A stretch of DNA of 64,000 nt from Ulota crispa (lineage: Eukaryota > Streptophyta > Bryopsida > Orthotrichales > Orthotrichaceae), in assembly GCA_963920765.1 (NCBI GenBank), contig OY987251.1:12527219-12591218 (forward strand), in the 5' to 3' direction. Below the pieces are notes generated by a model. It worked only from the letters and a program-made list of their open reading frames with translations. It did not search any database and was not told where the DNA came from. This document shows positions 1-64,000 of the stretch, piece after piece. The position numbers and the translations under genes are program-made. Every line of letters starts with the position of its first letter. Positions within the stretch are counted from its first letter, which is position 1.

Positions 1-408
1 GATATGTCTACCACATCCTTTCAGCTATTCTACCACATCTCCCAAGGTAAATTTTAGATATCTACCTTCAAATAGTTGAATTTGAGAATTTGGAATTCAG
101 ATTTGGACTTGGAGACCATGATTTTGTCTAGAGCCATAAAAGAAGGGGCAGTTCAACAATACCCAATGAAAAAGCTTATCTTTTTTTTACAAACAAAGGT
201 AAAAGTAACAGTTTTCTCCCTAGCTAAACTTTTTGAGTGGGTGTTGTTGAATTGCAATTTTTTAAATGGTTCTAGACTAAATCATGGTCTCTAAGTCCAA
301 ATTTGAATTCCAAATTCTCAAATTCAACTATTTGAAGGTAGAAATCTAAAAATTACCCCGGGGTGTGGTGTAGTAGTTCAAAGGGTGTGGTACACATATC
401 AATTCCTT
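1..408. mobile_element. Fold-back MITE of the GGGAATTGATAT family, left end outside the window
   Basis: ACCACATC ... TTGAGAATTTGGAATTCAGA returns inverted from about 240, ending GTGTGGTACACATATCAATT. The whole block is a long inverted repeat around a pale centre (AAGCTTATCTTTTTTTTAC ... GCTAAACTTTTTGAG). Members at 3462, 52588 and 53196 share the arms. Confidence 0.7.
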
Positions 409-1738
409 TGGAAAATAGAAAAATACATTAATTTTTTGGGAATATAGCCTATATCTCAATTGATCCTGAAAAGGAAAGTTGTGGCACAACTAAAACCCCT
501 TGCTTCACTTTGGCCGGTAGGTAATGAGTCTAATGACCGCCAAAAGTTAAAGTAAAATCATTAATTTTTTTTCTTGTAGGTTACACAATAGTGCCTCGAT
601 ATGATGAAGGTATGCGGACACCATATTCATTTCATGTAAGGAAGACATTCATTGTAACTAGAGGATCTTTTGTAGCTCCCCAACCGCCATGGACAGTCAT
701 TTACTTCATCTTAGCCAAGCATTTTTTCTTATAAAAGTTCATCTCAGCAAGGCAATATTGTATTTTTACCTACATTAGAAGCTTTTATATGTTCCATTTG
801 AAATTTTTGTAAGAAGGTTACGGTCAATCTTGTCCCTTGGACAACGAAGGTAACTTCTTGAAAAAATGACTTGTAGGATTCAATTTGAAAATATAATTTC
901 ACAATTTAGAAAAAAAAGTGATGAATGGTCCAAATTTCTTGATAAAACAGTCTCTTCATTGAGATTATAGTACATTAATTTCATCTTAGAGTTATTAATA
1001 TTTTGGTTTTCCTTTCAGTTTTGAACTTACTTCTATTTAACAAATTTTTAGTAGATGAAAACTAAGTGAATTTTCTCTAAAAAAATTCACTAAGTTTTTA
1101 ACGCAATTTGTCAATGTAAAGGTTTAGAAACTCAAAGTTAGTGTTGCAAAAAACTAAGTTATGGAGATTTAAAACTTTAAAATGTAGAGAAACAATTTGC
1201 TAAAAATCTTATTTTCTTCATTCTGAATGCAATTATCTTGCAATCTACTTGGTCAATTTTTTTGAAAAATAGTCCACATATTTTGAAACTTGTCTAGTAC
1301 AAGCTTTATAGTTATATATGCCTCAAAGATAATTCCTAAGGTGTTTTTCTCTTTGCAATGAAAATGACAAATATGCATTAGAAAAAATTTGGGCCCTCAA
1401 TAAGGCCCTGAGTTACCAAGCATGGGAACCTTGGGCACATTACACCAAACTTTGCACATGCACAATCTGACATGGCACCATTGGTGCCACATCAATTTAT
1501 TGATTTAAAAAAAAAAACCAAAATTCAAAAAAGTTTCTAATTTTTTTCTGAGATTTTTTTTTTTTTTTTAACTAATTTTTTTGGGCAACCAACGGGGCTG
1601 GTTTGGGGCTGGTTCCCACATTGGGAACAAAATTTATAAAGGCCTCATTGAAGGCTGAAATTTTCCATAATGAGTAGTTTTTGATGAAACAAATGTCTTG
1701 GGACTTTAGGGATTACGGTTATAAGGGAGCCCTTCTTT
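408..1738. other. AT-rich region without recognised gene
   Basis: Contains only short inverted words (GTGAATTTTCTCTAAAAAAA with ATTCACTAAG) and poly-A/T runs. Nothing coding. Confidence 0.6.
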
Positions 1739-2144
1739 AGAGAACCAATATGTGCACATCCGATGTTTGATATATTGCACACCTAAAGGAGGGCTAAATT
1801 TTAGGTCTTCACCATGAAAATTTGAATTCAAATTCAAAATTGGAGGCATTGATTTACTTCAAGACCACAAACGAGGACCACAAACGAGGTTACATTTGAA
1901 GTACACCCAATGGAAAAGCTTAATTACAAGGGGCAAATTATTTGTTTTACCTTTGTTTGTAAATTGGAAGTTATTTAATTGTAATCTCCTTTGTGGTTAT
2001 GAAGTAAATCAATGTCTCCAAAACCAAATTTGAATTCAAACATTCCAAATTCAACTTGTTCATGATAAATACCTAAAATTTGCCCTCCTCCAACATGCAT
2101 GTATCAAATTCTTGGTGTGCACATATCAATTCCCTTTCAAAAAA
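1739..2144. mobile_element. Fold-back MITE of the GGGAATTGATAT family
   Basis: Diverged end near 1739 (AACCAATATGTGCACATCC) and right end GGTGTGCACATATCAATTCCC. The arms carry the shared AATTTGAATTCAAATTC / GAATTCAAACATTC words. Confidence 0.55.
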
Positions 2145-2537
2145 TAATTTATAAATTCTTATAAAATTTGATTTGTTTAGATACATCACATTAAATATGA
2201 GCTAACTTCCAAAAAATTAAATGGCCTCTCCAAATCAAGCTTAAATAAGGAAATTTTAGTAAAGGGTTCTTGAAATTATGCTCCTACTTATAAATATTTT
2301 GGAGATATGCCCCTATTTACAATATTTTTCATTGTTCTGCTCCTATTTCCAATTTCTCCTAAAATTTTAGTTAGCAAACTTGCAACATTTAGCCAATTGA
2401 ATTTTGTTTGCTCTAAGGGGCTAGCTAAGAGAAATGGCTCCCCTAAGTGCCAAATCATTTACAGAAACAATGAAGGAATCGAACTTTTAGAAGAAGATAT
2501 TGCCTTTTAGCTATATGTTTTAAAAAATTTGGTTGTT

Positions 2538-3457
2538 TTAAGCCCTAAAATTCTTTCAGGTTTAGAGGCCCAAAACTGCTTCAAAATACTAGTCCCAAAA
2601 GCAAGGTCAAAATTTTCATTGAAACTTACTTTTTAACAAATCTGATTATAGGATCTTTCGGTTGACTTGCACAAGTACATTGTCCCAAAATTTCAAAATG
2701 AACATCCCCACCAATTGCAAGATCAATGTGCCTAAATTTTGAAAAGTAGGTTTTTCTAATCCTTCAAGACGATGAAGTTTTGGTTTTCAAACTTTCTAGA
2801 GAAAAACATGTATGTTATATTTCTTGTGCAATTTTGGCAATATGTTGAAAAATGGGTTGAAAGCATATATAAAAAATTTAACCAAAAAGAAATTTGGATT
2901 CATTTTTATAAAAATTGTAAAGTGAAAGGTATTGATGAATGAAAGATATAATTAAGATGCTAATAAGTTTTGGAAGAATTTGAAAATTGTTAATCCCAAT
3001 GGTGAGAATGCTCTAATAGACAATTATTAACTTTCAGTTTCATTTTCATATGAAAATTTTCAAAATTGAGAATGAGAGATATCTGTATATGTTTTTTCTA
3101 CCCTCTTCCTACCTTCATTGCCCGCAAAATAAAACTCCTTTTAACTCTTACCTCTTTATTTGGGATTGAATGATTCAATTTTTTTTGAGTAGGTATCAAT
3201 TTACACAATTCTATAAATAAAAAAATAAAAATTTTAGAATATATTTTTTGCTGCCCGATTTGACATTGAAATTGAAAAAACCTTCTAACGCTGGCATTAC
3301 TTATTGGAATGACATGAAATAAAGCTTCACATGTAGATTATCATGAGTAGCATCCATCCTAAAAATTTCATGAAACTTTTCCAAATTATGAAGCCAATAG
3401 AGCCTGCCCAAGTTCTCATAAAGCCCAAAGTGGGCTCCTTGGTCCTTTAGGGGTTAA
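2538..3457. mobile_element. Possible TTAA-type element, right end clear
   Basis: The right end CCTTGGTCCTTTAGGGGTTAA (TTAA 3454-3457) is typical. The last 220 bp resembles the right part of 58980-59918 (TTTTGCTGCCCGAT). The left end is proposed at TTAAGCCCTAAAATTC and is weak. Confidence 0.5.
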
Positions 3458-3461
3458 AAAA

Positions 3462-4080
3462 GGGAATTGACATATGCACACCAATGGTTTGATATTTGCA
3501 CACCCCCTTGAGAGGTAAATTACACTAGTAGAAAATTGCATTGAAACCCACTAAACTATGTCCAATTTTTTTTGTTGAGTTCCTTGTTTCCAATGCAACA
3601 TTTAGCAAAACAACGCAAAATTCTGGAAAATTTCAACGCAAAAACTCATTCCAACTCAAAAATCTGCATTGGAAACAAAGAATTCAGTAAAAAGAACTGG
3701 ACATAATTTAGTGGGTTTCAAAGCAGTTTTCTACTAGTGTTATAGATTTCTACCATTATGAAGCTTAGTTTGAAAATTTTGAATTTAGATTTGGACTTAA
3801 AGACCATGATTTAGTCTAGAACCATAAAAAAATTGCAATTCAACAACACCCAATGAAAAAAATTATCTTCTTTACAAACAAAATTAAAAATAATACTTTT
3901 CCCCCTAGCTAAACTTTTTCAATGGGTGTTGTTGAATTGCAACTTTTTTGTGGTTCTAAATTGAATCATGATCTTAGTACAAATCTGAATTCCAAATTCT
4001 CAAATTCAACTATTTGAAGCCAGAAATCTAAAATTTACTGTAAGGGGGTATTTAAATATGGTGTGCATATGTCAATTTCC
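3462..4080. mobile_element. Fold-back MITE of the GGGAATTGATAT family, interrupted by a CACTA-type MITE
   Basis: Left end GGGAATTGACATATGCACACC-like and right end GGTGTGCATATGTCAATTTC. The arms GATTTGGACTTAAAGACCAT and its inverted partner face each other. The insert at 3523-3739 lies in the left arm. Confidence 0.75.
3523..3739. mobile_element. CACTA-type MITE, 217 bp, with TTA target duplication
   Basis: It starts CACTAGTAGAAAATTGC and ends GCAGTTTTCTACTAGTG. The inverted arms include GAAACCCACTAAA / TTTAGTGGGTTTC. TTA is duplicated at 3520-3522 and 3740-3742. CACTA ends with a 3-bp duplication define this superfamily. Confidence 0.85.
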
Positions 4081-4479
4081 TTAAAAAATAGTTTTTTGTT
4101 TCAATACGTTGAGGTGCACGCTTGTTACATTGTTCCTAAGTTAATTGATTAGAAACTTCTCAAACACTGAGAAAGTGATTTTTACAAAAAAAAAAAAAAA
4201 TGTAATTCCAATGTAGTATGTGAGACGTGACATTGTCATTGACAAGTAGCATCTTCATAATTACCAATAATAATGTGCAATTATATCCATACTCTACCAT
4301 GATTGCAAGTTGCAACCAATTCAAGGGTAATTATTAAAATCAACACACATAAACTAAAACAACTCTATCTAAATTTAAAATGAAGTATCAAAGTCAACAA
4401 AGTGAAGTAATAATTGATCAACCATTTGCTCAATTACCTAAATTATACTAAATTACCCCACATTTATATCTACTATAAT

Positions 4480-7400
4480 TGTAGGGGATAAAATTTTAGA
4501 CATAGTAGACCAATTTTTGAACATAGTGGACCAATTTTTGGACAACATGCTTCACAAAGGATATAAGACATTACCTTCTCCTATATCAACCCACACTTAC
4601 AACTTTGACATCACCACTTTATTGGAGCTCTATTATAAAAAGAGTGAGGAGCCCTGACTAAGAAGAGATCATCCATGGGGAGCAAGCCAAAAATAAGTTT
4701 TTTGCATGCTTATTTTATTTTTATTTTATTTTTGCTCATTTCCTTATTTTCATATTTCTTCTTTTTGTATTTTAGGTTACCAAAGATGGATTATTAGTGA
4801 GGAGAAGTTGTAGAATGGCAACACTTTCATTACCACCTATTGTTTTTTCTCCACTTTCTTAAAATCTTAGTCCTTCACCTCTAAGGATGACAATGCTAGA
4901 TTATCCTACACCTTTGTTTGTGCTTTCTATATTAATAGAAGAAGAAAACATTTTGCAAGAAATAGATGAAGAAAAGATTGATGCTCATGATGCAACATCT
5001 TTTGATAGTCAAGAGTGTGAAGAAGAGGAAGAAAGTCTTCTTGTGAAGAATTAGAAAAAGATGACATATATGAAAACAATTATGATAACATTGAAGAAAA
5101 GAATTTAGAAGAGCTTTGGTGGTCACATGAATTATATCACAACTCCCAAGATTTTAGTTCTCAATCTTTAAACGGGAAAAAAATGAACATTTGATGTTTT
5201 TGGTGCATGTTCAAGTGTAAATTCTAATGCAGGAGCAACTGGTACTTCAAACAAACTGCTTTTGCAGAGACTCTTTACCTTAGTGCTCAACTCCAAGAGC
5301 ATTGGCCAAATGATCTCTGGTTACCACCTCCAAGAGCCAGATACATTTGAACAATGGCCTCTGGCCACCACCTCCAAAAGTTAGATGATATTAATAGAGT
5401 TGCCTACCTCAGGCATGACTTTTGAAGGCGTGGCTATGACCCTACAATCCTGACTGCACCAAGTTTGAGACCACATGGCGGATTTGAATATGCCTACAGA
5501 AAAATACTATAATTCATCTGTCCATGTAGCTTTAACATGTTTGAATTTCAATTTTGCAGTAGACTAGGAACTTCTTGTGACCAACTCAAAGGGCTACGCG
5601 ACAAGAGAAGAAGCTCTGCACTTAGAATTTTTTTTTTTTCATTAGCTGCAAGTGCCCACATCAAGCCACCAACTTCCAATATCAATGTATGAGGGCCCAC
5701 GGTTTCTATATTAGCTAATTTTCATGAGCTTAAATTTTTTGACCCATTCATTGGTGTTAAAATGAAGACCATCCATGTTAATGCTAAATCATCTGTTACT
5801 TTTTACAATCAAACTTTCAATTCTGGTCCAAAAACCAGGAGTTGAACTTTCAATTCAAGAATCAAAGGTTCAACCTTTGGCCCAGAAGGAAGAAGATAAT
5901 TTTTTATCTTCTATTGTTAGATTAAAAAATATTTTATGCAAAAAAGAAAATGTTACTAGTGAAGAAGAAGAAACTCGATATGAGAATGTTACTAAAAATG
6001 CAATTGATGTAAAGCATGTATATCAAAATTCTACATAGACTAAAGATTTTTTTACCTACAGTCCAGAACTACAAATTTTTTGTGGTCCATCAAGATCAAA
6101 CATTTTTTTGCAAAATTTTCCAACATTTCTCAATTTATTCAATATATATTGGCCACATTGGGTTTTACATTCCATTGTTATAGAAACCAATCAATATGCA
6201 ACAAATGTCAATACATATGGGAAAAATTGTAAATGTCCAAATTGAAAATTACTTTTTGTTTAAAGGTTGAAAGCATACATTGCCATAATCTTATATATAA
6301 GTTTGAAACGCCAACCAAACATAAAGTCTTATTGGCATTTCCAATGTTTGTTCTTTCATTGTCCTATTATTTTGAATCTTATATCTAGAGCTTGTTTTAA
6401 AATGTTGAATAAATGTTTATATATCATCAATCCTAGTGCGTATTAGAAAAAACGAGAAATGTCAGGATATGATAAAATGAAGCAAATTTGGTGGTTGATG
6501 GAAACAATTTGATATAGTTGTAAAAGAGTTTAGATTGTTGGGAAGTATGCAATGGTAGATGAGATGATGATTTATTATAAAGATAAATATTGCCTTTCAC
6601 AACAATACATGTCATAAAATTCTCAAAAATGGGATTTGAAAGTATGGTGTTTTGCAGATTTTGTTTCCAAATTTGTATCTAATTTTGAAATTTATTGTAG
6701 GTAAAATCATATAATATGAAATGGAGTCAATTTACCGCAAGAGGGAATTAGAAGAGAGGTAAGATTAGCACATAATGTTGTTTTACGTTTATTAGTACCT
6801 AATGAAAACAAAAATCATGTGAATCACTACGGACAATTTTTTTTCATCTATAGCATGATTTAAAGACTTATTGGAGAGAGATACTTATGCTATGGAAACT
6901 ATTTAATTTAATAGAATAAGTTTACCACATGCTTTTAACATTAACAAAGCATTTAGCCGTTGTGTACAAAAAACATTAGAATAGTGCATGCATGAGTCTA
7001 AAAATGATTATTATTTTATGAAATGATAAGAAATTGGTTTTTATTCTTTTAACATATACGGTCCCTCTTCAATTTCCATGTCAACCGGTCGCCACGGTAC
7101 CTTATCGTAATGGAGTAATTTGAATAGAAATTTATACTTCTCTCATATATCTTGAGTATACTACATACATGCAAGAAGTTGATATAGCGGACTAATTGCG
7201 TATTTTATACACGTTTAAAATCCGATCGCACAAGTGGTGGCACTGGGTGTGTATTTTACTCGGCGACATTAGTATAGTCAATATGTGCGTGATATGTTTG
7301 GATAAATATAAAGATTGTGAGCCCTCTTGCATTCCAATGACACATTTACAATTTCAAACTCAATTGTATGAAGCTTTGGTTCAAAACTAGCGGCGAAAGC
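4480..7400 (+). mobile_element. Possible old, decayed retroelement internal region
   Basis: A TATAAAAAGAGTGAGGAGCC motif near 4635 is followed by scattered short acidic and Glu/Lys-rich coding-like stretches on the plus strand (about 4915-5190 and 5775-6040), with codon-like composition unlike the surrounding MITEs. It is broken in many places and looks old. No protease, reverse transcriptase or integrase motif was recognised and no flanking repeats were found, so the family is not assigned. It could equally be a dead fragment of something else. Confidence 0.25.
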
Positions 7401-7652
7401 GACAAGTGGATGTAAAAGGTGAGGCCCCTAAAAGGAGTGTGTATTATCCAATATTCTTGAATTTACGTAAATTATGTGTGGTTGTAATGATGACTCTACC
7501 ACGGTAGTATAATGCAAGACCTATTGTCATACATGCGCCAATCAATTTATGTATTGGTGCAAAAGATGTTTTCAAATATCTCATGAACGTTTCAATTGTT
7601 GATTATTTTATAATGTAAAGATATTTTACACATTTCTTTTCTAATTATGTTA

Positions 7653-7654
<2 letters not shown>

Positions 7655-7717
<63 letters not shown>

Positions 7718-7733
7718 GTATATGTATATATAT
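7655..7733. repeat. (TA)n microsatellite
   Basis: About 80 bp of TA repeats, with TATG interruptions at both ends. Confidence 0.95.
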
Positions 7734-7904
7734 TATTGTAATTATTTTATAGAAATTAGCAATTAGCATTTGCTATATTATACATTGACTATTAGAATTT
7801 TATTAGAGTTTTCTAATGATTGATAAGATTCATAATAAAAATTTGAATAAATTTTTAATTATACCTATGAGATTATGTTAAAAATATTAGATATATTAAA
7901 GTAA

Positions 7905-8940
7905 ATAGAGCTAAATATGATGCTACAGAGATTCCTATAAATTTAGTATTTAGAGTGGTATAATTCCGTCAAATGTAATACCAAATAATTTTTAACTTTG
8001 TATTACAAAATTGTGTATGATATTAGTTGTTAGAATGGTAAAATTATTTGAAATGTGATATCAAAGAGGATTAAATTTGATGTTACAAAGATGATTATGT
8101 TAGAATGGTGTAATTACATCAAATAAGCCACTGAAGAAGGTTAAATTTGATACTAAAGAGATTTCTATAATTTTAGTAAGTTGAGTGGTGTAATTACGTA
8201 AAGTTTGATAATAAAAAGGATTACATTTGATACTACAAATATTTGTATGATTTTAGTAGTTAAAATAATACAATTATATTAAATATGATACTAAAGAAGA
8301 TCAAATTTGATATTACAAAAATTTGTATAATTTTACTAGTTAGAGTGATAAAATTACATCAAATATGATACTAAAGATAGTCAAATTTGGTACTACAGAG
8401 GTTCCTATGTTAGAATTGTGTAATTACATCAGATGTGATACTAAATAGGGTTAAATATGATACTATAGAGATTCTTATGATTTTAGTAGGTAAAGTGGTG
8501 TAATTACTTCAAATCTGATAGTAAAGAGGGTTTAATTTGATATTACAAAAATTTGTATGATTTTAGTAATTAAAATGATGTAATTATATCAAATGTGATA
8601 CCACTAGAAAAAAAAATAAAGATAAACGACTGCCAAAAACCACAACGACTAGGTCAATAAAATTGCCTTGTAACTACAAAGTAACCGCACAACAATTGCA
8701 TGATTAGAATCTAGTCATGCAATTGTTTTGTAGTTACAAGGCAGTTCTGGTGATATAGTCGCTGTGGTTTTTGGCAGTCGTTTATCCTTGTTTTTCTTCT
8801 AATGTATTAAAAATGGTCAAATTTGATATTACATAAATTTGTATGATTTTAGTAGTTAGAATGGTAAAATTATATCAAATGTGATACTAAAAAGAATTAC
8901 ATGTAATATTATGAATATTCATATGATTTTATTAGTATGT
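7905..8940. repeat. Diverged tandem repeat, unit about 70-83 bp
   Basis: The unit holds GGTGTAATTACATCAAATGT, GATACTAAAG, then TTTGATATTACAAA and ATTTTAGTAGTTAGA. Unit starts fall near 7961, 8041, 8111, 8194, 8270, 8350, 8420, 8501, 8580 and 8866. A CACTA-type MITE interrupts it at 8602-8804. Copies differ at many sites, so the array is old. Confidence 0.8.
8602..8804. mobile_element. CACTA-type fold-back MITE, 203 bp, inside a tandem repeat
   Basis: It starts CACTAGAAAAAAAAATAAAG and ends TTTTTCTTCTAATG. Its arms GATAAACGACTGCCAAAAAC and partner are nearly perfect, and most of the element is one hairpin. Flanking triplets are TAC and TAT. It splits the minisatellite at 7905-8940. Confidence 0.78.
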
Positions 8941-10009
8941 GTTTATTTGTTTTTGTTTTTATATTAATAATATTGCATAAATATGTTCAATTACATGTAC
9001 AAATATATGTGCACACAAATTTATATATTTTTGTACTATAGTTTTTTGTTATGCAATGTTTTTAACTTTTTGATTGTGTTGTTATTATTATTTTTTAATC
9101 TTTGTAACAATTTTTAAATTTTAGTGAAGCTTGCGTGCCTCTATAACCGTTTAAAATGACATTTGTAAGTAATATAAATTTTTTGAGCAACGTGTGGTGA
9201 TTGCATTATATAAAAAAAGAGTAATTGGTGTTATGGGAAAAATTTAATGACATTGAAGGCAATTCTCATGGAATTTGGACTAATGACAAGTAGTTTCATT
9301 CATAGGAAACAATGAATGAAGGAGAAAAGTTGAGAGGGTGTTCCCAATGTTAGGAATAGATTTGGTAACACTTTGAGAACACAGCGATAACATAGTGGGA
9401 TCTTTTATTTTTGTGTGCCCAAGGCATTTATGCATTTTATTATTCTAGTAACCTTTTACATACAATAACTTTTAGAGAGATAGGGTTTTTTCAATTTTTT
9501 TAAAAAAATTGTTAATGAAAATAAATTCTTTCAATCTACCGTTTGGATTTTTCTATTTTAAAATAATCTTTTGGGAATTTGGTTTGCAAAAAGATCCAAT
9601 GTAGTGTGAATTTTAAGCATATGTTTGCAATAAGAGGCCAAAAGAGAAATATTCCATTCTTTTTTTGGTTATGCAAATTTGAGAAAATGTATATAACATG
9701 ATTTAGAGTATATTGGACAAAACTCTTTAGCACTTGTAGTTCAAAAATTGTTCACCACATGTGGTCAAATGCATCTGAAAATTTTGGGCAAAGGTAAAAA
9801 AAACTTATGTGCTACCTTCAAATGAGCATATCTCTCAATCCCTACGGTCAAACTTCACAAAAAATTTAGGATATATTCTTGAATAAGTTTTTTACAAGAT
9901 CTTATGGTTGGATTTGAGGTTTTTTGAAAAAATTTGTTTTTAAGATTAAAACATTAGAAATGGCAATTTTAAGTGTTTTTTGAGAAAAATTGTGTTTGGT
10001 CCTTTAGAA
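8941..10009. other. AT-rich region; the last 250 bp resembles the TTAA 930-bp subfamily
   Basis: 9820-10010 shares GATCTTATGGTTGGATTT and an end-like GGTCCTTTAGAAGTTATA with the elements at 53917 and 58980, so an eroded member probably ends near 10012. The left border is not visible. No gene. Confidence 0.4.
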
Positions 10010-10590
10010 GTTATATGCATAAGAGTGTTTTTCTTTAAGAGACAATTTTGAAATTTTTGACTAGTTATTGCAAAATCACTATTAAACACCAAAACATAAT
10101 TGCTATCAAAGGATCTAAAATTTCAAAGACTTTCAATGATGTTATCAAAAACACCTCCAAAAACACAAATTTTTAAAACATTTGTGATTGAACATAGTGA
10201 GAAAATAAATTTTTAGTTTCTTTTTAGCTACCTAAAACTTCAAATGCAAAAATGACAATCTTCATGTACAAAAATAGAAAAATAGCCATTTGTGATAATT
10301 TAATATTTATTGTTATTATTTCAAAATTGATGACCCTCCTTCCAAATCCACTGAACCACAATTTCATAAATGAGCTTACAATGCAATTATTAGATAATTA
10401 TCACTTTAAACTAAGAGATTTTTAACTCCAATTTTTGATCAAAAGTCACTATGAATGAAAAAGAATTCAACAGTGAATAAAGTTCAACTTGAATAACAAA
10501 GACATTTCAAATGAAATTGACCCAAAAATGTATTTGGAATTTATTAGATGATGAATTTTCAACAAAAAGGCCCTATTGCCCAAAGAAATG
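10010..10590. repeat. Dispersed repeat, uninterrupted copy
   Basis: This is the colinear partner of 35780-36915 without the insert. At the matching point it reads ATCACTTTAAACTAAG, with one TTAA at 10406-10409. The right end runs into the 23-bp tandem array. Confidence 0.72.
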
Positions 10591-10595
10591 CCTAA

Positions 10596-10779
10596 TGTGA
10601 TATCACAAGACCTGACATTGTGATATCACAAGACCTGACATTGTGATATCACAAGACCTGACATTGTGATATCACAAGACCTGACATTGTGATATCACAA
10701 GACCTGACATTGTGATATCACAAGACCTGACATTGTGATATCACAAGACCTGACATTGTTATATCACAAGACCTATAAT
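10596..10779. repeat. 23-bp tandem array, 8 copies, each with a 12-bp palindrome
   Basis: The unit is TGTGATATCACAAGACCTGA plus CAT and starts at 10596, 10619, 10642, 10665, 10688, 10711, 10734 and 10757. The first six or seven copies are identical. TGTGATATCACA is a perfect palindrome. More degenerate TGTGATATTAYAAA units follow to about 10880. Confidence 0.92.
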
Positions 10780-11020
10780 TGTGATATTACAAAAATAGAA
10801 GTTGTGATATTATAAAAATTAGAATTGTGGTATTATAAAGATCAAAGTTGTGATATTACAAATGTGCAAATGTGATATTATTGAGGTTACTGTAATTTTA
10901 GTGATATAAATATTAGTTGGTTCTTGCTATGCTATGTATTTGCCATTAAACTTTTAGAAAATTTTCATATATTGAATGGAATGCTAAGTAAAAAAAATTG
11001 TAAGTTTTCAAATTATATTT

Positions 11021-11342
11021 AGAGAAAATTTCACGGATACCTTTAATGTTTGCAATGTTTACGTAGATATCCCTGCTCAAAAAATACACAAATATCTTTG
11101 GACCAAAAATTTTAAGTGTTTATTTTATTATGCATATCACTTCTTTTATTCTTTTATGCGCAATTTTTTTCTTTTTTTTTGTTTTATTACATTTTCTTCT
11201 TCAACATTGGTTAGGAAGGAAGTGCGAGCACAACAAACAAATGCCTAAAAATTATGGTCCAAGGGTATTTATGCAATTTCTGGAAAAGTAAGAGTATCTA
11301 TGTAAATATTCCAAACTTCAAAGGTATCCAAGAAAATTTCCT
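11021..11342. mobile_element. Inverted-repeat element with GAAAATTTCACGGATACC ends
   Basis: GAGAAAATTTCACGGATACC returns as GGTATCCAAGAAAATTTC, and GGACCAAAAATTTTAAG as CCTAAAAATTATGGTCC. It is the same family as 22193 and 55872. Confidence 0.7.
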
Positions 11343-11370
11343 TGGCATCTATGCAAAATATCAAAAGAGA

Positions 11371-11520
11371 CTAAAGATGTGATATTACAAAGGTCTTTGT
11401 GATTTTAGTAGTGCAATGTGATATCACAAAGAGTGAATATGTGATACTATAAAGGTCTTCGTTATTTTAGTAGTACCAATGTGATATCATAGATTGAAAA
11501 TGCGATATTATAGAGGTATA
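11371..11520. repeat. Short cluster of TGTGATATYACAAAG units
   Basis: Three units, TGTGATATTACAAAGGTC, TGTGATATCACAAAGAGTG and TGTGATACTATAAAGGTC, alternate with ATTTTAGTAGT. They are related to the arrays at 7.9-8.9, 10.6, 12.7, 29.15 and 53.1 kb. Confidence 0.7.
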
Positions 11521-11765
11521 GAGATATATATTGATTTTGATACCTATTTTCAACCTTTTTTTTTTGACCTCTTAAAAAAATTTGGTCACTCAATCCCACG
11601 ACCTCTTTACTTGCTTGGCTTTAGTGTGAAGTGCTTCCAATACATGTTTAATCCTCAGAGGCACCATAAACTATTGGAAAACTTACTTTTACAATTCTAA
11701 TTGCTTTAGCATATTTGAGAATTCCAAAAATAGAGGCATGTTTTAAAAATGTGAACTCTATAGAC

Positions 11766-12078
11766 TAAGGGCGGCTTCACACTACGGCCAAAGGTTGTGA
11801 GGCTGTTGGTTTGCACCAATTAGATTGCACTAAATCAAGAGTCCGGCCGCTCAACTCTTCACACTAGAGACCAAACTCCAAAGGCCGTCATCCCCCATTT
11901 GCTTACATGGCAACATTTTATCATGCAAGGTTGACGGTCTCTCAAGAAAAATTTGGGTGCAACAAAAATAAAGATCCAAACTATAAGCCAGAGGCCATTA
12001 ATTTCAGCATTTATTGTCTATTTTCATCTCAGTTTGATGGCCTCTCAACTTGGCCGGCCGTAATGTGAAGCCGCCCTA
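11766..12078. mobile_element. MITE with TAAGGGCGGCTTCACA ends, 313 bp, just upstream of the cap methyltransferase leader
   Basis: TAAGGGCGGCTTCACACTAC and, reverse-complemented from the right, TTAGGGCGGCTTCACATTAC form the ends, with TA borders. The opposite-facing copy at 50178-50546 shares GCCGTCAACCTTG and the CAATAAATGCTGAA interior words. Its right end is only about 50-100 bp from the leader. Confidence 0.8.
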
Positions 12079-13567
12079 AGTATAAAGTTCTCAACCAACA
12101 AAACAAGCCCGGGTTGAAAAAGAGAACCAAAGAAGAAAAAAGATTCGTTGGGCCCCGTCGTCCTTCCTTGCTTTGCTTTCTGTCCCCTTCCTTCCCCGAA
12201 ACCCTAATTTGCTTCCCGTCGTTGCTGCCACAGCAGCATTAGGGTTGCGGTATCCGCTGCAGCTCTCCTCATCGCTCTTCCCCTCGTTTTTTCTCTCGCT
12301 CGCTGCTCCTCCGCCATATTTCCAACTCGGTGTGCTTTTCTCCCGCGGCCGTTCCTACTTTTGTGCAGGTGCTCGCTCCGGGCTCTTCTCAGGGTTTGCT
12401 AGGGTTTGCTCGTGTCTTCGGTCGAGCGCATTGGAATTGCTTGGCAAAAGTATTGAGCGTTGGCGTCTTACATTATAATATGTATATTTGTACCATTATA
12501 ATATATTTTGTAAATAATAGAATCCCTATCATCCTTAAGAACATCGCTGGCAATGTGAATCGCCTGCAGTTGTTCACGCGAGAGCTTTATCTGTTTTCAA
12601 TTAATTAACGAGTGTTTTGAATTTGTGCAAGGCTGATTATTGACATCCGAATAGATCTGGCGGCTACTTAAGGAGTGTGATCGGTATGTGATACGATTTG
12701 AAGGTCTTGAGCTTCGACGGCAGGAATTGGAGGCGGTACGTGATATTACAGAGGTAGAGATCTGATATTACAGAGATCGTTATGTTTTCAGTAGTAGTAT
12801 GATGTGTTGTGCAATGCCGGTTTACGCGTAATTGACAGTGATCCAAGCCTTTCAAAAGTCCTTTGCAAGTTTTGGATAGTCTTTTTATTATTTTTTCGAA
12901 ATTACAACTGATGTCGGTGAATTCATTACGAAGAAAACGTTGCTGAAGAAGTTTGTTTGACTCTCTTTCTTTCTGAAAGATGGTGATGTTCCTGGATATG
13001 TGTATAAAGTCGTGAGTTTGGGGGCATTGATTATATTTTTTTAAGAAATGTGTAGAAAAGGCTTTGTGTAGATTATGATGGATTGTGTGGCTTTTATAAT
13101 ATACATTGGCATCCTACTTATTCGTTACGCAGTGTGTTGTTTTTGTGTGTTTCTTTTGGGGCATCCTCTTTGATTACATTCTCAAGGCTATTCTACTCGT
13201 TACATTCAATATTCTCGAGGCTATTTATTTCTACACGTAGTTCTATGAGGGCCTGTGTCTAGAGCTTTTATTCCTTGTCTAGAGCCTCCTCCTTACTGCA
13301 CCATGTTTACATCACACCTGGCCCTCTTAGTATTTTCTGCACATTTCTCACACTCCACCTCGTGGTGGCCTTTCCGATGTCCTCTCTTGCCTTTTTTTTC
13401 TGGATCTCCTCTCTGCCTCAATTCCTCTGTTCCAATTCAATTCCTCAGTTGAATGACTTGCCTTTTTTTTAGGGTTTGAGTGTTTGTGCAAGAGTGCGTA
13501 GGCTGATCTCTTATTGATTCTATGATTGTGGCAGGCGTGATTGAGAATTGATCTGCATATTGTAGAA
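12079..13567 (+). promoter_or_regulatory. Promoter and 5' leader region of the cap methyltransferase gene
   Basis: The block 12130-12470 is clearly richer in GC and in CT runs than its surroundings, as is usual for a plant transcription start and 5' UTR. It holds a telo-box AAACCCTAA at 12199-12207 and two AGGGTTTGCT copies at 12391-12410, motifs often found in leaders of plant translation and RNA-processing genes. Frames of about 100 codons open here but are low-complexity (Ser/Leu/Pro) and are more likely leader than protein. A good splice acceptor (GTGGCAG) at 13534 just before the in-frame stop and ATG suggests a leader intron running from about 12.4-12.5 kb to 13534; its donor is not fixed. 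The exact start site cannot be read. Confidence 0.55.
12738..12805. repeat. TGATATTACAGAGGT units in the gene leader region
   Basis: GTGATATTACAGAGGTAG and CTGATATTACAGAGATC, followed by TTTTCAGTAGTAGTATGATG, match the end of the array at 29340-29385. It lies between the leader block and the start codon, probably in the leader intron. Confidence 0.65.
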
Positions 13568-16500
13568 ATGAAGAGAGGTCATGATTTTGAGACATCAGCA
13601 AATCCTGCTATGAAACGACTCGCTGGTGAGAGTTTAGTTTTTTTTGGTGTTGAGTTTCATCTTGCTTTCTTTTTGTGATTGGATTCATTGAAGGTCGGTT
13701 GATCAAAGGTTGATGATGTGATTGCAGGTGATGGAGGCTCTGACGGCCAGACGAAAGAATTGGTGCGGCAAGTGGCGGATCATTACAGTGCTCGGACTAA
13801 CCAAACTCGGGAGCAGAGGGAGGCGAGTCCTATAATCCACTTGAAGAAGCTCAACAATTGGGTACGACCTTCTTCCTATTTAATAAGATCAACGCAATGA
13901 TTTTATAAAGGAAGAGAGCATGTCTGTAGCGTAATGGTGGTACTTCATTCTTGTTTCTGACGATGTGTATCTGTATTACTTGGCAGATTAAGAGTGTATT
14001 AATCCAAATCTACACAGCTCGGGGTGATGCAGTTATTGATGTTGCTTGTGGAAAGGTACATAGCTTCGGACGTTGTCTTGCAAATCTTTGTCAGTTTGTT
14101 GTTATATCTTTGAGAATCCATTTTCTAGTTGGTATAGCTATGAGTAAGTACAGCTTTACATTTTGGTATGTAATGTTCTAATTGGTAAGATGAATTGCTC
14201 TGATGCAGGGGGGAGATCTGATCAAATGGGACAAGGCGTCAATTGGTTACTACGTTGGCATTGACATTGCCGAAGGCTCGGTACTGTTTTTTCCATGCAC
14301 GGTCTCTGCTTAGGATGAATGGCATCATTTCTTTCTTGTTTGTATGAGGAAAGATGTGATGGAGGATAACTTTGATAGTACCCTGTACTGAAGCTCTTAT
14401 GTCAGTTTTCTTAAGACGTTTTTTTTGTTTGTTTGTTTCTCGTGGCAGATAGAGGATGCAAGGAAGAGATACAACGGAGAAACTGACCATGCACGTGGTC
14501 GCAGAGATTTCTGCTTTCCAGCTAAACTCGTTTGTGCAGATTGCTTTGAGGTATCATATTCTGGCTCGAGTACTTATATTCTGTGCTCATAGCGAGTGAT
14601 TTGCTATCTTGTAATTTCCTCTTCATTTCTTATATGTTATTGCCAGCTATCCATGAATTTGTAATCGATTTCGGCCATTTCTCGCTGCTGTTGTATGTTG
14701 GAGAGCGGGACTTCTACTGGCTTGTACTCGGTTTTTATAATTTAATTGAGGTTGTATTGGTGTGTCTGATTTTAGGTTGACCTTGAGTCAGTTCTGAAGG
14801 ATGACGGTCTCTTTAATGTTTGCAGCGTGCAGGTACAATATCATATGGTTGTTAATTTGACTGCTCAACATGCATATATTCTTGGCATTTGCATTTATTT
14901 TTTCGCCTGGAAGCTACTTGTTTCAGAGAGATTGATTTATTTACTTTTTAATTTATTATTCTTCTATTTTAGTGTTTCACGAAATGTGTTAATGATCCCG
15001 TTCTAATTCTTGGCTTGTTTGTATGTTGAAATAGAACATTTTTTTTGTTCTCTTTAGTCGGATTATGAATTTGACATGTGTTTATGGCGTTTCGTTCTTT
15101 TCAATCAGTTTGCGATGCATTATTCTTGGGATACGGAGGAACGGGCACGGAGAGCTTTGCGAAATGTTTCAGCTGCTCTGCAGCCTGGAGGATGCTTTAT
15201 TGGCACCATGCCAGATGCAAATGTCATTGTTCGCAAACTTCGTGATGGTTCATTTCTGATCCTTAATGTATCTGTTTACTGTAAAGCCTTACATGTTTTC
15301 ACATATTTGTTGATAGTGGATCTGCTCATGTTAGTGCTTTTTGCTTTATTATAAGTAACTCATTGTAATTCAATAATTGGTTCGTGGGAATTCAACCTAG
15401 TATTGGCACAATAGCTGAATCTCGATAGACCCTGTTCCATCAGGACATTTAGGTTGATTAACAAGTTGATAAGAGCTTTTTTTTTTTCTGATTAACAAGC
15501 TGATGTATGAAACAGCTCCTGGACTTGAGTTTGGCAACAAGGTGTATCGTGTGCGCTTTGATGAGAACTTCAGTGATAAGGTGTGCTGCATTTTGAAACC
15601 TTGATTTGCAGCACCATCGACACTTTCTATGGAGTTTGTGTTAAAACTTTCCAAAATATAAAAATGTTATTCGATTTTCTCGCAGCAATTCCCAGCATCA
15701 TCACCTTATGGTATACAGTACGAGTTTCACTTGGAGGTATGGTTCAGACTCCCTATTATATGCATGATTCTGAAGCGTTCTTATGAAATAACTGGTTGTA
15801 AAAATTGTGAAATTAAACTATATAATTATCCAATCATGATAATTTCACGATATATATCCGGGAAAATGTTGACTTGCAAGAAAGATTTTGGAACTCGGGA
15901 GTATTTGCCAATTTAATCTTAGACAGGAGGCTGCATTCTTTGGTAGACATATTCGAGAAAATCCACGATTAATTAGAATACTTTGTGATGTAAGCAGGAT
16001 GCTGTTGATTGCCCTGAATGGCTTGTTCCCTTTCAGTGCTTCAAGGATCTCGCACTAGAGGTAGGCACTACAAGGCTTACCCATGCGTCTGAAGTTTGGT
16101 AGAATACTATCAATTATCATTTAAATTTTTATCATGTAGTTTTAAAAAGTGAGTTAAGGTAGGCGCACCCATAAGCGTGGAAATAAGGGTTTTGGAGTAG
16201 GTAAAACAGTTGACTAACTTTGAAAAAAATATTGTAAGTTACGAAATGGAAACCAAAAATATTGGTATCAAATTCAAGGTTCCAACTACAAGCATTTGTT
16301 CACAAAGATTTTTCATAAGTCCAAGATCACTGAAATTGTAGGGACCATGTGTAAGAGATGCTAAAAACAAGGCTTGTTAGTTCTTAAATAGTGAGATGGG
16401 TACTCAAAACCATCATGGAGTCACTCACAACCATCACTTTGTCACCCATGAATATCACTTAAGTATCCATAAGCACACTGACATATCTGACTATGTCAGT

Positions 16501-17449
16501 GACGCCCATGGGGACGTCACGCCCATGGGTGCGGCTACCTTAAGTTTTTTTTCTTAAATTATAATTTTTGTTTCATTTGAGTTATCAAAAATCCGGGGTG
16601 GGTTGTATAATGACTACATTGATCATGTATACGTTATGGTGGTTTCGGACGTGAACTAATTGCTGTAGACAATCGGGTGGTACAGTATGGGCTGGACCTT
16701 GTTTACAAAAACAATTTTCACCAATTTGTAAAAGATTACTGCCAGCAGAAGGACTTTGCTGACCTGATGCGGAAGCTTGGAGCGCTTGGAGATCCTGGTT
16801 AGTTTTTCACCTTCGTCTGGATGAACTGTGGGCTCTTCTTCTGCTGTTTATATATGCGCCTTTCCAAAAAATTGTGCTCACGTTACATTACCTGGTTGTG
16901 CTCTGCATGTCTACTGTTCTCCGTTTCTGATTTGTTGTTTTTGGAAAATTTCAGCTGCCGGCGATGCCATAACAGACAATGAGTGGGATGCTGCGTACAT
17001 ATATCTGGTCTTTGTATTTAGGAAGGTAACATGTTCTTGTGATTTACAGCTTAGTTCTAGTATTCCTGCGGAGATCCTCTGCTTGCTTGCTATCGTAATA
17101 TGCGGTACAATCAATGGGAGGATTGATGGATGAAGATTCATCCCTCTATTGTTTACGTTTTCTGTATTGTTTCTAGTATTTGAGGAAGTGGATGTCTCCT
17201 TTGAGTTCTGCCTTAAATTAGGCAAGACCGGAGAGAGATGAGGCATTTTCTTTGGTTGCTACCTAGGAGGTTCTACCAGTTGAGATGAAGTCTGGTATTT
17301 AAGAAATGCTATTGATGTTGGAGTATTGACATGGATGTTATCGGTTGACTTTGGCATGTCAGAGTGGGACAAAACCAACCAAGCCCCGGTCTTCCCGTGG
17401 AAATTATAAACCCATAGCTCCTGATGACGTGCTCTTCTTCCAGCAATAA
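13568..17449 (+). CDS. mRNA cap guanine-N7 methyltransferase, 13 coding exons, 359 aa
   Basis: The product transfers a methyl group from S-adenosylmethionine to N7 of the guanosine cap of nuclear mRNA. I read the exons by splice sites and reading frame: 13568-13625, 13728-13861, 13987-14055, 14209-14280, 14449-14550, 14776-14832, 15109-15247, 15516-15580, 15686-15736, 15998-16060, 16686-16797, 16955-17025, 17363-17449. All introns are GT-AG and the total is 1080 nt including TAA. Visible family marks are VADHYSAR near the N-terminus, HLKKLNNWIKSVLIQIY, the SAM-binding motif I DVACGKGGDLIKWDKA, GYYVGIDIAEGSIEDARKRY, FAMHYSW with the following PGGCFIGTMPDANVI, and C-terminal EWDAAYIYLVFVFRK. 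Length fits the plant cap methyltransferase family (about 360-370 aa). The ATG is the first after an in-frame TGA at 13538-13540. No catalytic break is seen, so the gene looks intact. Exon 11 starts at the CAG at 16685; the earlier TAG at 16671 would break the frame. Confidence 0.93.
16155..16542. mobile_element. Non-autonomous pogo-type MITE inside intron 10 of the cap methyltransferase gene
   Basis: The ends are TAAGGTAGGCGCACCCATAA and, reverse-complemented, TAAGGTAGCCGCACCCATGG, with TA at both borders. Its first 300 bp matches the left end of the 3.5-kb transposon at 39797 almost throughout (shared words such as ACAAGCATTTGTTCACA and GAGATGCTAAA). It is therefore an internal-deletion derivative. 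It enlarges intron 10 (16061-16685) but touches neither splice site. Confidence 0.8.
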
Positions 17450-18060
17450 CTTGAGCATAAGCATTCTCTCCCTCTCGCTTGTGCCATCATCAAAATGTGC
17501 AGCTTATCCTTCTGTGGTAAGTTCTGCAGTGGCAATCTTCTTTCTCGTCAATTATTTTTTTTATCGTCAATGAAATGTCATGACGTTGAGAAACACTCAT
17601 TTCGTAAGGAATCGATGCACTTAATTATCCTGCTACTGCTACTCTTTCATCCTTGCCACCTTTTTCCAATTCTGTTTCTGGACTGAAGTTCTTGATGAAG
17701 TTGCCGAGCGTTTAAAAAGGCACTTTTTTTGGCGCTTATTTTGCAGAAGGGACGATGAATGCTGTCAACAACATCTGAGTACTTTGAAACATCCAAGGAG
17801 TTTCAATAGGTGCATAGATGGTTAGCTATTGAGAGCTATGATCAATGCTTCTGATCAGTATCAGGCATGTCTTACTAACCAGAGAAATTTTGCACGTTGT
17901 CAGAATTGATGTGAATAGATCGTTTGACCTGTACTTTGAGAATTGCAGAATTGTATCTGTACTGCTGGAAAAGTCTTTTGGAAGGAAAACGCCTTTTCAA
18001 ATGTTCTCCAGCCAATTGATTGAATCATATATAAATGCATAAATCCCGAATTTTTAGCTG
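17450..18060 (+). other. Probable 3' UTR and downstream flank of the cap methyltransferase gene
   Basis: After the TAA at 17447-17449 the base composition stays like that of the exons for about 600 bp. AATAAA-like words (ATAAATGCATAAAT near 18030) could mark polyadenylation. No further coding exon fits. The end of the transcript is inferred, not seen. Confidence 0.35.
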
Positions 18061-18237
18061 CAAACGGTTTCGTTTGTTTGTTTGCTATGGTAATCTGGAG
18101 AAATTTGTTGCATTGCTGGATTCAGCTATACTTTATTAGGGCATCTCCATTGTTTCACCAATTTAGGGTAAATTGGCAAAATGACGGTTCTCTTATGCAG
18201 ACGGCAGTTTTAGGGTTGACGGGTAGTTCAAAAATCC

Positions 18238-18540
18238 CTACAGCTTTTTGGCTATCTTCATATTTATATTTGTAGTATTTTTACATATTCTTGAGGATTC
18301 ATGATGCTGTTGTGGCAAATGATCCTTACTTACGTCTTCTGTAGATGTTGGATACGGATTCTCAATTATCTCTCTTCTTGTAAACCTTGCATGTCTACGA
18401 GACACGTAAAGATTTTTTATTATAGCCATCTCTCCTAGTCTTTCAAAAACTTTACTTGCAATACCTTCCTTTATGCGACTCACAATAGGGGAGATAACAC
18501 TTGTCACTCCCACTTTAAGAAATTGCACATCAACCCTTAA
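18238..18540 (-). other. Unclassified open frame, 96 codons, minus strand
   Basis: The frame reads with balanced composition (ISPIVSRIKEGIASKVFERL, RRHARFTRREIIENPYP) and could be a relic of a transposon or host gene. I recognise no domain. No partner exon was found, and it directly follows a lone GGGCATCTCCATTG MITE start at 18137. Confidence 0.2.
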
Positions 18541-18740
18541 ACACCCGATAGGATGTTTCTTGTCCTCTATATAACAAAAACAAAAAATCCTCTGTAGGTT
18601 GGAAAGAAGCTTTTTTTTAATCTGGTTTTTTCTTCAGAAATGATCATAAACACATGGTCCATCATGGAAGGTCAAAAACAACCTCACCAAATGCACTCAT
18701 AAGTCAAGGTAACCCACGTTGTTTTATGTTGCCCTTCTTA

Positions 18741-18859
18741 ACACTATATTCATTAAATTGGGAAAACTAGATTCCCAAGTTGAAATCCTACTGGTCGATT
18801 TTAGTTCGTCACCTTAATCCCAAAATGTTACAAAATTCCCAATTTAACAAATATGGTGT
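18741..18859. mobile_element. MITE with ACACYATATTCATTAAATTGGG ends, 119 bp
   Basis: ACACTATATTCATTAAATTG and CAATTTAACAAATATGGTGT are inverted. It matches 60013-60131 over its full length. Confidence 0.75.
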
Positions 18860-19458
18860 TTCTTGTAATTTTTGTAAATGCAATATGCAATGTTGACTCT
18901 TGCAACTTTTGAAAACAATATTATAATAGTTGGGCACTTGCCACACCACTATAGAGCTATTGTAGAGGGGCATTCACTATGACTAACCAGGCATGTAGGG
19001 ATTAATCTCTTATTTGCTTCTCCAAATATATAGGCGCTTGTCAAAAGTTTGGATTTGGTATTTGTGTTTTGATAAACTCCAACTTGAAAACAAAATGAAT
19101 ATAAATTTTGTACCTGCAATAAATTGGTAACAATTCAAGATGAATAGGCCATTTTACATTATACAACAAACTTATGAAATACTAGTATACAGGCACACAC
19201 TTTGTGTGAGTAGGATATGCATGAGTAATGCAACATTCAACTTTACAAAAAATTGGTATCTCACAAATTGCTTGGTCTAGAATCTAATCTTGATGTACTA
19301 TACAAAAAAACAATATCTCACAATTGGTCTAGAGTCTAATCCACATGCATCATCATGTTGGTCCTTTTTTGAGACCAACAATACCAATTGCTTTCATCAC
19401 AATGCTACTCTTTTATATTTGCTAGGAGGAGCTTGTTGTTTTATTAATTTCTAGCACA

Positions 19459-19646
19459 TGGTTGGAGGATGTTTGGTGTTCTATATTTGGGGCATCCTTT
19501 ATTATTTCAACTTCCACGAAAAAATTCTACAGAATTTGGAAATGGACATGATTGGAGGGCACTTGGTGTTCTATATCTTGGACGTCCTTTGTTGCTTCAA
19601 CTTACAACAAAAAGTTCTAGAAGGGTTTAGAAAAGGGCGCACTTAG
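19459..19646. repeat. 90-bp direct duplication
   Basis: GTTGGAGGATGTTTGGTGTT ... and GATTGGAGGGCACTTGGTGT ... are tandem copies of 90 bp, about 75-80% alike by eye. The plus frame stays open across both (GGCLVFYIWGILYYFN then GGHLVFYILDVLCCFN), but no family is recognised. Confidence 0.65.
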
Positions 19647-19912
19647 GGAAATCCTCCCACTTAGTAGTATAGATTTGTGTTAATTGATAAAGGACTAGAA
19701 ATGAGCAAATATAAACCAAAACTTCAACAATAAACAAGTTTCAGTAAGTATTGTACGTGCAAGAGTTTAATTCAAAAAAGTGGAAGATATAGATTAGCAA
19801 AAAATTAATTCTACAAGGGGAAAAAATGTAAAAATAAACACATGGAAATAAAGCTTACACTACTCTAGAAGAAAGACCATGCGTGCAAGAACTTAATTAT
19901 TTTGGTCAATGT

Positions 19913-20701
19913 TTAATCCCTAAAGGACCAAAGAGCCCAATATGGTCAAATGGGGTTCTTGGAGGTGTAAAAGTAGACAAAAAAGGCATCAAATTCTCAA
20001 GTTTTGGTTTGCCACTCAAGTCCAAATGGAGCTAAAAGTTCAACAAAACTTTTAGATTGGCTTATTATTCCTTGAGGCCTCAAGACTTTGCACCCAAACA
20101 TTTGAATTTACTATTGTTAATATTAAAATTATTAGTGGGAGTGTATATAGGCATTATACATTGCATTGTGGATGGAAGAATTTTTGGATGGGATGGGTTG
20201 AAAACCCACACTCTCATGTATAGGGGAGAAGGTTGGTGATGTGTCACTTTCTTTTCTCTTGATTGGGCAAGGTATTTGTAGCTCTAATGTAGAGAGCCGG
20301 CTAAATCTACTTACTTTGAATGACCATAAGTTTTGGAGTTTTTATCCATTTGAAGAGTTTTTCTTCCATCAAGTATAGCTAGACATGGTCTCATGGGATC
20401 AACCATTAGGTCATTTTTTTTTGGGAAAAAATCACATCAAAGTCCAAAATCCATAATGTGAACTGCTACCCAAATGAACAAATATGAGATTCTCAACGGT
20501 GGGGATTTTGCAAATTTACTTGGATTTGAAATTAGACTAGCCTTGAACTTTTGGTATATAATTGGGTGTAGAATGACCAGTTTGGATTGTGTGAATACTT
20601 GTTCAACTTTCTAAAAATTGAAGGAATGTGTTGAACTCAGGTTCCATATTAGAGGTATGCTAAATTTCACAGCAAGACACTTAGGGGTTAATCATTGTAA
20701 A
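19913..20701. mobile_element. TTAA-bounded element, 789 bp (subfamily with 37753)
   Basis: TTAATCCCTAAAGGACC at the left, GACACTTAGGGGTTAA at the right. It is closely related to 37753-38529 along its whole length (for example CACACTCTCATGTATAGG). No intact frame. Confidence 0.82.
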
Positions 20702-21935
20702 CATATATATATTTTAAACTAACAATTTTAAGTTTGCCTTGATTAGATTGCAGGAGTTAAACAAGGGAGTGGTTTGCATATTAGGATGCTCAACTTGTAC
20801 TCCAAGGAGTTCAATTTGCATTGTTAGAGTTAAAACTGCAACCATCGTGAATTTCATCAAGAAATTCAATAAATGTGCTCTTTACAATTTTATTCATTAT
20901 AGAGCACTGAGATCAAGACTAGCCAAGTTTGTTGTGATGAATTGCAAATTTTATTTATTCCTCATTTGCTTCTTCTTCACATTTGATACTTGCAATTGTC
21001 ACCTTTTACAAACTCGCCCTTCATCTTCATAAGTCTTGAATTCACAATGAGTAATTTTTTTGTTCTTTTCAAAGTCCATATGTCCTTTGAAACTATTTGG
21101 AGTTATGCAATTAGGCTTTTCAACATTGACACCTATAGTCCCAACCCTTACATGTATGCTCACATTGTTGGTATTCACTATTGGTTGCTATGGTGGCCTT
21201 GTTTTGGATGAACTTGGCAATGAGCCTATTGTTTGAAATGCTTGCCAAGTACGCCAATTGTTTTATTGCAAAGAAATATTATTTTAGAATATTGTTGGAA
21301 CAATCAACAGTTAATTAAAGTTAATCTTCCTTAATAGTATCAAATAAGATCTAGTCACAAATGGTTGATTAAGAGTCATAGAATCTTGCCACAAATGGTT
21401 CAACACACTCCAATTTCATTCAAAAGAGCATTAAGGTTGTTTATGAATATCTATATAGTGACTTGTCTTTCTAAGGTGCTACAAAGTTATTCAAATTGAT
21501 TTGATTTTGACTAATTCTAATAAGGGTTGTGCAGACATCTAACATTCATTGACTTATTTATAGCATGAAACCCTTGACATCCATTAACATGTCTGTCATG
21601 TGCAACCCATTGTAAACATCCTAAGACATCAAAAGTTTGAATTTTTTACCTTGAGGTAAAATTGCAAATGTTGTCCTAGTTTGCTTTGCCATTAGCCTAA
21701 TTCTATTTGTTATTTGCAACAGATCTAAAAATAACAAAGAACAAAAACAAATTGAAAAAACCAAAAACTTATGTTTGTCATTTGCCAAATTTTGTCTTTG
21801 GCTTGGCACCTTAGCTATGATATCAAAAGGATGTTTTTGCCAAAGGCATAAGATTTACAACAACTTAAATGTGCAAAACACTTGTTATTATGCATGCAAT
21901 AATCTCAAATTTGCTAGTAAACGAGCACAAATGTG
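20702..21935. other. Region without recognised gene
   Basis: Short frames only (60-97 codons), none with a domain. No clear terminal repeats. Confidence 0.5.
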
Positions 21936-22169
21936 TTGACCCCTAAACATCTGAGTGTGTCACTCCGACCAGTACAATACGGGGTATTTTCCTTGTATTT
22001 GGAATGGATCCACACCTCTACTACATTTGAGACCAACAAAGAAGTTGGAGAGTAGATCAATGCAGTTCTAATTAGCTACTTTAGATCCCAAATTAAAATT
22101 TCTTATTGGTAGCAAATGACAATTATACGTCAACATATATACTATGCCCTATGGACATTTAAGGGTTAA
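21936..22169. mobile_element. TTAA-bounded MITE, 234 bp
   Basis: TTGACCCCTAAACATC at the left, GACATTTAAGGGTTAA at the right. It is one of three close copies (44900, 45693) sharing CCACACCTCTACTACATTTG and AACAAAGAAGTTGGAGA. The left TTAA has changed to TTGA. Confidence 0.82.
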
Positions 22170-22192
22170 AACATAATTTCCAATTCCACAAA

Positions 22193-22519
22193 TACAAGAA
22201 AAACTTTACGACTACCCTTGAAGTATGCCATATTTGTATAGATACCCCTGATTTTTCTAAAATTGCACAAATATCTGTGGACCATAATTTTTAGGCTTTT
22301 GTTCTATTGTGCAATAATGCCACTTCTTTCTCCCTTATTCGCACATTGCTTCTTTTTTTGTTCTGTTGCACTCTTTACTTTCACATTGATCATGAAATAT
22401 TATGCATAACAAAATAAACGCCTAAAAATTATGATTCAAGGATATTTGTGCAATTTCTGAAAAACCAGGAGTACCTATAAAAATATAGAAAACTTCACGG
22501 TATTCATATAGTTTTCCCT
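22193..22519. mobile_element. Inverted-repeat element, family of 11021
   Basis: Shared words with 11021 include GCACAAATATCTGTGGACC and GCCTAAAAATTATGATTC. The ends are GAAAAACTTTACGACTACCC-like and GTATTCATATAGTTTTCCC. Confidence 0.68.
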
Positions 22520-22617
22520 AAATACAACACATCTTAATTCTCCAATCCCAATATTTAGAGGGCTTCATTACTAAAAGAAAATTCAAATGCAACAGAAAGC
22601 AAAGCACACATTCTTAG

Positions 22618-23254
22618 TTGACCCCTAAAGGACCCTGAGGACAGAATGTGTCCTTGACTAATTTTTGAAGTTAAATAAACCCTAAACCAGATTACTATTT
22701 TTAATAAATTTATTTTTGAAGTTTAGTTTTAGCTTCAACAATCTGATTTTGCAAATGATTGACTATGGTTTTTCTATTTAAGATTGTGTGCATGGGTTGC
22801 AATCTTGACTTTATGTAATGCTGAGGGCTCTTGGGAATGAGCCTCAAATATACTAAATCTTTGAGAAAAAGTCATCTTAGAAATTCATTTAAAAAAATTG
22901 TAGAATAGATTTTGACAAGTCATAAATTGATTGGGGTTATGCATGTTAAGCCCTTTAACCTCATGTTTTTTTGGAGACCAAATTTTTAAATTTGACATGT
23001 GAAAAGAAATTTGAAAGACTCCAAATCACTTTCACAGTTTTAACACCCTCGTGATCAAGCATTATAAAAATATCAATCCATAAGAGATCTTGTTGTGTTT
23101 TCTTTTCTAATGTGATCTCTAACATGTCTAGTTTGAATTTATACAGTTACAATTCAAAAAGAACTGATATAACTTTATCAAAATGTTGGCTTTTTGTTCA
23201 AATTATAGATAATTCCTAGAAACTCAAGAAATTCCAGGGTCCTTTAGGGGTTAA
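22618..23254. mobile_element. TTAA-bounded element, 637 bp
   Basis: TTGACCCCTAAAGGACCCTG at the left, CAGGGTCCTTTAGGGGTTAA at the right: 15 of the first bases pair. The interior is unlike the other subfamilies. Confidence 0.8.
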
Positions 23255-23473
23255 TCCTTAGGTGCAAAATAATCAAGTTGCTAGCTAACCCAATGACAAC
23301 CACAAAGTTCATACATGTTTAGTGCTGCCTGGCTAAGATTAACCTCTCTGGACATAAAAAGAGTTCACCTTAGGAAAGCATTGATCTTAGCTAAGTCCAG
23401 GGCTACTTTGAGCTAAGTCAATGAGATGCCAAACTAGGATAGTAATCTTAGCAAATTGTTTTTCTTACAAGGG

Positions 23474-23720
23474 TTAACCCCTAAAAAATGTTGTTGTTTT
23501 GTATACGAACTACCGTGTTGTATATGGATGGGATATTTGGATAGCATGTGAATCCCATTGGAGTTGTAAATTTCAAGCAAAGTTAGAAACATAATACTAA
23601 TCAACTAGGATTTTTTGGGGAATTTCTTACATTTGTTGTAAAATTTTTTTTTCAAGTACTAAATGGTTCTCCTACAAATACATGCAACACTTTTGGTAGG
23701 CAACATCCTGTAGGGGCTAA
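23474..23720. mobile_element. Possible TTAA-bounded MITE, 247 bp
   Basis: TTAACCCCTAAAAAATGTTG at the left, CATCCTGTAGGGGCTAA at the right. The size is like the other small members, but the ends are less well matched and the right site is CTAA. Confidence 0.45.
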
Positions 23721-23870
23721 GTACTACTGTAATGAGGATTCGTGAAGTCTTCAAATCTGGCATCAGGTGCAACACCATGACTCTAGTTGAAAAAAGTCTA
23801 GAAAGAACTTTTTGGGGGCTTGAAAGTGATTCCTTTACCTTCATCACAATATATATATAAGCAAAAGATG

Positions 23871-23942
23871 CGCCGCTGCCGGGGATCGAACCCGGGTCAC
23901 CTGCGTGACAGGCAGGAATACTTACCACTATACTACAACGAC
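23871..23942 (-). tRNA. tRNA-Asp (anticodon GUC)
   Basis: Read on the minus strand the 72 bases fold as a complete cloverleaf. The acceptor stem is GTCGTTG pairing with CAGCGGC, the anticodon stem-loop is CCTGC-CTGTCAC-GCAGG with GTC at positions 34-36, and the T arm is CCGGG-TTCGATC-CCCGG. The internal Pol III boxes are present (B box GGTTCGATCCC). No CCA is encoded, and a short T run (TTTT) follows within about 7 bases as a Pol III terminator. No intron. The sequence is that of a normal nuclear plant tRNA-Asp, and it looks functional. Confidence 0.95.
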
Positions 23943-24772
23943 ATCAAGTATTGATGATGCTGGGGCCTAAATTTTGATATTTATACCAAGAAAATATACA
24001 TTGGAAAACTTACTATTATGAAAGATATTTCTGATTAGATTCAGATGTCAGTAACGTTAAAATAATCGTTGCTCAGAAATGGAATCTTCGTGTAGGGCAA
24101 TTTAAAGTATGTTTTTTCAGAGAAGAACTGGAGGCTTGTTCCCAAAACCGTTCACCGGTAGACTGCGAAATCTACGACAAGGAAAGAAAGTAAACTCAAT
24201 TTAGGATTCATGCAAATTGCGGTCGCAGCCCTCGTAAAGCGCAAATGTCTTTTGCTTGGAATCCAGGTGTCGTGCAAGCAAGCCTGAAGAGTGTGGAAGC
24301 GCCGTTCATCACAGTAGCTAGCAATCCAGCAGTGGTATTGATAGCAGGGTTGCCTGATTCGTGATTCACCCGTAGACAGCTGACGTGGCGACCGTTTCAG
24401 TTAGGCAAATCACCCTAACACGTGCCTGACGAACCTGGTGAGCTGGCACACTAGTGCAGTGGGTACGTACATACATAAGCTTACATCACATAGAGAAGGC
24501 ATTGAAGTCGGGATTGAAGTGCAAGCATGACACAGCCAAGTCTACAGCACGTCTGCCAGTTTCCATGGGGGCGGAACCAGGGGCCCATTCAGGTGAAGAA
24601 AAAATCTTGAAATGTTTAAGATGCTAAGAGTTCATAAAGCAATCTTCAATTTTGGTTTTGGGTCCAAAGCCTCCAAGGATGTAGTTTGAGTTTTACAGAA
24701 TCGGAGGCTAGACGTGCAAGTTGGACCCCTCCAGAGTCCAGCCCCATGGAAATTGGCTCTAGAAACTGGCTC
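23943..24772. other. GC-richer region beside the tRNA, no gene recognised
   Basis: Base composition rises around 24100-25700. No open frame with a recognisable protein, although CpG-containing words are frequent. It could hold a diverged promoter or an old insertion. Confidence 0.4.
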
Positions 24773-25121
24773 TAAGGGCATCCCCAATGTAACTGTAATA
24801 CAGCACACATGGAGCTTATATTGCGTTCCTGGTGTTCATTCCCCGGTGAGTCTCACTTTCCCCTCTAAACTGGAGAATCGACACCTGTAAAAACTTTCTA
24901 AATACAGATATTTTGGACACATGTTGCAACTACACATACATAGAGGAAAATGAGACTCACCGGGAATAAACACCGGGAATGCAATATAAGCTCCATGTGG
25001 CACGTCAAAACCTGACCGCACATATCAACGGCCACGAGATCACGAGATCCTGATCTGATGGCTGTTAATATGTCAGGCCAGGTTTTGGCATGCTATATTA
25101 CAGTTGCATTGGGGATGCCTC
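24773..25121. mobile_element. MITE with TAAGGGCATCCCCAATG ends, 349 bp
   Basis: The left end TAAGGGCATCCCCAATGTAA and the right end GTTGCATTGGGGATGCCTCA are inverted. Inside, GGAGCTTATATTGC ... GTGAGTCTCA returns in reverse at 24949-24999, so the left half is itself a hairpin. Confidence 0.72.
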
Positions 25122-25679
25122 AAGACAATCAAGCGAGTTGCTTCAGTCAGCACCTGCTAAGCTTATATCACTTCAGCTCACTGGAAAATGAGCGAAGGGG
25201 GGACGGGAAGATCGAACCTGGCGACCTGGCGTTACGCACGAGGATGATGTACGAGGATGATGTGCAGATCAAGAGCAGCTGCAGCAGAAGGATGTCGTTT
25301 TTTTCCTCTTCTTTCCGTATCCGATATTTTGAATGACCTGACGGCGTGCATGACTGACCGACTGACTGGCTGAGTATCTGACTAGTAGGAGTGCTGGGGA
25401 GTGCTCACTGCTCATTCAGGTTTTTTTCTTGCGGAAGGGATCACAAGTAAATCGCTAGTTGCTGTGCTTGTTGCTGCAGATCTTGCAACTGGCGGGGCGG
25501 ATAACAGCCTAACAGGCATGCATCACGAGCTCCATGTGCATGCATGCACGCTCTCCGATTCAACGACTCAAGTCACTCAACGCTTCGTCGACAGTCGATA
25601 TTAATCTATCGTTTTGCAGGGGGGCTGGTTGGTACTGGTACTGTAGGCCCTCATCCCCGGCCCTTCTGTGGATTTTGTA
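25122..25679. other. GC-richer region without recognised gene
   Basis: Plus-strand frames of 67-92 codons show no domain. The words GACGAGGATGATGTACGAGG form a small direct repeat near 25240-25262. Confidence 0.4.
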
Positions 25680-26103
25680 TAAGGGCATCCCCAATCTAGT
25701 GGGGATTTGAGCTCCGGAAAGTGTGTCAGACCGTGCCTGACGTTGGCTCTCTTACAGAGCAGGGCCTTTTCCCAATCCATCACCTTCCAATGCATATACA
25801 TTACGACACTCATTAAATACAATTTTTTAATAGCTTATGTTTTTTTTAAGTGCTTTTGTGTGGTTGATTCATGTTGGAAGTATTTGAAATTTCCTGAAAT
25901 TGTGTCAGAGTTAGAGCTGGAGTGGTATGCATGACTCTCCAAATAGTAAAAATTTGCAGAGGAGGGGCTTTTATGTGGGGAGCCCTGAAAAATATAATAT
26001 GGTTTACATGCTCCATTGGAGCCCATGTTTTTGCTCAAGTCCAGTTTAAAGCACTGCACAAGCTTTTGCCTACCTCTCTTACAGCTGCATTGGGGATGCC
26101 CTA
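25680..26103. mobile_element. MITE with TAAGGGCATCCCCAAT ends, 424 bp
   Basis: TAAGGGCATCCCCAATCTAG and GCTGCATTGGGGATGCCCTA are inverted and bordered by TA. It is the same family as 24773-25121 but has a different interior. Confidence 0.72.
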
Positions 26104-26107
26104 AGCT

Positions 26108-26425
26108 TAGGCCCGGTTCAGACTAGCATTCGGCCAAGACACAAAAATCGACACCCCGTCTGGTGTCACCCAATAGAAACTTTTCCATGTAATCTTGTGT
26201 CATTCACTCTGTCAAACAAGTTTGGTACCACCCTTGGAGCAAGCCCCAAATCTTCACTATCTTGGCCATTGACGTGGTTATATATGGTGGTTCCCACGGT
26301 AGTGAAGATGGATGTAAAAGTACCAAACAAACCCGCAATTTGAACTCGACAGCGAAGAAAAGCCAAATTTCAACCAATCACATTTGAGAAATTTTCTGCT
26401 GGGCGCTAGTCTGAACCGGGCCTTA
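26108..26425. mobile_element. MITE with AGGCCCGGTTCAGACTAGC ends, 318 bp
   Basis: GGCCCGGTTCAGACTAGC at the left returns as GCTAGTCTGAACCGGGCC at the right (18 matching bases), with TA borders. It lies only 4 bp from the preceding MITE. The minus-strand frame inside is not a recognised protein. Confidence 0.8.
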
Positions 26426-26470
26426 TATTGCTAATTTTCAAGAGCATGAAGGAGAGAGAATCTTTTGGTT

Positions 26471-26605
26471 CTTTGAACCAGGGTTTAAAATGCTAGCGAA
26501 TGCCTATTGATCTGTCCCCTTGACATTGGAGGAGATCAGGAGGGAAGCAAAACGTATGGAGGAAATCTGTCAAAATTTGCTAGCATTTTAAACCCTGCTT
26601 TGAAC
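26471..26605. mobile_element. hAT-type MITE, 119 bp, with a perfect 8-bp target duplication
   Basis: The element is 26479-26597 and begins CAGGGTTTAAAATGCTAGC, which returns as GCTAGCATTTTAAACCCTG. It is flanked on both sides by CTTTGAAC (26471-26478 and 26598-26605). CAGGG ends with an 8-bp duplication are the mark of hAT elements. The perfect duplication suggests a fairly recent insertion. Confidence 0.88.
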
Positions 26606-26692
26606 GGCAGGATTTGGTTTTCTGAAATCTACCTTGAAAATTGAAACACGTAAGGTAATTGTGCCCATTCTTGATCCTTTAGCAGCCTGTCC

Positions 26693-26782
26693 CCAATTCC
26701 GACCATTTGTTTCCAGTGAGTACATTTCAAACTTGATGTGTACACAGTGAGTATATTAATGGTCGGCATTGGGGACAGGTTG
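26693..26782. repeat. Short inverted-repeat element, 90 bp
   Basis: CAGCCTGTCCCCAATTCCGA at the left returns as TCGGCATTGGGGACAGGTTG at the right, with a short centre that also pairs in part (CAGTGAGTA). No clear target duplication was seen. Confidence 0.6.
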
Positions 26783-27131
26783 AGATTGGGTACATCTACC
26801 TTACTAGCTAGGGTTTTATGCGCAGCACTGGCCTGGCTTTGTGAGTGTGTCGACATCCTCGTGCAGGTGAATCATACACTCATACCTAGCCTTTAAAATT
26901 GGTTTTTTCATTGATCGCGCAACACGCACTAGTCAATGCAAGCAAGTAAGGAGATATTGGATAGAAATAGACAGAGTCAACAAAAATGTGCACGTTCATT
27001 CATCAAATCTACTAACGATAGTAATTTTCATTCAAAAATTGGCAAATCTTGTACTAGCTTGGGGAGGATTTTGGAGATTTCATCCATTTTTAATCCGATT
27101 TTTTTAGTGTTATGGTAGCTAGCCACAGTTT

Positions 27132-27293
27132 GGGGTAAGATTTTGGCAAAATTCACCAGCTTTTTAAATGTTGGTTATACCCTTTGGGGTAAGATTTTGG
27201 CAAAATTCACCAGCTTTTCAAATGTTGGTTATACCCTTTGGGGTAAGATTTTGGCAAAATTCACCAGCTTTTTAAATGTTGGTTATACCCATT
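27132..27293. repeat. 54-bp tandem repeat, 3 copies
   Basis: GGGGTAAGATTTTGGCAAAA begins units at 27132, 27186 and 27240. The copies are almost identical, so the expansion is recent. Confidence 0.93.
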
Positions 27294-27590
27294 GTAGCCA
27301 TTAACTCCTAAATGTTTGAGATCTTTTTGAGCTTCTACGAATTTGCTCTAAATTGAACAAAAAGCTAGCATTTTAATAAGTTCTATCAAAAATATTTAAA
27401 TTCTAACCGTACAAATTCAAACTAGATATGTTAGAGATCACAGTAAAAGAAAATACAACAATATCACTTATGGATTGAAAGATTACAATGTTTGATCATG
27501 AGGGTGTCAAAATTGCAAAAACAACTTGAAGTCTTTCAATCTCTTTTCACATGTTGAATCTATATAATTGGTCACCAAAAATATACAAGG

Positions 27591-28517
27591 TTACCCCCTA
27601 AAGGCCGAAGCCCTTTTTTGTGTGAAAGTCACTCAAAATTACCACTTTTGGGAGAATAAGTAGAATGGTAGGAAAAAAAGTTTTTTTCCAAAAATCCAAC
27701 CATAAGATCTTGCCCTGGACTATGGGAGGTACTTTTGGTGAAAAAAGTTAGTTCATTCTAGATATAGAGGAGTGAGATATTGACATCCAAAGTGAAAAAA
27801 AAGTTTTTTACCTGCTACCCAAAAGCTTTAGAAGCCTTTGACCACTCCTATATCAAAAAAATTGCTCTACGCAAAACTAAGGTTTTTTTTTCCCATGTAG
27901 AAGACCAAGTTAGGTATGTGTGGGAGAATTTTCAAATGAACTGAAGGTGTGAATCATACTTTGTAAAATCTTGCAATGCTTTGAGGTCATGAAATTTGCA
28001 TGTACACTAGGCAAAATTGGAGGATTTATGTAAAGTTCAAAAATTTGAATTATGTTAATCCAAATGGTAAAACCCAAGGAATCTTAGTCTACTACAAGTT
28101 GGGGAAAAAAAAGTTAAAAAACAAACACAGAAAGAGCTCAAAAAATTAAAGCACCAAATTTTACAAGGGGCAAAAGAAATGGAGGTTTGGGAATCTCCAA
28201 AAATGAGCACTTTCCACTTCACTCCCCTTTGCCCAAGTGTCCACACCTTGTGCCCACAAGGGCCGACCCTCCTTGGAGGCAACACCCACTTACAAAGAAG
28301 AGGGCTTGCTCAAATTGCCCCTTCATGCCTAGTTTCAAAAAATTCTTGGTAACTTCTTCATTGAAATGTTAGAATGAAGAAAAGATATGATGCTTAGGTC
28401 TTAGAATTCCACAGCTTCAAGAAAAGTTTCAAAAAACCACGAAAACTTATTTAACTATAGGTACATGCCCAAAATCCAAATGTGCCTTGAGGGGACAATT
28501 CAGCCTTTAGGGGTTGA
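27591..28517. mobile_element. TTAA-type element, about 927 bp
   Basis: The left end TTACCCCCTAAAGGCCGAAG (TTAA site altered) and right end CAGCCTTTAGGGGTTGA. The first 350 bp matches 58980-59330 closely (CCAACCATAAGATCTTGCCC, CTAGATATAGAGGAGTGAGA). The frames inside are by chance. Confidence 0.75.
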
Positions 28518-29148
28518 TGATATTTAATTCAAATCTAATTTTATTATGACCTTTATTTGAGATTTGCGTCATTGAAGGACACCTTCTTTTTCTTTTTTTA
28601 AGCGTCAAAATGACATTTTCAATGACTTATTGAGTGTCACAAATGACAGTTTCAACTTTCGATTATTTCAAAATGCCAGGACATAAAAACAACCCAACTG
28701 ACACTGAAATCCGTGTCAAATTGATGCCATGCTTAGGCTGGCCAAGCGAATCAGAGGGGCCAACAGCCGCAACGGGTCCCTCTGACACAGACGATTGGAA
28801 ATTACATTTTGAGAAGGTCCGATAGTAACTTACCATTTGCTCACTATTGCAAAGTCGGCGCTGTCTCTGTAATTCCAGACAAGCTCTGCCACCCTCTGGA
28901 AGCCTTGGTATCACCGCTCGCGAGAGCTTTATTTTTTTTGTTTTAAATTTTAGTCCATTAGTGGGTGTCAAACCTGGCATATTTGAAGGTTTCCTGATAA
29001 CTCTGTCCAGATTCTTTTGTAAAGTTAGGGGGTGGTGATTGAACCAAATTCTTCAAAGCTATCCCTCTTTCAAAGCTTCACAAACGACATGATAAAAATT
29101 TGAGTAAGTTTTCATAGCTTATGTATGGGTTAATGTCACAAAATTGAT

Positions 29149-29450
29149 GTGTGATACTAAAAAGGGAGGGTGTGATATTAAAAAGGGAGAGTGTGATACT
29201 AAAAAGGGAGATTGTGATACTAAAGAGGGAGGGTGTGACATTAAAAAGGGAGAGTGAAATACTAAAAAGGGAGGGTGTGATATTAAAGAGGGAGGGTGTG
29301 ATATCAAAGAGGGAGGGTGTGATATTAAAGAGGTTAGGGTGTGATATTACAGAGGTAATTTAGATTTTAGTAGTATGATTAGTAATAACACTAACATCTT
29401 TAATGTCACACCCTCCCTCTTTAGTATCACACTCTCCCTCTAGAAGAGAG
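29149..29450. repeat. 21-bp tandem array TGTGATACTAAAAAGGGAGGG, about 9 copies plus inverted copies
   Basis: Units start at 29171, 29192, 29213, 29234 and so on, with period 21 to about 29340. Two inverted units follow at about 29403-29443 (CACACCCTCCCTCTTTAGTA). Both strands stay open by virtue of the repeat, which explains the repetitive 60-70-codon frames. Confidence 0.9.
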
Positions 29451-29730
29451 CTACAAGATCACTTGATAACTTTTATAAAGAGAGGCCATAACTAGTTTAA
29501 GTTTTCAATCACCTCTAGAGGTGGGTGATGAAGTTATCATGCCTTATAACTTCAAAAAGTGGTTGAGTTGTGGGGTGGACCCAGCCAAACTTGTCGAGTG
29601 GGAAATAGCCAAGTTTGACACCCACTATTGGGCAAGCGACACGCACCATATAATGTATGTCTGTAAGAAAACAGTAGGGCATCTCCACCGGTGGCTCAAA
29701 CTTGTTGGATGAAAAGTGTTGAGGCCCCTC

Positions 29731-29880
29731 TTAACCCCTGAACGGCCCTAGGGAGCTGAACTACGGGACCATATTTTTTGAAAATACGCTTGCAATCGAA
29801 CTGCTAAACAACGCATTTGGCTAGATTAGTATACGGTGGACATACGGCCACAGAGGGTGTTTGGGACGTTTAAGGGTTAA
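29731..29880. mobile_element. TTAA-bounded MITE, 150 bp
   Basis: TTAACCCCTGAACGGCCCTA at the left, GGGACGTTTAAGGGTTAA at the right. The start closely matches 60781. It is the smallest member and is directly followed by a pogo-type MITE. Confidence 0.78.
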
Positions 29881-30194
29881 GGTAGGAGCACCCATAAGTG
29901 TCAGTGTCCCCATAACTGTCACTTTTGAAATCTTGGAAAATCTGTGGAAGTGAATAGATTTAATGACAAGAATGTACAACATGTGAACATGAATTCCTAA
30001 AAGTGATTATGGGTGCAATGGTAGTTTGCTCTTTAAAAATTCATAATTTATTCTCACAGTACCCAAATAATACATTTGAAAGTGCAAACTCTTTTTTTTT
30101 TGTTCCTAATAGGATCCTATAATCTACTAGATGTTTATTAATAGTCATCATGTTTAAAAACCTTAGTTTGACGTATATGGGTGCTCCTACCTTA
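29878..30194. mobile_element. pogo-type MITE, 317 bp
   Basis: Both ends read TAAGGTAGGAGCACCCATA in inverted orientation, with TA borders. The left border coincides with the TTAA end of the preceding element (29731-29880), and the right border with the start of another MITE (TAGAGCATTTCC). The interior is unrelated to the transposase gene but matches the copy at 32924. Confidence 0.8.
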
Positions 30195-31095
30195 GAGCAT
30201 TTCCACCTGTTGGACCAAGCCGGCCAAACAATAGGGCTTGAGGCTTGAAGTTTCATCTAAAATCTCCACTGGTGGCTTGCTCATAGACACGGACTAAGGT
30301 GTTCCCGCACGCTCACATGTAGGTGTACAAAAAAAAATTAGCGAGCTTGAATCTTGGTGTGGGTCCTAATTTGAAAAAGTGTGACCTCTCATGTCCCAAT
30401 TACAAGCGCTAGAACAGCCCCTTGTTGCTTGACCCCTTGGCTGCTTGACTCCACCACCTCTAGCTCTACACACATGGTAGGCAAAGAGCATCTATATTCT
30501 TTTTGGCGTCTCATTTTCCTTGGGCCCCTGTGGAGATTCCCTAGCTCGATGAGCAAATATTTGACGATTATCCCTGCTCAACACCCATTTGCAAGTTGCT
30601 TGTTGCCTGGACCAGTGGAGATGCTCTCAAAATCCTCTCAAGTCACTTTGTCCTACCATGTTTAGCAAGACCCTTTGAGACACTATTCATCCTAAGTTTA
30701 GTGAATTTATCCTTTACTTTCCTTGATAAATGGACAGTTTATTCTTTATGGGATGTGTTGGAGTGCAAGACTACTTTTTTGAAAAGCATGGGTGGAGATC
30801 AAAGGGCTTGAAGGCTAGTCAAAACAGATGGAAAACTTTGAAAGAGCTTGGATTGGTACATAACATTGTCAACCAAGCGTGGAGCTACTCCTCCATGTGG
30901 AGGTATAATTCCCCCTAGATACCTAGGGGGAATAAATTATAAATCAAGGTCACTAAGTAGTTGGGCACAAACATCCCAGCTAATCAGTGGCCTTGATTTA
31001 TAATTTATTCCCTCCAGGGATCTAGGGGGAATTATACCTCCACATGGAGGGATAGCTCCAGACCCGATTAACAATGTTGTATAAAGATGCTCTTA
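30193..31095. mobile_element. MITE-like element with TAGAGCATTTCCACC end, about 0.9 kb, with a nested fold-back
   Basis: It starts TAGAGCATTTCCACCTGTTG and ends AAGATGCTCTTA. A second inward copy of the end (CCAGTGGAGATGCTCTC) lies at about 30612-30629, so it may be two fused copies. The segment 30655-30860 is related to 50630-50810, which also follows an AGAGCATCTCCACC start. It contains the palindrome at 30880-31060. Confidence 0.5.
30880..31060. mobile_element. Near-perfect palindromic fold-back element, 181 bp
   Basis: The left arm GGAGCTACTCCTCCATGTGG ... AAATCAAGGTCACT returns in reverse as TGGCCTTGATTT ... CCACATGGAGGGATAGCTCC. Each arm is about 75 bp with few mismatches, around a 30-bp spacer. 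Each arm itself holds small hairpins (CCTCCATGTGGAGG, CCCCCTAGATACCTAGGGGG). Confidence 0.75.
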
Positions 31096-31815
31096 GATAG
31101 ATTCACCCTGTGAACATGGCAATATTTTTAGAATTGCCGGTCCTTTGGTGTCCACATTTTGGTAATTATCAATGGAAGAACTAATTCATATTGGTCTAAA
31201 TTTATTAGAACTGAGAGGAATTGGCTTCATTTTGCCAAAAAAAATGCTTTTGTTATGAACTTATTTATTTGTTTGACCCTCAAAAGCCTATTGTCCCTAA
31301 AAGACACAAAATGGGTTTTGAGCAAGCTTGTCCTATTGGGATTTTTGACCAATTGATTTGAGTTTTATTTCTCAAATAGAGTTTGCAAGGGTTACGCGGT
31401 AGTACAGTTTTTATGGAAGTCAAATTCACATTTCAAAAGTTATTGGTAATTTATGTGCTTTTTTTGTTTGAATGACAGGCCAAGCATGTCAAATATTGTT
31501 GACTTCTCTCAAGGGCCACCAATGAAGGCATGACCCTTCATTGGAATGTTCCAAATGCAATAGTGTACTAAATAAATTCATTTTTATATTCAATAGGTGT
31601 TTGAGGTTTTTTTTATTTTTTTTGTGGTTGTTAGTAAAGTCAAAAACTTCCAAATTATCATTGGGATTTTTTATTTTCAAAAATCACCATTAGAAATTTG
31701 GTTTGCAAAAGACCTTAGTGTAGTGAAATTTTCAAGCAGATGTTTGCAATGCATGCTCATGAAGGAGGTGTTCCTAGTCTTTATTGGTCAAGAAAACTTG
31801 TAGAAATATGCTCAA

Positions 31816-31967
31816 AATGCATTATTCATTAAATTGGGAAAAAATGACATTTTGGGACTTTTGGATTTTTTGTTTTTTTAAGAGTATTCATTGAATACTC
31901 ATTAAAAATATATAAATTCAAAAGTTCCAAAATGTTGCTTTTCCTAGTTTAATGAATAATGCATTTT
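31816..31967. mobile_element. Short MITE with ATGCATTATTCATTAAAYTRGG ends
   Basis: AATGCATTATTCATTAAATT and its inverted partner AGTTTAATGAATAATGCATT bound 150 bp, with further pairing (ATTTTGGGACTTTT / AAAAGTTCCAAAAT). It is related to the family at 18741 and 60013. Confidence 0.65.
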
Positions 31968-32925
31968 AACCACTAAAGGACCAATTATCCGTTCAACAGA
32001 CACTTGATAATTTGGATAGGGTCATATGAAGTTAATTTTTATTGGATGTTTTCAAAATTGTTACATAAGATGTAAATATGTATCTCCCATGTGAAAATGT
32101 AATGTTTTCCCTAATTGAATGTCAAATTCAAACATTATGTTGCCCAAATAATTTTGGGTAACTCAAGCAATTTGGGCATCTTTAAAAAACCTTATGCTAA
32201 AACTCTCATGAACTTTTCAAATTTGGCATGCATGTAACTAATAAAATATGGTATATGATTTTCAAAAAAAAATGAGCTCTCAAACCATATTCTAAGAGGA
32301 GTTAAACTTTGTTTACTATGTCCTTGTTGTTTCAAGAAGAAAAAAAATCTTCTAACTTCAAGCACTATTATCTTGCAATTTGTAACTTCAAAGTTCTTGA
32401 GACTTTTTTCACACATTTCAATTTTTTTCCTCTAACTTTTCTTGGTTCAAATTTCAATTAAAAGACCTCCTAATAGCACAAGAAATTATGAAAGAATGCC
32501 TAGTGTATTGCCAATCCACTTAACCTCTTTGCATGGCACGGTGATTTAGAATAAACTACTTTCTACATTTGCTTTTGAAAATTTCATGAGTGAGTCTAAC
32601 ATCATAAGCTTATGAATAGTCAAAAACCTCATTTTTGTGTAGAGCAAAAGTTTTACTCTAGGAGGGTTCAAAGTCTATTGACCTTGTTTTGCAGGAATGA
32701 ATAAAAGTTGTTTTTCAGACTTCAAACATTATAATCTTACAATCCAAGTTATCAAATGGGCTGGAATTTTTTTCACACATTGGTTCAAATGTTTAACACA
32801 TGTTTGTGCGGTTGAAAGTCAATGAAAACAAAACAAAAAACAAAATCAATTTTGGACAATGCACTAAAAGCTGGCAGTGTATGAAATTTTTCTCTCAAAA
32901 AATACCCTTGGTCTTTTAGGGACTA
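31967..32925. mobile_element. Probable TTAA-type element, about 959 bp
   Basis: TTAACCACTAAAGGACCAAT at the left, CCTTGGTCTTTTAGGGACTAA at the right with a diverged site. The length is that of the 930-950-bp subfamily. The body is poorly matched to the others. Confidence 0.5.
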
Positions 32926-33217
32926 AGATAGGAGCACCCATAAACGTCAAACCAAGGGTTTTGAACATGATGACTATTAATAAACAAGTAGCATATTATA
33001 GGCTTCTATTAGGAACAGAAAAAAATGAGTTTGCACTTTTGGATGTATTATTTGGATATTCTGAAAATAAGTTGTGAATTTCTAAAGAGCAAAGTGCCAT
33101 TGTACCCATAACCACTTTTAAAAATTCTTGTTCACATGTTGTACATTCTTGTCATTTCATCTATTCACTTCCACAGATTTTTCAAGATTTTAGAAGTGAT
33201 AGTTATGGAGACACTGA
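32924..33217. mobile_element. pogo-type MITE, second copy of the 29878 family, one end lost
   Basis: It starts TAAGATAGGAGCACCCATAA and runs as the reverse-complement counterpart of 29878-30194 for nearly its whole length, up to the words GGAGACACTGACGCTGTCC. The second terminal repeat has been lost or diverged. It sits against an end (TTTTAGGGACTAA) that resembles the TTAA-family terminus. Confidence 0.7.
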
Positions 33218-33309
33218 CGCTGTCCTGATGGAAATATCTTCATCATGTAAATACTTGTTATTTATTTATGTTTGTATTGATTTCAATAAATCAACAGTTG
33301 AGGCAAAAA

Positions 33310-33560
33310 GGGTAGTCGTAGTGATGATCACGGTTTGGTGACAGCGCAGCGGCCATAGATTCCAATGCGCTGCGCTGTCTTGTCACATGCACAGCTCAGG
33401 GTGATAGGTAGCGGGTTGGCTGGGCCAATTTCCTGCCTCACTAGCTGCCAAGCCGTGAGCCGCTATCACCGCTTGACGAGTTCGATGAGATTCGAACCCG
33501 GACCGGCGGACGGCTAGAGACGATCGCTTCTCCAGCCAACCAAGTTCACGACTTGGCGAT
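33310..33560 (-). repeat. tRNA-derived sequence, possible SINE or tRNA relic
   Basis: On the minus strand GGTTCGAATCT (33488-33498) is a near-consensus Pol III B box, and TTGGCTGGAGAAGCG about 40 bp upstream is a loose A box. The sequence does not fold as a whole tRNA. A GC-rich tail with inverted words (GACAGCGCAGCG / CGCTGCGCTGTC) follows. GC content differs from the flanks. Confidence 0.4.
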
Positions 33561-33909
33561 TGAAAACAAGCGTTTGACGCTATTATATGCTCACAAGGGC
33601 ACGTGGCCACTTTACGATGGTGTTTATTTTGTAATTTAATCATTTTCATATGTTTATCTAGATATTTTGGAAGGCTCATATATTTTGCCTTTGTTTGAAT
33701 AAAAATACTAAGGATTTAGAAGTCAATGGGAAAGGTGTGAAAGGAAAAAAGTTTTGGCATCTATGATGGAGTTAGGATAAGGAAGGGGCATGGGCTGATG
33801 TGCCCCACCTCCCTACCTTAGATAGGGTCAAAATTATGGAAAAAAGATCCTTTAGTAGTTGGAAGTTGGTGTATAAGTGTTGATGAGAAGAAGGAGAAAA
33901 TCTCGAAAC

Positions 33910-34745
33910 TTTGATGTGAGAGATTTTTTTGTGTATATATGATTTGAATTAAAATTTGAGGAGGTTGTTCCTTGCGTGATTACCTTTCCAAAATGAGTTT
34001 GCAAGTTTGATTTGGAGTTGTGATGCAAAAGTTATGAGTATTTGAATTTTAGAGTTAAAAAGCCAAACTATGAAGAAAGGCTGAGACTTTGTCAAGCCAT
34101 GACTTATGATTTGTATATCATTTTTCAACAAAATTTAGAGGGAGTATTTATCTTAGTATTGGCTTTTTAGAAAGTCCTTAAACTTGAGGTTTGAAGCTTG
34201 GACGAAAAAGTTATGGAAGTGTAAAGGTTTGGAGGTGGCTGCCCTTTTGTTATGAGAAGGCCGAGACTTTGAAGAGCTACAACTTTTGGACAGTATGAAA
34301 TTTTCTTTTCAGATCCTTAGGAGTGGTAGTTTGTTGTCATAGCTTTCCGAATTGTCTTTAATCATTTCATTTGAAGTTTTATTGAAGAAGTTATAGTGGG
34401 TAGAAGTTGGGGGTTTGGGTGCTCTCTAAAAAATTGAGACCCACACTTTGATTGACTAGAGCTTTTGGACAGAGTTTTATTTTGAAGTGAAAATTTTATG
34501 GGTTGTAGCTAATGATATCATCTTTTTAAACTGATATCACATTTTTATGGGTGATGTATAGAACAAAAGTTATAGAGGTTTATAGAAGCAGTGTTTAGTT
34601 TGTAAGGAGGAAGAAGGGCCTCTACTTTGAACCCTCATAACTTTTAGACAGTATCTTAGATTGAGTTGAAATTTGGAGGAATGTTAGAAGATTAGAAGAA
34701 CTTTTCAAATTGCTATTATATTTAGCATTTGAATCTTTGAGCCAT
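33910..34745. repeat. Diverged tandem units with ACTTTGA..AACTTTTGGACAGTAT
   Basis: The pattern GAGACTTTGAAGAGCTACAA CTTTTGGACAGTATGAAATT recurs with changes near 34080, 34260, 34440 and 34630, spaced about 180 bp. Such units are common in long terminal repeats of plant retroelements, but I find no paired LTR, primer site or protein, so the class stays open. Confidence 0.4.
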
Positions 34746-35779
34746 CTGTGGCACTAGATAGAATGTTGCTGCTTTTCTAGGACTTGTTATTTGTGATTTT
34801 CCCCATTGTTTTTATCAAAACATGAAGATTTGAAGACTTGAAGACATAAAGACTTGAAGATCTGAAGATATGAAGATTTCAAAAGGAATGTTTTGGGTTT
34901 ATTTTTTTATGTATGTGTAGGATGTGGCTTTGTTATTCCTAGCTGGTTTTGGAGGCTTGTTTGTCAGTTCATTTCTATTCTGTTTTGTAAACCTTGTTAC
35001 GGGCAGTTTGGGTTAAACCAAACTTAACCCTATTTATTGTCGTGGTGACGAAGTGGGATTGATCACCTACATGGTCGAGACTTGCTCTGTTTTCACGATT
35101 TGGAGTTTTGGCCAGCAGATCGTGAATTTGATTTTAGGATCCCGTCATACAGACGGCAGCTCGTGTCTACTGTCCCGATCTACCCGTCTCGTATCCAATG
35201 GGCTCTTATCCCTACCTTGACCCTTATACTTTTAGAGCCAGCCACAGGATAGGTCAACGGAAGACTGAAGACTGAAAATTTGAAGAGAAGATCAAGATTG
35301 AAGACGATTTTAGTCGGCAACGCACGATCGCAGCAAGACACCCTGCTTGTTTCCAAGGCGCGCTCCTCTCAATCCGACAACGCTTATGGGTGTTCCTTCT
35401 TTAATCACTTTTTGTCCTCCATTTTTCTAGCGCAAATGTAGCAGTTACCAAAATTAGTACACTTTTTGAGAAATAAATGGGAAAAATTAAAATGTTGTCT
35501 TGGGCCTATTGAAATCTGAAAATCTGATTGGGGTAAAGTTCAAAATTGGAACTTGGTGCTCCACACTACATTCTAAGTTGCACATCTCAAATTCCACATC
35601 CTAATTATTTACATGGTAACATTTTTTGGAATTTTTGGCAACAAAGAAGGTGGGACTCCACTCAAGGTTTGGATCACCCATTTTTTTAACACAACTTTTG
35701 ATCCAAATTCCACTGTTATTTTTGCATAAAATATTTTTCATTTTCTTTAGTGCTCCTTATTGCCTTTAACTTCTGAATG

Positions 35780-36915
35780 CCTAAAGGTATGTTTCTTAGT
35801 TTAGAAAGGCATTTTGAAGTTTTTTGACTTGTAGTTGTAAAATCATTACTAAACATTGACAAAAAATTGTAATCATAGGATCTTGAATTTCAAGGCTTCT
35901 AGATGATGCCACCAAAAAAAGTCTTAAAAGAAGTCATGCAGATGTTAAGATATTTGTGATTAAATGTGGATGTAGAAATTTTACTGGCTTTTTTGGAGCT
36001 ACCCAAAAATTGTTATGCAAAATGACAACTTTGTGTACAAAATTGGGAAACAACTATTTAATTCAAAATTAATGTTAATTGTTGTTGCTTCAAAACTAAT
36101 GACTCCCCTTCCAAATCCATGACCATAATTTCACAAATAAGCTTGTATTACAATGCAACTGCCAAAGAGCTACCACTTAACCCCTAAGCGCTCAATCGAC
36201 CATTTTCTAGTCACTGCTTGTTTTTTGCGGGCTTCCTGAGATGAAAAAAAATCTATTTTAAAAAACTTAAAAAATCCCTAAATAGAAAATCAAGTCTACT
36301 TTCCAACCAAAGTTGAATCATGTCAATCCAAGTTAACTCCATCAAGGAGAATTTTTCAAAGACAAACACTTCAATATTTGCTAGTGTTATAAAATTTACT
36401 ACTTTGGGAAACTAATGATTTTCTCTTCTTTGAAAAAATTGCATTTTTGAAGTTTACAATATAATGTATGTTTTTATTCAATCATACCAAATTTTTAAAT
36501 CTATGAATGAAATTTGTAATTTTGGTGAATATTAAATGTTAAATGCTTCTAAATTCATTAAATAAAAATCCAATTTTTTTTGAATGTTTGACTGTATGGA
36601 TAATTACTAAACATCATGATTCTTGTTTTCTCTTTTGAAGCAAACTTCATCAAAGTTACATAAGTATTATTTTATAACACATCTATATTTTGCCCTTACC
36701 CCCTTGGGTGTTTAGGGGTTAATACAAATAAAATGTCTAACTTCAATTATTGACCATAAACTATTATGAAGGAAAGATAATTCATTGATTCACGAATGAA
36801 TTTGAACATGTATAACAAAAACATTCCAAGTGAAATTAGCCTAAAAACACAATTGGATTTTATTAGATGATGGATTTTCAATGGAAGGGCCCTCACTACC
36901 CAAGGGAGTGCCCAA
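35780..36915. repeat. Dispersed repeat, copy interrupted by a TTAA element
   Basis: 35780-36176 and 36723-36915 match 10010-10590 as one colinear stretch (shared TTATTAGATGATG, CCTTCCAAATCCA, ATTTGTGATTAAATG-like words). The gap holds the 546-bp element. The repeat class is unknown and no coding signal is seen. Confidence 0.75.
36177..36722. mobile_element. TTAA-bounded element, 546 bp, inserted in a dispersed repeat
   Basis: TTAACCCCTAAGCGCTCAAT at the left, GGGTGTTTAGGGGTTAA at the right. The flanks 35780-36176 and 36723-36915 together match 10010-10590, where the corresponding point is a single TTAA (10406-10409). This defines the element borders and its target independently. Confidence 0.87.
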
Positions 36916-37225
36916 AGGAGTGCCCAAGGGAAATCTTCACTTTATTCTCAACTTGTTGCCCATCTTTCCAATGTGGTAGCTCATCATAGGCTCTTTAGTG
37001 ACACTAATTGTCACACTTTTTGATTGCCAAGATATATGCTTGTAACTTAGCTTTCACCAAAAAAAAATTGAAATGTAGTATGGAGGACATTCAAATTGAA
37101 CATTGAAGCTAACTCTAGACCACAACTTCTTTAGAAAACAAATTTAAAAAAATCCAAATATGTGCCATTAAAAAGACCTCAAAGTTTCTTGAACACCCAA
37201 ATTTGGTACCTTGGCATTTAGGGGT

Positions 37226-37275
37226 TAAGGTAGGAGGCTTGTAAACCAACCATCTAAACAAAAGATGAAGTTTGT
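37226..37275. mobile_element. Fragment of a TAAGGTAGGAGGCTC-type MITE
   Basis: TAAGGTAGGAGGCTTGTAAA followed by CCAACCATCTAA matches the reversed right end of the copy at 61080-61401 for about 45 bp and then diverges. It abuts the TTAA end at 37225-37228. No partner end was found. Confidence 0.5.
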
Positions 37276-37752
37276 AAAAAAACCAAGCCAGTTTAGCAGC
37301 TTGGAATTTTTTTTGGTAGAAAGTCAAAGAAGAAACAATTCTATGGCCATTTAATTTGAATTTTTTTGAGTTGGTATGAATTAACTATAATTTATCAAAG
37401 CAAAAGGTGCATAGGTATCTATTCTTGATCATAGGTGGTAGCATTTGTGATGCAAAGGTGGCTTGTAAATAGAGCACATGAGTCCTAAAAGCAACCACTA
37501 CAAAGCCAAAAATGCTCCAATAAGGCTCTTAAAGCATGCAAGTGCTTCCCATTTCATAATCTAATACTCAAATCATGATTGAAAACATGTTTTCATTTAT
37601 TTTAGTAGGACATGTATCTATATTTTATTGAAAGACAAATATGAACACAATTATGACAATAAACACACTTAGTGGTAGCTCGTGTCACTCTCTTGAAGTT
37701 CTAAAATAGTGCATGCACAAGTACAATTTCTAAACATAAAAAGTGACCTATT

Positions 37753-38529
37753 TTAACCCTTGAAGGACCAAAGAGCCCAATATGGCCAAATGAGGTTCTT
37801 GGAGGTGTAAAAGTAGACAAAAAAGGCATTGCATGCTCAAGTTTTGGTCTACCACTCAAGTCCAAATGGAGCTAAAAGTTCAACAAAACTTTTGGGTAGG
37901 ATTGTTGTTCCTTGAAGCCACTACATTTTGCACCCAAACAATTGAATTTATTGTCTTTAATATTAAAACTATTAGCGGGAGTGTATATAGGCATTATACA
38001 TTTCATTGTGGATGGAAGAATTTTGGATGGGATGGGTTGAAAACCCACACTCTCATGTATAGGGGAGAAGGTTGGTGATGTGCCACTTTCTTTTCTCTCG
38101 ATTGGGCAAGGTTTTTGTAGCTCTAAAGTAGTGAGCTAGTTAGATCCACTTACTTTGAATGACCATAAGTTTTGGAGTTTTTATCCATTTGAAGAGTTTT
38201 TTTTTCCATCAAGTATAGCTAGACACATCTCATGGGATCAACCATTAGGTGATTTTTTATTTTGGGAAAAAATCACATCAAAGTCCAAAATCCATAATGT
38301 AAACTGCTATCCAAATGAACAAATATGAGATTCTCAACGATGGGGATTTTGCAGATTTACTTGGATTTGAAATTAGACTAGCCTTAAGTTTTTGTGTTAT
38401 AGTTGGGTATAGAATGACTGGTTTGGATTGTGTGAATACTTGTTCAACTTTTTGAAAATTGAGGGAGTGTGCTGAAGGTTCTATATTGGAGGTATGCTAA
38501 ATTTTCACAGCAAGACGCTTAGGGGTTAA
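37753..38529. mobile_element. TTAA-bounded element, 777 bp (subfamily with 19913)
   Basis: TTAACCCTTGAAGGACC at the left, GACGCTTAGGGGTTAA at the right. It is in the same orientation as the copy at 19913. The short frame at 37833-38078 is not conserved in that copy. Confidence 0.82.
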
Positions 38530-39148
38530 GAAGTTGAGTGAATTGTTTTTGAAACTCCTACATGGCGGTTGAAAATGACCACACGGTTTATGAGCCTCTT
38601 ACCCACCCTAGGTGATTTAGGAACTCACATTGAAGTGGGACTTGCAAGGACGAAATCATGGAACGTTAGACATGATGTGAACTGCCCATTTATAAAGTTG
38701 ATCTCTTTGATTGATATGAAAAACAGTTGGAAGTTGGACAACTTCATGTATGACCTTACCGGGAGTTAGTGAATTTTAGCTTAAGTGGTAATTCTCCTCC
38801 TATTATCCATCACATGTATTACACACACTTGTGTCTATAAAATCAAACCTACAATACAAACATATAAAAGTTGACGCTTCAGGCTTCACTATGTCTTGTT
38901 TAGCTATTGAAAGATCTTACTTCTAAACTATAATGCAAAAGATCACGTGGTCCACTGATTCTCATAAAATCCCTTGTGGCAAGAAAGAATGCATGAATCA
39001 TGTTTGTAGATGCATTCACAAATCAAGTACTGTACATATTAATGCTAGAGTCTGGAGGGTAGACTTATGCATGGATTTAACTGCACATACAAACATGCAA
39101 ATTCAGTTTATTATAGTGTGTTTCACCAACCTCAATAGGATCAAGTTT
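38530..39148. other. Region without recognised gene
   Basis: Two short plus frames (66 and 72 codons) without known domains. No repeats detected. Confidence 0.45.
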
Positions 39149-39498
39149 TAGAGCATCTTTCACTTGACCTCAAAAACTTCATTACTAAGCAACACATTAT
39201 TTTTTGTTTCCAATGTTGACCACTTGTTTCCCCCACTAGTTCATTTAAGTAAATTTACGTTCAACTAATGACAAATTTTCTTATTTGCAATAGCAAATAA
39301 AGTCTCTATTATTGGTTATTCAATCTATTAATTGTGAGTAAAATTGTATGTAGTTGAGGAAGTTGCCTTGTACTGTACATAAAAATTACAAATTTTGCTA
39401 TACCAAATAAACGTTTAAACGGGTCCGTACATTAATTACTCTACTTTCATCCAAAATCTTCCTAACCCATTGCTTTCCATACTGGTGAAGATGCTCTA
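39149..39498. mobile_element. MITE with TAGAGCATCTTTCAC ends, 350 bp
   Basis: TAGAGCATCTTTCACTTG at the left and GGTGAAGATGCTCTA at the right are inverted, with TA borders. It belongs to the general GAGCATC group. The interior has no coding signal. Confidence 0.65.
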
Positions 39499-39796
39499 AC
39501 AATGCCAATGAAGTGTACAATTCATTAAAAACACCATTGTTTTAAAAGATACTTTTTTGCATGCATTGGATATTTTATAGAATATACACGTCATATTTGT
39601 GGCATGGTAACATTAATATTCAAGCTACATGTACTTACTATGCACATATACCACAAGCATGTTAAAGATTTGTGAATGTTTCCATGATTGCACCACATCC
39701 ACTAAACAATTTGGCTAATTGCTGTAGTCTCTGATGTAATCTTCTATTTTAGGGTTTCTAGGGATCTTTGGAACAAGCAACAGCTTTTGTTTGTTC

Positions 39797-42700
39797 TAAG
39801 GTGGAAGCACCCATAAGCACGTTTTTAAGGGTTTCCAAGTACAATAAGCAATTGAGGAATCCAGGAAAAAATCTCTTCAAGTAGGGAAAAGGAAATGAAA
39901 ATTATTGGCATAAAATTCAAGGCCTGAATTGCAAGCATTTGTTCACACAATTTTTTGAAAGTGCAAAATCAATGAATCCCATAATCGCGTGTAGGAGATG
40001 CTAAACATGAAGTTGATTGAAGCTTTAACTATGGTCAGATGCCTAAATTAGTGGTGTAAATAGTTCTATGAATAGCTACAGAGGGTACTCAAAATTGTCA
40101 TCCAGGGTGGCAAAATCCCAAGTTGAGGGGTATGTGGATGGTGCGTTCACTAGCTCTCAAACTAGTAGAGCAGGGCCTTCCATTCGTGTTGTGCAAACTT
40201 AAAACTAGCAACAATGGCCTCTTTGGCAATGCTTGGCAACCTAAAACTCTAGAACCTTGCATGCATGCACCACGTGAGCTCCCAAAACGCTAAGCCGGCA
40301 AACAAATCGCAAGTGGAGTGTGTCGACAAGGGCACGGTGGAACTTCGAGCCATTGGCAGCGCCGTTGAAAGCATCGTGGCAATTCAATTCCGAGATCCTG
40401 TAGCCACACCGCGCGCACGTCGTCTGGGCTGAAGGTGCTTGCTCTTAGTCGCCTTCCTCACCTGTTCTCTCTCCCGCTCCACCTTCTTGCGCTCCGCTTG
40501 AATCCTTTGTAAAACCTTATCAGCTTCTTTTTGTGCTTTCTGTTGTTCTCGTTCTGCCTTTTGTTGCTCTGCTTGGTTCTTGCAATCCTCTTGCTCCTGA
40601 GCAACTGCTTCTTTCCATGCAGCTTTCAATGTAATCATCGGACGTTGTCAAAATTGATTTCGAGTAGTCAATTAGCAACTCTCCACCCCGCGCTGCTCTT
40701 TGGGGACAAGAGTTAATAGTGGGCAACGAAAACAAGTTTCTGCATGTGTGGTTCAGGGCTCCGCCGTTGTCATTGTCATTGTCGCTGCTATTGTTGCCTG
40801 CGCTGAGATCCGAAGCTGCTTCTGATGCAACAAAGTACTGGAGTGGCGGTTCCTTTGTTTTGGCAATGGAGTCTTCAGGAGATCCAAGTCAACAGGGACG
40901 GCCTCATCCTCTGACATGGCGCCCTCTTCTGACATGGACTCCTTCTTCGACTTGTTGTCATTGCCGTCTCCTGCAGAAGGATCCACGTAGCAAGCACTAG
41001 GCTCCACAAAAGAGTCCATGGCTGTGAATTGAAGCAGCCAGATTCCGGTAGCCTCAAATCCTTTGCTTATATTCTTTGGTGTCAATGCTACCTTCAACCC
41101 AAGATAGACCCATCTGGCTAAATCTTCTTTTCTAGCCGTTATACCTTTGTTCTCAATTGTCCATTTGTCCTTGTAAGCATGGAATGCTCCTTTGAACGGT
41201 GCAAAGACTTTGACGTCAAGCAATTGGAGCCTATGGCTTGTGTGACTTGGCAAGGTAATGATATCTAGGCCTGTTGATCTAGCCTTCATCACTACTTCTA
41301 GTGTTACATGCAACTTGTGGCCGTCAAGAAGCAATACGTGTTTGTTTTCATGCATAAGTCTATACTTGTCTTTGAGAATAGAAATAAAATGCGACATTCA
41401 TGCAAAAAACAAAAACGCAGTCATCCATCCATTGGGCTGCATTGCCATGCAAGCCCCTAGTTCACACTATACAATATAATTTTTGGTTTGTTGTTTACCT
41501 TTGAAGATGTCAAAGTTTGGGACAAATTGGCCTGCAACAAATATACACAAGAGAACTATTAAGTGCTCATTGTTTTTGGGCACAACTTTATGTACAGATT
41601 TGCACCCCCATTGTGCAAAGACTTGCAGCATCCCCCCTCCGTTTTTGCCTACCCGAGCTTGTCACTCATTTGCGTTCCAGTTTTGAGAAGGAGAGTAATC
41701 GTTCTCCTCATATGCCTCTTGCAATTTCTTGTATAGGGAAGTGACACTTGTGGGATTCAGACCCTTGGCGCACCCATCCTCAAGCTCGTGCGCAAATCTC
41801 AAAGTGAGCTCAAGGTGCCTGTTTTTGAACCAACGCAGCCACCCCCTGCCAGGGACACCGTCCTTGAAGGAGGTCCAACAATCCTGAGTCATCTCGGCAA
41901 CTTTCTTCCTTAATTCAAAAATAGAAACTGGGTGGGCATGAGCCTGCATATCCAAGACCCACTTTACGAGCTGTGACTCCTCGGTGCTCAATACTCCTTC
42001 TCGCCTTCTCTTGCAATTAATCACCCTTCCACATATGTGGTCTTGCAAGGAAGATTCTGGTATTCCCACATTGCGAGCAACAGCAGCAACTGGAGTATCC
42101 AATTCCACGACAACGATTGCAACTGCAAGCTGCTCATTTGTCTAAGTGCCTGTCCGCAACTTCTTAGCCAAACGGATGTGCACACCCATTGAAGGAGTTC
42201 TTGTGACTGCTGGTGCCGCAACCTCCAGTGTTGCAGCTCTTGTCGCACGCGCCACGTCTAGTACCAGACTTCTCTCCCGGCGTGTAGTACGTGTAGTTTT
42301 GCCTGCAGCTTTGCTTGTAGTCCCAAGCAGCTCCGGAGACTGAAGCTCGTCAAGATTTTGATGCCTGATGTGTGCAAGTTCCCGCCAATCGCGGAAATGT
42401 GGTCCGGTCGGCAACATTGGTAGAGGCCTAAGAATCCCGTCATGCATGGTATCTGCATGCTGGCTCCTGTAGCACCAATCGAAGGGAGACCAGCTTGCCT
42501 TCGCCACCACTCCACGCAAGTGCAGCTCCGGAGCCCATGAGTTTGGCTCAATCACCGGGCCATGAAAGCCATGACTTCTAGCGTCGTTGCTCGTTGACAT
42601 GAATGCTTCTCCTTTGTGATCGACAATAGCCACCTTCGTAAGAAAGTTGTGCAATGTTGATCCTGCGCTAACTTGCACCCTAGATGCATGTAGTGGACAT

Positions 42701-43296
42701 GCAGTCTTACACACCGACACTTATTTGCAACCCTCCTTCCACCCTCTAAGTACATACTAGATTCTCATTCATGCACTCTTGTACTATGTTGCAACCCTGC
42801 CTTGAGCATCACCAAGCATGTAACTTATCTCAAATCGCCCATGAACATTGGCACTACGCTGCAATATTGATTGGTATCCTCACAAAGTGTCTCACCCATA
42901 AGCTTACTTATTTAGTTGCCAATGTGAGTTACAAATAACGCTTTGCAAGACACTTAAAATTGGCAGCGTAGCCTCCATATTTGCTTGCAGGGAGCAGATT
43001 ATCACAACTTATCAACCCCATAAATGTTGTGGATAGACCCCAAAGCGGCCGCAGTCATCACATCAAACTGGCGCTTCCTTTACCACATCAATTTCTTTAC
43101 TAGCCACCTTACAAACTTGTAAACCGTTGTTTGCAAACTTTAAACCACACCTATTGGCATTTTAATGTAATGCACTCGACACCTAAAACTACTGTTTTTT
43201 TGCACCTGTCAGTCATGGGATCCAAAAACTCAAGGATGGGTCCTATTATAGGGCATGCTCATGGAGACACCCACGAGGATGGGTGCTGCTACCTTA
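39797..43296 (-). mobile_element. CENP-B/pogo-type DNA transposon, 3.5 kb, with terminal inverted repeats and TA target site
   Basis: Left end TAAGGTGGAAGCACCCATAA and right end, reverse-complemented, TAAGGTAGCAGCACCCAT form terminal inverted repeats flanked by TA, the target used by the Tc1/mariner-pogo group. Between them lies a transposase relic on the minus strand (40384-42720). The left 310 bp is closely related to the MITE at 16155-16542, so this element is a plausible parent of that family. The right TA is shared with the next MITE at 43295. The element is now immobile by its own protein because the transposase frame is broken. Confidence 0.8.
40384..42720 (-). pseudogene. Broken transposase, HTH_psq + CENP-B-type HTH + DDE_1 superfamily
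   Basis: One minus-strand frame runs from about 42200 (perhaps 42720) to 40756. In order it shows a psq-type helix-turn-helix (ELDTPVAAVARNVGIPESSL), a CENP-B/Tc5-type DNA-binding domain (GRGWLRWFKNRH), and the DDE_1 catalytic domain. The first catalytic block reads WNANE where the family has WNxDE, so the first Asp is Asn. The second block, LLLDGHKLHVT, and the third, LPSHTSHRLQLLDVKVFAPF, keep their Asp residues. The same frame carries internal stops at 42142-42144, 41662-41664, 41467-41469 and 41398-41400, and a further shift near 40640-40750 precedes a Lys/Glu/Gln-rich coiled-coil tail (40384-40638). It is a decayed cut-and-paste transposase. The 42200-42720 stretch has no recognised domain and may not have been translated. 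Confidence 0.85.
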
Positions 43297-43593
43297 AGGG
43301 CATCCTCAGTCCAAAGCCTACATCAGGCTTGGCTATTGGCAATTAGTGAGCTATGTTACGTGGCCTCAACCAATGGGGGCAGCATATTTGCTCTCTGACA
43401 ACAATACACAAGCAATTTAAAGGACTCTTGAAGGCAGCTAAAACTACTTGATGTGGGTTAGGTTTTGTTGTCCCCTTTAAGATCACGTCCCACTTACAAG
43501 GTGCATTGGACCAGGTTTGCAGTTCTCAAGCTAGGACTCATTGTGAGAGTGTTGTTACAGAGTCCATATACCTGCATGATTGAGGATGCTCTA
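43295..43593. mobile_element. MITE with TAAGGGCATCCTCAGTCC ends, 299 bp
   Basis: TAAGGGCATCCTCAGTCC at the left and GATTGAGGATGCTCTA at the right form inverted ends with TA borders. The left TA is the same as the right TA of the pogo-type transposon. The family also includes 56342-57078 and the start at 63880. Confidence 0.75.
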
Positions 43594-43824
43594 AACAAGC
43601 TAAGATTTCATGGGAGTTGGTGAAGTATATTTCCATGTTTGTAAATAAGATGTTGCACTAATCAATTCTACATGAGCTGGGAAACTAGTGAAGGAGTTGG
43701 ACTGCCTATCAAAAATTCTCAAATATGCTGTGTTCCCATCAATTTCTTGAATGAGTTGTGGAGTTTGCATCCAACTTGGATGCATGATAATTGTTAAAAC
43801 ACCCTCAAGAAGGCTTTTTCATTT

Positions 43825-44690
43825 TTAATCCTTGAAAGATCAAAGAGAATTTTTTGGCAACATAGAAATTTTGGACATCTAATTATGAAGAAAAATTGGC
43901 ATGGATTCTTTTGAAAATTTTCTAGTATTTGTTGGCAAGGAGTGCCTTTTTGGCACAATAATTCTTCATAATTGTTGAACAAATAGTAAGTCATGATAAA
44001 GTGTGAGTGGTTTCTTTTCCAATTTGGTCAATTTGGGCAACCACACGAATTTGTCCAATTGGTTTGAAAATGTTCAAACCATACCTTCAACACCATTAGA
44101 GGAAAAATGAGCTCAAGAGAAGGCCCCTGTGGGAAGTGGTTGGAGGGGTCAAAAGCATTTAAATGTAATGTCGTTTTTCAAATAAAAAGATACTAATCCC
44201 CTATATTCGCTTACAAATACTTCATGAGAATAATTATTTTTACAATATCATATGCTTTTTGTTTGATGAGTGTCCTTGTTTGATTGGGGAATCTAGTCCT
44301 AGTTTATTCTTGTGTCCCACTAAAGGTCCTTGCATTTGTCATTGTCATGTTATAATATTGTTTTCCATCATCAATCCTTTTGTTATGTACCATGGTACAT
44401 TTGAGTACTTCACACAAGGTAGAGACCCTTGTGTAGGTACCTTACCTATGCTTCTCCTACCTCAATAAATAAGGTGGTTTGTCAAGGTGTAGGGGCCTTC
44501 TCTTGAGCTCATTTTTCCTCTAATGCACCCATGTAACATGTTCCAAATTGGTACAATGACAACAAGCACATGAATTGAACTTTTGAGCAATTGATAAATA
44601 TTTTCAACTTTTGAGCAAGATCTAAAATAATAGAAAAGCCCATTTGCAAAAGCTTTTGAGTCCAAGGTATCAATTTTTAATCTTTAATAA
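43825..44690. repeat. Large inverted repeat, possible TTAA-family start
   Basis: TTAATCCTTGAAAGATCAAA at 43825 resembles a TTAA-family left end. AGAGGAAAAATGAGCTCAAG at about 44098 returns inverted at about 44498-44517, with 33 matching bases, around a 370-bp loop. The right terminus is not found. Confidence 0.5.
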
Positions 44691-44899
44691 TTGGCAAAAA
44701 TTAGTATATAAGCTAGGTGCCCATAGATTTGATCTACTTAAAAAATAAGATTCCTATTTTTTGTACTCTTCAAAATTTTCCCTTGTATGCTTTAGATGCC
44801 AAACCATATTTACAACTACGTCATTTTCACTATCATATGTATATTTTGTTGGTTTGATTTTTTTCATATATACTCTCATCTCACTTATGCAACATGATC

Positions 44900-45133
44900 T
44901 TAACCCTTAAACAACCGAGAGGCCCTTTGCGACCAGTAGAATACAGGGTGTTTTTCTTGTATTTGGATTTGATCCACACCTCTACTACATTTGAGACCAA
45001 CAAAGAAGTTGGAGAATAGATCAATGCAATTCTAGTGAGCTACTTGAGATCCCAAATTAAAATTTCTTATTGGTAGCAAATGACAATTATATGTTAGCAT
45101 ATATACTATTCCCTGTGATCGTTCAAGGATTAA
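44900..45133. mobile_element. TTAA-bounded MITE, 234 bp
   Basis: TTAACCCTTAAACAACCGAG at the left, ATCGTTCAAGGATTAA at the right. It is in the same orientation as 21936 and has the same length. Confidence 0.85.
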
Positions 45134-45692
45134 GAATTACAAGATGCAAGAGTAGAAGATTTGGAGTTGCAAGTCCATGAAATTAGATTTCCTTCAATTT
45201 GTAATATCTAATAATCAAAAACTCCCATCTTCAATTGCCATGGTGAAGACTTAGGATTTGAAAAGAATTATCTAGGTACAAATTCAAATTAGTGTTGGGA
45301 TCATACGGTTAGATGTTCAAAGAAAAACCCCCAAAACTCATTATGTGGTGTTTTTCTAATAAAAACACAATTTTGGCAATTTTGGTCTCGACATTGCCAA
45401 TTGCTTTACATGTTGGTTTTAATCTTGGGCTGCCCAATCGATACAAAGGGAATTGTTCTCATTCTTTCAGATGCCGCTATGTATTTTCACAATGTCCAGT
45501 TTCAACAGTTCAATTTAGTTGGAATTCTTTTATTAGTCTTTTTGTATGATTTTCAAAGAAACCTTTGCAAGTATTATAAAAAGAGTAAAAATTTACTTCT
45601 CTCCAAAATTTGAGAATGTCCTTTCAAATATTTATGATTTTAGTAAACGTATAAACACAATATCAGAAAAAAAATCCTTATCATGACAGAAT

Positions 45693-45933
45693 TTAACCCT
45701 TAAACGACCATAGGGAATAGGGAATAGTATATACGCTGACGTGTAATTTTTATTTGTTATCAATAGGGAATTTTAATTTGGGATCTCAAGTAGCTCACTA
45801 AAATTGCATTGATCTATTCTCCAACTTTTTTGTTGGTCTCAAATGTAATAGAGGTGTGTATCAATTCCAAATACAAGAAAAATATCATGTATTGTTCTGG
45901 TTGCAAAGGGCCTTTCGATCGTTTAAGGGTTAA
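45693..45933. mobile_element. TTAA-bounded MITE, 241 bp, opposite orientation
   Basis: TTAACCCTTAAACGACCATA at the left, CGATCGTTTAAGGGTTAA at the right. It is the reverse-complement of the 44900 copy, 560 bp away. TTAA is intact on both sides. Confidence 0.85.
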
Positions 45934-46477
45934 CTCCCAGTAATGAAATCTTTATAGAAATCACAAACAACCAACCCATAATTGATTTTGAAACGATGTT
46001 TTTCTTTTGAAATGATGTTTTTCTTTTCTTGATGAATATGGGTTAGTGTAATGTTGCATTCAATCCTATGGTATGGTGTATTGGTCGTGATTTACAAGTT
46101 TTGTTAAAACAACCTATTAGTGACCACTATGATAATAGCTCATATTTAAATTTATTTTATAAGATTTCAAGGTTATGTTCTTTATAAGGGAATAAAAAAC
46201 TGAAAAATAACTCAATTTTATTGGATCAACTATACATTGATATAAACTAGTACGTATTGTTAGCAGTCAAAAAAATAGCGTAGATTTTTCTTTTACAAAT
46301 TAAACCTGAGAAGTGGTGTCTTGTTCATTTTCTTTTTAGTCAAGCTATGGCTTAACTGAATCCATACGTTAATACAACGATTAAACTTAGTAATATTTCA
46401 ATAAAACTATAAAAACTACGGATCTTAGGAAATCTACTTCAAAACCTCAACTTTCTACACTAACATGAGCATCTTTC

Positions 46478-47220
46478 TTAACCCCTAAAGGCCCAAGCAC
46501 TGTTTTTTGGCAAAATAGTGATTTTGGGCAGCTCACTACAAGTGGATGTTTCATTTTTTTTCTTTGAAAATTTCACACACGATGTGCCCAAGGAGTAGCT
46601 TTAAGGTTCAAAAATTTTCATAACTTTTGACTTCATGGTTCAAAAGTATTGCATGATTTGTTGTGTTTTTTGCACTCCTGGCAGCCTGGGCAGCTCATAA
46701 AACTTCTTTAAAAATGACTTCTTTTTGTTTTTTGTTATAAATTGGTTCTTTAGACTTACGTGTACGTGGGAAGCTTTGAATCATTCAATTTTGATGAACA
46801 AAATGAAAATTATGAGAAGTATTAGTTTGTGGGTAGGTATGGAGTCTCTCAAAACCATACCTACCCGCAAACTAAAACTTCTTGTAACTTTTGTTTCATT
46901 AATTGAAATGAAAAGTTCAAAGCTTCCCACATACATATAAGTCTAAAGAACCTATTCCAAAAAAAATTCAAAAAAATGTCATTTTTAAAAAAGTTTTATG
47001 AGCTATCCAAGCTGCTCAGAGTACAAAAAAAACAACATGCCATGCAATAACTTTTGAACCATGAAGTCAAAAGTTATGAAAATTGTTGGACCTTCAAGCT
47101 ACTCCTTAGGCACATCATGTATGAAAATTTCAAAAAAAAAAAGATAAAAATTCCACTTGTTGTGAGTTGCCCAAAATCTATTTTATCCTTCGAAGGGATA
47201 AGTGGGCTTTTAGGGATTAA
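46478..47220. mobile_element. TTAA-bounded fold-back element, 743 bp
   Basis: TTAACCCCTAAAGGCCCAAG at the left, GTGGGCTTTTAGGGATTAA at the right. The two halves are inverted copies over about 350 bp each: AACTTTTGACTTCATGGTTC returns as GAACCATGAAGTCAAAAGTT, and the centre is GGTAGGTATGGAG / ACCATACCTACC. It would form a single long hairpin. Confidence 0.88.
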
Positions 47221-48339
47221 ACAACATGCCACAAAATTGTACGTATCTACATCGATTAAAATTTTAAGGACAGTTACCCAAAATTCACTCATTAGCAAAG
47301 TGGGATAAAATATTAAAAAAAAAAAATGTGAATACAAGTACTTCACCATTGACACGTGTTTGCTTGATCATGTATGTTCAACAAAGCACTACCAATCCAC
47401 TATGTAAAATTATATAAGGACGCAAAGCTATTTCAAAGTAGAGTCTAAGTGAGTTACAATCACAAAAGAGCATAAAATTTAAGACAAATATGTTAGGTAT
47501 TGTGGAAGATCTAAATAACTATGTCATTTCAAGTCAACATGCATATATTGTAATCTATCAAAGGTACCGCCTATATTAGGTAGTTCAACCTTGAAAAGCA
47601 TACAAAATCACAAAGTGACACTTTGATGATTTTAGATGCATAATTCTAGACAAAAAATATGATATCTCATTCAATCTTTTTCTTGAGAGTTATTTGAATG
47701 TTCTTTGAATGTTCTTGTAGTGGTTAGTAGTGAAATTTTCTAATTGCAGTTATATTGATTTCTCTATAACAAAAAAATGCTAAAAAGAAATCTCAAAATA
47801 TGCGTTTTTAGTGTGTTTTAAAAACATGTGCTTCTTTTCTCTAGATCTAAATCTTATTCACAAAAATGATCCTTTTTGAATTCGAGTCCAACTAATAAAG
47901 TGCGCCTAACAAAAAAGTTTCCACTTCAATTTGAAATTTGAGAATTAACAAAAGTTGAACATGATATTACAACATGTACTCAGGGTCAATAACCAAGGAC
48001 TACCTAATTTTCTAGTTATGGGGGTACATGAAAATTTGGTTCACACTACAATGTTCTACACTTTAATGTGCACCTATGGTGAAGATACCCAGATTTTTTA
48101 AACTTATTTTCTATTCGATATAAGTGTTTTTCACTTATTCTTAAGGAACTCACAATATTTTCAGATTTTCACGATTATTTTTGAAATTTTAAGGGCATAG
48201 AACGGACATGTAACATCATTTCAAAAAAAACCCACTCATATTTAATGGAAAACTAGACAGTTTATTGCAAAGAAAATTGCAATTGATTACATAGTCTTAG
48301 GGTGCATTATTCTAAGGGTTAATTAAAAGGTTGTGATGA
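47221..48339. other. AT-rich region without recognised gene
   Basis: No frame above about 60 codons apart from those crossing the fold-back element, and no clear terminal repeats. Confidence 0.5.
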
Positions 48340-49190
48340 TCAACAATAAAGCACACCAATCAGTGCATTTAGGTTGCCTTAACATTTAGGTTGCCTTACC
48401 TTGGCAAAATGCAACTCTTTATATGTTATAGTAACTCTTGGTTCTATCTAAAGTTCTAATTTCCCTACTATTGAATTTAATGTGCCCCATTATTTATCAC
48501 AGTAATTAACCCTTAAAAGACAGATGGATCACCATGGCTTGCCCTGTCTATAACATTCTACAGTGTTTTGCACATGGGCACTAGTAGTATTGCTTCAAAA
48601 AGTTGGAAAAGTCAATAGTGCATGGTGCCCTCATGAAAATTGCAAGAAGGGCAGCTTGGGAGCTAACACCATGTATCACAATTTGGGTTACAAAATAAAA
48701 TGAATGTATCTCAAGAGGAATTTTTTTGCCTTCCATGATGCACTACTCTTTTATGATCACTTCTGAAAAAAATCAGATCAAAATCAATCTTTTTCTGGGA
48801 TACATAGTTTTTTTCGGAGGCAACGGACGTTTTTTGTCCGTGCCAACGTTTAAGAGTTAATGATGAAAGTTATAATAGTCTTGGTAAATATTGAAATAAT
48901 GTGAAATGCCTAAAAATTAGGATGGGCAACCTAAATACAGTTTTTGGTGTACACCAGATAATGTTTAGGTTGCCCCAAATTATATGTTGACCATTCTTGG
49001 ATTTCACATGATTTACAACTTGAACGTTGTTAATTTATTTTTTGACTACTTTGTAGTGGTTGCAAGGCCTTTTAAAATAAAATAAAATAACATTAATTAG
49101 TGATGGAAATTATTTTTACAGCAGTCGAAGAGTAAGATATGAGAATGTAGTGTGGGGCAACTAAATGCACTATTTGGTGTAGTTTATAAG
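48340..49190. repeat. Pieces of a GCAACCTAAATGCA repeat family
   Basis: GCATTTAGGTTGCC, GCAACCTAAATACAGTTTTT and GGCAACTAAATGCACTATTT recur here in both orientations, and again at 51050-51110 and 63600-63870. The 63620-63730 stretch matches 50970-51075 in reverse (CCTTGGAAAGTTACCTCAT). The element borders are not clear. One TTAA element (48506-48860) has inserted in this group. Confidence 0.5.
48506..48860. mobile_element. TTAA-bounded element, 355 bp
   Basis: TTAACCCTTAAAAGACAG at the left, CAACGTTTAAGAGTTAA at the right. The interior has no match elsewhere in the window. Confidence 0.7.
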
Positions 49191-49199
49191 CACGGTTGT

Positions 49200-50145
49200 C
49201 ACAAACCAAATTTTTGAAAATATTTGGAGAGTAGCAAGGGATCTTTTGGTACATTCTTTCAAAAGATAGCCGTGCGTGGGTCATTTTTATGGTAGTAATT
49301 TTCCCCATTTTTTATTTATTAAGTGTTGGTATGGTACAGAATAATCAGCTGGAAATGGATTTGGAGTGCAGATGAGGACGTTGATACAGATTTTTGTTTT
49401 GGGGGGTCACGAGGAAGAGGGCTGATCAGGGTCCGGGAAATATTTGAGATTTTTCGGTAGATGTTAATTTTCCATGCTAATGTCGTGTTTTCTCAGGATG
49501 GACAATGGGCTCATCATGAGAGACATAGAGCAGACAATCAGACCAGAAAGCACTCCAGTTTTACGGTTTTTATGGATGTTTATATGGATTGAGAAGATGA
49601 CAAGATATACATGATGATACCCTCTGTCCAAATTCCCAAATATCTTTGCCCCACATGCCCCCAACCATGTAAGGCAGTACGCTTGAAAACCGCCCATCTA
49701 AGGGCTCATCCCTCTTTTTCATGGTCTTCCGTGTATGATTTTTAGTTCATTTTTCAGACATAGAGAAATAGATGCTGAATGCAACACAAGTAGTTTCATA
49801 TTTTTTGAAGTATTTTTGAGTTACCTATGAATTTTCAAAGTGCATGTGTCATAGATCCCTATTATTAATCTTAGACCTTCCAAGAATCGTTCACTTGCAA
49901 GTTGTGAAGAGATTTGAGGAAGTGAGGAGAATGATTGGTTCTTGCAATTAAAAACAAATTTTCTTCCATGCATTCAATGAGTTGTAAGAGGCTAATGTAA
50001 AAACCACCGGTGCACCATTTCACAACAAGCTATTAGATGGTTCAAAATGAGCAAACGGTTTTTGAGCGTACTACCTTATGTTTTATTTGTTGTGTACTTG
50101 GTTAGTTGGTTTCATGTGTTTATAGATTGCTGCCTTTTATGCTCT
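49200..50145. other. Region without recognised gene
   Basis: The minus frame at 49464-49697 has no domain. The stretch ends at a lone MITE start AGAGCATCTCCACC (about 50146), into which the element at 50178 has inserted. Confidence 0.45.
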
Positions 50146-50177
50146 CAGAGCATCTCCACCCTTACCCACTACGCGTC

Positions 50178-50546
50178 TAAAGGCTACTTCACACTATGAC
50201 CGGCCAAGTCGAGAAGCTATCAAATTGAGTGGCCAAATTTTGCTAAGAAGCCAAGAAAATCTGTTGAAAATAGACAATAAATGCTGAAACTAACAGCAAA
50301 AGATGTTGGAATTGATGGTCTCTTGCACATAGTTTGGGTCTCCATTTATGTTGGACCCAAACTTCCCTTTGAGAAGCCGTCAACCTTGTATGATAAAGTG
50401 TTGCCATGTAGGCAAATGGGGGATGACGGCCTTTGGAGTTTGGCCTCTAGTGTGAAGGGTCGAGCGACTGGACTCTTGATTTTGTGCAACCTGATGGTGC
50501 AAACCAATGGCCTCTCAACCTTTGGCCGTAGTGTGAAGCCGCCCTA
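50178..50546. mobile_element. MITE with TAAGGGCGGCTTCACA ends, 369 bp
   Basis: The left end is TAAAGGCTACTTCACACTAT and the right end GTAGTGTGAAGCCGCCCTA. It is an inverted sister of 11766-12078. It has inserted 30 bp into another MITE start (AGAGCATCTCCACC at about 50146). The 88-codon frame inside is by chance. Confidence 0.78.
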
Positions 50547-51149
50547 ACACTTGCCATACTTTGGATGATAAGTGCTACATGCATTTCAAAATATTCTCAT
50601 GGTACTCCATTCTAGTGTGTCAAGTAATGGTTCTTGGAAACACTATTCATCTTAGGTTTAGTGAGTTTATTTTGTATTCCACTATGTGATTGATCAATTG
50701 ACTATTTATGGAACAAATTTGACAAGCAAGGGTGGGGGACCAAAATTTCGAGGGCTCTTCAAAAATAGGTGTAAACTTTTAGCAAGTTAAAGTTGGCTAG
50801 TTAGGGTTGAGATGATCTCATGATACTTGGATGAAGGCCAAGTCACACCATATAACATACCACTTCAATAGGACTCTTCACTATAGTCTTTCATAAGTAA
50901 TTGCCACAATAGACAAATTTTTAAATGTCTTGGCAACAATAATGATGCTACAAGAAAATACATTAGCGACATCCATGTTGTAAATCATGTGAAATCCTAA
51001 AATCTAGAGAGTTGCATGCACCTCCAAGTGGCTAAACCATGAGTCATGAGGTAACTTTCCAAGGTAAGGCAACCTAATTGTAAAGGCAACCTAAATGCAA
51101 TATTTAATGTAAAAATCTCCTCCAAAGCAATCAACTAGGAGAGCCAAAA

Positions 51150-51630
51150 AACAATAGAAAGTCAGCCAAATGAATTGTGCAAAAAACCAATTGAAATCTA
51201 AATAAATTGGCTAAAAACCGACTAAACTTTTGAAAATTTCCCAATTATAGTGTAGGTATATGGTGAATAGTCAATGCATCCACTAAAAAAACAAGATGAA
51301 AATGAGAAAAGTAGGGTTCTAACCGAAAAAGCTCAAAATCTCCCTGCACACTGGTCCAGACTCTAGAGCAGTGATTGGGGAGAATAGGCAGTTAGTGTAG
51401 TGGTAGCCGGTTGAAATTGCAAAAAACCCAATTGAAACTTGAAGCTACTGGCTAAAAAACCATTCCATTTTTCCAAAAATTCTAAATATAATATGTTTAG
51501 AATAAAAAATTAAAAATTTTACAGAAAATAACCGGTACATGTTAGTGTAAATCCGGTTGAAACTGGAAAATACCGGATTTCAGCCGGTGAAGCTAAAATT
51601 TCTCCCCTAACACTGCTCCAGAGCATGCTG
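51150..51630. repeat. Diverged tandem duplication with CCGGTTGAAA motif
   Basis: Three related segments near 51165, 51410 and 51545 carry CAAAAAACCCAATTGAAAC / GGTTGAAACTGGAAAATACC and GAAGCTMAAA..TCTCCC..CACTGSTCCAGA. No coding signal. Confidence 0.5.
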
Positions 51631-52587
51631 GTTATACACAAAATCGTTTTAAATGGGATGAGTGACACCTGGCAGCAAACACATCCACTCTGAACGAGAA
51701 TCAATTGGTGAAAGACAAGCCTGGTGGATTTCGTACTCCCTTTTCCTGCAACGAAATCTTCGTTTCAATTGATTTGCCCCCCCCCCCTCCCCCCCTAAAA
51801 CCATTTAAAAATGATGAAATATCATAAAAATGCTGTACCACTTTGAGTCAGATAGATCGATTGCAATCTCTGGCACGGATGGAATTGCCAGGTGGCCGCC
51901 GGATGAAGAACGGCGGAAAAAAGTACCCTGTCGCCACCACTAAGTTTTACTTTACTTTAACCCCATCAGGACCAGGGGACTTTCCATTTCCAAAAAGATG
52001 AAGATCTGCTCAACAGTTTCGGACCGAGGATTTTGTTTGGGGGGAATTTTTGTGATAATGTTACCTTATTTTGACATTCATAACATTCAGTAGCCTGAAG
52101 AGAGGCTGCCTTTCCCTCTCTTCAGGTATCATCTACGGACTTCATCTTGACAAAAAAAAAAAAAAAAAAGGTGTTTTTTTTGTTTTTTCTCGACATGGCT
52201 GGCCCCCACATCAACATATGTGCACTAAATTGAGTCTCTTTTTCATAAATTCTTTAACAAATTCAGTCAAGTGTCCTCTTAACTACTGATGGGTGTGGAA
52301 TATTCCACATTTTTCAATTGGAGGGAGGGCAGGCTTGCTGAGTGCTACTGAATGTTATGTTGGGTAAAAAAATGGATGACATTATTAAGTTTCTCCCTCT
52401 CAATGAAACATTGAGTAAGTGAATGGTTGAATGAAAATTACTAATAATATTTAATCTACTAGACAAACGTGCACAGATGGAGGATTTTATGCAATTTTCC
52501 TTATTTGCACACGTTTGAAGGTGCTTGTTGCTTGACCAAGATAAATAATGCAACTGTTTTATATCCATTATTTTTTATCCCCATATA

Positions 52588-52997
52588 GGGAATTGATATA
52601 TGCACCACCTCTTTTTGACTATTCTACCACACCTACTACTGTATATATGGCAATTTTTACAAATAAAGTAGGTGCAAACCATAAGAATAATTTGAAAATA
52701 TAACATGACATAGAAGTGGCAACTTCTATTTTATTTTTTAGCTCCTAATCTTACTCATAGTGTCAATTTCAAAAAATCTAATTTAAAGTAAGCATAACTT
52801 AGATATTTTAATTGATACTATGAGCGGGATTAGGAGCTAAAAATCAAAATTAAAGTTACAACTTCGAGGTCAAGTTGTATTTTCAAATTAGTGATCTTTT
52901 ATGCATGATCCACACCTACTTTAATGATTGTAAAAAAACGTCATATATAGTAGGTGTGGTAGAATAGTAAAAAGGGGTGGTACATATATCAATCCCC
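52588..52997. mobile_element. Fold-back MITE of the GGGAATTGATAT family, 410 bp
   Basis: GGGAATTGATATATGCACCA at the left and TGGTACATATATCAATCCCC at the right. The arms carry TACCACACCTACTACTG and its inverted copy, and AATTTGAAAATATAAC with partner. Flanks are TATA-rich. Confidence 0.75.
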
Positions 52998-53195
52998 TTA
53001 TATATGTACTAGTTGTTGGCGCTTGCTACTTTATACATTCACCATCAAAATTTGACTAGGATTTCATATGTTATATAGAATGCATAGTTAAAATTTGAAT
53101 ATATTTTCAAACTATAGTTATGTGATGGTATTTCAAAGACCAAAAGTGTGATAATACAAGAGCCAATGTTCTTTTAGTAGTATAATATATATATA

Positions 53196-53584
53196 GGGAA
53201 TTGATATTTGCACACCCCTCTAAGAGGTAAATTATAGATTTCTACCATCAAAAAGCTGAATTTGAGAAATTTGAATTCAGATTTGGACTTACAGACCCAT
53301 GATTTAGTCTAGAACCATAAAAAAAGGTTGCAATTGAACAATACTCAATGAAAAAGCTTAGCTAGGGGAAAAGTGTTACTTTTAAATTTGTTTGTAAAAA
53401 AAGATAAGCATTTTCATTGGGTGTTATTCATTTGCAACATTTTTATGGTTCTAGACAAATCATGATCTTTGAGTCCAAATTTGAATTCAAAATTCTCAAA
53501 TTCAATTTTCCATGGTAAAAATATATAATTTACCTCCCAAAGGGTGTGCAAATATCAACCCCAGGTGTGCACATATCAATTCCC
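53196..53584. mobile_element. Fold-back MITE of the GGGAATTGATAT family, 389 bp
   Basis: GGGAATTGATATTTGCACAC and GTGTGCACATATCAATTCCC form the ends. The arms match the copies at 1 and 3462 (GATTTGGACTTACAGACC and partner). Confidence 0.78.
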
Positions 53585-53916
53585 ATATATATAATTGGAT
53601 ATACAATAGTACTATTCAGTATTTTTCAATCATGTTTGAAAGATCTCATTTAAGAGTTTTTATCCTAAAATTGATTATAGATCACAGAAAGATTCTCCCT
53701 CTTGGTATTTAGTGTAAATTTCTAAGTGTGGTGATTTTTTGGATCTACAAATCATGCTTGATTTGGAAGTCATTTTGGAGGGCTGCTTTTTGCACTTTGG
53801 AAATATTTTTTTGAGGTGGAACGTGTGAACTACAAAATACTACATGAACTATTTCAATTGATGCAAGATTTTTAATAGTGCAAAAAGTTCTTCATATTAG
53901 TTCGGGTGGATTGAGT

Positions 53917-54850
53917 TTAACCCCAAAAAGACGGTTGTCCCTTCAGGGACAAGTGGGAGTTCGGGCATGTACCTTTGGATAAGCTACTTTGTGTGATTTT
54001 CTAAAAAACTTATTCAATGTGGGGAATTCAAGAATCTAAGTGGGCATCTAATTTTTTCCTCACTCCAACAATTATTGAAGAAGTTACACAAGAATTTCTG
54101 AAAATTTGGAGAGGACTGCCCATCTGGGCAGTCCAAACACTTCTTTAAAAATTAATTTTTTAAAAATAAAAATTTGAAATTGGTTCTTTGGATTTTTTAA
54201 TAGGTGAGAAGCTTTGAATCATTCAATTTCAATCAATGACATGAAAGTTATGAGGAATTTTTGTTTGCGGGCAGTTATGGAATCTCTACTCTAAAATAAA
54301 CTTTGAAGTCCTTTATTTTACTCAATTTCCAATATTTTGGAAAAACAATTGTACCAATGGAAGTAGATTGTTTATCACAACATTATCACCATTGGGATTA
54401 GCATTTTTCATTTCCATAATTAAAGTTTCAACAATTTAGTGTTCTGACTCATTCTCTACTTCTTTTTACTTACTATTTTTTCCCATGTGTTGTATAGTTC
54501 CAATTGATTTGAAAATTCTTTGACACATACCTAACTTGATCTCCTACATGGGAAAAATAAAGCGCAAAGTTGCGTATAGTAACTTTTTTGTTGTAAGAGT
54601 GGTCAAAGGCTTCTGAAATTTTGGGGCAGCATGAAAAAAAACTTTTCTTTTCACTTTAGATGTAAATATCTCACTCATGTCCATCTGGAATGACTTTATT
54701 TTTTTCCACAAGTACCTAATCCACTCTAGGGCAAGATCTTACGGTTGGATTTCCCAAATTTAAAAAAGAAATTACCTTCTTACTAACCCCCCAAAAGTGG
54801 CAGTTTTGAGTGATTTTCACTTTCAAATGGCTCGGTCTTTTAGGGGTTAA
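53917..54850. mobile_element. TTAA-bounded element, 934 bp, reversed relative to 58980
   Basis: TTAACCCCAAAAAGACGG at the left, CGGTCTTTTAGGGGTTAA at the right, with TTAA on both sides. Shared body words with 58980 include GCCACTTTTGGGG and ATCTTGCCCTAGA in reverse. Confidence 0.83.
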
Positions 54851-54851
54851 T

Positions 54852-55094
54852 TAAGGTAGGAGGCTCTAATTTGAACTAGGGCTTTAATTTGGTTCACTTC
54901 TGGGAAGGGCCAACATGTTCCTTCAAATATTTATTACTGTCATTGATGAGTTAGTTGGGCTTAGCAAGTTTACCTAATATGCTAAGCCCACTTAACTCAT
55001 CAATGATAGTAATAGATGTATGAAGGAACATGTTTGCCCTTCCTAGAAGTGAACCAAAGCAGAGCCCTTGTCCAAATTAGAGCCTCCTACTTTA
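54852..55094. mobile_element. Fold-back MITE with TAAGGTAGGAGGCTC ends, 243 bp
   Basis: Nearly the whole element is one inverted repeat: the left arm (GGCTCTAATTTGAAC ... ATTACTGTCATTGATGAG) returns in reverse from about 54980. TA borders are present. A nested small hairpin, GGGCTTAGCA ... TGCTAAGCCC, forms the loop. It directly follows the TTAA end at 54847-54850. The transcript of such an element would fold like a miRNA precursor. Confidence 0.75.
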
Positions 55095-55462
55095 TTGTGA
55101 AAATGTGGCATGCATTCTACCTCTGTTCTCTACATAAGGTTTAGCCACAATCATTTCTTGCTAGTCAAGTAGCAACTTGGTGGCAAAATCTCCATAATGC
55201 AAAATCGTTCACACAATCTCTAATTGGGCTACATGTTAGCAAAATCTCCTTGTCCTTGAGTCACACTATTTGAAATAATATATTTATGACATTGTAACTC
55301 ACAATATAAAGAATCATCCTAATCTAGTGTAAACTATTTCAATAGTGCACCTCTCATATTCATTTTTGTTTTAATTAGTGCAAAATGCACCAATTAAAAA
55401 ATCTTGTGTAAAAGTTACAAAGAATATAAAAAACAAAACAAAAACAAAAAATCAAATTTTAA

Positions 55463-55637
55463 CACTAGAAGAGGATTGTTAGAAAATTGCGTTTCACTTA
55501 ACAAAAAACATGAAGTTGATTGTGTTGAGTTTTCCGTTTTCAACATAATTTTGTATTGGAAACAGAGAATTCAACACAATCAACTTCACATTTTTTGTTA
55601 AGTGGAACGTGATTTTTTTGATAGTTTTCTTCTAATG
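55463..55637. mobile_element. CACTA-type fold-back MITE, 175 bp, with TAA target duplication
   Basis: It starts CACTAGAAGAGGATTG and ends TTTTCTTCTAATG. TAA flanks both sides (55460-55462 and 55638-55640). The long arms include CATGAAGTTGATTGTGTTGA and its inverted partner. Confidence 0.8.
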
Positions 55638-55871
55638 TAAAAGTCAAATGAAAATTTTAAGTATTCACATATACTTGACCTATTTAAGCTCGTTTTGTTT
55701 TCAAATTTTGAACATTTAGTCCAAAAGGTATTGATTAGGATTTAAAGGTTTGAAGAAACTACACCTAAAACCAATCTGAAGCGGTTCCTATTATTAAGCT
55801 ATATTTACCTTATCTTTTGTTTGATCTTGTTGATAATTGAAAGAGTGAAAGAGTGCTCTATGTATATTCTT

Positions 55872-56334
55872 GGGAAAACATGATGGATACCCCAAAAGCT
55901 TAGGCATTTGTTCTGTTGTGCAGGCCATTTTTGCACGCCACTTTTTCTTCCTTTCTGCACATGTTGTTTCATTCTTGTTCTATTGCACTCCTTGTTATAA
56001 TTTCCACCCTTATAACCCTTACAACATGTTGACAAAGCTTTTACATTGAAGAAAAGCGGATATTAAATTTGTAAAGGTTTCCATAAGAGCAAGAAAAAAG
56101 GGTTTGGTGTGCTTGTGTGGGATGTGTCATGGCCAATGTTGAAACAAGAAGTGTAATTAAATAAAGAAAGCAAGAAATAATAAGCACATGAGTGCATAAA
56201 GGGAGAAGGAAGTGACATGCAAAATAAAACAATTGCCTAGAAACTATGGTCTTTGGATATTTGAGCAATTCTAAAAAACCAAGGACTTTTGTACAAATAT
56301 AACAAACTTTAGGGATATCCATCAAATTTTCCCT
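55872..56334. mobile_element. Inverted-repeat element, family of 11021
   Basis: GGGAAAACATGATGGATACC and GGATATCCATCAAATTTTCC face each other. It holds the TTTGTTCTGTTGTGCA word found in the 22193 copy and additional unrelated sequence in the middle. Confidence 0.66.
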
Positions 56335-56341
56335 ATATTCT

Positions 56342-57078
56342 TAGAGCATCCTCAATCCACAACTGGCATTGGAGCTCAGCAACACTACAAGCAGAACTTT
56401 GTTGCGTGGCCACTAGCTTCACAAGCAACACACCGGCCCATACAAGGCAATGCACACTGGCTGTGCAAATTCCACACTTTACTTTCGTCATGCTTTTTTG
56501 ACAAGATCTCTATTCTTGACTTGCATATTAGTCATCATTTTACTAACCAACAATATATAGAGCAATATGAAGTACTCTTCATGGTTGCTAAACTACCAAA
56601 TATAGCTCAAGTTTTGTTGTCCCCTTTAAGATGACGTCTCACATGCTAGATGCATTGGACTAGGTTTACCGTTCTCAAGCCAGCATCCACAGTGAGTGTT
56701 GTTGCAGGGTCAATATAAGCTTAAGATAGAAGGCTCGAAAACTGTCCAGGCTCTAAAATTGCTCACCCTCCAAAATGTTCTCACCTTGTACATGTATATT
56801 TTCAAAAATTTCCAAAATGTACAAATGGTGTACATTTGAAGAGGTGAGCGGTTATAGAGCCCTATGCCACTTCAGCTTTGAAATTTCATAACTAATTCTA
56901 CAAAACTCCAAAAATTATGAAATAACTTGGGTTAAATGTCAATTCTTCTTGTCTTTCAAGAAAATTTTACTGAAAAATATTTCAAAAAGTTCTACCTCCC
57001 CAAAATTCAGTTTCAGCCCTTAGATGATCGGTTTCTGAGCCTCCTACCTTAGTACCTGCTGGACTGAGGATACCTTTA
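56342..57078. mobile_element. MITE with TAGAGCATCCTCAATCC ends, interrupted by a younger MITE
   Basis: The left end TAGAGCATCCTCAATCCA and right end GGACTGAGGATACCTTTA face each other. Without the insert at 56722-57051 it would be about 400 bp. Its interior shares GTTTTGTTGTCCCCTTTAAG and GCATTGGACTAGGTTT with the copy at 43295. Confidence 0.7.
56722..57051. mobile_element. MITE with TAAGRTAGRAGGCTC ends, 330 bp, nested in another MITE
   Basis: It is a sister copy of 61080-61401, with ends TAAGATAGAAGGCTC and TAAGGTAGGAGGCTC and TA borders. It splits the host MITE at 56342-57078, so it is the younger of the two. Confidence 0.78.
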
Positions 57079-57381
57079 GCTTCTTAGCACGTTTTTTTGG
57101 GACAGAAATTGAATAACTTCTGGACTTCCAACGTGTTGATTTCAGGTGAGCTAAGACTGGGACCCTAACTACTTGTAGATTTCAGGCAAGGATCTGGAGG
57201 AGTTCAGGGTTTTTCCTTATGAACAATCAAGAAAAAAATCCAGCCAGATGCATGCCTGATGGGCTAGAAACCCCAGATAATAGCAAGTCAGCAAGTGCAT
57301 TATTCTGTACTGTGAAAAATAAAAGTCATTTCTTCTTCTCAAGACAAAATATGTTACTAGAAAGAAACAAGCTAAGGAATC

Positions 57382-57488
57382 CCAGTTCCAACCCCTTGTC
57401 AACAATTCCAACCCCTAGTCAACAATTCCAACCCCTAGTCAACAATTCCAACCCCTAGTTAACAATTCCAACCCCTAGTCAACAATTG
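57382..57488. repeat. 20-bp tandem repeat AACAATTCCAACCCCTAGTC, 5 copies
   Basis: Five nearly identical units. Frames running through it (NNSNP repeats) are artefacts. Confidence 0.92.
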
Positions 57489-57920
57489 TAGGAACATGTG
57501 CTAGCCTTGATTCCAAGGTTTTTTTAAAAGCATCCTTGTATTTTGCAGTACTTTGATGGATACCCTGGATTTTTTAGAAATTGTGGGAGTGTTTTAGTAG
57601 AGGTTTTAGAGAGGGAAAAATTACCAACCCAATACTCCTATTTGTCATGAACCAAGTTGTTTGCATGTGCAAATCACAATGTGGTGCAACTCTAAGAGCT
57701 CCCTAGATTTCACTATTTGCCACAAAACAAGCAGTGTTTTTTTGTTTGGCAATTTGGAGCTTAAAAACACCAATTTTTTTGAATGGCACCAAGGCTACAG
57801 AAAAAAAACATGATTACTTGGATGAATTGGTCAAAAAAGTTTCAAATTAAAAAAAAACTTGGATGAAATTGCCAAATTGTGGATGAAAACTAAATTATAG
57901 ACATGTATTATGTGCTAATA

Positions 57921-58173
57921 ACACGGTATTCATTAATTTGGGAATTCCAGCACATTTTGGGACTTCTAGCCACATTTTCATTTCATGCCACGCTCATTTT
58001 ATTTCCACTTCTTCATGACTAATTCAAATTTAGATATCTATCATCTGTAAAGTATTTGTAAAGTATTAGTTGTTTTCTCACAGGTGTGCCAAACAAAATC
58101 AAGATGAGAGTTTCAAATTAAGAAGACATACAAATTGGGAATTGCCATTTCCCAAATTAATGAATATCATGTT
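57921..58173. mobile_element. Diverged MITE with ACACGGTATTCATTAATTTGGG ends
   Basis: ACACGGTATTCATTAATTTG at the left, CAAATTAATGAATATCATGT-like at the right, 253 bp. It belongs to the same group as 18741. Confidence 0.6.
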
Positions 58174-58257
58174 TAATGTAATATTTCTATTCAATATGTG
58201 GATTAATGTTGAAATTTGAAGCACCTTAATTGCCACTTTGGCACTTCTTAAAAAATG

Positions 58258-58280
58258 AAAAAAAAAAAAAAAAAAAAAAA
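58258..58280. repeat. Poly-A run
   Basis: About 22 consecutive A. No target duplication or upstream LINE/SINE body was recognised that would make it a retroposon tail. Confidence 0.8.
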
Positions 58281-58979
58281 ACCCTGAAAACAAGTAGCAC
58301 TAAGCAACTGCAAGTGAAGGCAGCTCTGACAACATAAGCTTAATGAGCACATGCCTACATCATTTGGATAATAAAAAAAAGAACTTGACAAAATTATGGC
58401 CAAGGATGTGACTGCCAACACTAGAAGCATGTCATTCCTTTGAGCTTTTTGCAACCTCAACATTTTCAAGTATACGCTTGCAATTTTCAAAAAATTAAGG
58501 ATATTCATAAAAGCTTGCAAAATACATGGACTTTCATCAAATTTTTCCTAATTCCAAAAGGATGTTAAGCAAAAAATTAAGGAGTCAACTGTTTTTGGTG
58601 TGAAGAAGATAGCTTAGAGAGACATCATCTCATCTATGTTTATGATTATCTTCTAAGTACCATGGGTCTCAATTGCTTCAAGTCAATCACCTTCTACCCC
58701 CAAGTTCACTTTTTTCAGTAAAGAGCTATTAATGTATGAGGTCTATGCAAAGGGGACAATTCCAACAATACACATTTCAAAGACATTTTATCACCCAAGT
58801 TTGATTTGTGATACTCTTACACCTCACACTAAATAGGTACTCTACATTTAGAAATATCCCAATTCTAAGTGGATGACACACATTATTTTGGAGTGAACAA
58901 TGTCCAATTATCAATGATGGAATTGGTGGATGCCCTTGACTTGAGGTGTATTTTCAACCTATTGGGCATGAAATTAACC

Positions 58980-59918
58980 TTAACCCCTAAAGGACCAAGC
59001 CCTTTTTTCAGTGAAAGTTACTGAAAACTGCCACTTTTGGGGGAATGAGTACAAAGGTAGGAAAAACAATTATTTTTGGATATCCAACCGGTAGATCTTG
59101 CCCTAGACTATGAGAGGTAATTGTGGAAAAAAATTAGCTCATTCTAGATATAGAGGAGTGAGATATTGACTTTTGAAGTGAAAAAAATAGTTTTTTTCCA
59201 TGCTGCCCAAAAATTTCACAAGCCTTTGATTGCCTCTAAATAAAAAAATTGCTCTACGCAAATGTGAGGTTTATTTTTCCCATGTAGAAGACCAAGTTAG
59301 GTAAGTGTGGGAGAATTTTCAAATGAATTGGAGGTGTAAATCATATTTTGTAAAATCCTGCAATGTCGTAAGGACATCAAATTTGCATATACACTAGGCA
59401 AACTTGGAGGATTTATGTAAAATTGTGAAATGTGAATTACTCTAATCCAAATGACGAAAACCAAGGAATCTTAGTCTACTATAGCAAGGAAAAAAAAAAG
59501 TCAAAAAACAAATTCACAAAGAGCACAAAAAGTATAGCACCAAAGGCAAAAGGAATGGAAGTATGGGAGTTCCGTACCTGCCCGCAAACTAAAACTTTTC
59601 AATCATAAATTGGAATTGAATGATTCAAAGCTCCCCACATATGTATAAATCTAAAGAACCAATTTCAGATTTTTATTTTGAAAATATGTTATTTTTAATA
59701 AAGTTTTTGGCTGCCCGATCTCCACCTTTTTGCAGAATTTCATGCATAACTTCTTCAATAAATGTCGGAATGAAGAAAAAATTAGATGCCCACATAGGTT
59801 TTTGAATTCCTCATCTTCCATAAAAGTTTCAAAAAATCATACAAAGTAGTTTAGTTGTAAGTACATGCCTGAAATCCCAACTGTCCCCCGAGGGGATAGT
59901 TGGTCCTTTAGGGGTTGA
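58980..59918. mobile_element. TTAA-bounded element, 939 bp
   Basis: TTAACCCCTAAAGGACCAAG at the left, TTGGTCCTTTAGGGGTTGA at the right. It shares its body with 27591-28517 and, in reverse, with 53917-54850. Confidence 0.85.
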
Positions 59919-60012
59919 ACAACATATCTTATTCTAGGAACCTAGTATTCATCTCTTTTGTCCATGAGTGTGACTTAGTTATGGTAATCTAGGGAGGAGT
60001 TTTTCAATCTAA

Positions 60013-60131
60013 ACACCATATTCATTAAATTGGGAAAACTAGATTCCCAAGTTGTACTCTAATGCTTGGTTTAAGTTGGTCACTTTAAACCCAAAATGTT
60101 ACAAAATTCCCAATTTAATGAATATGGCATT
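60013..60131. mobile_element. MITE with ACACYATATTCATTAAATTGGG ends, 119 bp
   Basis: ACACCATATTCATTAAATTG and CAATTTAATGAATATGGCAT are inverted. It is a sister of 18741-18859 and has the same length. Confidence 0.75.
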
Positions 60132-60780
60132 TTTAGCTCAATGCAAGTCATCCATTGCACTTATTTTGCAAGGCCAAAAAATTCCATACTTATTTACAAT
60201 GTATATAAAATAGATTTGAAGATCATTTGAATCTTTCTCAAGTCCCTAATTGATTCCTCATGTGGTTGTTATTGTGATTGATCATACATGCATGACTAAC
60301 CTCTATATTTGTTTCTTCATCTTTCTTTTTATTCTTGGAATTTCCCTACCAAAACACATAATGTTGTTTAAGGGTTAAATTGGATTGATGAATTTGGAGA
60401 AAGTATTTCTATAAACCAGTGAGACATATCATGTTGAAGGCAATATCAAGCTCTTTGGGGTTCTCTTTGCTATACAAAATTATACTGGGAATGTCCTCAT
60501 TTGAGGCACAAGTATGAACCTTGGAAACTGCAAAATGAGTGCCCTATTAAGTCTACAATTTTTTGTAACGACCTCCAAGAGGAGTCGGACCATGTGCAAG
60601 CTAATTGCACGACGGATGGAAAATTGCTAAAAGATCTATCAAATAATTGGTCCCCTATCAACCACATTGATAGCAGCTACCTCTCTATGCTTTGTAATTT
60701 TCCTATGAAAGCGGGCCTAAGGCCATGAGCTTCTTGTTTAGCCTTGCAAGCACATTGAAAACGATTTTCCCCTGTAGGGG

Positions 60781-61011
60781 TTAACCCCTGAACAGCCCGA
60801 ACGACCTTTGTGGCTGTATGTATGGTCGTATGTACAAACGTATTTGAGTTGTTTTAAGGGCTTTCCAATTTTTTTATACACCCATCATCATACAATCCTT
60901 TAATATGTATATTTGTAACAATTAATTTCCAGTTGATTCAAACTTTTGAGTATTGGTTGCAACTGTATTTGTTACCGTATCTCTAGAGTCCAAGGATCCT
61001 TTAGGGGTTAA
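60781..61011. mobile_element. TTAA-bounded MITE, 231 bp
   Basis: TTAACCCCTGAACAGCCC at the left, GGATCCTTTAGGGGTTAA at the right. Its left TTAA is shared with another GGGG end just upstream (60777-60780), so two termini meet there. Confidence 0.8.
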
Positions 61012-61079
61012 GCTCACCTCCACTGTACCATTGTTGTAACCTCATCCCAACCAGATTGAGGACTCCTCAAGGAGAGTAC

Positions 61080-61401
61080 TAAGGTAGGAGGCTCATAAAT
61101 CACCCAAGCTCTAAATTGCCCACCTTCTCAAATGTACCTCTTTTGTACATGTTTTTCATAGGTTTCAACAATGTACAAGTAGTGCACATTTGAGAAGGTG
61201 GGCGGTTTTAGAGCCTTACGCCATTTCAATTTCAAATTTTGTAACTAATTCCACAAAGCTCCAAAAAATATGAAACAACTTGGGTTAGAGACCAATTCCT
61301 ATTGTTTTTCAAGAAAAATTTATTGAAAAATATTTCAAGAAGTTTCACCTCCCCAAAATTTAATTTCACTTAGATGGTTGATTTATGAGCCTCCTACCTT
61401 A
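61080..61401. mobile_element. MITE with TAAGGTAGGAGGCTC ends, 322 bp
   Basis: Both ends read TAAGGTAGGAGGCTCATAAATC in inverted orientation with TA borders. Inside lies a second inverted repeat around the words CACCTTCTCAAATGTAC / GTGCACATTTGAGAAGGTG. It matches 56722-57051 over its full length. Confidence 0.8.
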
Positions 61402-61413
61402 AAACTACTTAGA

Positions 61414-61668
61414 ACACCATATTTGTTAAATTGGGAAAAAGAGTACAATTTGGGACTTCTGAAGGTTTTAGATGATCACCTAAAACCGAGCTCGCAGCAT
61501 TTTTTTGGTACACGTGCTCTCACTTGAAAGGAGGAATTTGTGAGGGAAAAAATCTTAGTGGCTCAAATTGAATCTGATACCTTCAAATCTGGTTTAAGGT
61601 AATTGTTTGGGTTTAAGGTGGAGTACAAAATCGTTCCCCCATTTTTCCCAATTTAACGAATATAGTGT
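61414..61668. mobile_element. MITE with ACACYATATTCATTAAATTGGG ends, 255 bp
   Basis: ACACCATATTTGTTAAATTG and CAATTTAACGAATATAGTGT are inverted. It is longer than the 119-bp copies, with extra internal pairing. Confidence 0.7.
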
Positions 61669-62214
61669 TTCAGACTCTAAATTCATCTCCCATCAAGAGA
61701 TATGTGACGTATTTTGGAAAAATCATCTGTAATAGTCATTGATATTCTTAAAAAAACGGTTATATGAACCTCCCAGCTTACCTCCCATGCTACAGGGAGC
61801 CAAAGATTATGTGTCCAAAGAAAAGTAGACTCCTTCTCTAAAATAAATCTCCAATATTGTGGTTATGTACGTTACCAGAATAAATCAGAGGTGGGACTGC
61901 CACTCTTGATTTGTTGGGATAGAAAGATTGCTAGTTTCACATAAATTTTGTGGACAAAAGGTCTTGTGTTGATTCTGCATGAAATTGCATTCAAATAATA
62001 ACACTCTCATACATTTTTGACTTCCACTCCATGTGAAACCTATAGACCCTCAATTACATCAGTGGTAGGAAATAAAGGTTTCTGGGTGGTTAAAATTTTA
62101 GGCAACATAATGCATTTAACCAAGTTTGAGTCAAAGTCATGGCCCATAGGAGTTGTGAAGTGAAACTTTTGAGCTCGTTGAACCAACATTTGGAGAGGAT
62201 TTTGACTTCACCGG

Positions 62215-62432
62215 TTAACCCTTGAAGGCCTGAACAACATTTTATTTTGGCAACATAGCAATTTTGAACATGTACTTGTGATTGGAGATTCTTCAAATAT
62301 TAGGCTAGAATTTAATTGAAGGCGGGACAAGGAGTGTTTTTCATACACACTAACTTTCATGACATTTGAAGTTATGAGTACAAAAATATGGCTAAAAATG
62401 TTTTTTTTTCCCAAGGCGGGCAGTTTGGGCAG

Positions 62433-62479
<47 letters not shown>

Positions 62480-63168
62480 CAAAATTTTGAAATTGGTTTA
62501 GGAGATTTATGTATATCGGAAATCTTTGAATCATTCCATTTTGATTAATGAGATGAAATTTATGAGGACTTTTTGTTTGTTAGCAATTATGGATTCTTTA
62601 TTCTAGAACAAATTTTGAAGTCTTTTATTTTACTCAATTTTTAATATTGTGAAAAAAATAAAAATAAAACCAAAGTATGTAGATTGTTTATTACAACACT
62701 ACCACCATTGGGACAGGCATTTTTCATTTTTGGAATGAAATTTTCAACAGTTTTGTGTTTTAAATCATTCTCTACTTCTTTTTATTCACTATTTTTTCCC
62801 ATATGTTTTGAAATTTCAAATGATTTCAAACGTTTTTGACATGTATCCTACTTAGGTGGAATAAGAAATCTAGAAAAGCACCACCCACATGGCCCTTTTC
62901 TCTTTTGATTTTCACTTTCTAATGGGTAACTGCCGAGTTTTTCACAAGACCCAAAAAATTGTTTTTGAATATCTAAACTCTTCTATTTTCCAATCCATGC
63001 AGTAGAAAATTCTAATTTTTGTACTACATCTTCCAAAACTAGTCTATTGCAAGACCCTACCATTACATAAACATAAAAGTATTTTTATTTTCAGATTTGA
63101 TTGATGTTCTAAAAATGGCAATTTTAGAGAGTTTTTGGTGAAAATGCAGCTGGTCCTAAAGGGGTTAA
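62215..63168. mobile_element. TTAA-bounded element, 954 bp, with an internal AT microsatellite
   Basis: TTAACCCTTGAAGGCCTGAA at the left, CTGGTCCTAAAGGGGTTAA at the right. It is related to 53917-54850 in the middle (TCATTCTCTACTTCTTTTTA). An (AT)n run sits at about 62437-62478. Confidence 0.8.
62437..62478. repeat. (AT)n microsatellite
   Basis: About 42 bp of AT repeats, inside the TTAA element at 62215-63168. Confidence 0.93.
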
Positions 63169-63260
63169 ATAAACCCTGAATGTATCATTGATTTCCTGAA
63201 GGTTGACCTCAAGCAAATGGAAGCCAAGGTTGTTTATGACTTGTCTCTTTGCATGAACAG

Positions 63261-63473
63261 TAAGGTAGTGTGCTCTAATTTTGTTTGGTTCTAGGAACAA
63301 GAGATATTTTAGATGAAATATCTACAACTGTCAAGGATGTCTAGGTAGGCTTAGCATACTGCTAAGCCTACCTAACTCATCAATGACAGTCGTAGATATT
63401 TCATCTAAAATGCCTCTCGTTCCTAAAGCCAAACGCAATTAAAGCACGAACACAATTAGAGCACAGTACCTTA
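63261..63473. mobile_element. Fold-back MITE with TAAGGTAGTGTGCTC ends, 213 bp
   Basis: The two halves are inverted copies (GATATTTTAGATGAAATATCTAC returns as its complement around 63393-63415). The central stem, GTAGGCTTAGCA ... TGCTAAGCCTAC, parallels that of the element at 54852, so the two are related. TA borders. Confidence 0.7.
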
Positions 63474-63879
63474 GGTTATAGTTTTGTGAAAACTGCGCAC
63501 CATAAATTACCCGCTAAAAGGGTTTTGGGGTGGGGGTAAAATTGAGCCACTGAATCAAGTGAATGTTTTTCAACTACAATCACAGTATCTGGATTGTAAT
63601 TACCTACACTAAATACTGCATTTGGGTTGCTTTACCTTGGAAAGTTACCTCATAACCTATTGCTTATCCACTTAGAGGGCGTATGTAACTATCTAGATGC
63701 TAGGATTTTACATGCTTTACACTTGCTAGTTTTGCAGTAGCTTTGTTGTTGTTCTTCGGTTCAATTCAAAAATTTCTTGTTGTAATAATTATTGCTGAAA
63801 ATTATTAAAAGATCAAGTAAGTATTTATAAAAGCAACAGATGTCAAGAAATTAGTGTGGGGAATGCTAAATGCACTATT

Positions 63880-64000
63880 TAGAGCACCCTTAATCCAGAA
63901 CTTGCATAAAAGCTTGGCAACAACAATTACCAAGCTTTGTGGCTTGGACTCTAGCAAAGCAGGCAACGTTGGCTCCTTTGACCCAATGCACACTGATAGT
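63880..64000. mobile_element. Left part of a TAGAGCACCCTTAATCC-type MITE, cut by the window edge
   Basis: The end TAGAGCACCCTTAATCCAGA and the following CTTGGCAACAACA ... CCCAATGCACACTG match the left third of 56342-57078. The right end lies outside the window. Confidence 0.6.

Follow-up and report, generated by a model that had tools for sequence, protein, structure and literature searches.

A dense TTAA-bounded transposon family in Ulota crispa, probably mobilised by a piggyBac-type transposase

Coding content and TTAA-bounded copies of the window

The window, that is, the whole stretch of 64,000 nucleotides that we analysed, was scanned in six frames against Pfam over positions 1-63002 (E up to 0.05), in segments cut every 9 kb, so that a domain lying on a cut could be missed. 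The scan returned an mRNA cap methyltransferase, DDE_1, HTH_Tnp_Tc5 and a weak Zn_ribbon_LapB match (E 0.027), and nothing else; at the Rfam gathering threshold, the window contains a single tRNA. The exons of the cap methyltransferase lie at about 13.7-15.3 kb. The DDE_1 and HTH_Tnp_Tc5 domains, at about 41074-41985 on the minus strand, mark the only transposase in the scanned 63 kb, a decayed one of pogo type. A second family, with TA flanks, supplies the ends on either side of it: the inverted arms (39797-39814 and 43279-43296) match the TAAGGTAGGAG family. Over the same range and at the same threshold, no frame showed a piggyBac transposase domain (DDE_Tnp_1_7), in agreement with the first-pass annotation, which saw no transposase for the TTAA-bounded family in the window.

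Of this family we delimited 19 copies, 150-961 bp long and covering about 17% of the window, a count that takes in one interrupted member at 27301. At each of the 18 positions listed earlier there is a left end of TTAA type, for which a right end facing it was found; 31967 is to be corrected to 31966. The copies had also been described as having different bodies. This is true in part, but 14 of the 19 fall into four clusters (of seven, two, three and two copies), whose mates are 67-90% identical over the matched stretches, and several TTAA copies carry single-base changes.

Cluster I includes the copy at 58980-59918 (plus strand, 939 bp), with 15-bp perfect inverted ends, to which the nested element at 27591-28517 (plus strand, 927 bp) is 80.7% identical over 777 columns and the inverse element at 53917-54850 (minus strand, 934 bp) 77.2% identical over 697 columns. 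The latter is in turn matched by another inverse copy, 62215-63168 (minus strand, 954 bp), at 78.6% over 365 columns. The weak-ended element at 31966-32926 (961 bp) joins the cluster through a weak link to the 58980 element (69% over 159), and that at 2538-3457 (920 bp), recognised by its ends, of which the left is weak, has a body with weak matches to the 53917 (66.8% over 199) and 62215 (70.5% over 95) copies. The last member, 46478-47220 (743 bp), is largely a fold-back, 46512-47184 matching its own reverse complement at 82%. The two copies of cluster II, 19913-20691 (779 bp) and 37753-38529 (777 bp), both on the plus strand, align end to end at 90.3% identity. In cluster III, 21936-22169 and 44900-45133 (both plus strand, 234 bp) are 86.3% identical end to end, an alignment that sets the right end of the second copy at 45133, and the inverse copy at 45693-45933 (minus strand, 241 bp) is 88.8% identical to the 44900 copy over 215 columns. 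Cluster IV joins 22618-23254 (plus strand, 637 bp), with 16-bp perfect inverted ends inside TTAA, to the left part of an inverse relative at 27301-27594 (minus strand; 79.3% over 275 columns), which is broken at GGTTAA by the nested 27591 element and whose homology ends at TTAA.

Outside the clusters lie 23474-23720 (247 bp, with inverted ends), 29731-29880 (150 bp, the shortest copy, whose right TTAA abuts a TAAGGTAGGAG element), 36177-36722 (546 bp), 48506-48860 (355 bp) and 60781-61011 (231 bp), the left TTAA of which is common to an orphan right end at 60784. Neither this end nor the one at 37228 (37215-37228, minus strand, TTAACCCCTAAATG read inward) has a convincing left partner of its own. 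Ends at 51957, 63507, 10014 and 18530 were likewise omitted for want of a convincing partner; that at 18530 may be part of a relative of the 48506 copy. Apart from the 22618 and 58980 copies, inverted ends are shorter or imperfect in most of the family. Short, non-coding, repeated and with inverted ends and a target duplication, the copies have the features of MITEs, although six of the 19 exceed the typical limit of 800 bp (PMC12550479). Among the viral contigs searched, none contained an exact copy of a 23-base stretch from the 58980 element.

Shared ends against chance expectation

The consensus of the 39 recognised ends, which were partly selected on TTAA, is CCC(C29/T10)TAAANG. The first base is C in 34 of them and the first four bases are CCCC in 23, CCCT in eight and others in eight; the outer T of the flank is present in 39/39 and the flank is exactly TTAA in 32/39. 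When CCCYTAAANGNCC was sought with flanks ignored and at most one mismatch, 25 matches were found in the window, 24 of them directly preceded by TTAA or a one-base variant. Among the 21 with TA at -3 and -2, position -4 was T in every case, against a base rate of 0.327, the motif itself having been read off the 39 partly TTAA-chosen ends.

Further counts agree that the TTAA-bounded family with shared ends, as first proposed, is real. A 13-mer end motif (up to two mismatches) gave 17 matches where 0.80 were expected and where 100 shuffles reached at most three. CCCCTAAAGG, at the same tolerance, gave 79 matches, 27 with TTAA directly in front, compared with a mean of 26 (maximum 61) and a TTAA-adjacent mean of 0.165 (maximum 5) for 200 permuted 10-mers. 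Facing TTAA...TTAA pairs 100-1100 bp apart numbered 17, where 60 dinucleotide shuffles averaged 0.05 and never exceeded one; the window also had six outward and four plus five same-direction pairs. We accepted 11 of the 17 as elements and dropped six: 36177-37228, because an empty site favours 36177-36722; 44900-45933, in favour of the right end at 45133; and one pair from 18814 and three from 60085, whose left ends lie inside a repeat running through them.

The end motif is a short one that includes CCCTAAA, the repeat unit of plant telomeres, and one could suspect a product of chance or of simple repeats in AT-rich sequence. However, the shuffle and permutation controls, the repeat copies that stop at TTAA and the presence of an empty site speak against such an artefact, to which we give practically no credence. 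There is good support for a family that targets TTAA and has C-rich inverted ends.

Movement and the length of the target duplication

The 36177 element lies in a repeat of which an empty copy stands at 10024-10609 (plus strand), the site lying at about 10400, with a junction-spanning match of 73% over 267 columns; this element has therefore moved. At 73% identity, the pair does not separate a 2-bp from a 4-bp duplication, the alignment scoring 142, 140 and 139 for two, four and one duplicated bases. Filled sites look identical under duplication of TTAA or of TA within TTAA, and the 27591 element, nested at GGTTAA in its cluster IV relative, retains homology on its left side only. The sole discriminating point is the invariant outer T, because of which a 4-bp duplication is favoured.

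In a rival reading, a pogo or Tc1-mariner-type transposase moves the copies; it would duplicate TA, and the ends would then begin ACCCC, with TTAA only a strong target preference. The window does contain a decayed pogo-type gene between TAAGGTAGGAG-family arms, putatively comparable to the land-plant pogo/Lemi elements (PMC7386202). Moreover, four of the 13 listed ends of the TAAGGTAGGAG family lie 2 bp from the end of a CCCC element, while a spacing of at most 4 bp for four of 13 TA sites arose in none of 20000 random draws; the two end sequences, taken as hand-made consensus strings, show a weak likeness whose score 23 of 5000 shuffles reach; and at the empty site two duplicated bases score marginally above four (142 versus 140). 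Yet the family linked to the pogo gene ends differently (AGGTAGGAG) and has a variable outer base (T, C, A), in contrast to the T of all 21 flank-blind CCCC ends. Target duplications in pogo families are of TA, and of TAA or TAAA in Fot and Fot-like members (PMC7386202); the flanks here are not free, even if the empty site alone is compatible with 2 bp. The apparent pogo ends in the window read TA-AGGTRG, as opposed to TTAA-CCCC, and it is between TAAGGTRG ends, not CCCC ends, that the pogo gene lies. We consider mobilisation by such an enzyme unlikely. Tourist (PIF/Harbinger) MITEs are also small inverted-repeat elements with AT-rich targets, but their 3-bp TAA/TTA duplication (PMC10004981) would not yield symmetric TTAA-flanked CCCC ends.

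The class of transposase and its place in plants

We favour, with moderate confidence, the view that the copies are old non-autonomous cut-and-paste TTAA transposons, MITE-like, whose movement most likely depended on a piggyBac-type transposase with its gene elsewhere, the TTAA target together with the C-rich ends making this the most likely class of enzyme. A transposase made from a gene in another part of the genome would bind at the CCCYTAAANGNCC ends, excise the element at its TTAA and insert it at a new TTAA, and only there, duplicating these four bases. The family is now decaying, as its diverged cluster mates and the single-base changes in TTAA copies show. The hallmarks of piggyBac are inverted ends of 12-19 bp, a CC[C/T]T terminus and TTAA (PMC2872659). 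TTAA is present at both element ends and recurs in the flank-blind scan, and the perfect ends of the 22618 (16 bp) and 58980 (15 bp) copies fall in this range. The earlier piggyBac assignment, drawn from target and end type, has partial support; against a clean fit, the commonest terminus is CCCC (23/39), whereas CC[C/T]T is exact in 8/39. Membership of the superfamily, which target and end type suggest, is not proved.

The closest parallel is with the CMITEs of corals, piggyBac-type MITEs that share the TTAA duplications, the short C-rich inverted ends (13-14 bp in the first CMITEs) and the lack of coding capacity (PMC2872659). They differ in being about 100 bp long, against up to 961 bp here, in their CC[C/T]T terminus, where the window copies mostly have CCCC, and in varying more in their ends than in their bodies, the reverse of what we see (PMC2872659); also unlike the CMITEs, the copies have no cognate transposase found in the window.

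The mismatch at the terminus leaves some room for a TTAA-specific superfamily that is undescribed, neither piggyBac nor Kolobok. A text search of the literature for the end strings gave no transposon title among the matches listed, but target and C-rich ends fit piggyBac, and we regard a new superfamily as improbable. Other users of TTAA are known: Sola3 combines this target with GAG ends. Kolobok also inserts at TTAA, and its Xenopus T2-MITEs are non-autonomous like the copies described here (PMC6004289); a Dracaena repeat table counts 1,395 Kolobok elements versus 38 of PiggyBac (PMC6294377), and the inner YTAA-ANG of our motif resembles TTAA-AGG. However, Kolobok ends are purine-rich (RR/AGGRR; AGGRR in T2-MITEs; PMC6004289), as against CCCYTAAANG in the window, where the first base is C in 34/39 ends and 31/39 are CCC followed by C or T. 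A Kolobok boundary at the inner TAA-AGG was ruled out because the empty copy is devoid of any part of the outer CCCCTAA. A Kolobok or Sola3-type enzyme is, in our judgement, very unlikely.

A piggyBac-type transposon would be of a kind seldom reported from plants. The initial description of piggyBac as no ordinary part of seed-plant genomes is supported by a plant paper that confines PiggyBac to animals and other organisms (PMC4093653) and by its trace presence in three repeat tables from plants, but not by a review that lists it among the MITE superfamilies of angiosperms (PMC10004981). A MITE survey of 207 plant genomes works with five main superfamilies (PMC12550479), and in our literature searches, mostly of open literature and abstract openings, we recognised no earlier description of such ends, nor of a plant with a dense TTAA family. 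We tentatively raise the possibility that a TTAA-specific lineage with CCCYTAAANGNCC ends, either a plant branch of piggyBac or a separate superfamily, has multiplied to occupy a considerable part of a land-plant genome (in the window, about 17%), and has gone unseen because the five superfamilies used in plant MITE surveys include none that is TTAA-specific. In a plant host, as assumed in the initial description and as the cap methyltransferase suggests, so dense a TTAA family would imply that a class of plant repeats goes under 'unknown', and the question would arise of where its transposase came from. With the family ends in hand (search form TTAACCCYTAAANGNCC), such repeats are directly searchable in any host assembly.

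A TTAA family with C-rich inverted ends

The end motif of the TTAA elements is real and stands far above chance expectation. With up to two mismatches, CCCCTAAAGGACC has 17 matches in the window against 0.80 expected, and CCCCTAAAGG has 79, 27 of which lie immediately 3' of TTAA, against a maximum of 5 TTAA-adjacent matches for 200 permuted 10-mers used as its control. Seventeen pairs of facing ends lie 100-1100 bp apart, where shuffled sequence averages 0.05; eleven of these were taken as elements and six discarded. All 18 left ends listed by the first-pass annotation have a facing right end. We delimited 19 copies of 150-961 bp, named here by left coordinate, that total 11.1 kb, or 17% of this single window. 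Their 39 recognised ends give the consensus TTAA-CCC[C/T]TAAANG, with C frequent at positions 12 (29/39) and 13 (24/39). The longest perfect inverted ends are those of copies 22618 (16 bp) and 58980 (15 bp), most of the remaining copies having imperfect ones, and copy 46478 is largely a fold-back.

We studied the target site by searching for CCCYTAAANGNCC without regard to flanking bases, although this motif derives from ends partly selected on TTAA. At up to one mismatch, the flank is TTAA in 19 of 25 matches, differs from it by one base in five and is unrelated in one; when TA occupies positions -3 and -2, T is found at -4 in 21/21 cases, compared with 32.7% of TA sites window-wide. Allowing two mismatches yields 57 matches, of which 27 have the full TTAA flank and 38 show three or more of its four bases; the outer T is kept in 29 of 31 TA cases, the exceptions being 1712 and 10010 (the latter with no convincing partner). 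In contrast, the TA-flanked TAAGGTAGGAG family, also present in this window, has a variable outer base.

Shared bodies and traces of movement

The bodies of these elements had been described as different, which holds for the five copies of 19 outside any cluster but not for the others, that share bodies in four clusters built from links of at least 60 bp. Cluster I contains seven copies (2538, 27591, 31966, 46478, 53917, 58980 and 62215), the membership of 31966 and 2538 being weak (67-73% over 60-199 columns). Cluster II joins 19913 and 37753 (90.3% over 783 columns), cluster III 21936, 44900 and 45693, and cluster IV 22618 and 27301.

Copy 36177-36722 sits within a repeat that recurs, without it, at about 10024-10609. 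When its two flanks are joined, they align through the junction at 73% over 267 columns, and the whole filled/empty alignment scores 447, whereas 100 shuffles reach no more than 65. At the insertion point the empty copy has TTTA; alignments keeping one, two or four bases score 139, 142 and 140, too close for this pair to discriminate between duplication lengths. Among the 19 junctions, no other spanning match was found in the window. Copy 27591 is nested in, and interrupts, a relative of copy 22618: the homology extends up to TTAA, the uninterrupted relative reads GGTTAA at that point, and the right side is without alignment. Beside the empty copy, an orphan end, ATAA-CTTCTAAAGGACC (9998-10014), is possibly a decayed TTAA element.

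A probable affinity with piggyBac

The TTAA family is one of cut-and-paste transposons that are non-autonomous and strictly target TTAA. Among the superfamilies known to use TTAA, Kolobok has ends described as purine (PMC6004289), unlike the CCC[C/T] consensus found here, whereas those of piggyBac, proposed by the first-pass annotation, are described as C-rich with CC[C/T]T (PMC2872659). The family fits piggyBac well, though not exactly: termini are CCCT in 8 of the 39 ends and CCCC in 23, and we therefore call the family piggyBac-like rather than a member.

One plant paper states that PiggyBac is confined to animals or other organisms (PMC4093653). Repeat tables report traces of PiggyBac, with 1,230 elements (122 kb) in the draft genome of C-fern (PMC6890710), 38 in Dracaena, for which 1,395 Kolobok elements are also given (PMC6294377), and one in Stipa (PMC8319324). 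A review includes PiggyBac in its list of seven MITE superfamilies of angiosperms (PMC10004981). In a survey of MITEs from 207 plant genomes, five main superfamilies and one special group are recognised, and the words piggyBac and TTAA are absent from the main text (PMC12550479).

A pogo-type transposon and other repeats

A six-frame Pfam scan of bases 1-63002 (stops as X, E up to 0.05) gave no DDE_Tnp_1_7. It matched mRNA cap methyltransferase (about 13748-13888 and 15100-15246, plus strand), two parts of a pogo-type transposase on the minus strand, HTH_Tnp_Tc5 (about 41797-41985) and DDE_1 (about 41074-41556), and, weakly, Zn_ribbon_LapB (E 0.027). A single small clade of pogo elements, Lemi, has been reported from land plants, in 23 eudicots (PMC7386202). 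The inverted arms flanking the pogo-type gene (39797-39814 and 43279-43296) match TAAGGTAGGAG ends, which makes this gene the likely source of that family rather than of the TTAA family. Spanning about 3.5 kb, the stretch 39797-43296 is a decayed transposon of pogo type whose inverted ends are TAAGGTGGAAGCACCCAT and ATGGGTGCTGCTACCTTA. Short TAAGGTAGGAG elements with ends of the same kind (29878-30194, 54852-55094, 56722-57051 and 61080-61401) look like its non-autonomous dependents.

Of the 13 listed ends of the TAAGGTAGGAG family (excluding the 44464 match), four, at 29878, 32924, 37226 and 54852, are each 2 bp away from a TTAA element's right end; none of 20000 random sets of 13 TA sites included four as near as 4 bp.

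At least 11 further stretches fold back, matching their own reverse complement at 73-83% (1-400, 3519-3743, 3740-4033, 8609-8798, 24806-24999, 30862-31078, 31814-31967, 52583-53003, 53201-53558, 55458-55642 and 63270-63447). Rfam RF00005 (tRNA) matches the minus strand at 23871-23942 with 59.3 bits, some 150 bp away from copy 23474; the match may be a gene or a SINE. Tandem repeats occupy 7899-8936 and 10550-10871; they comprise units of roughly 80 bp and 150 bp and an array with a 23-bp unit.
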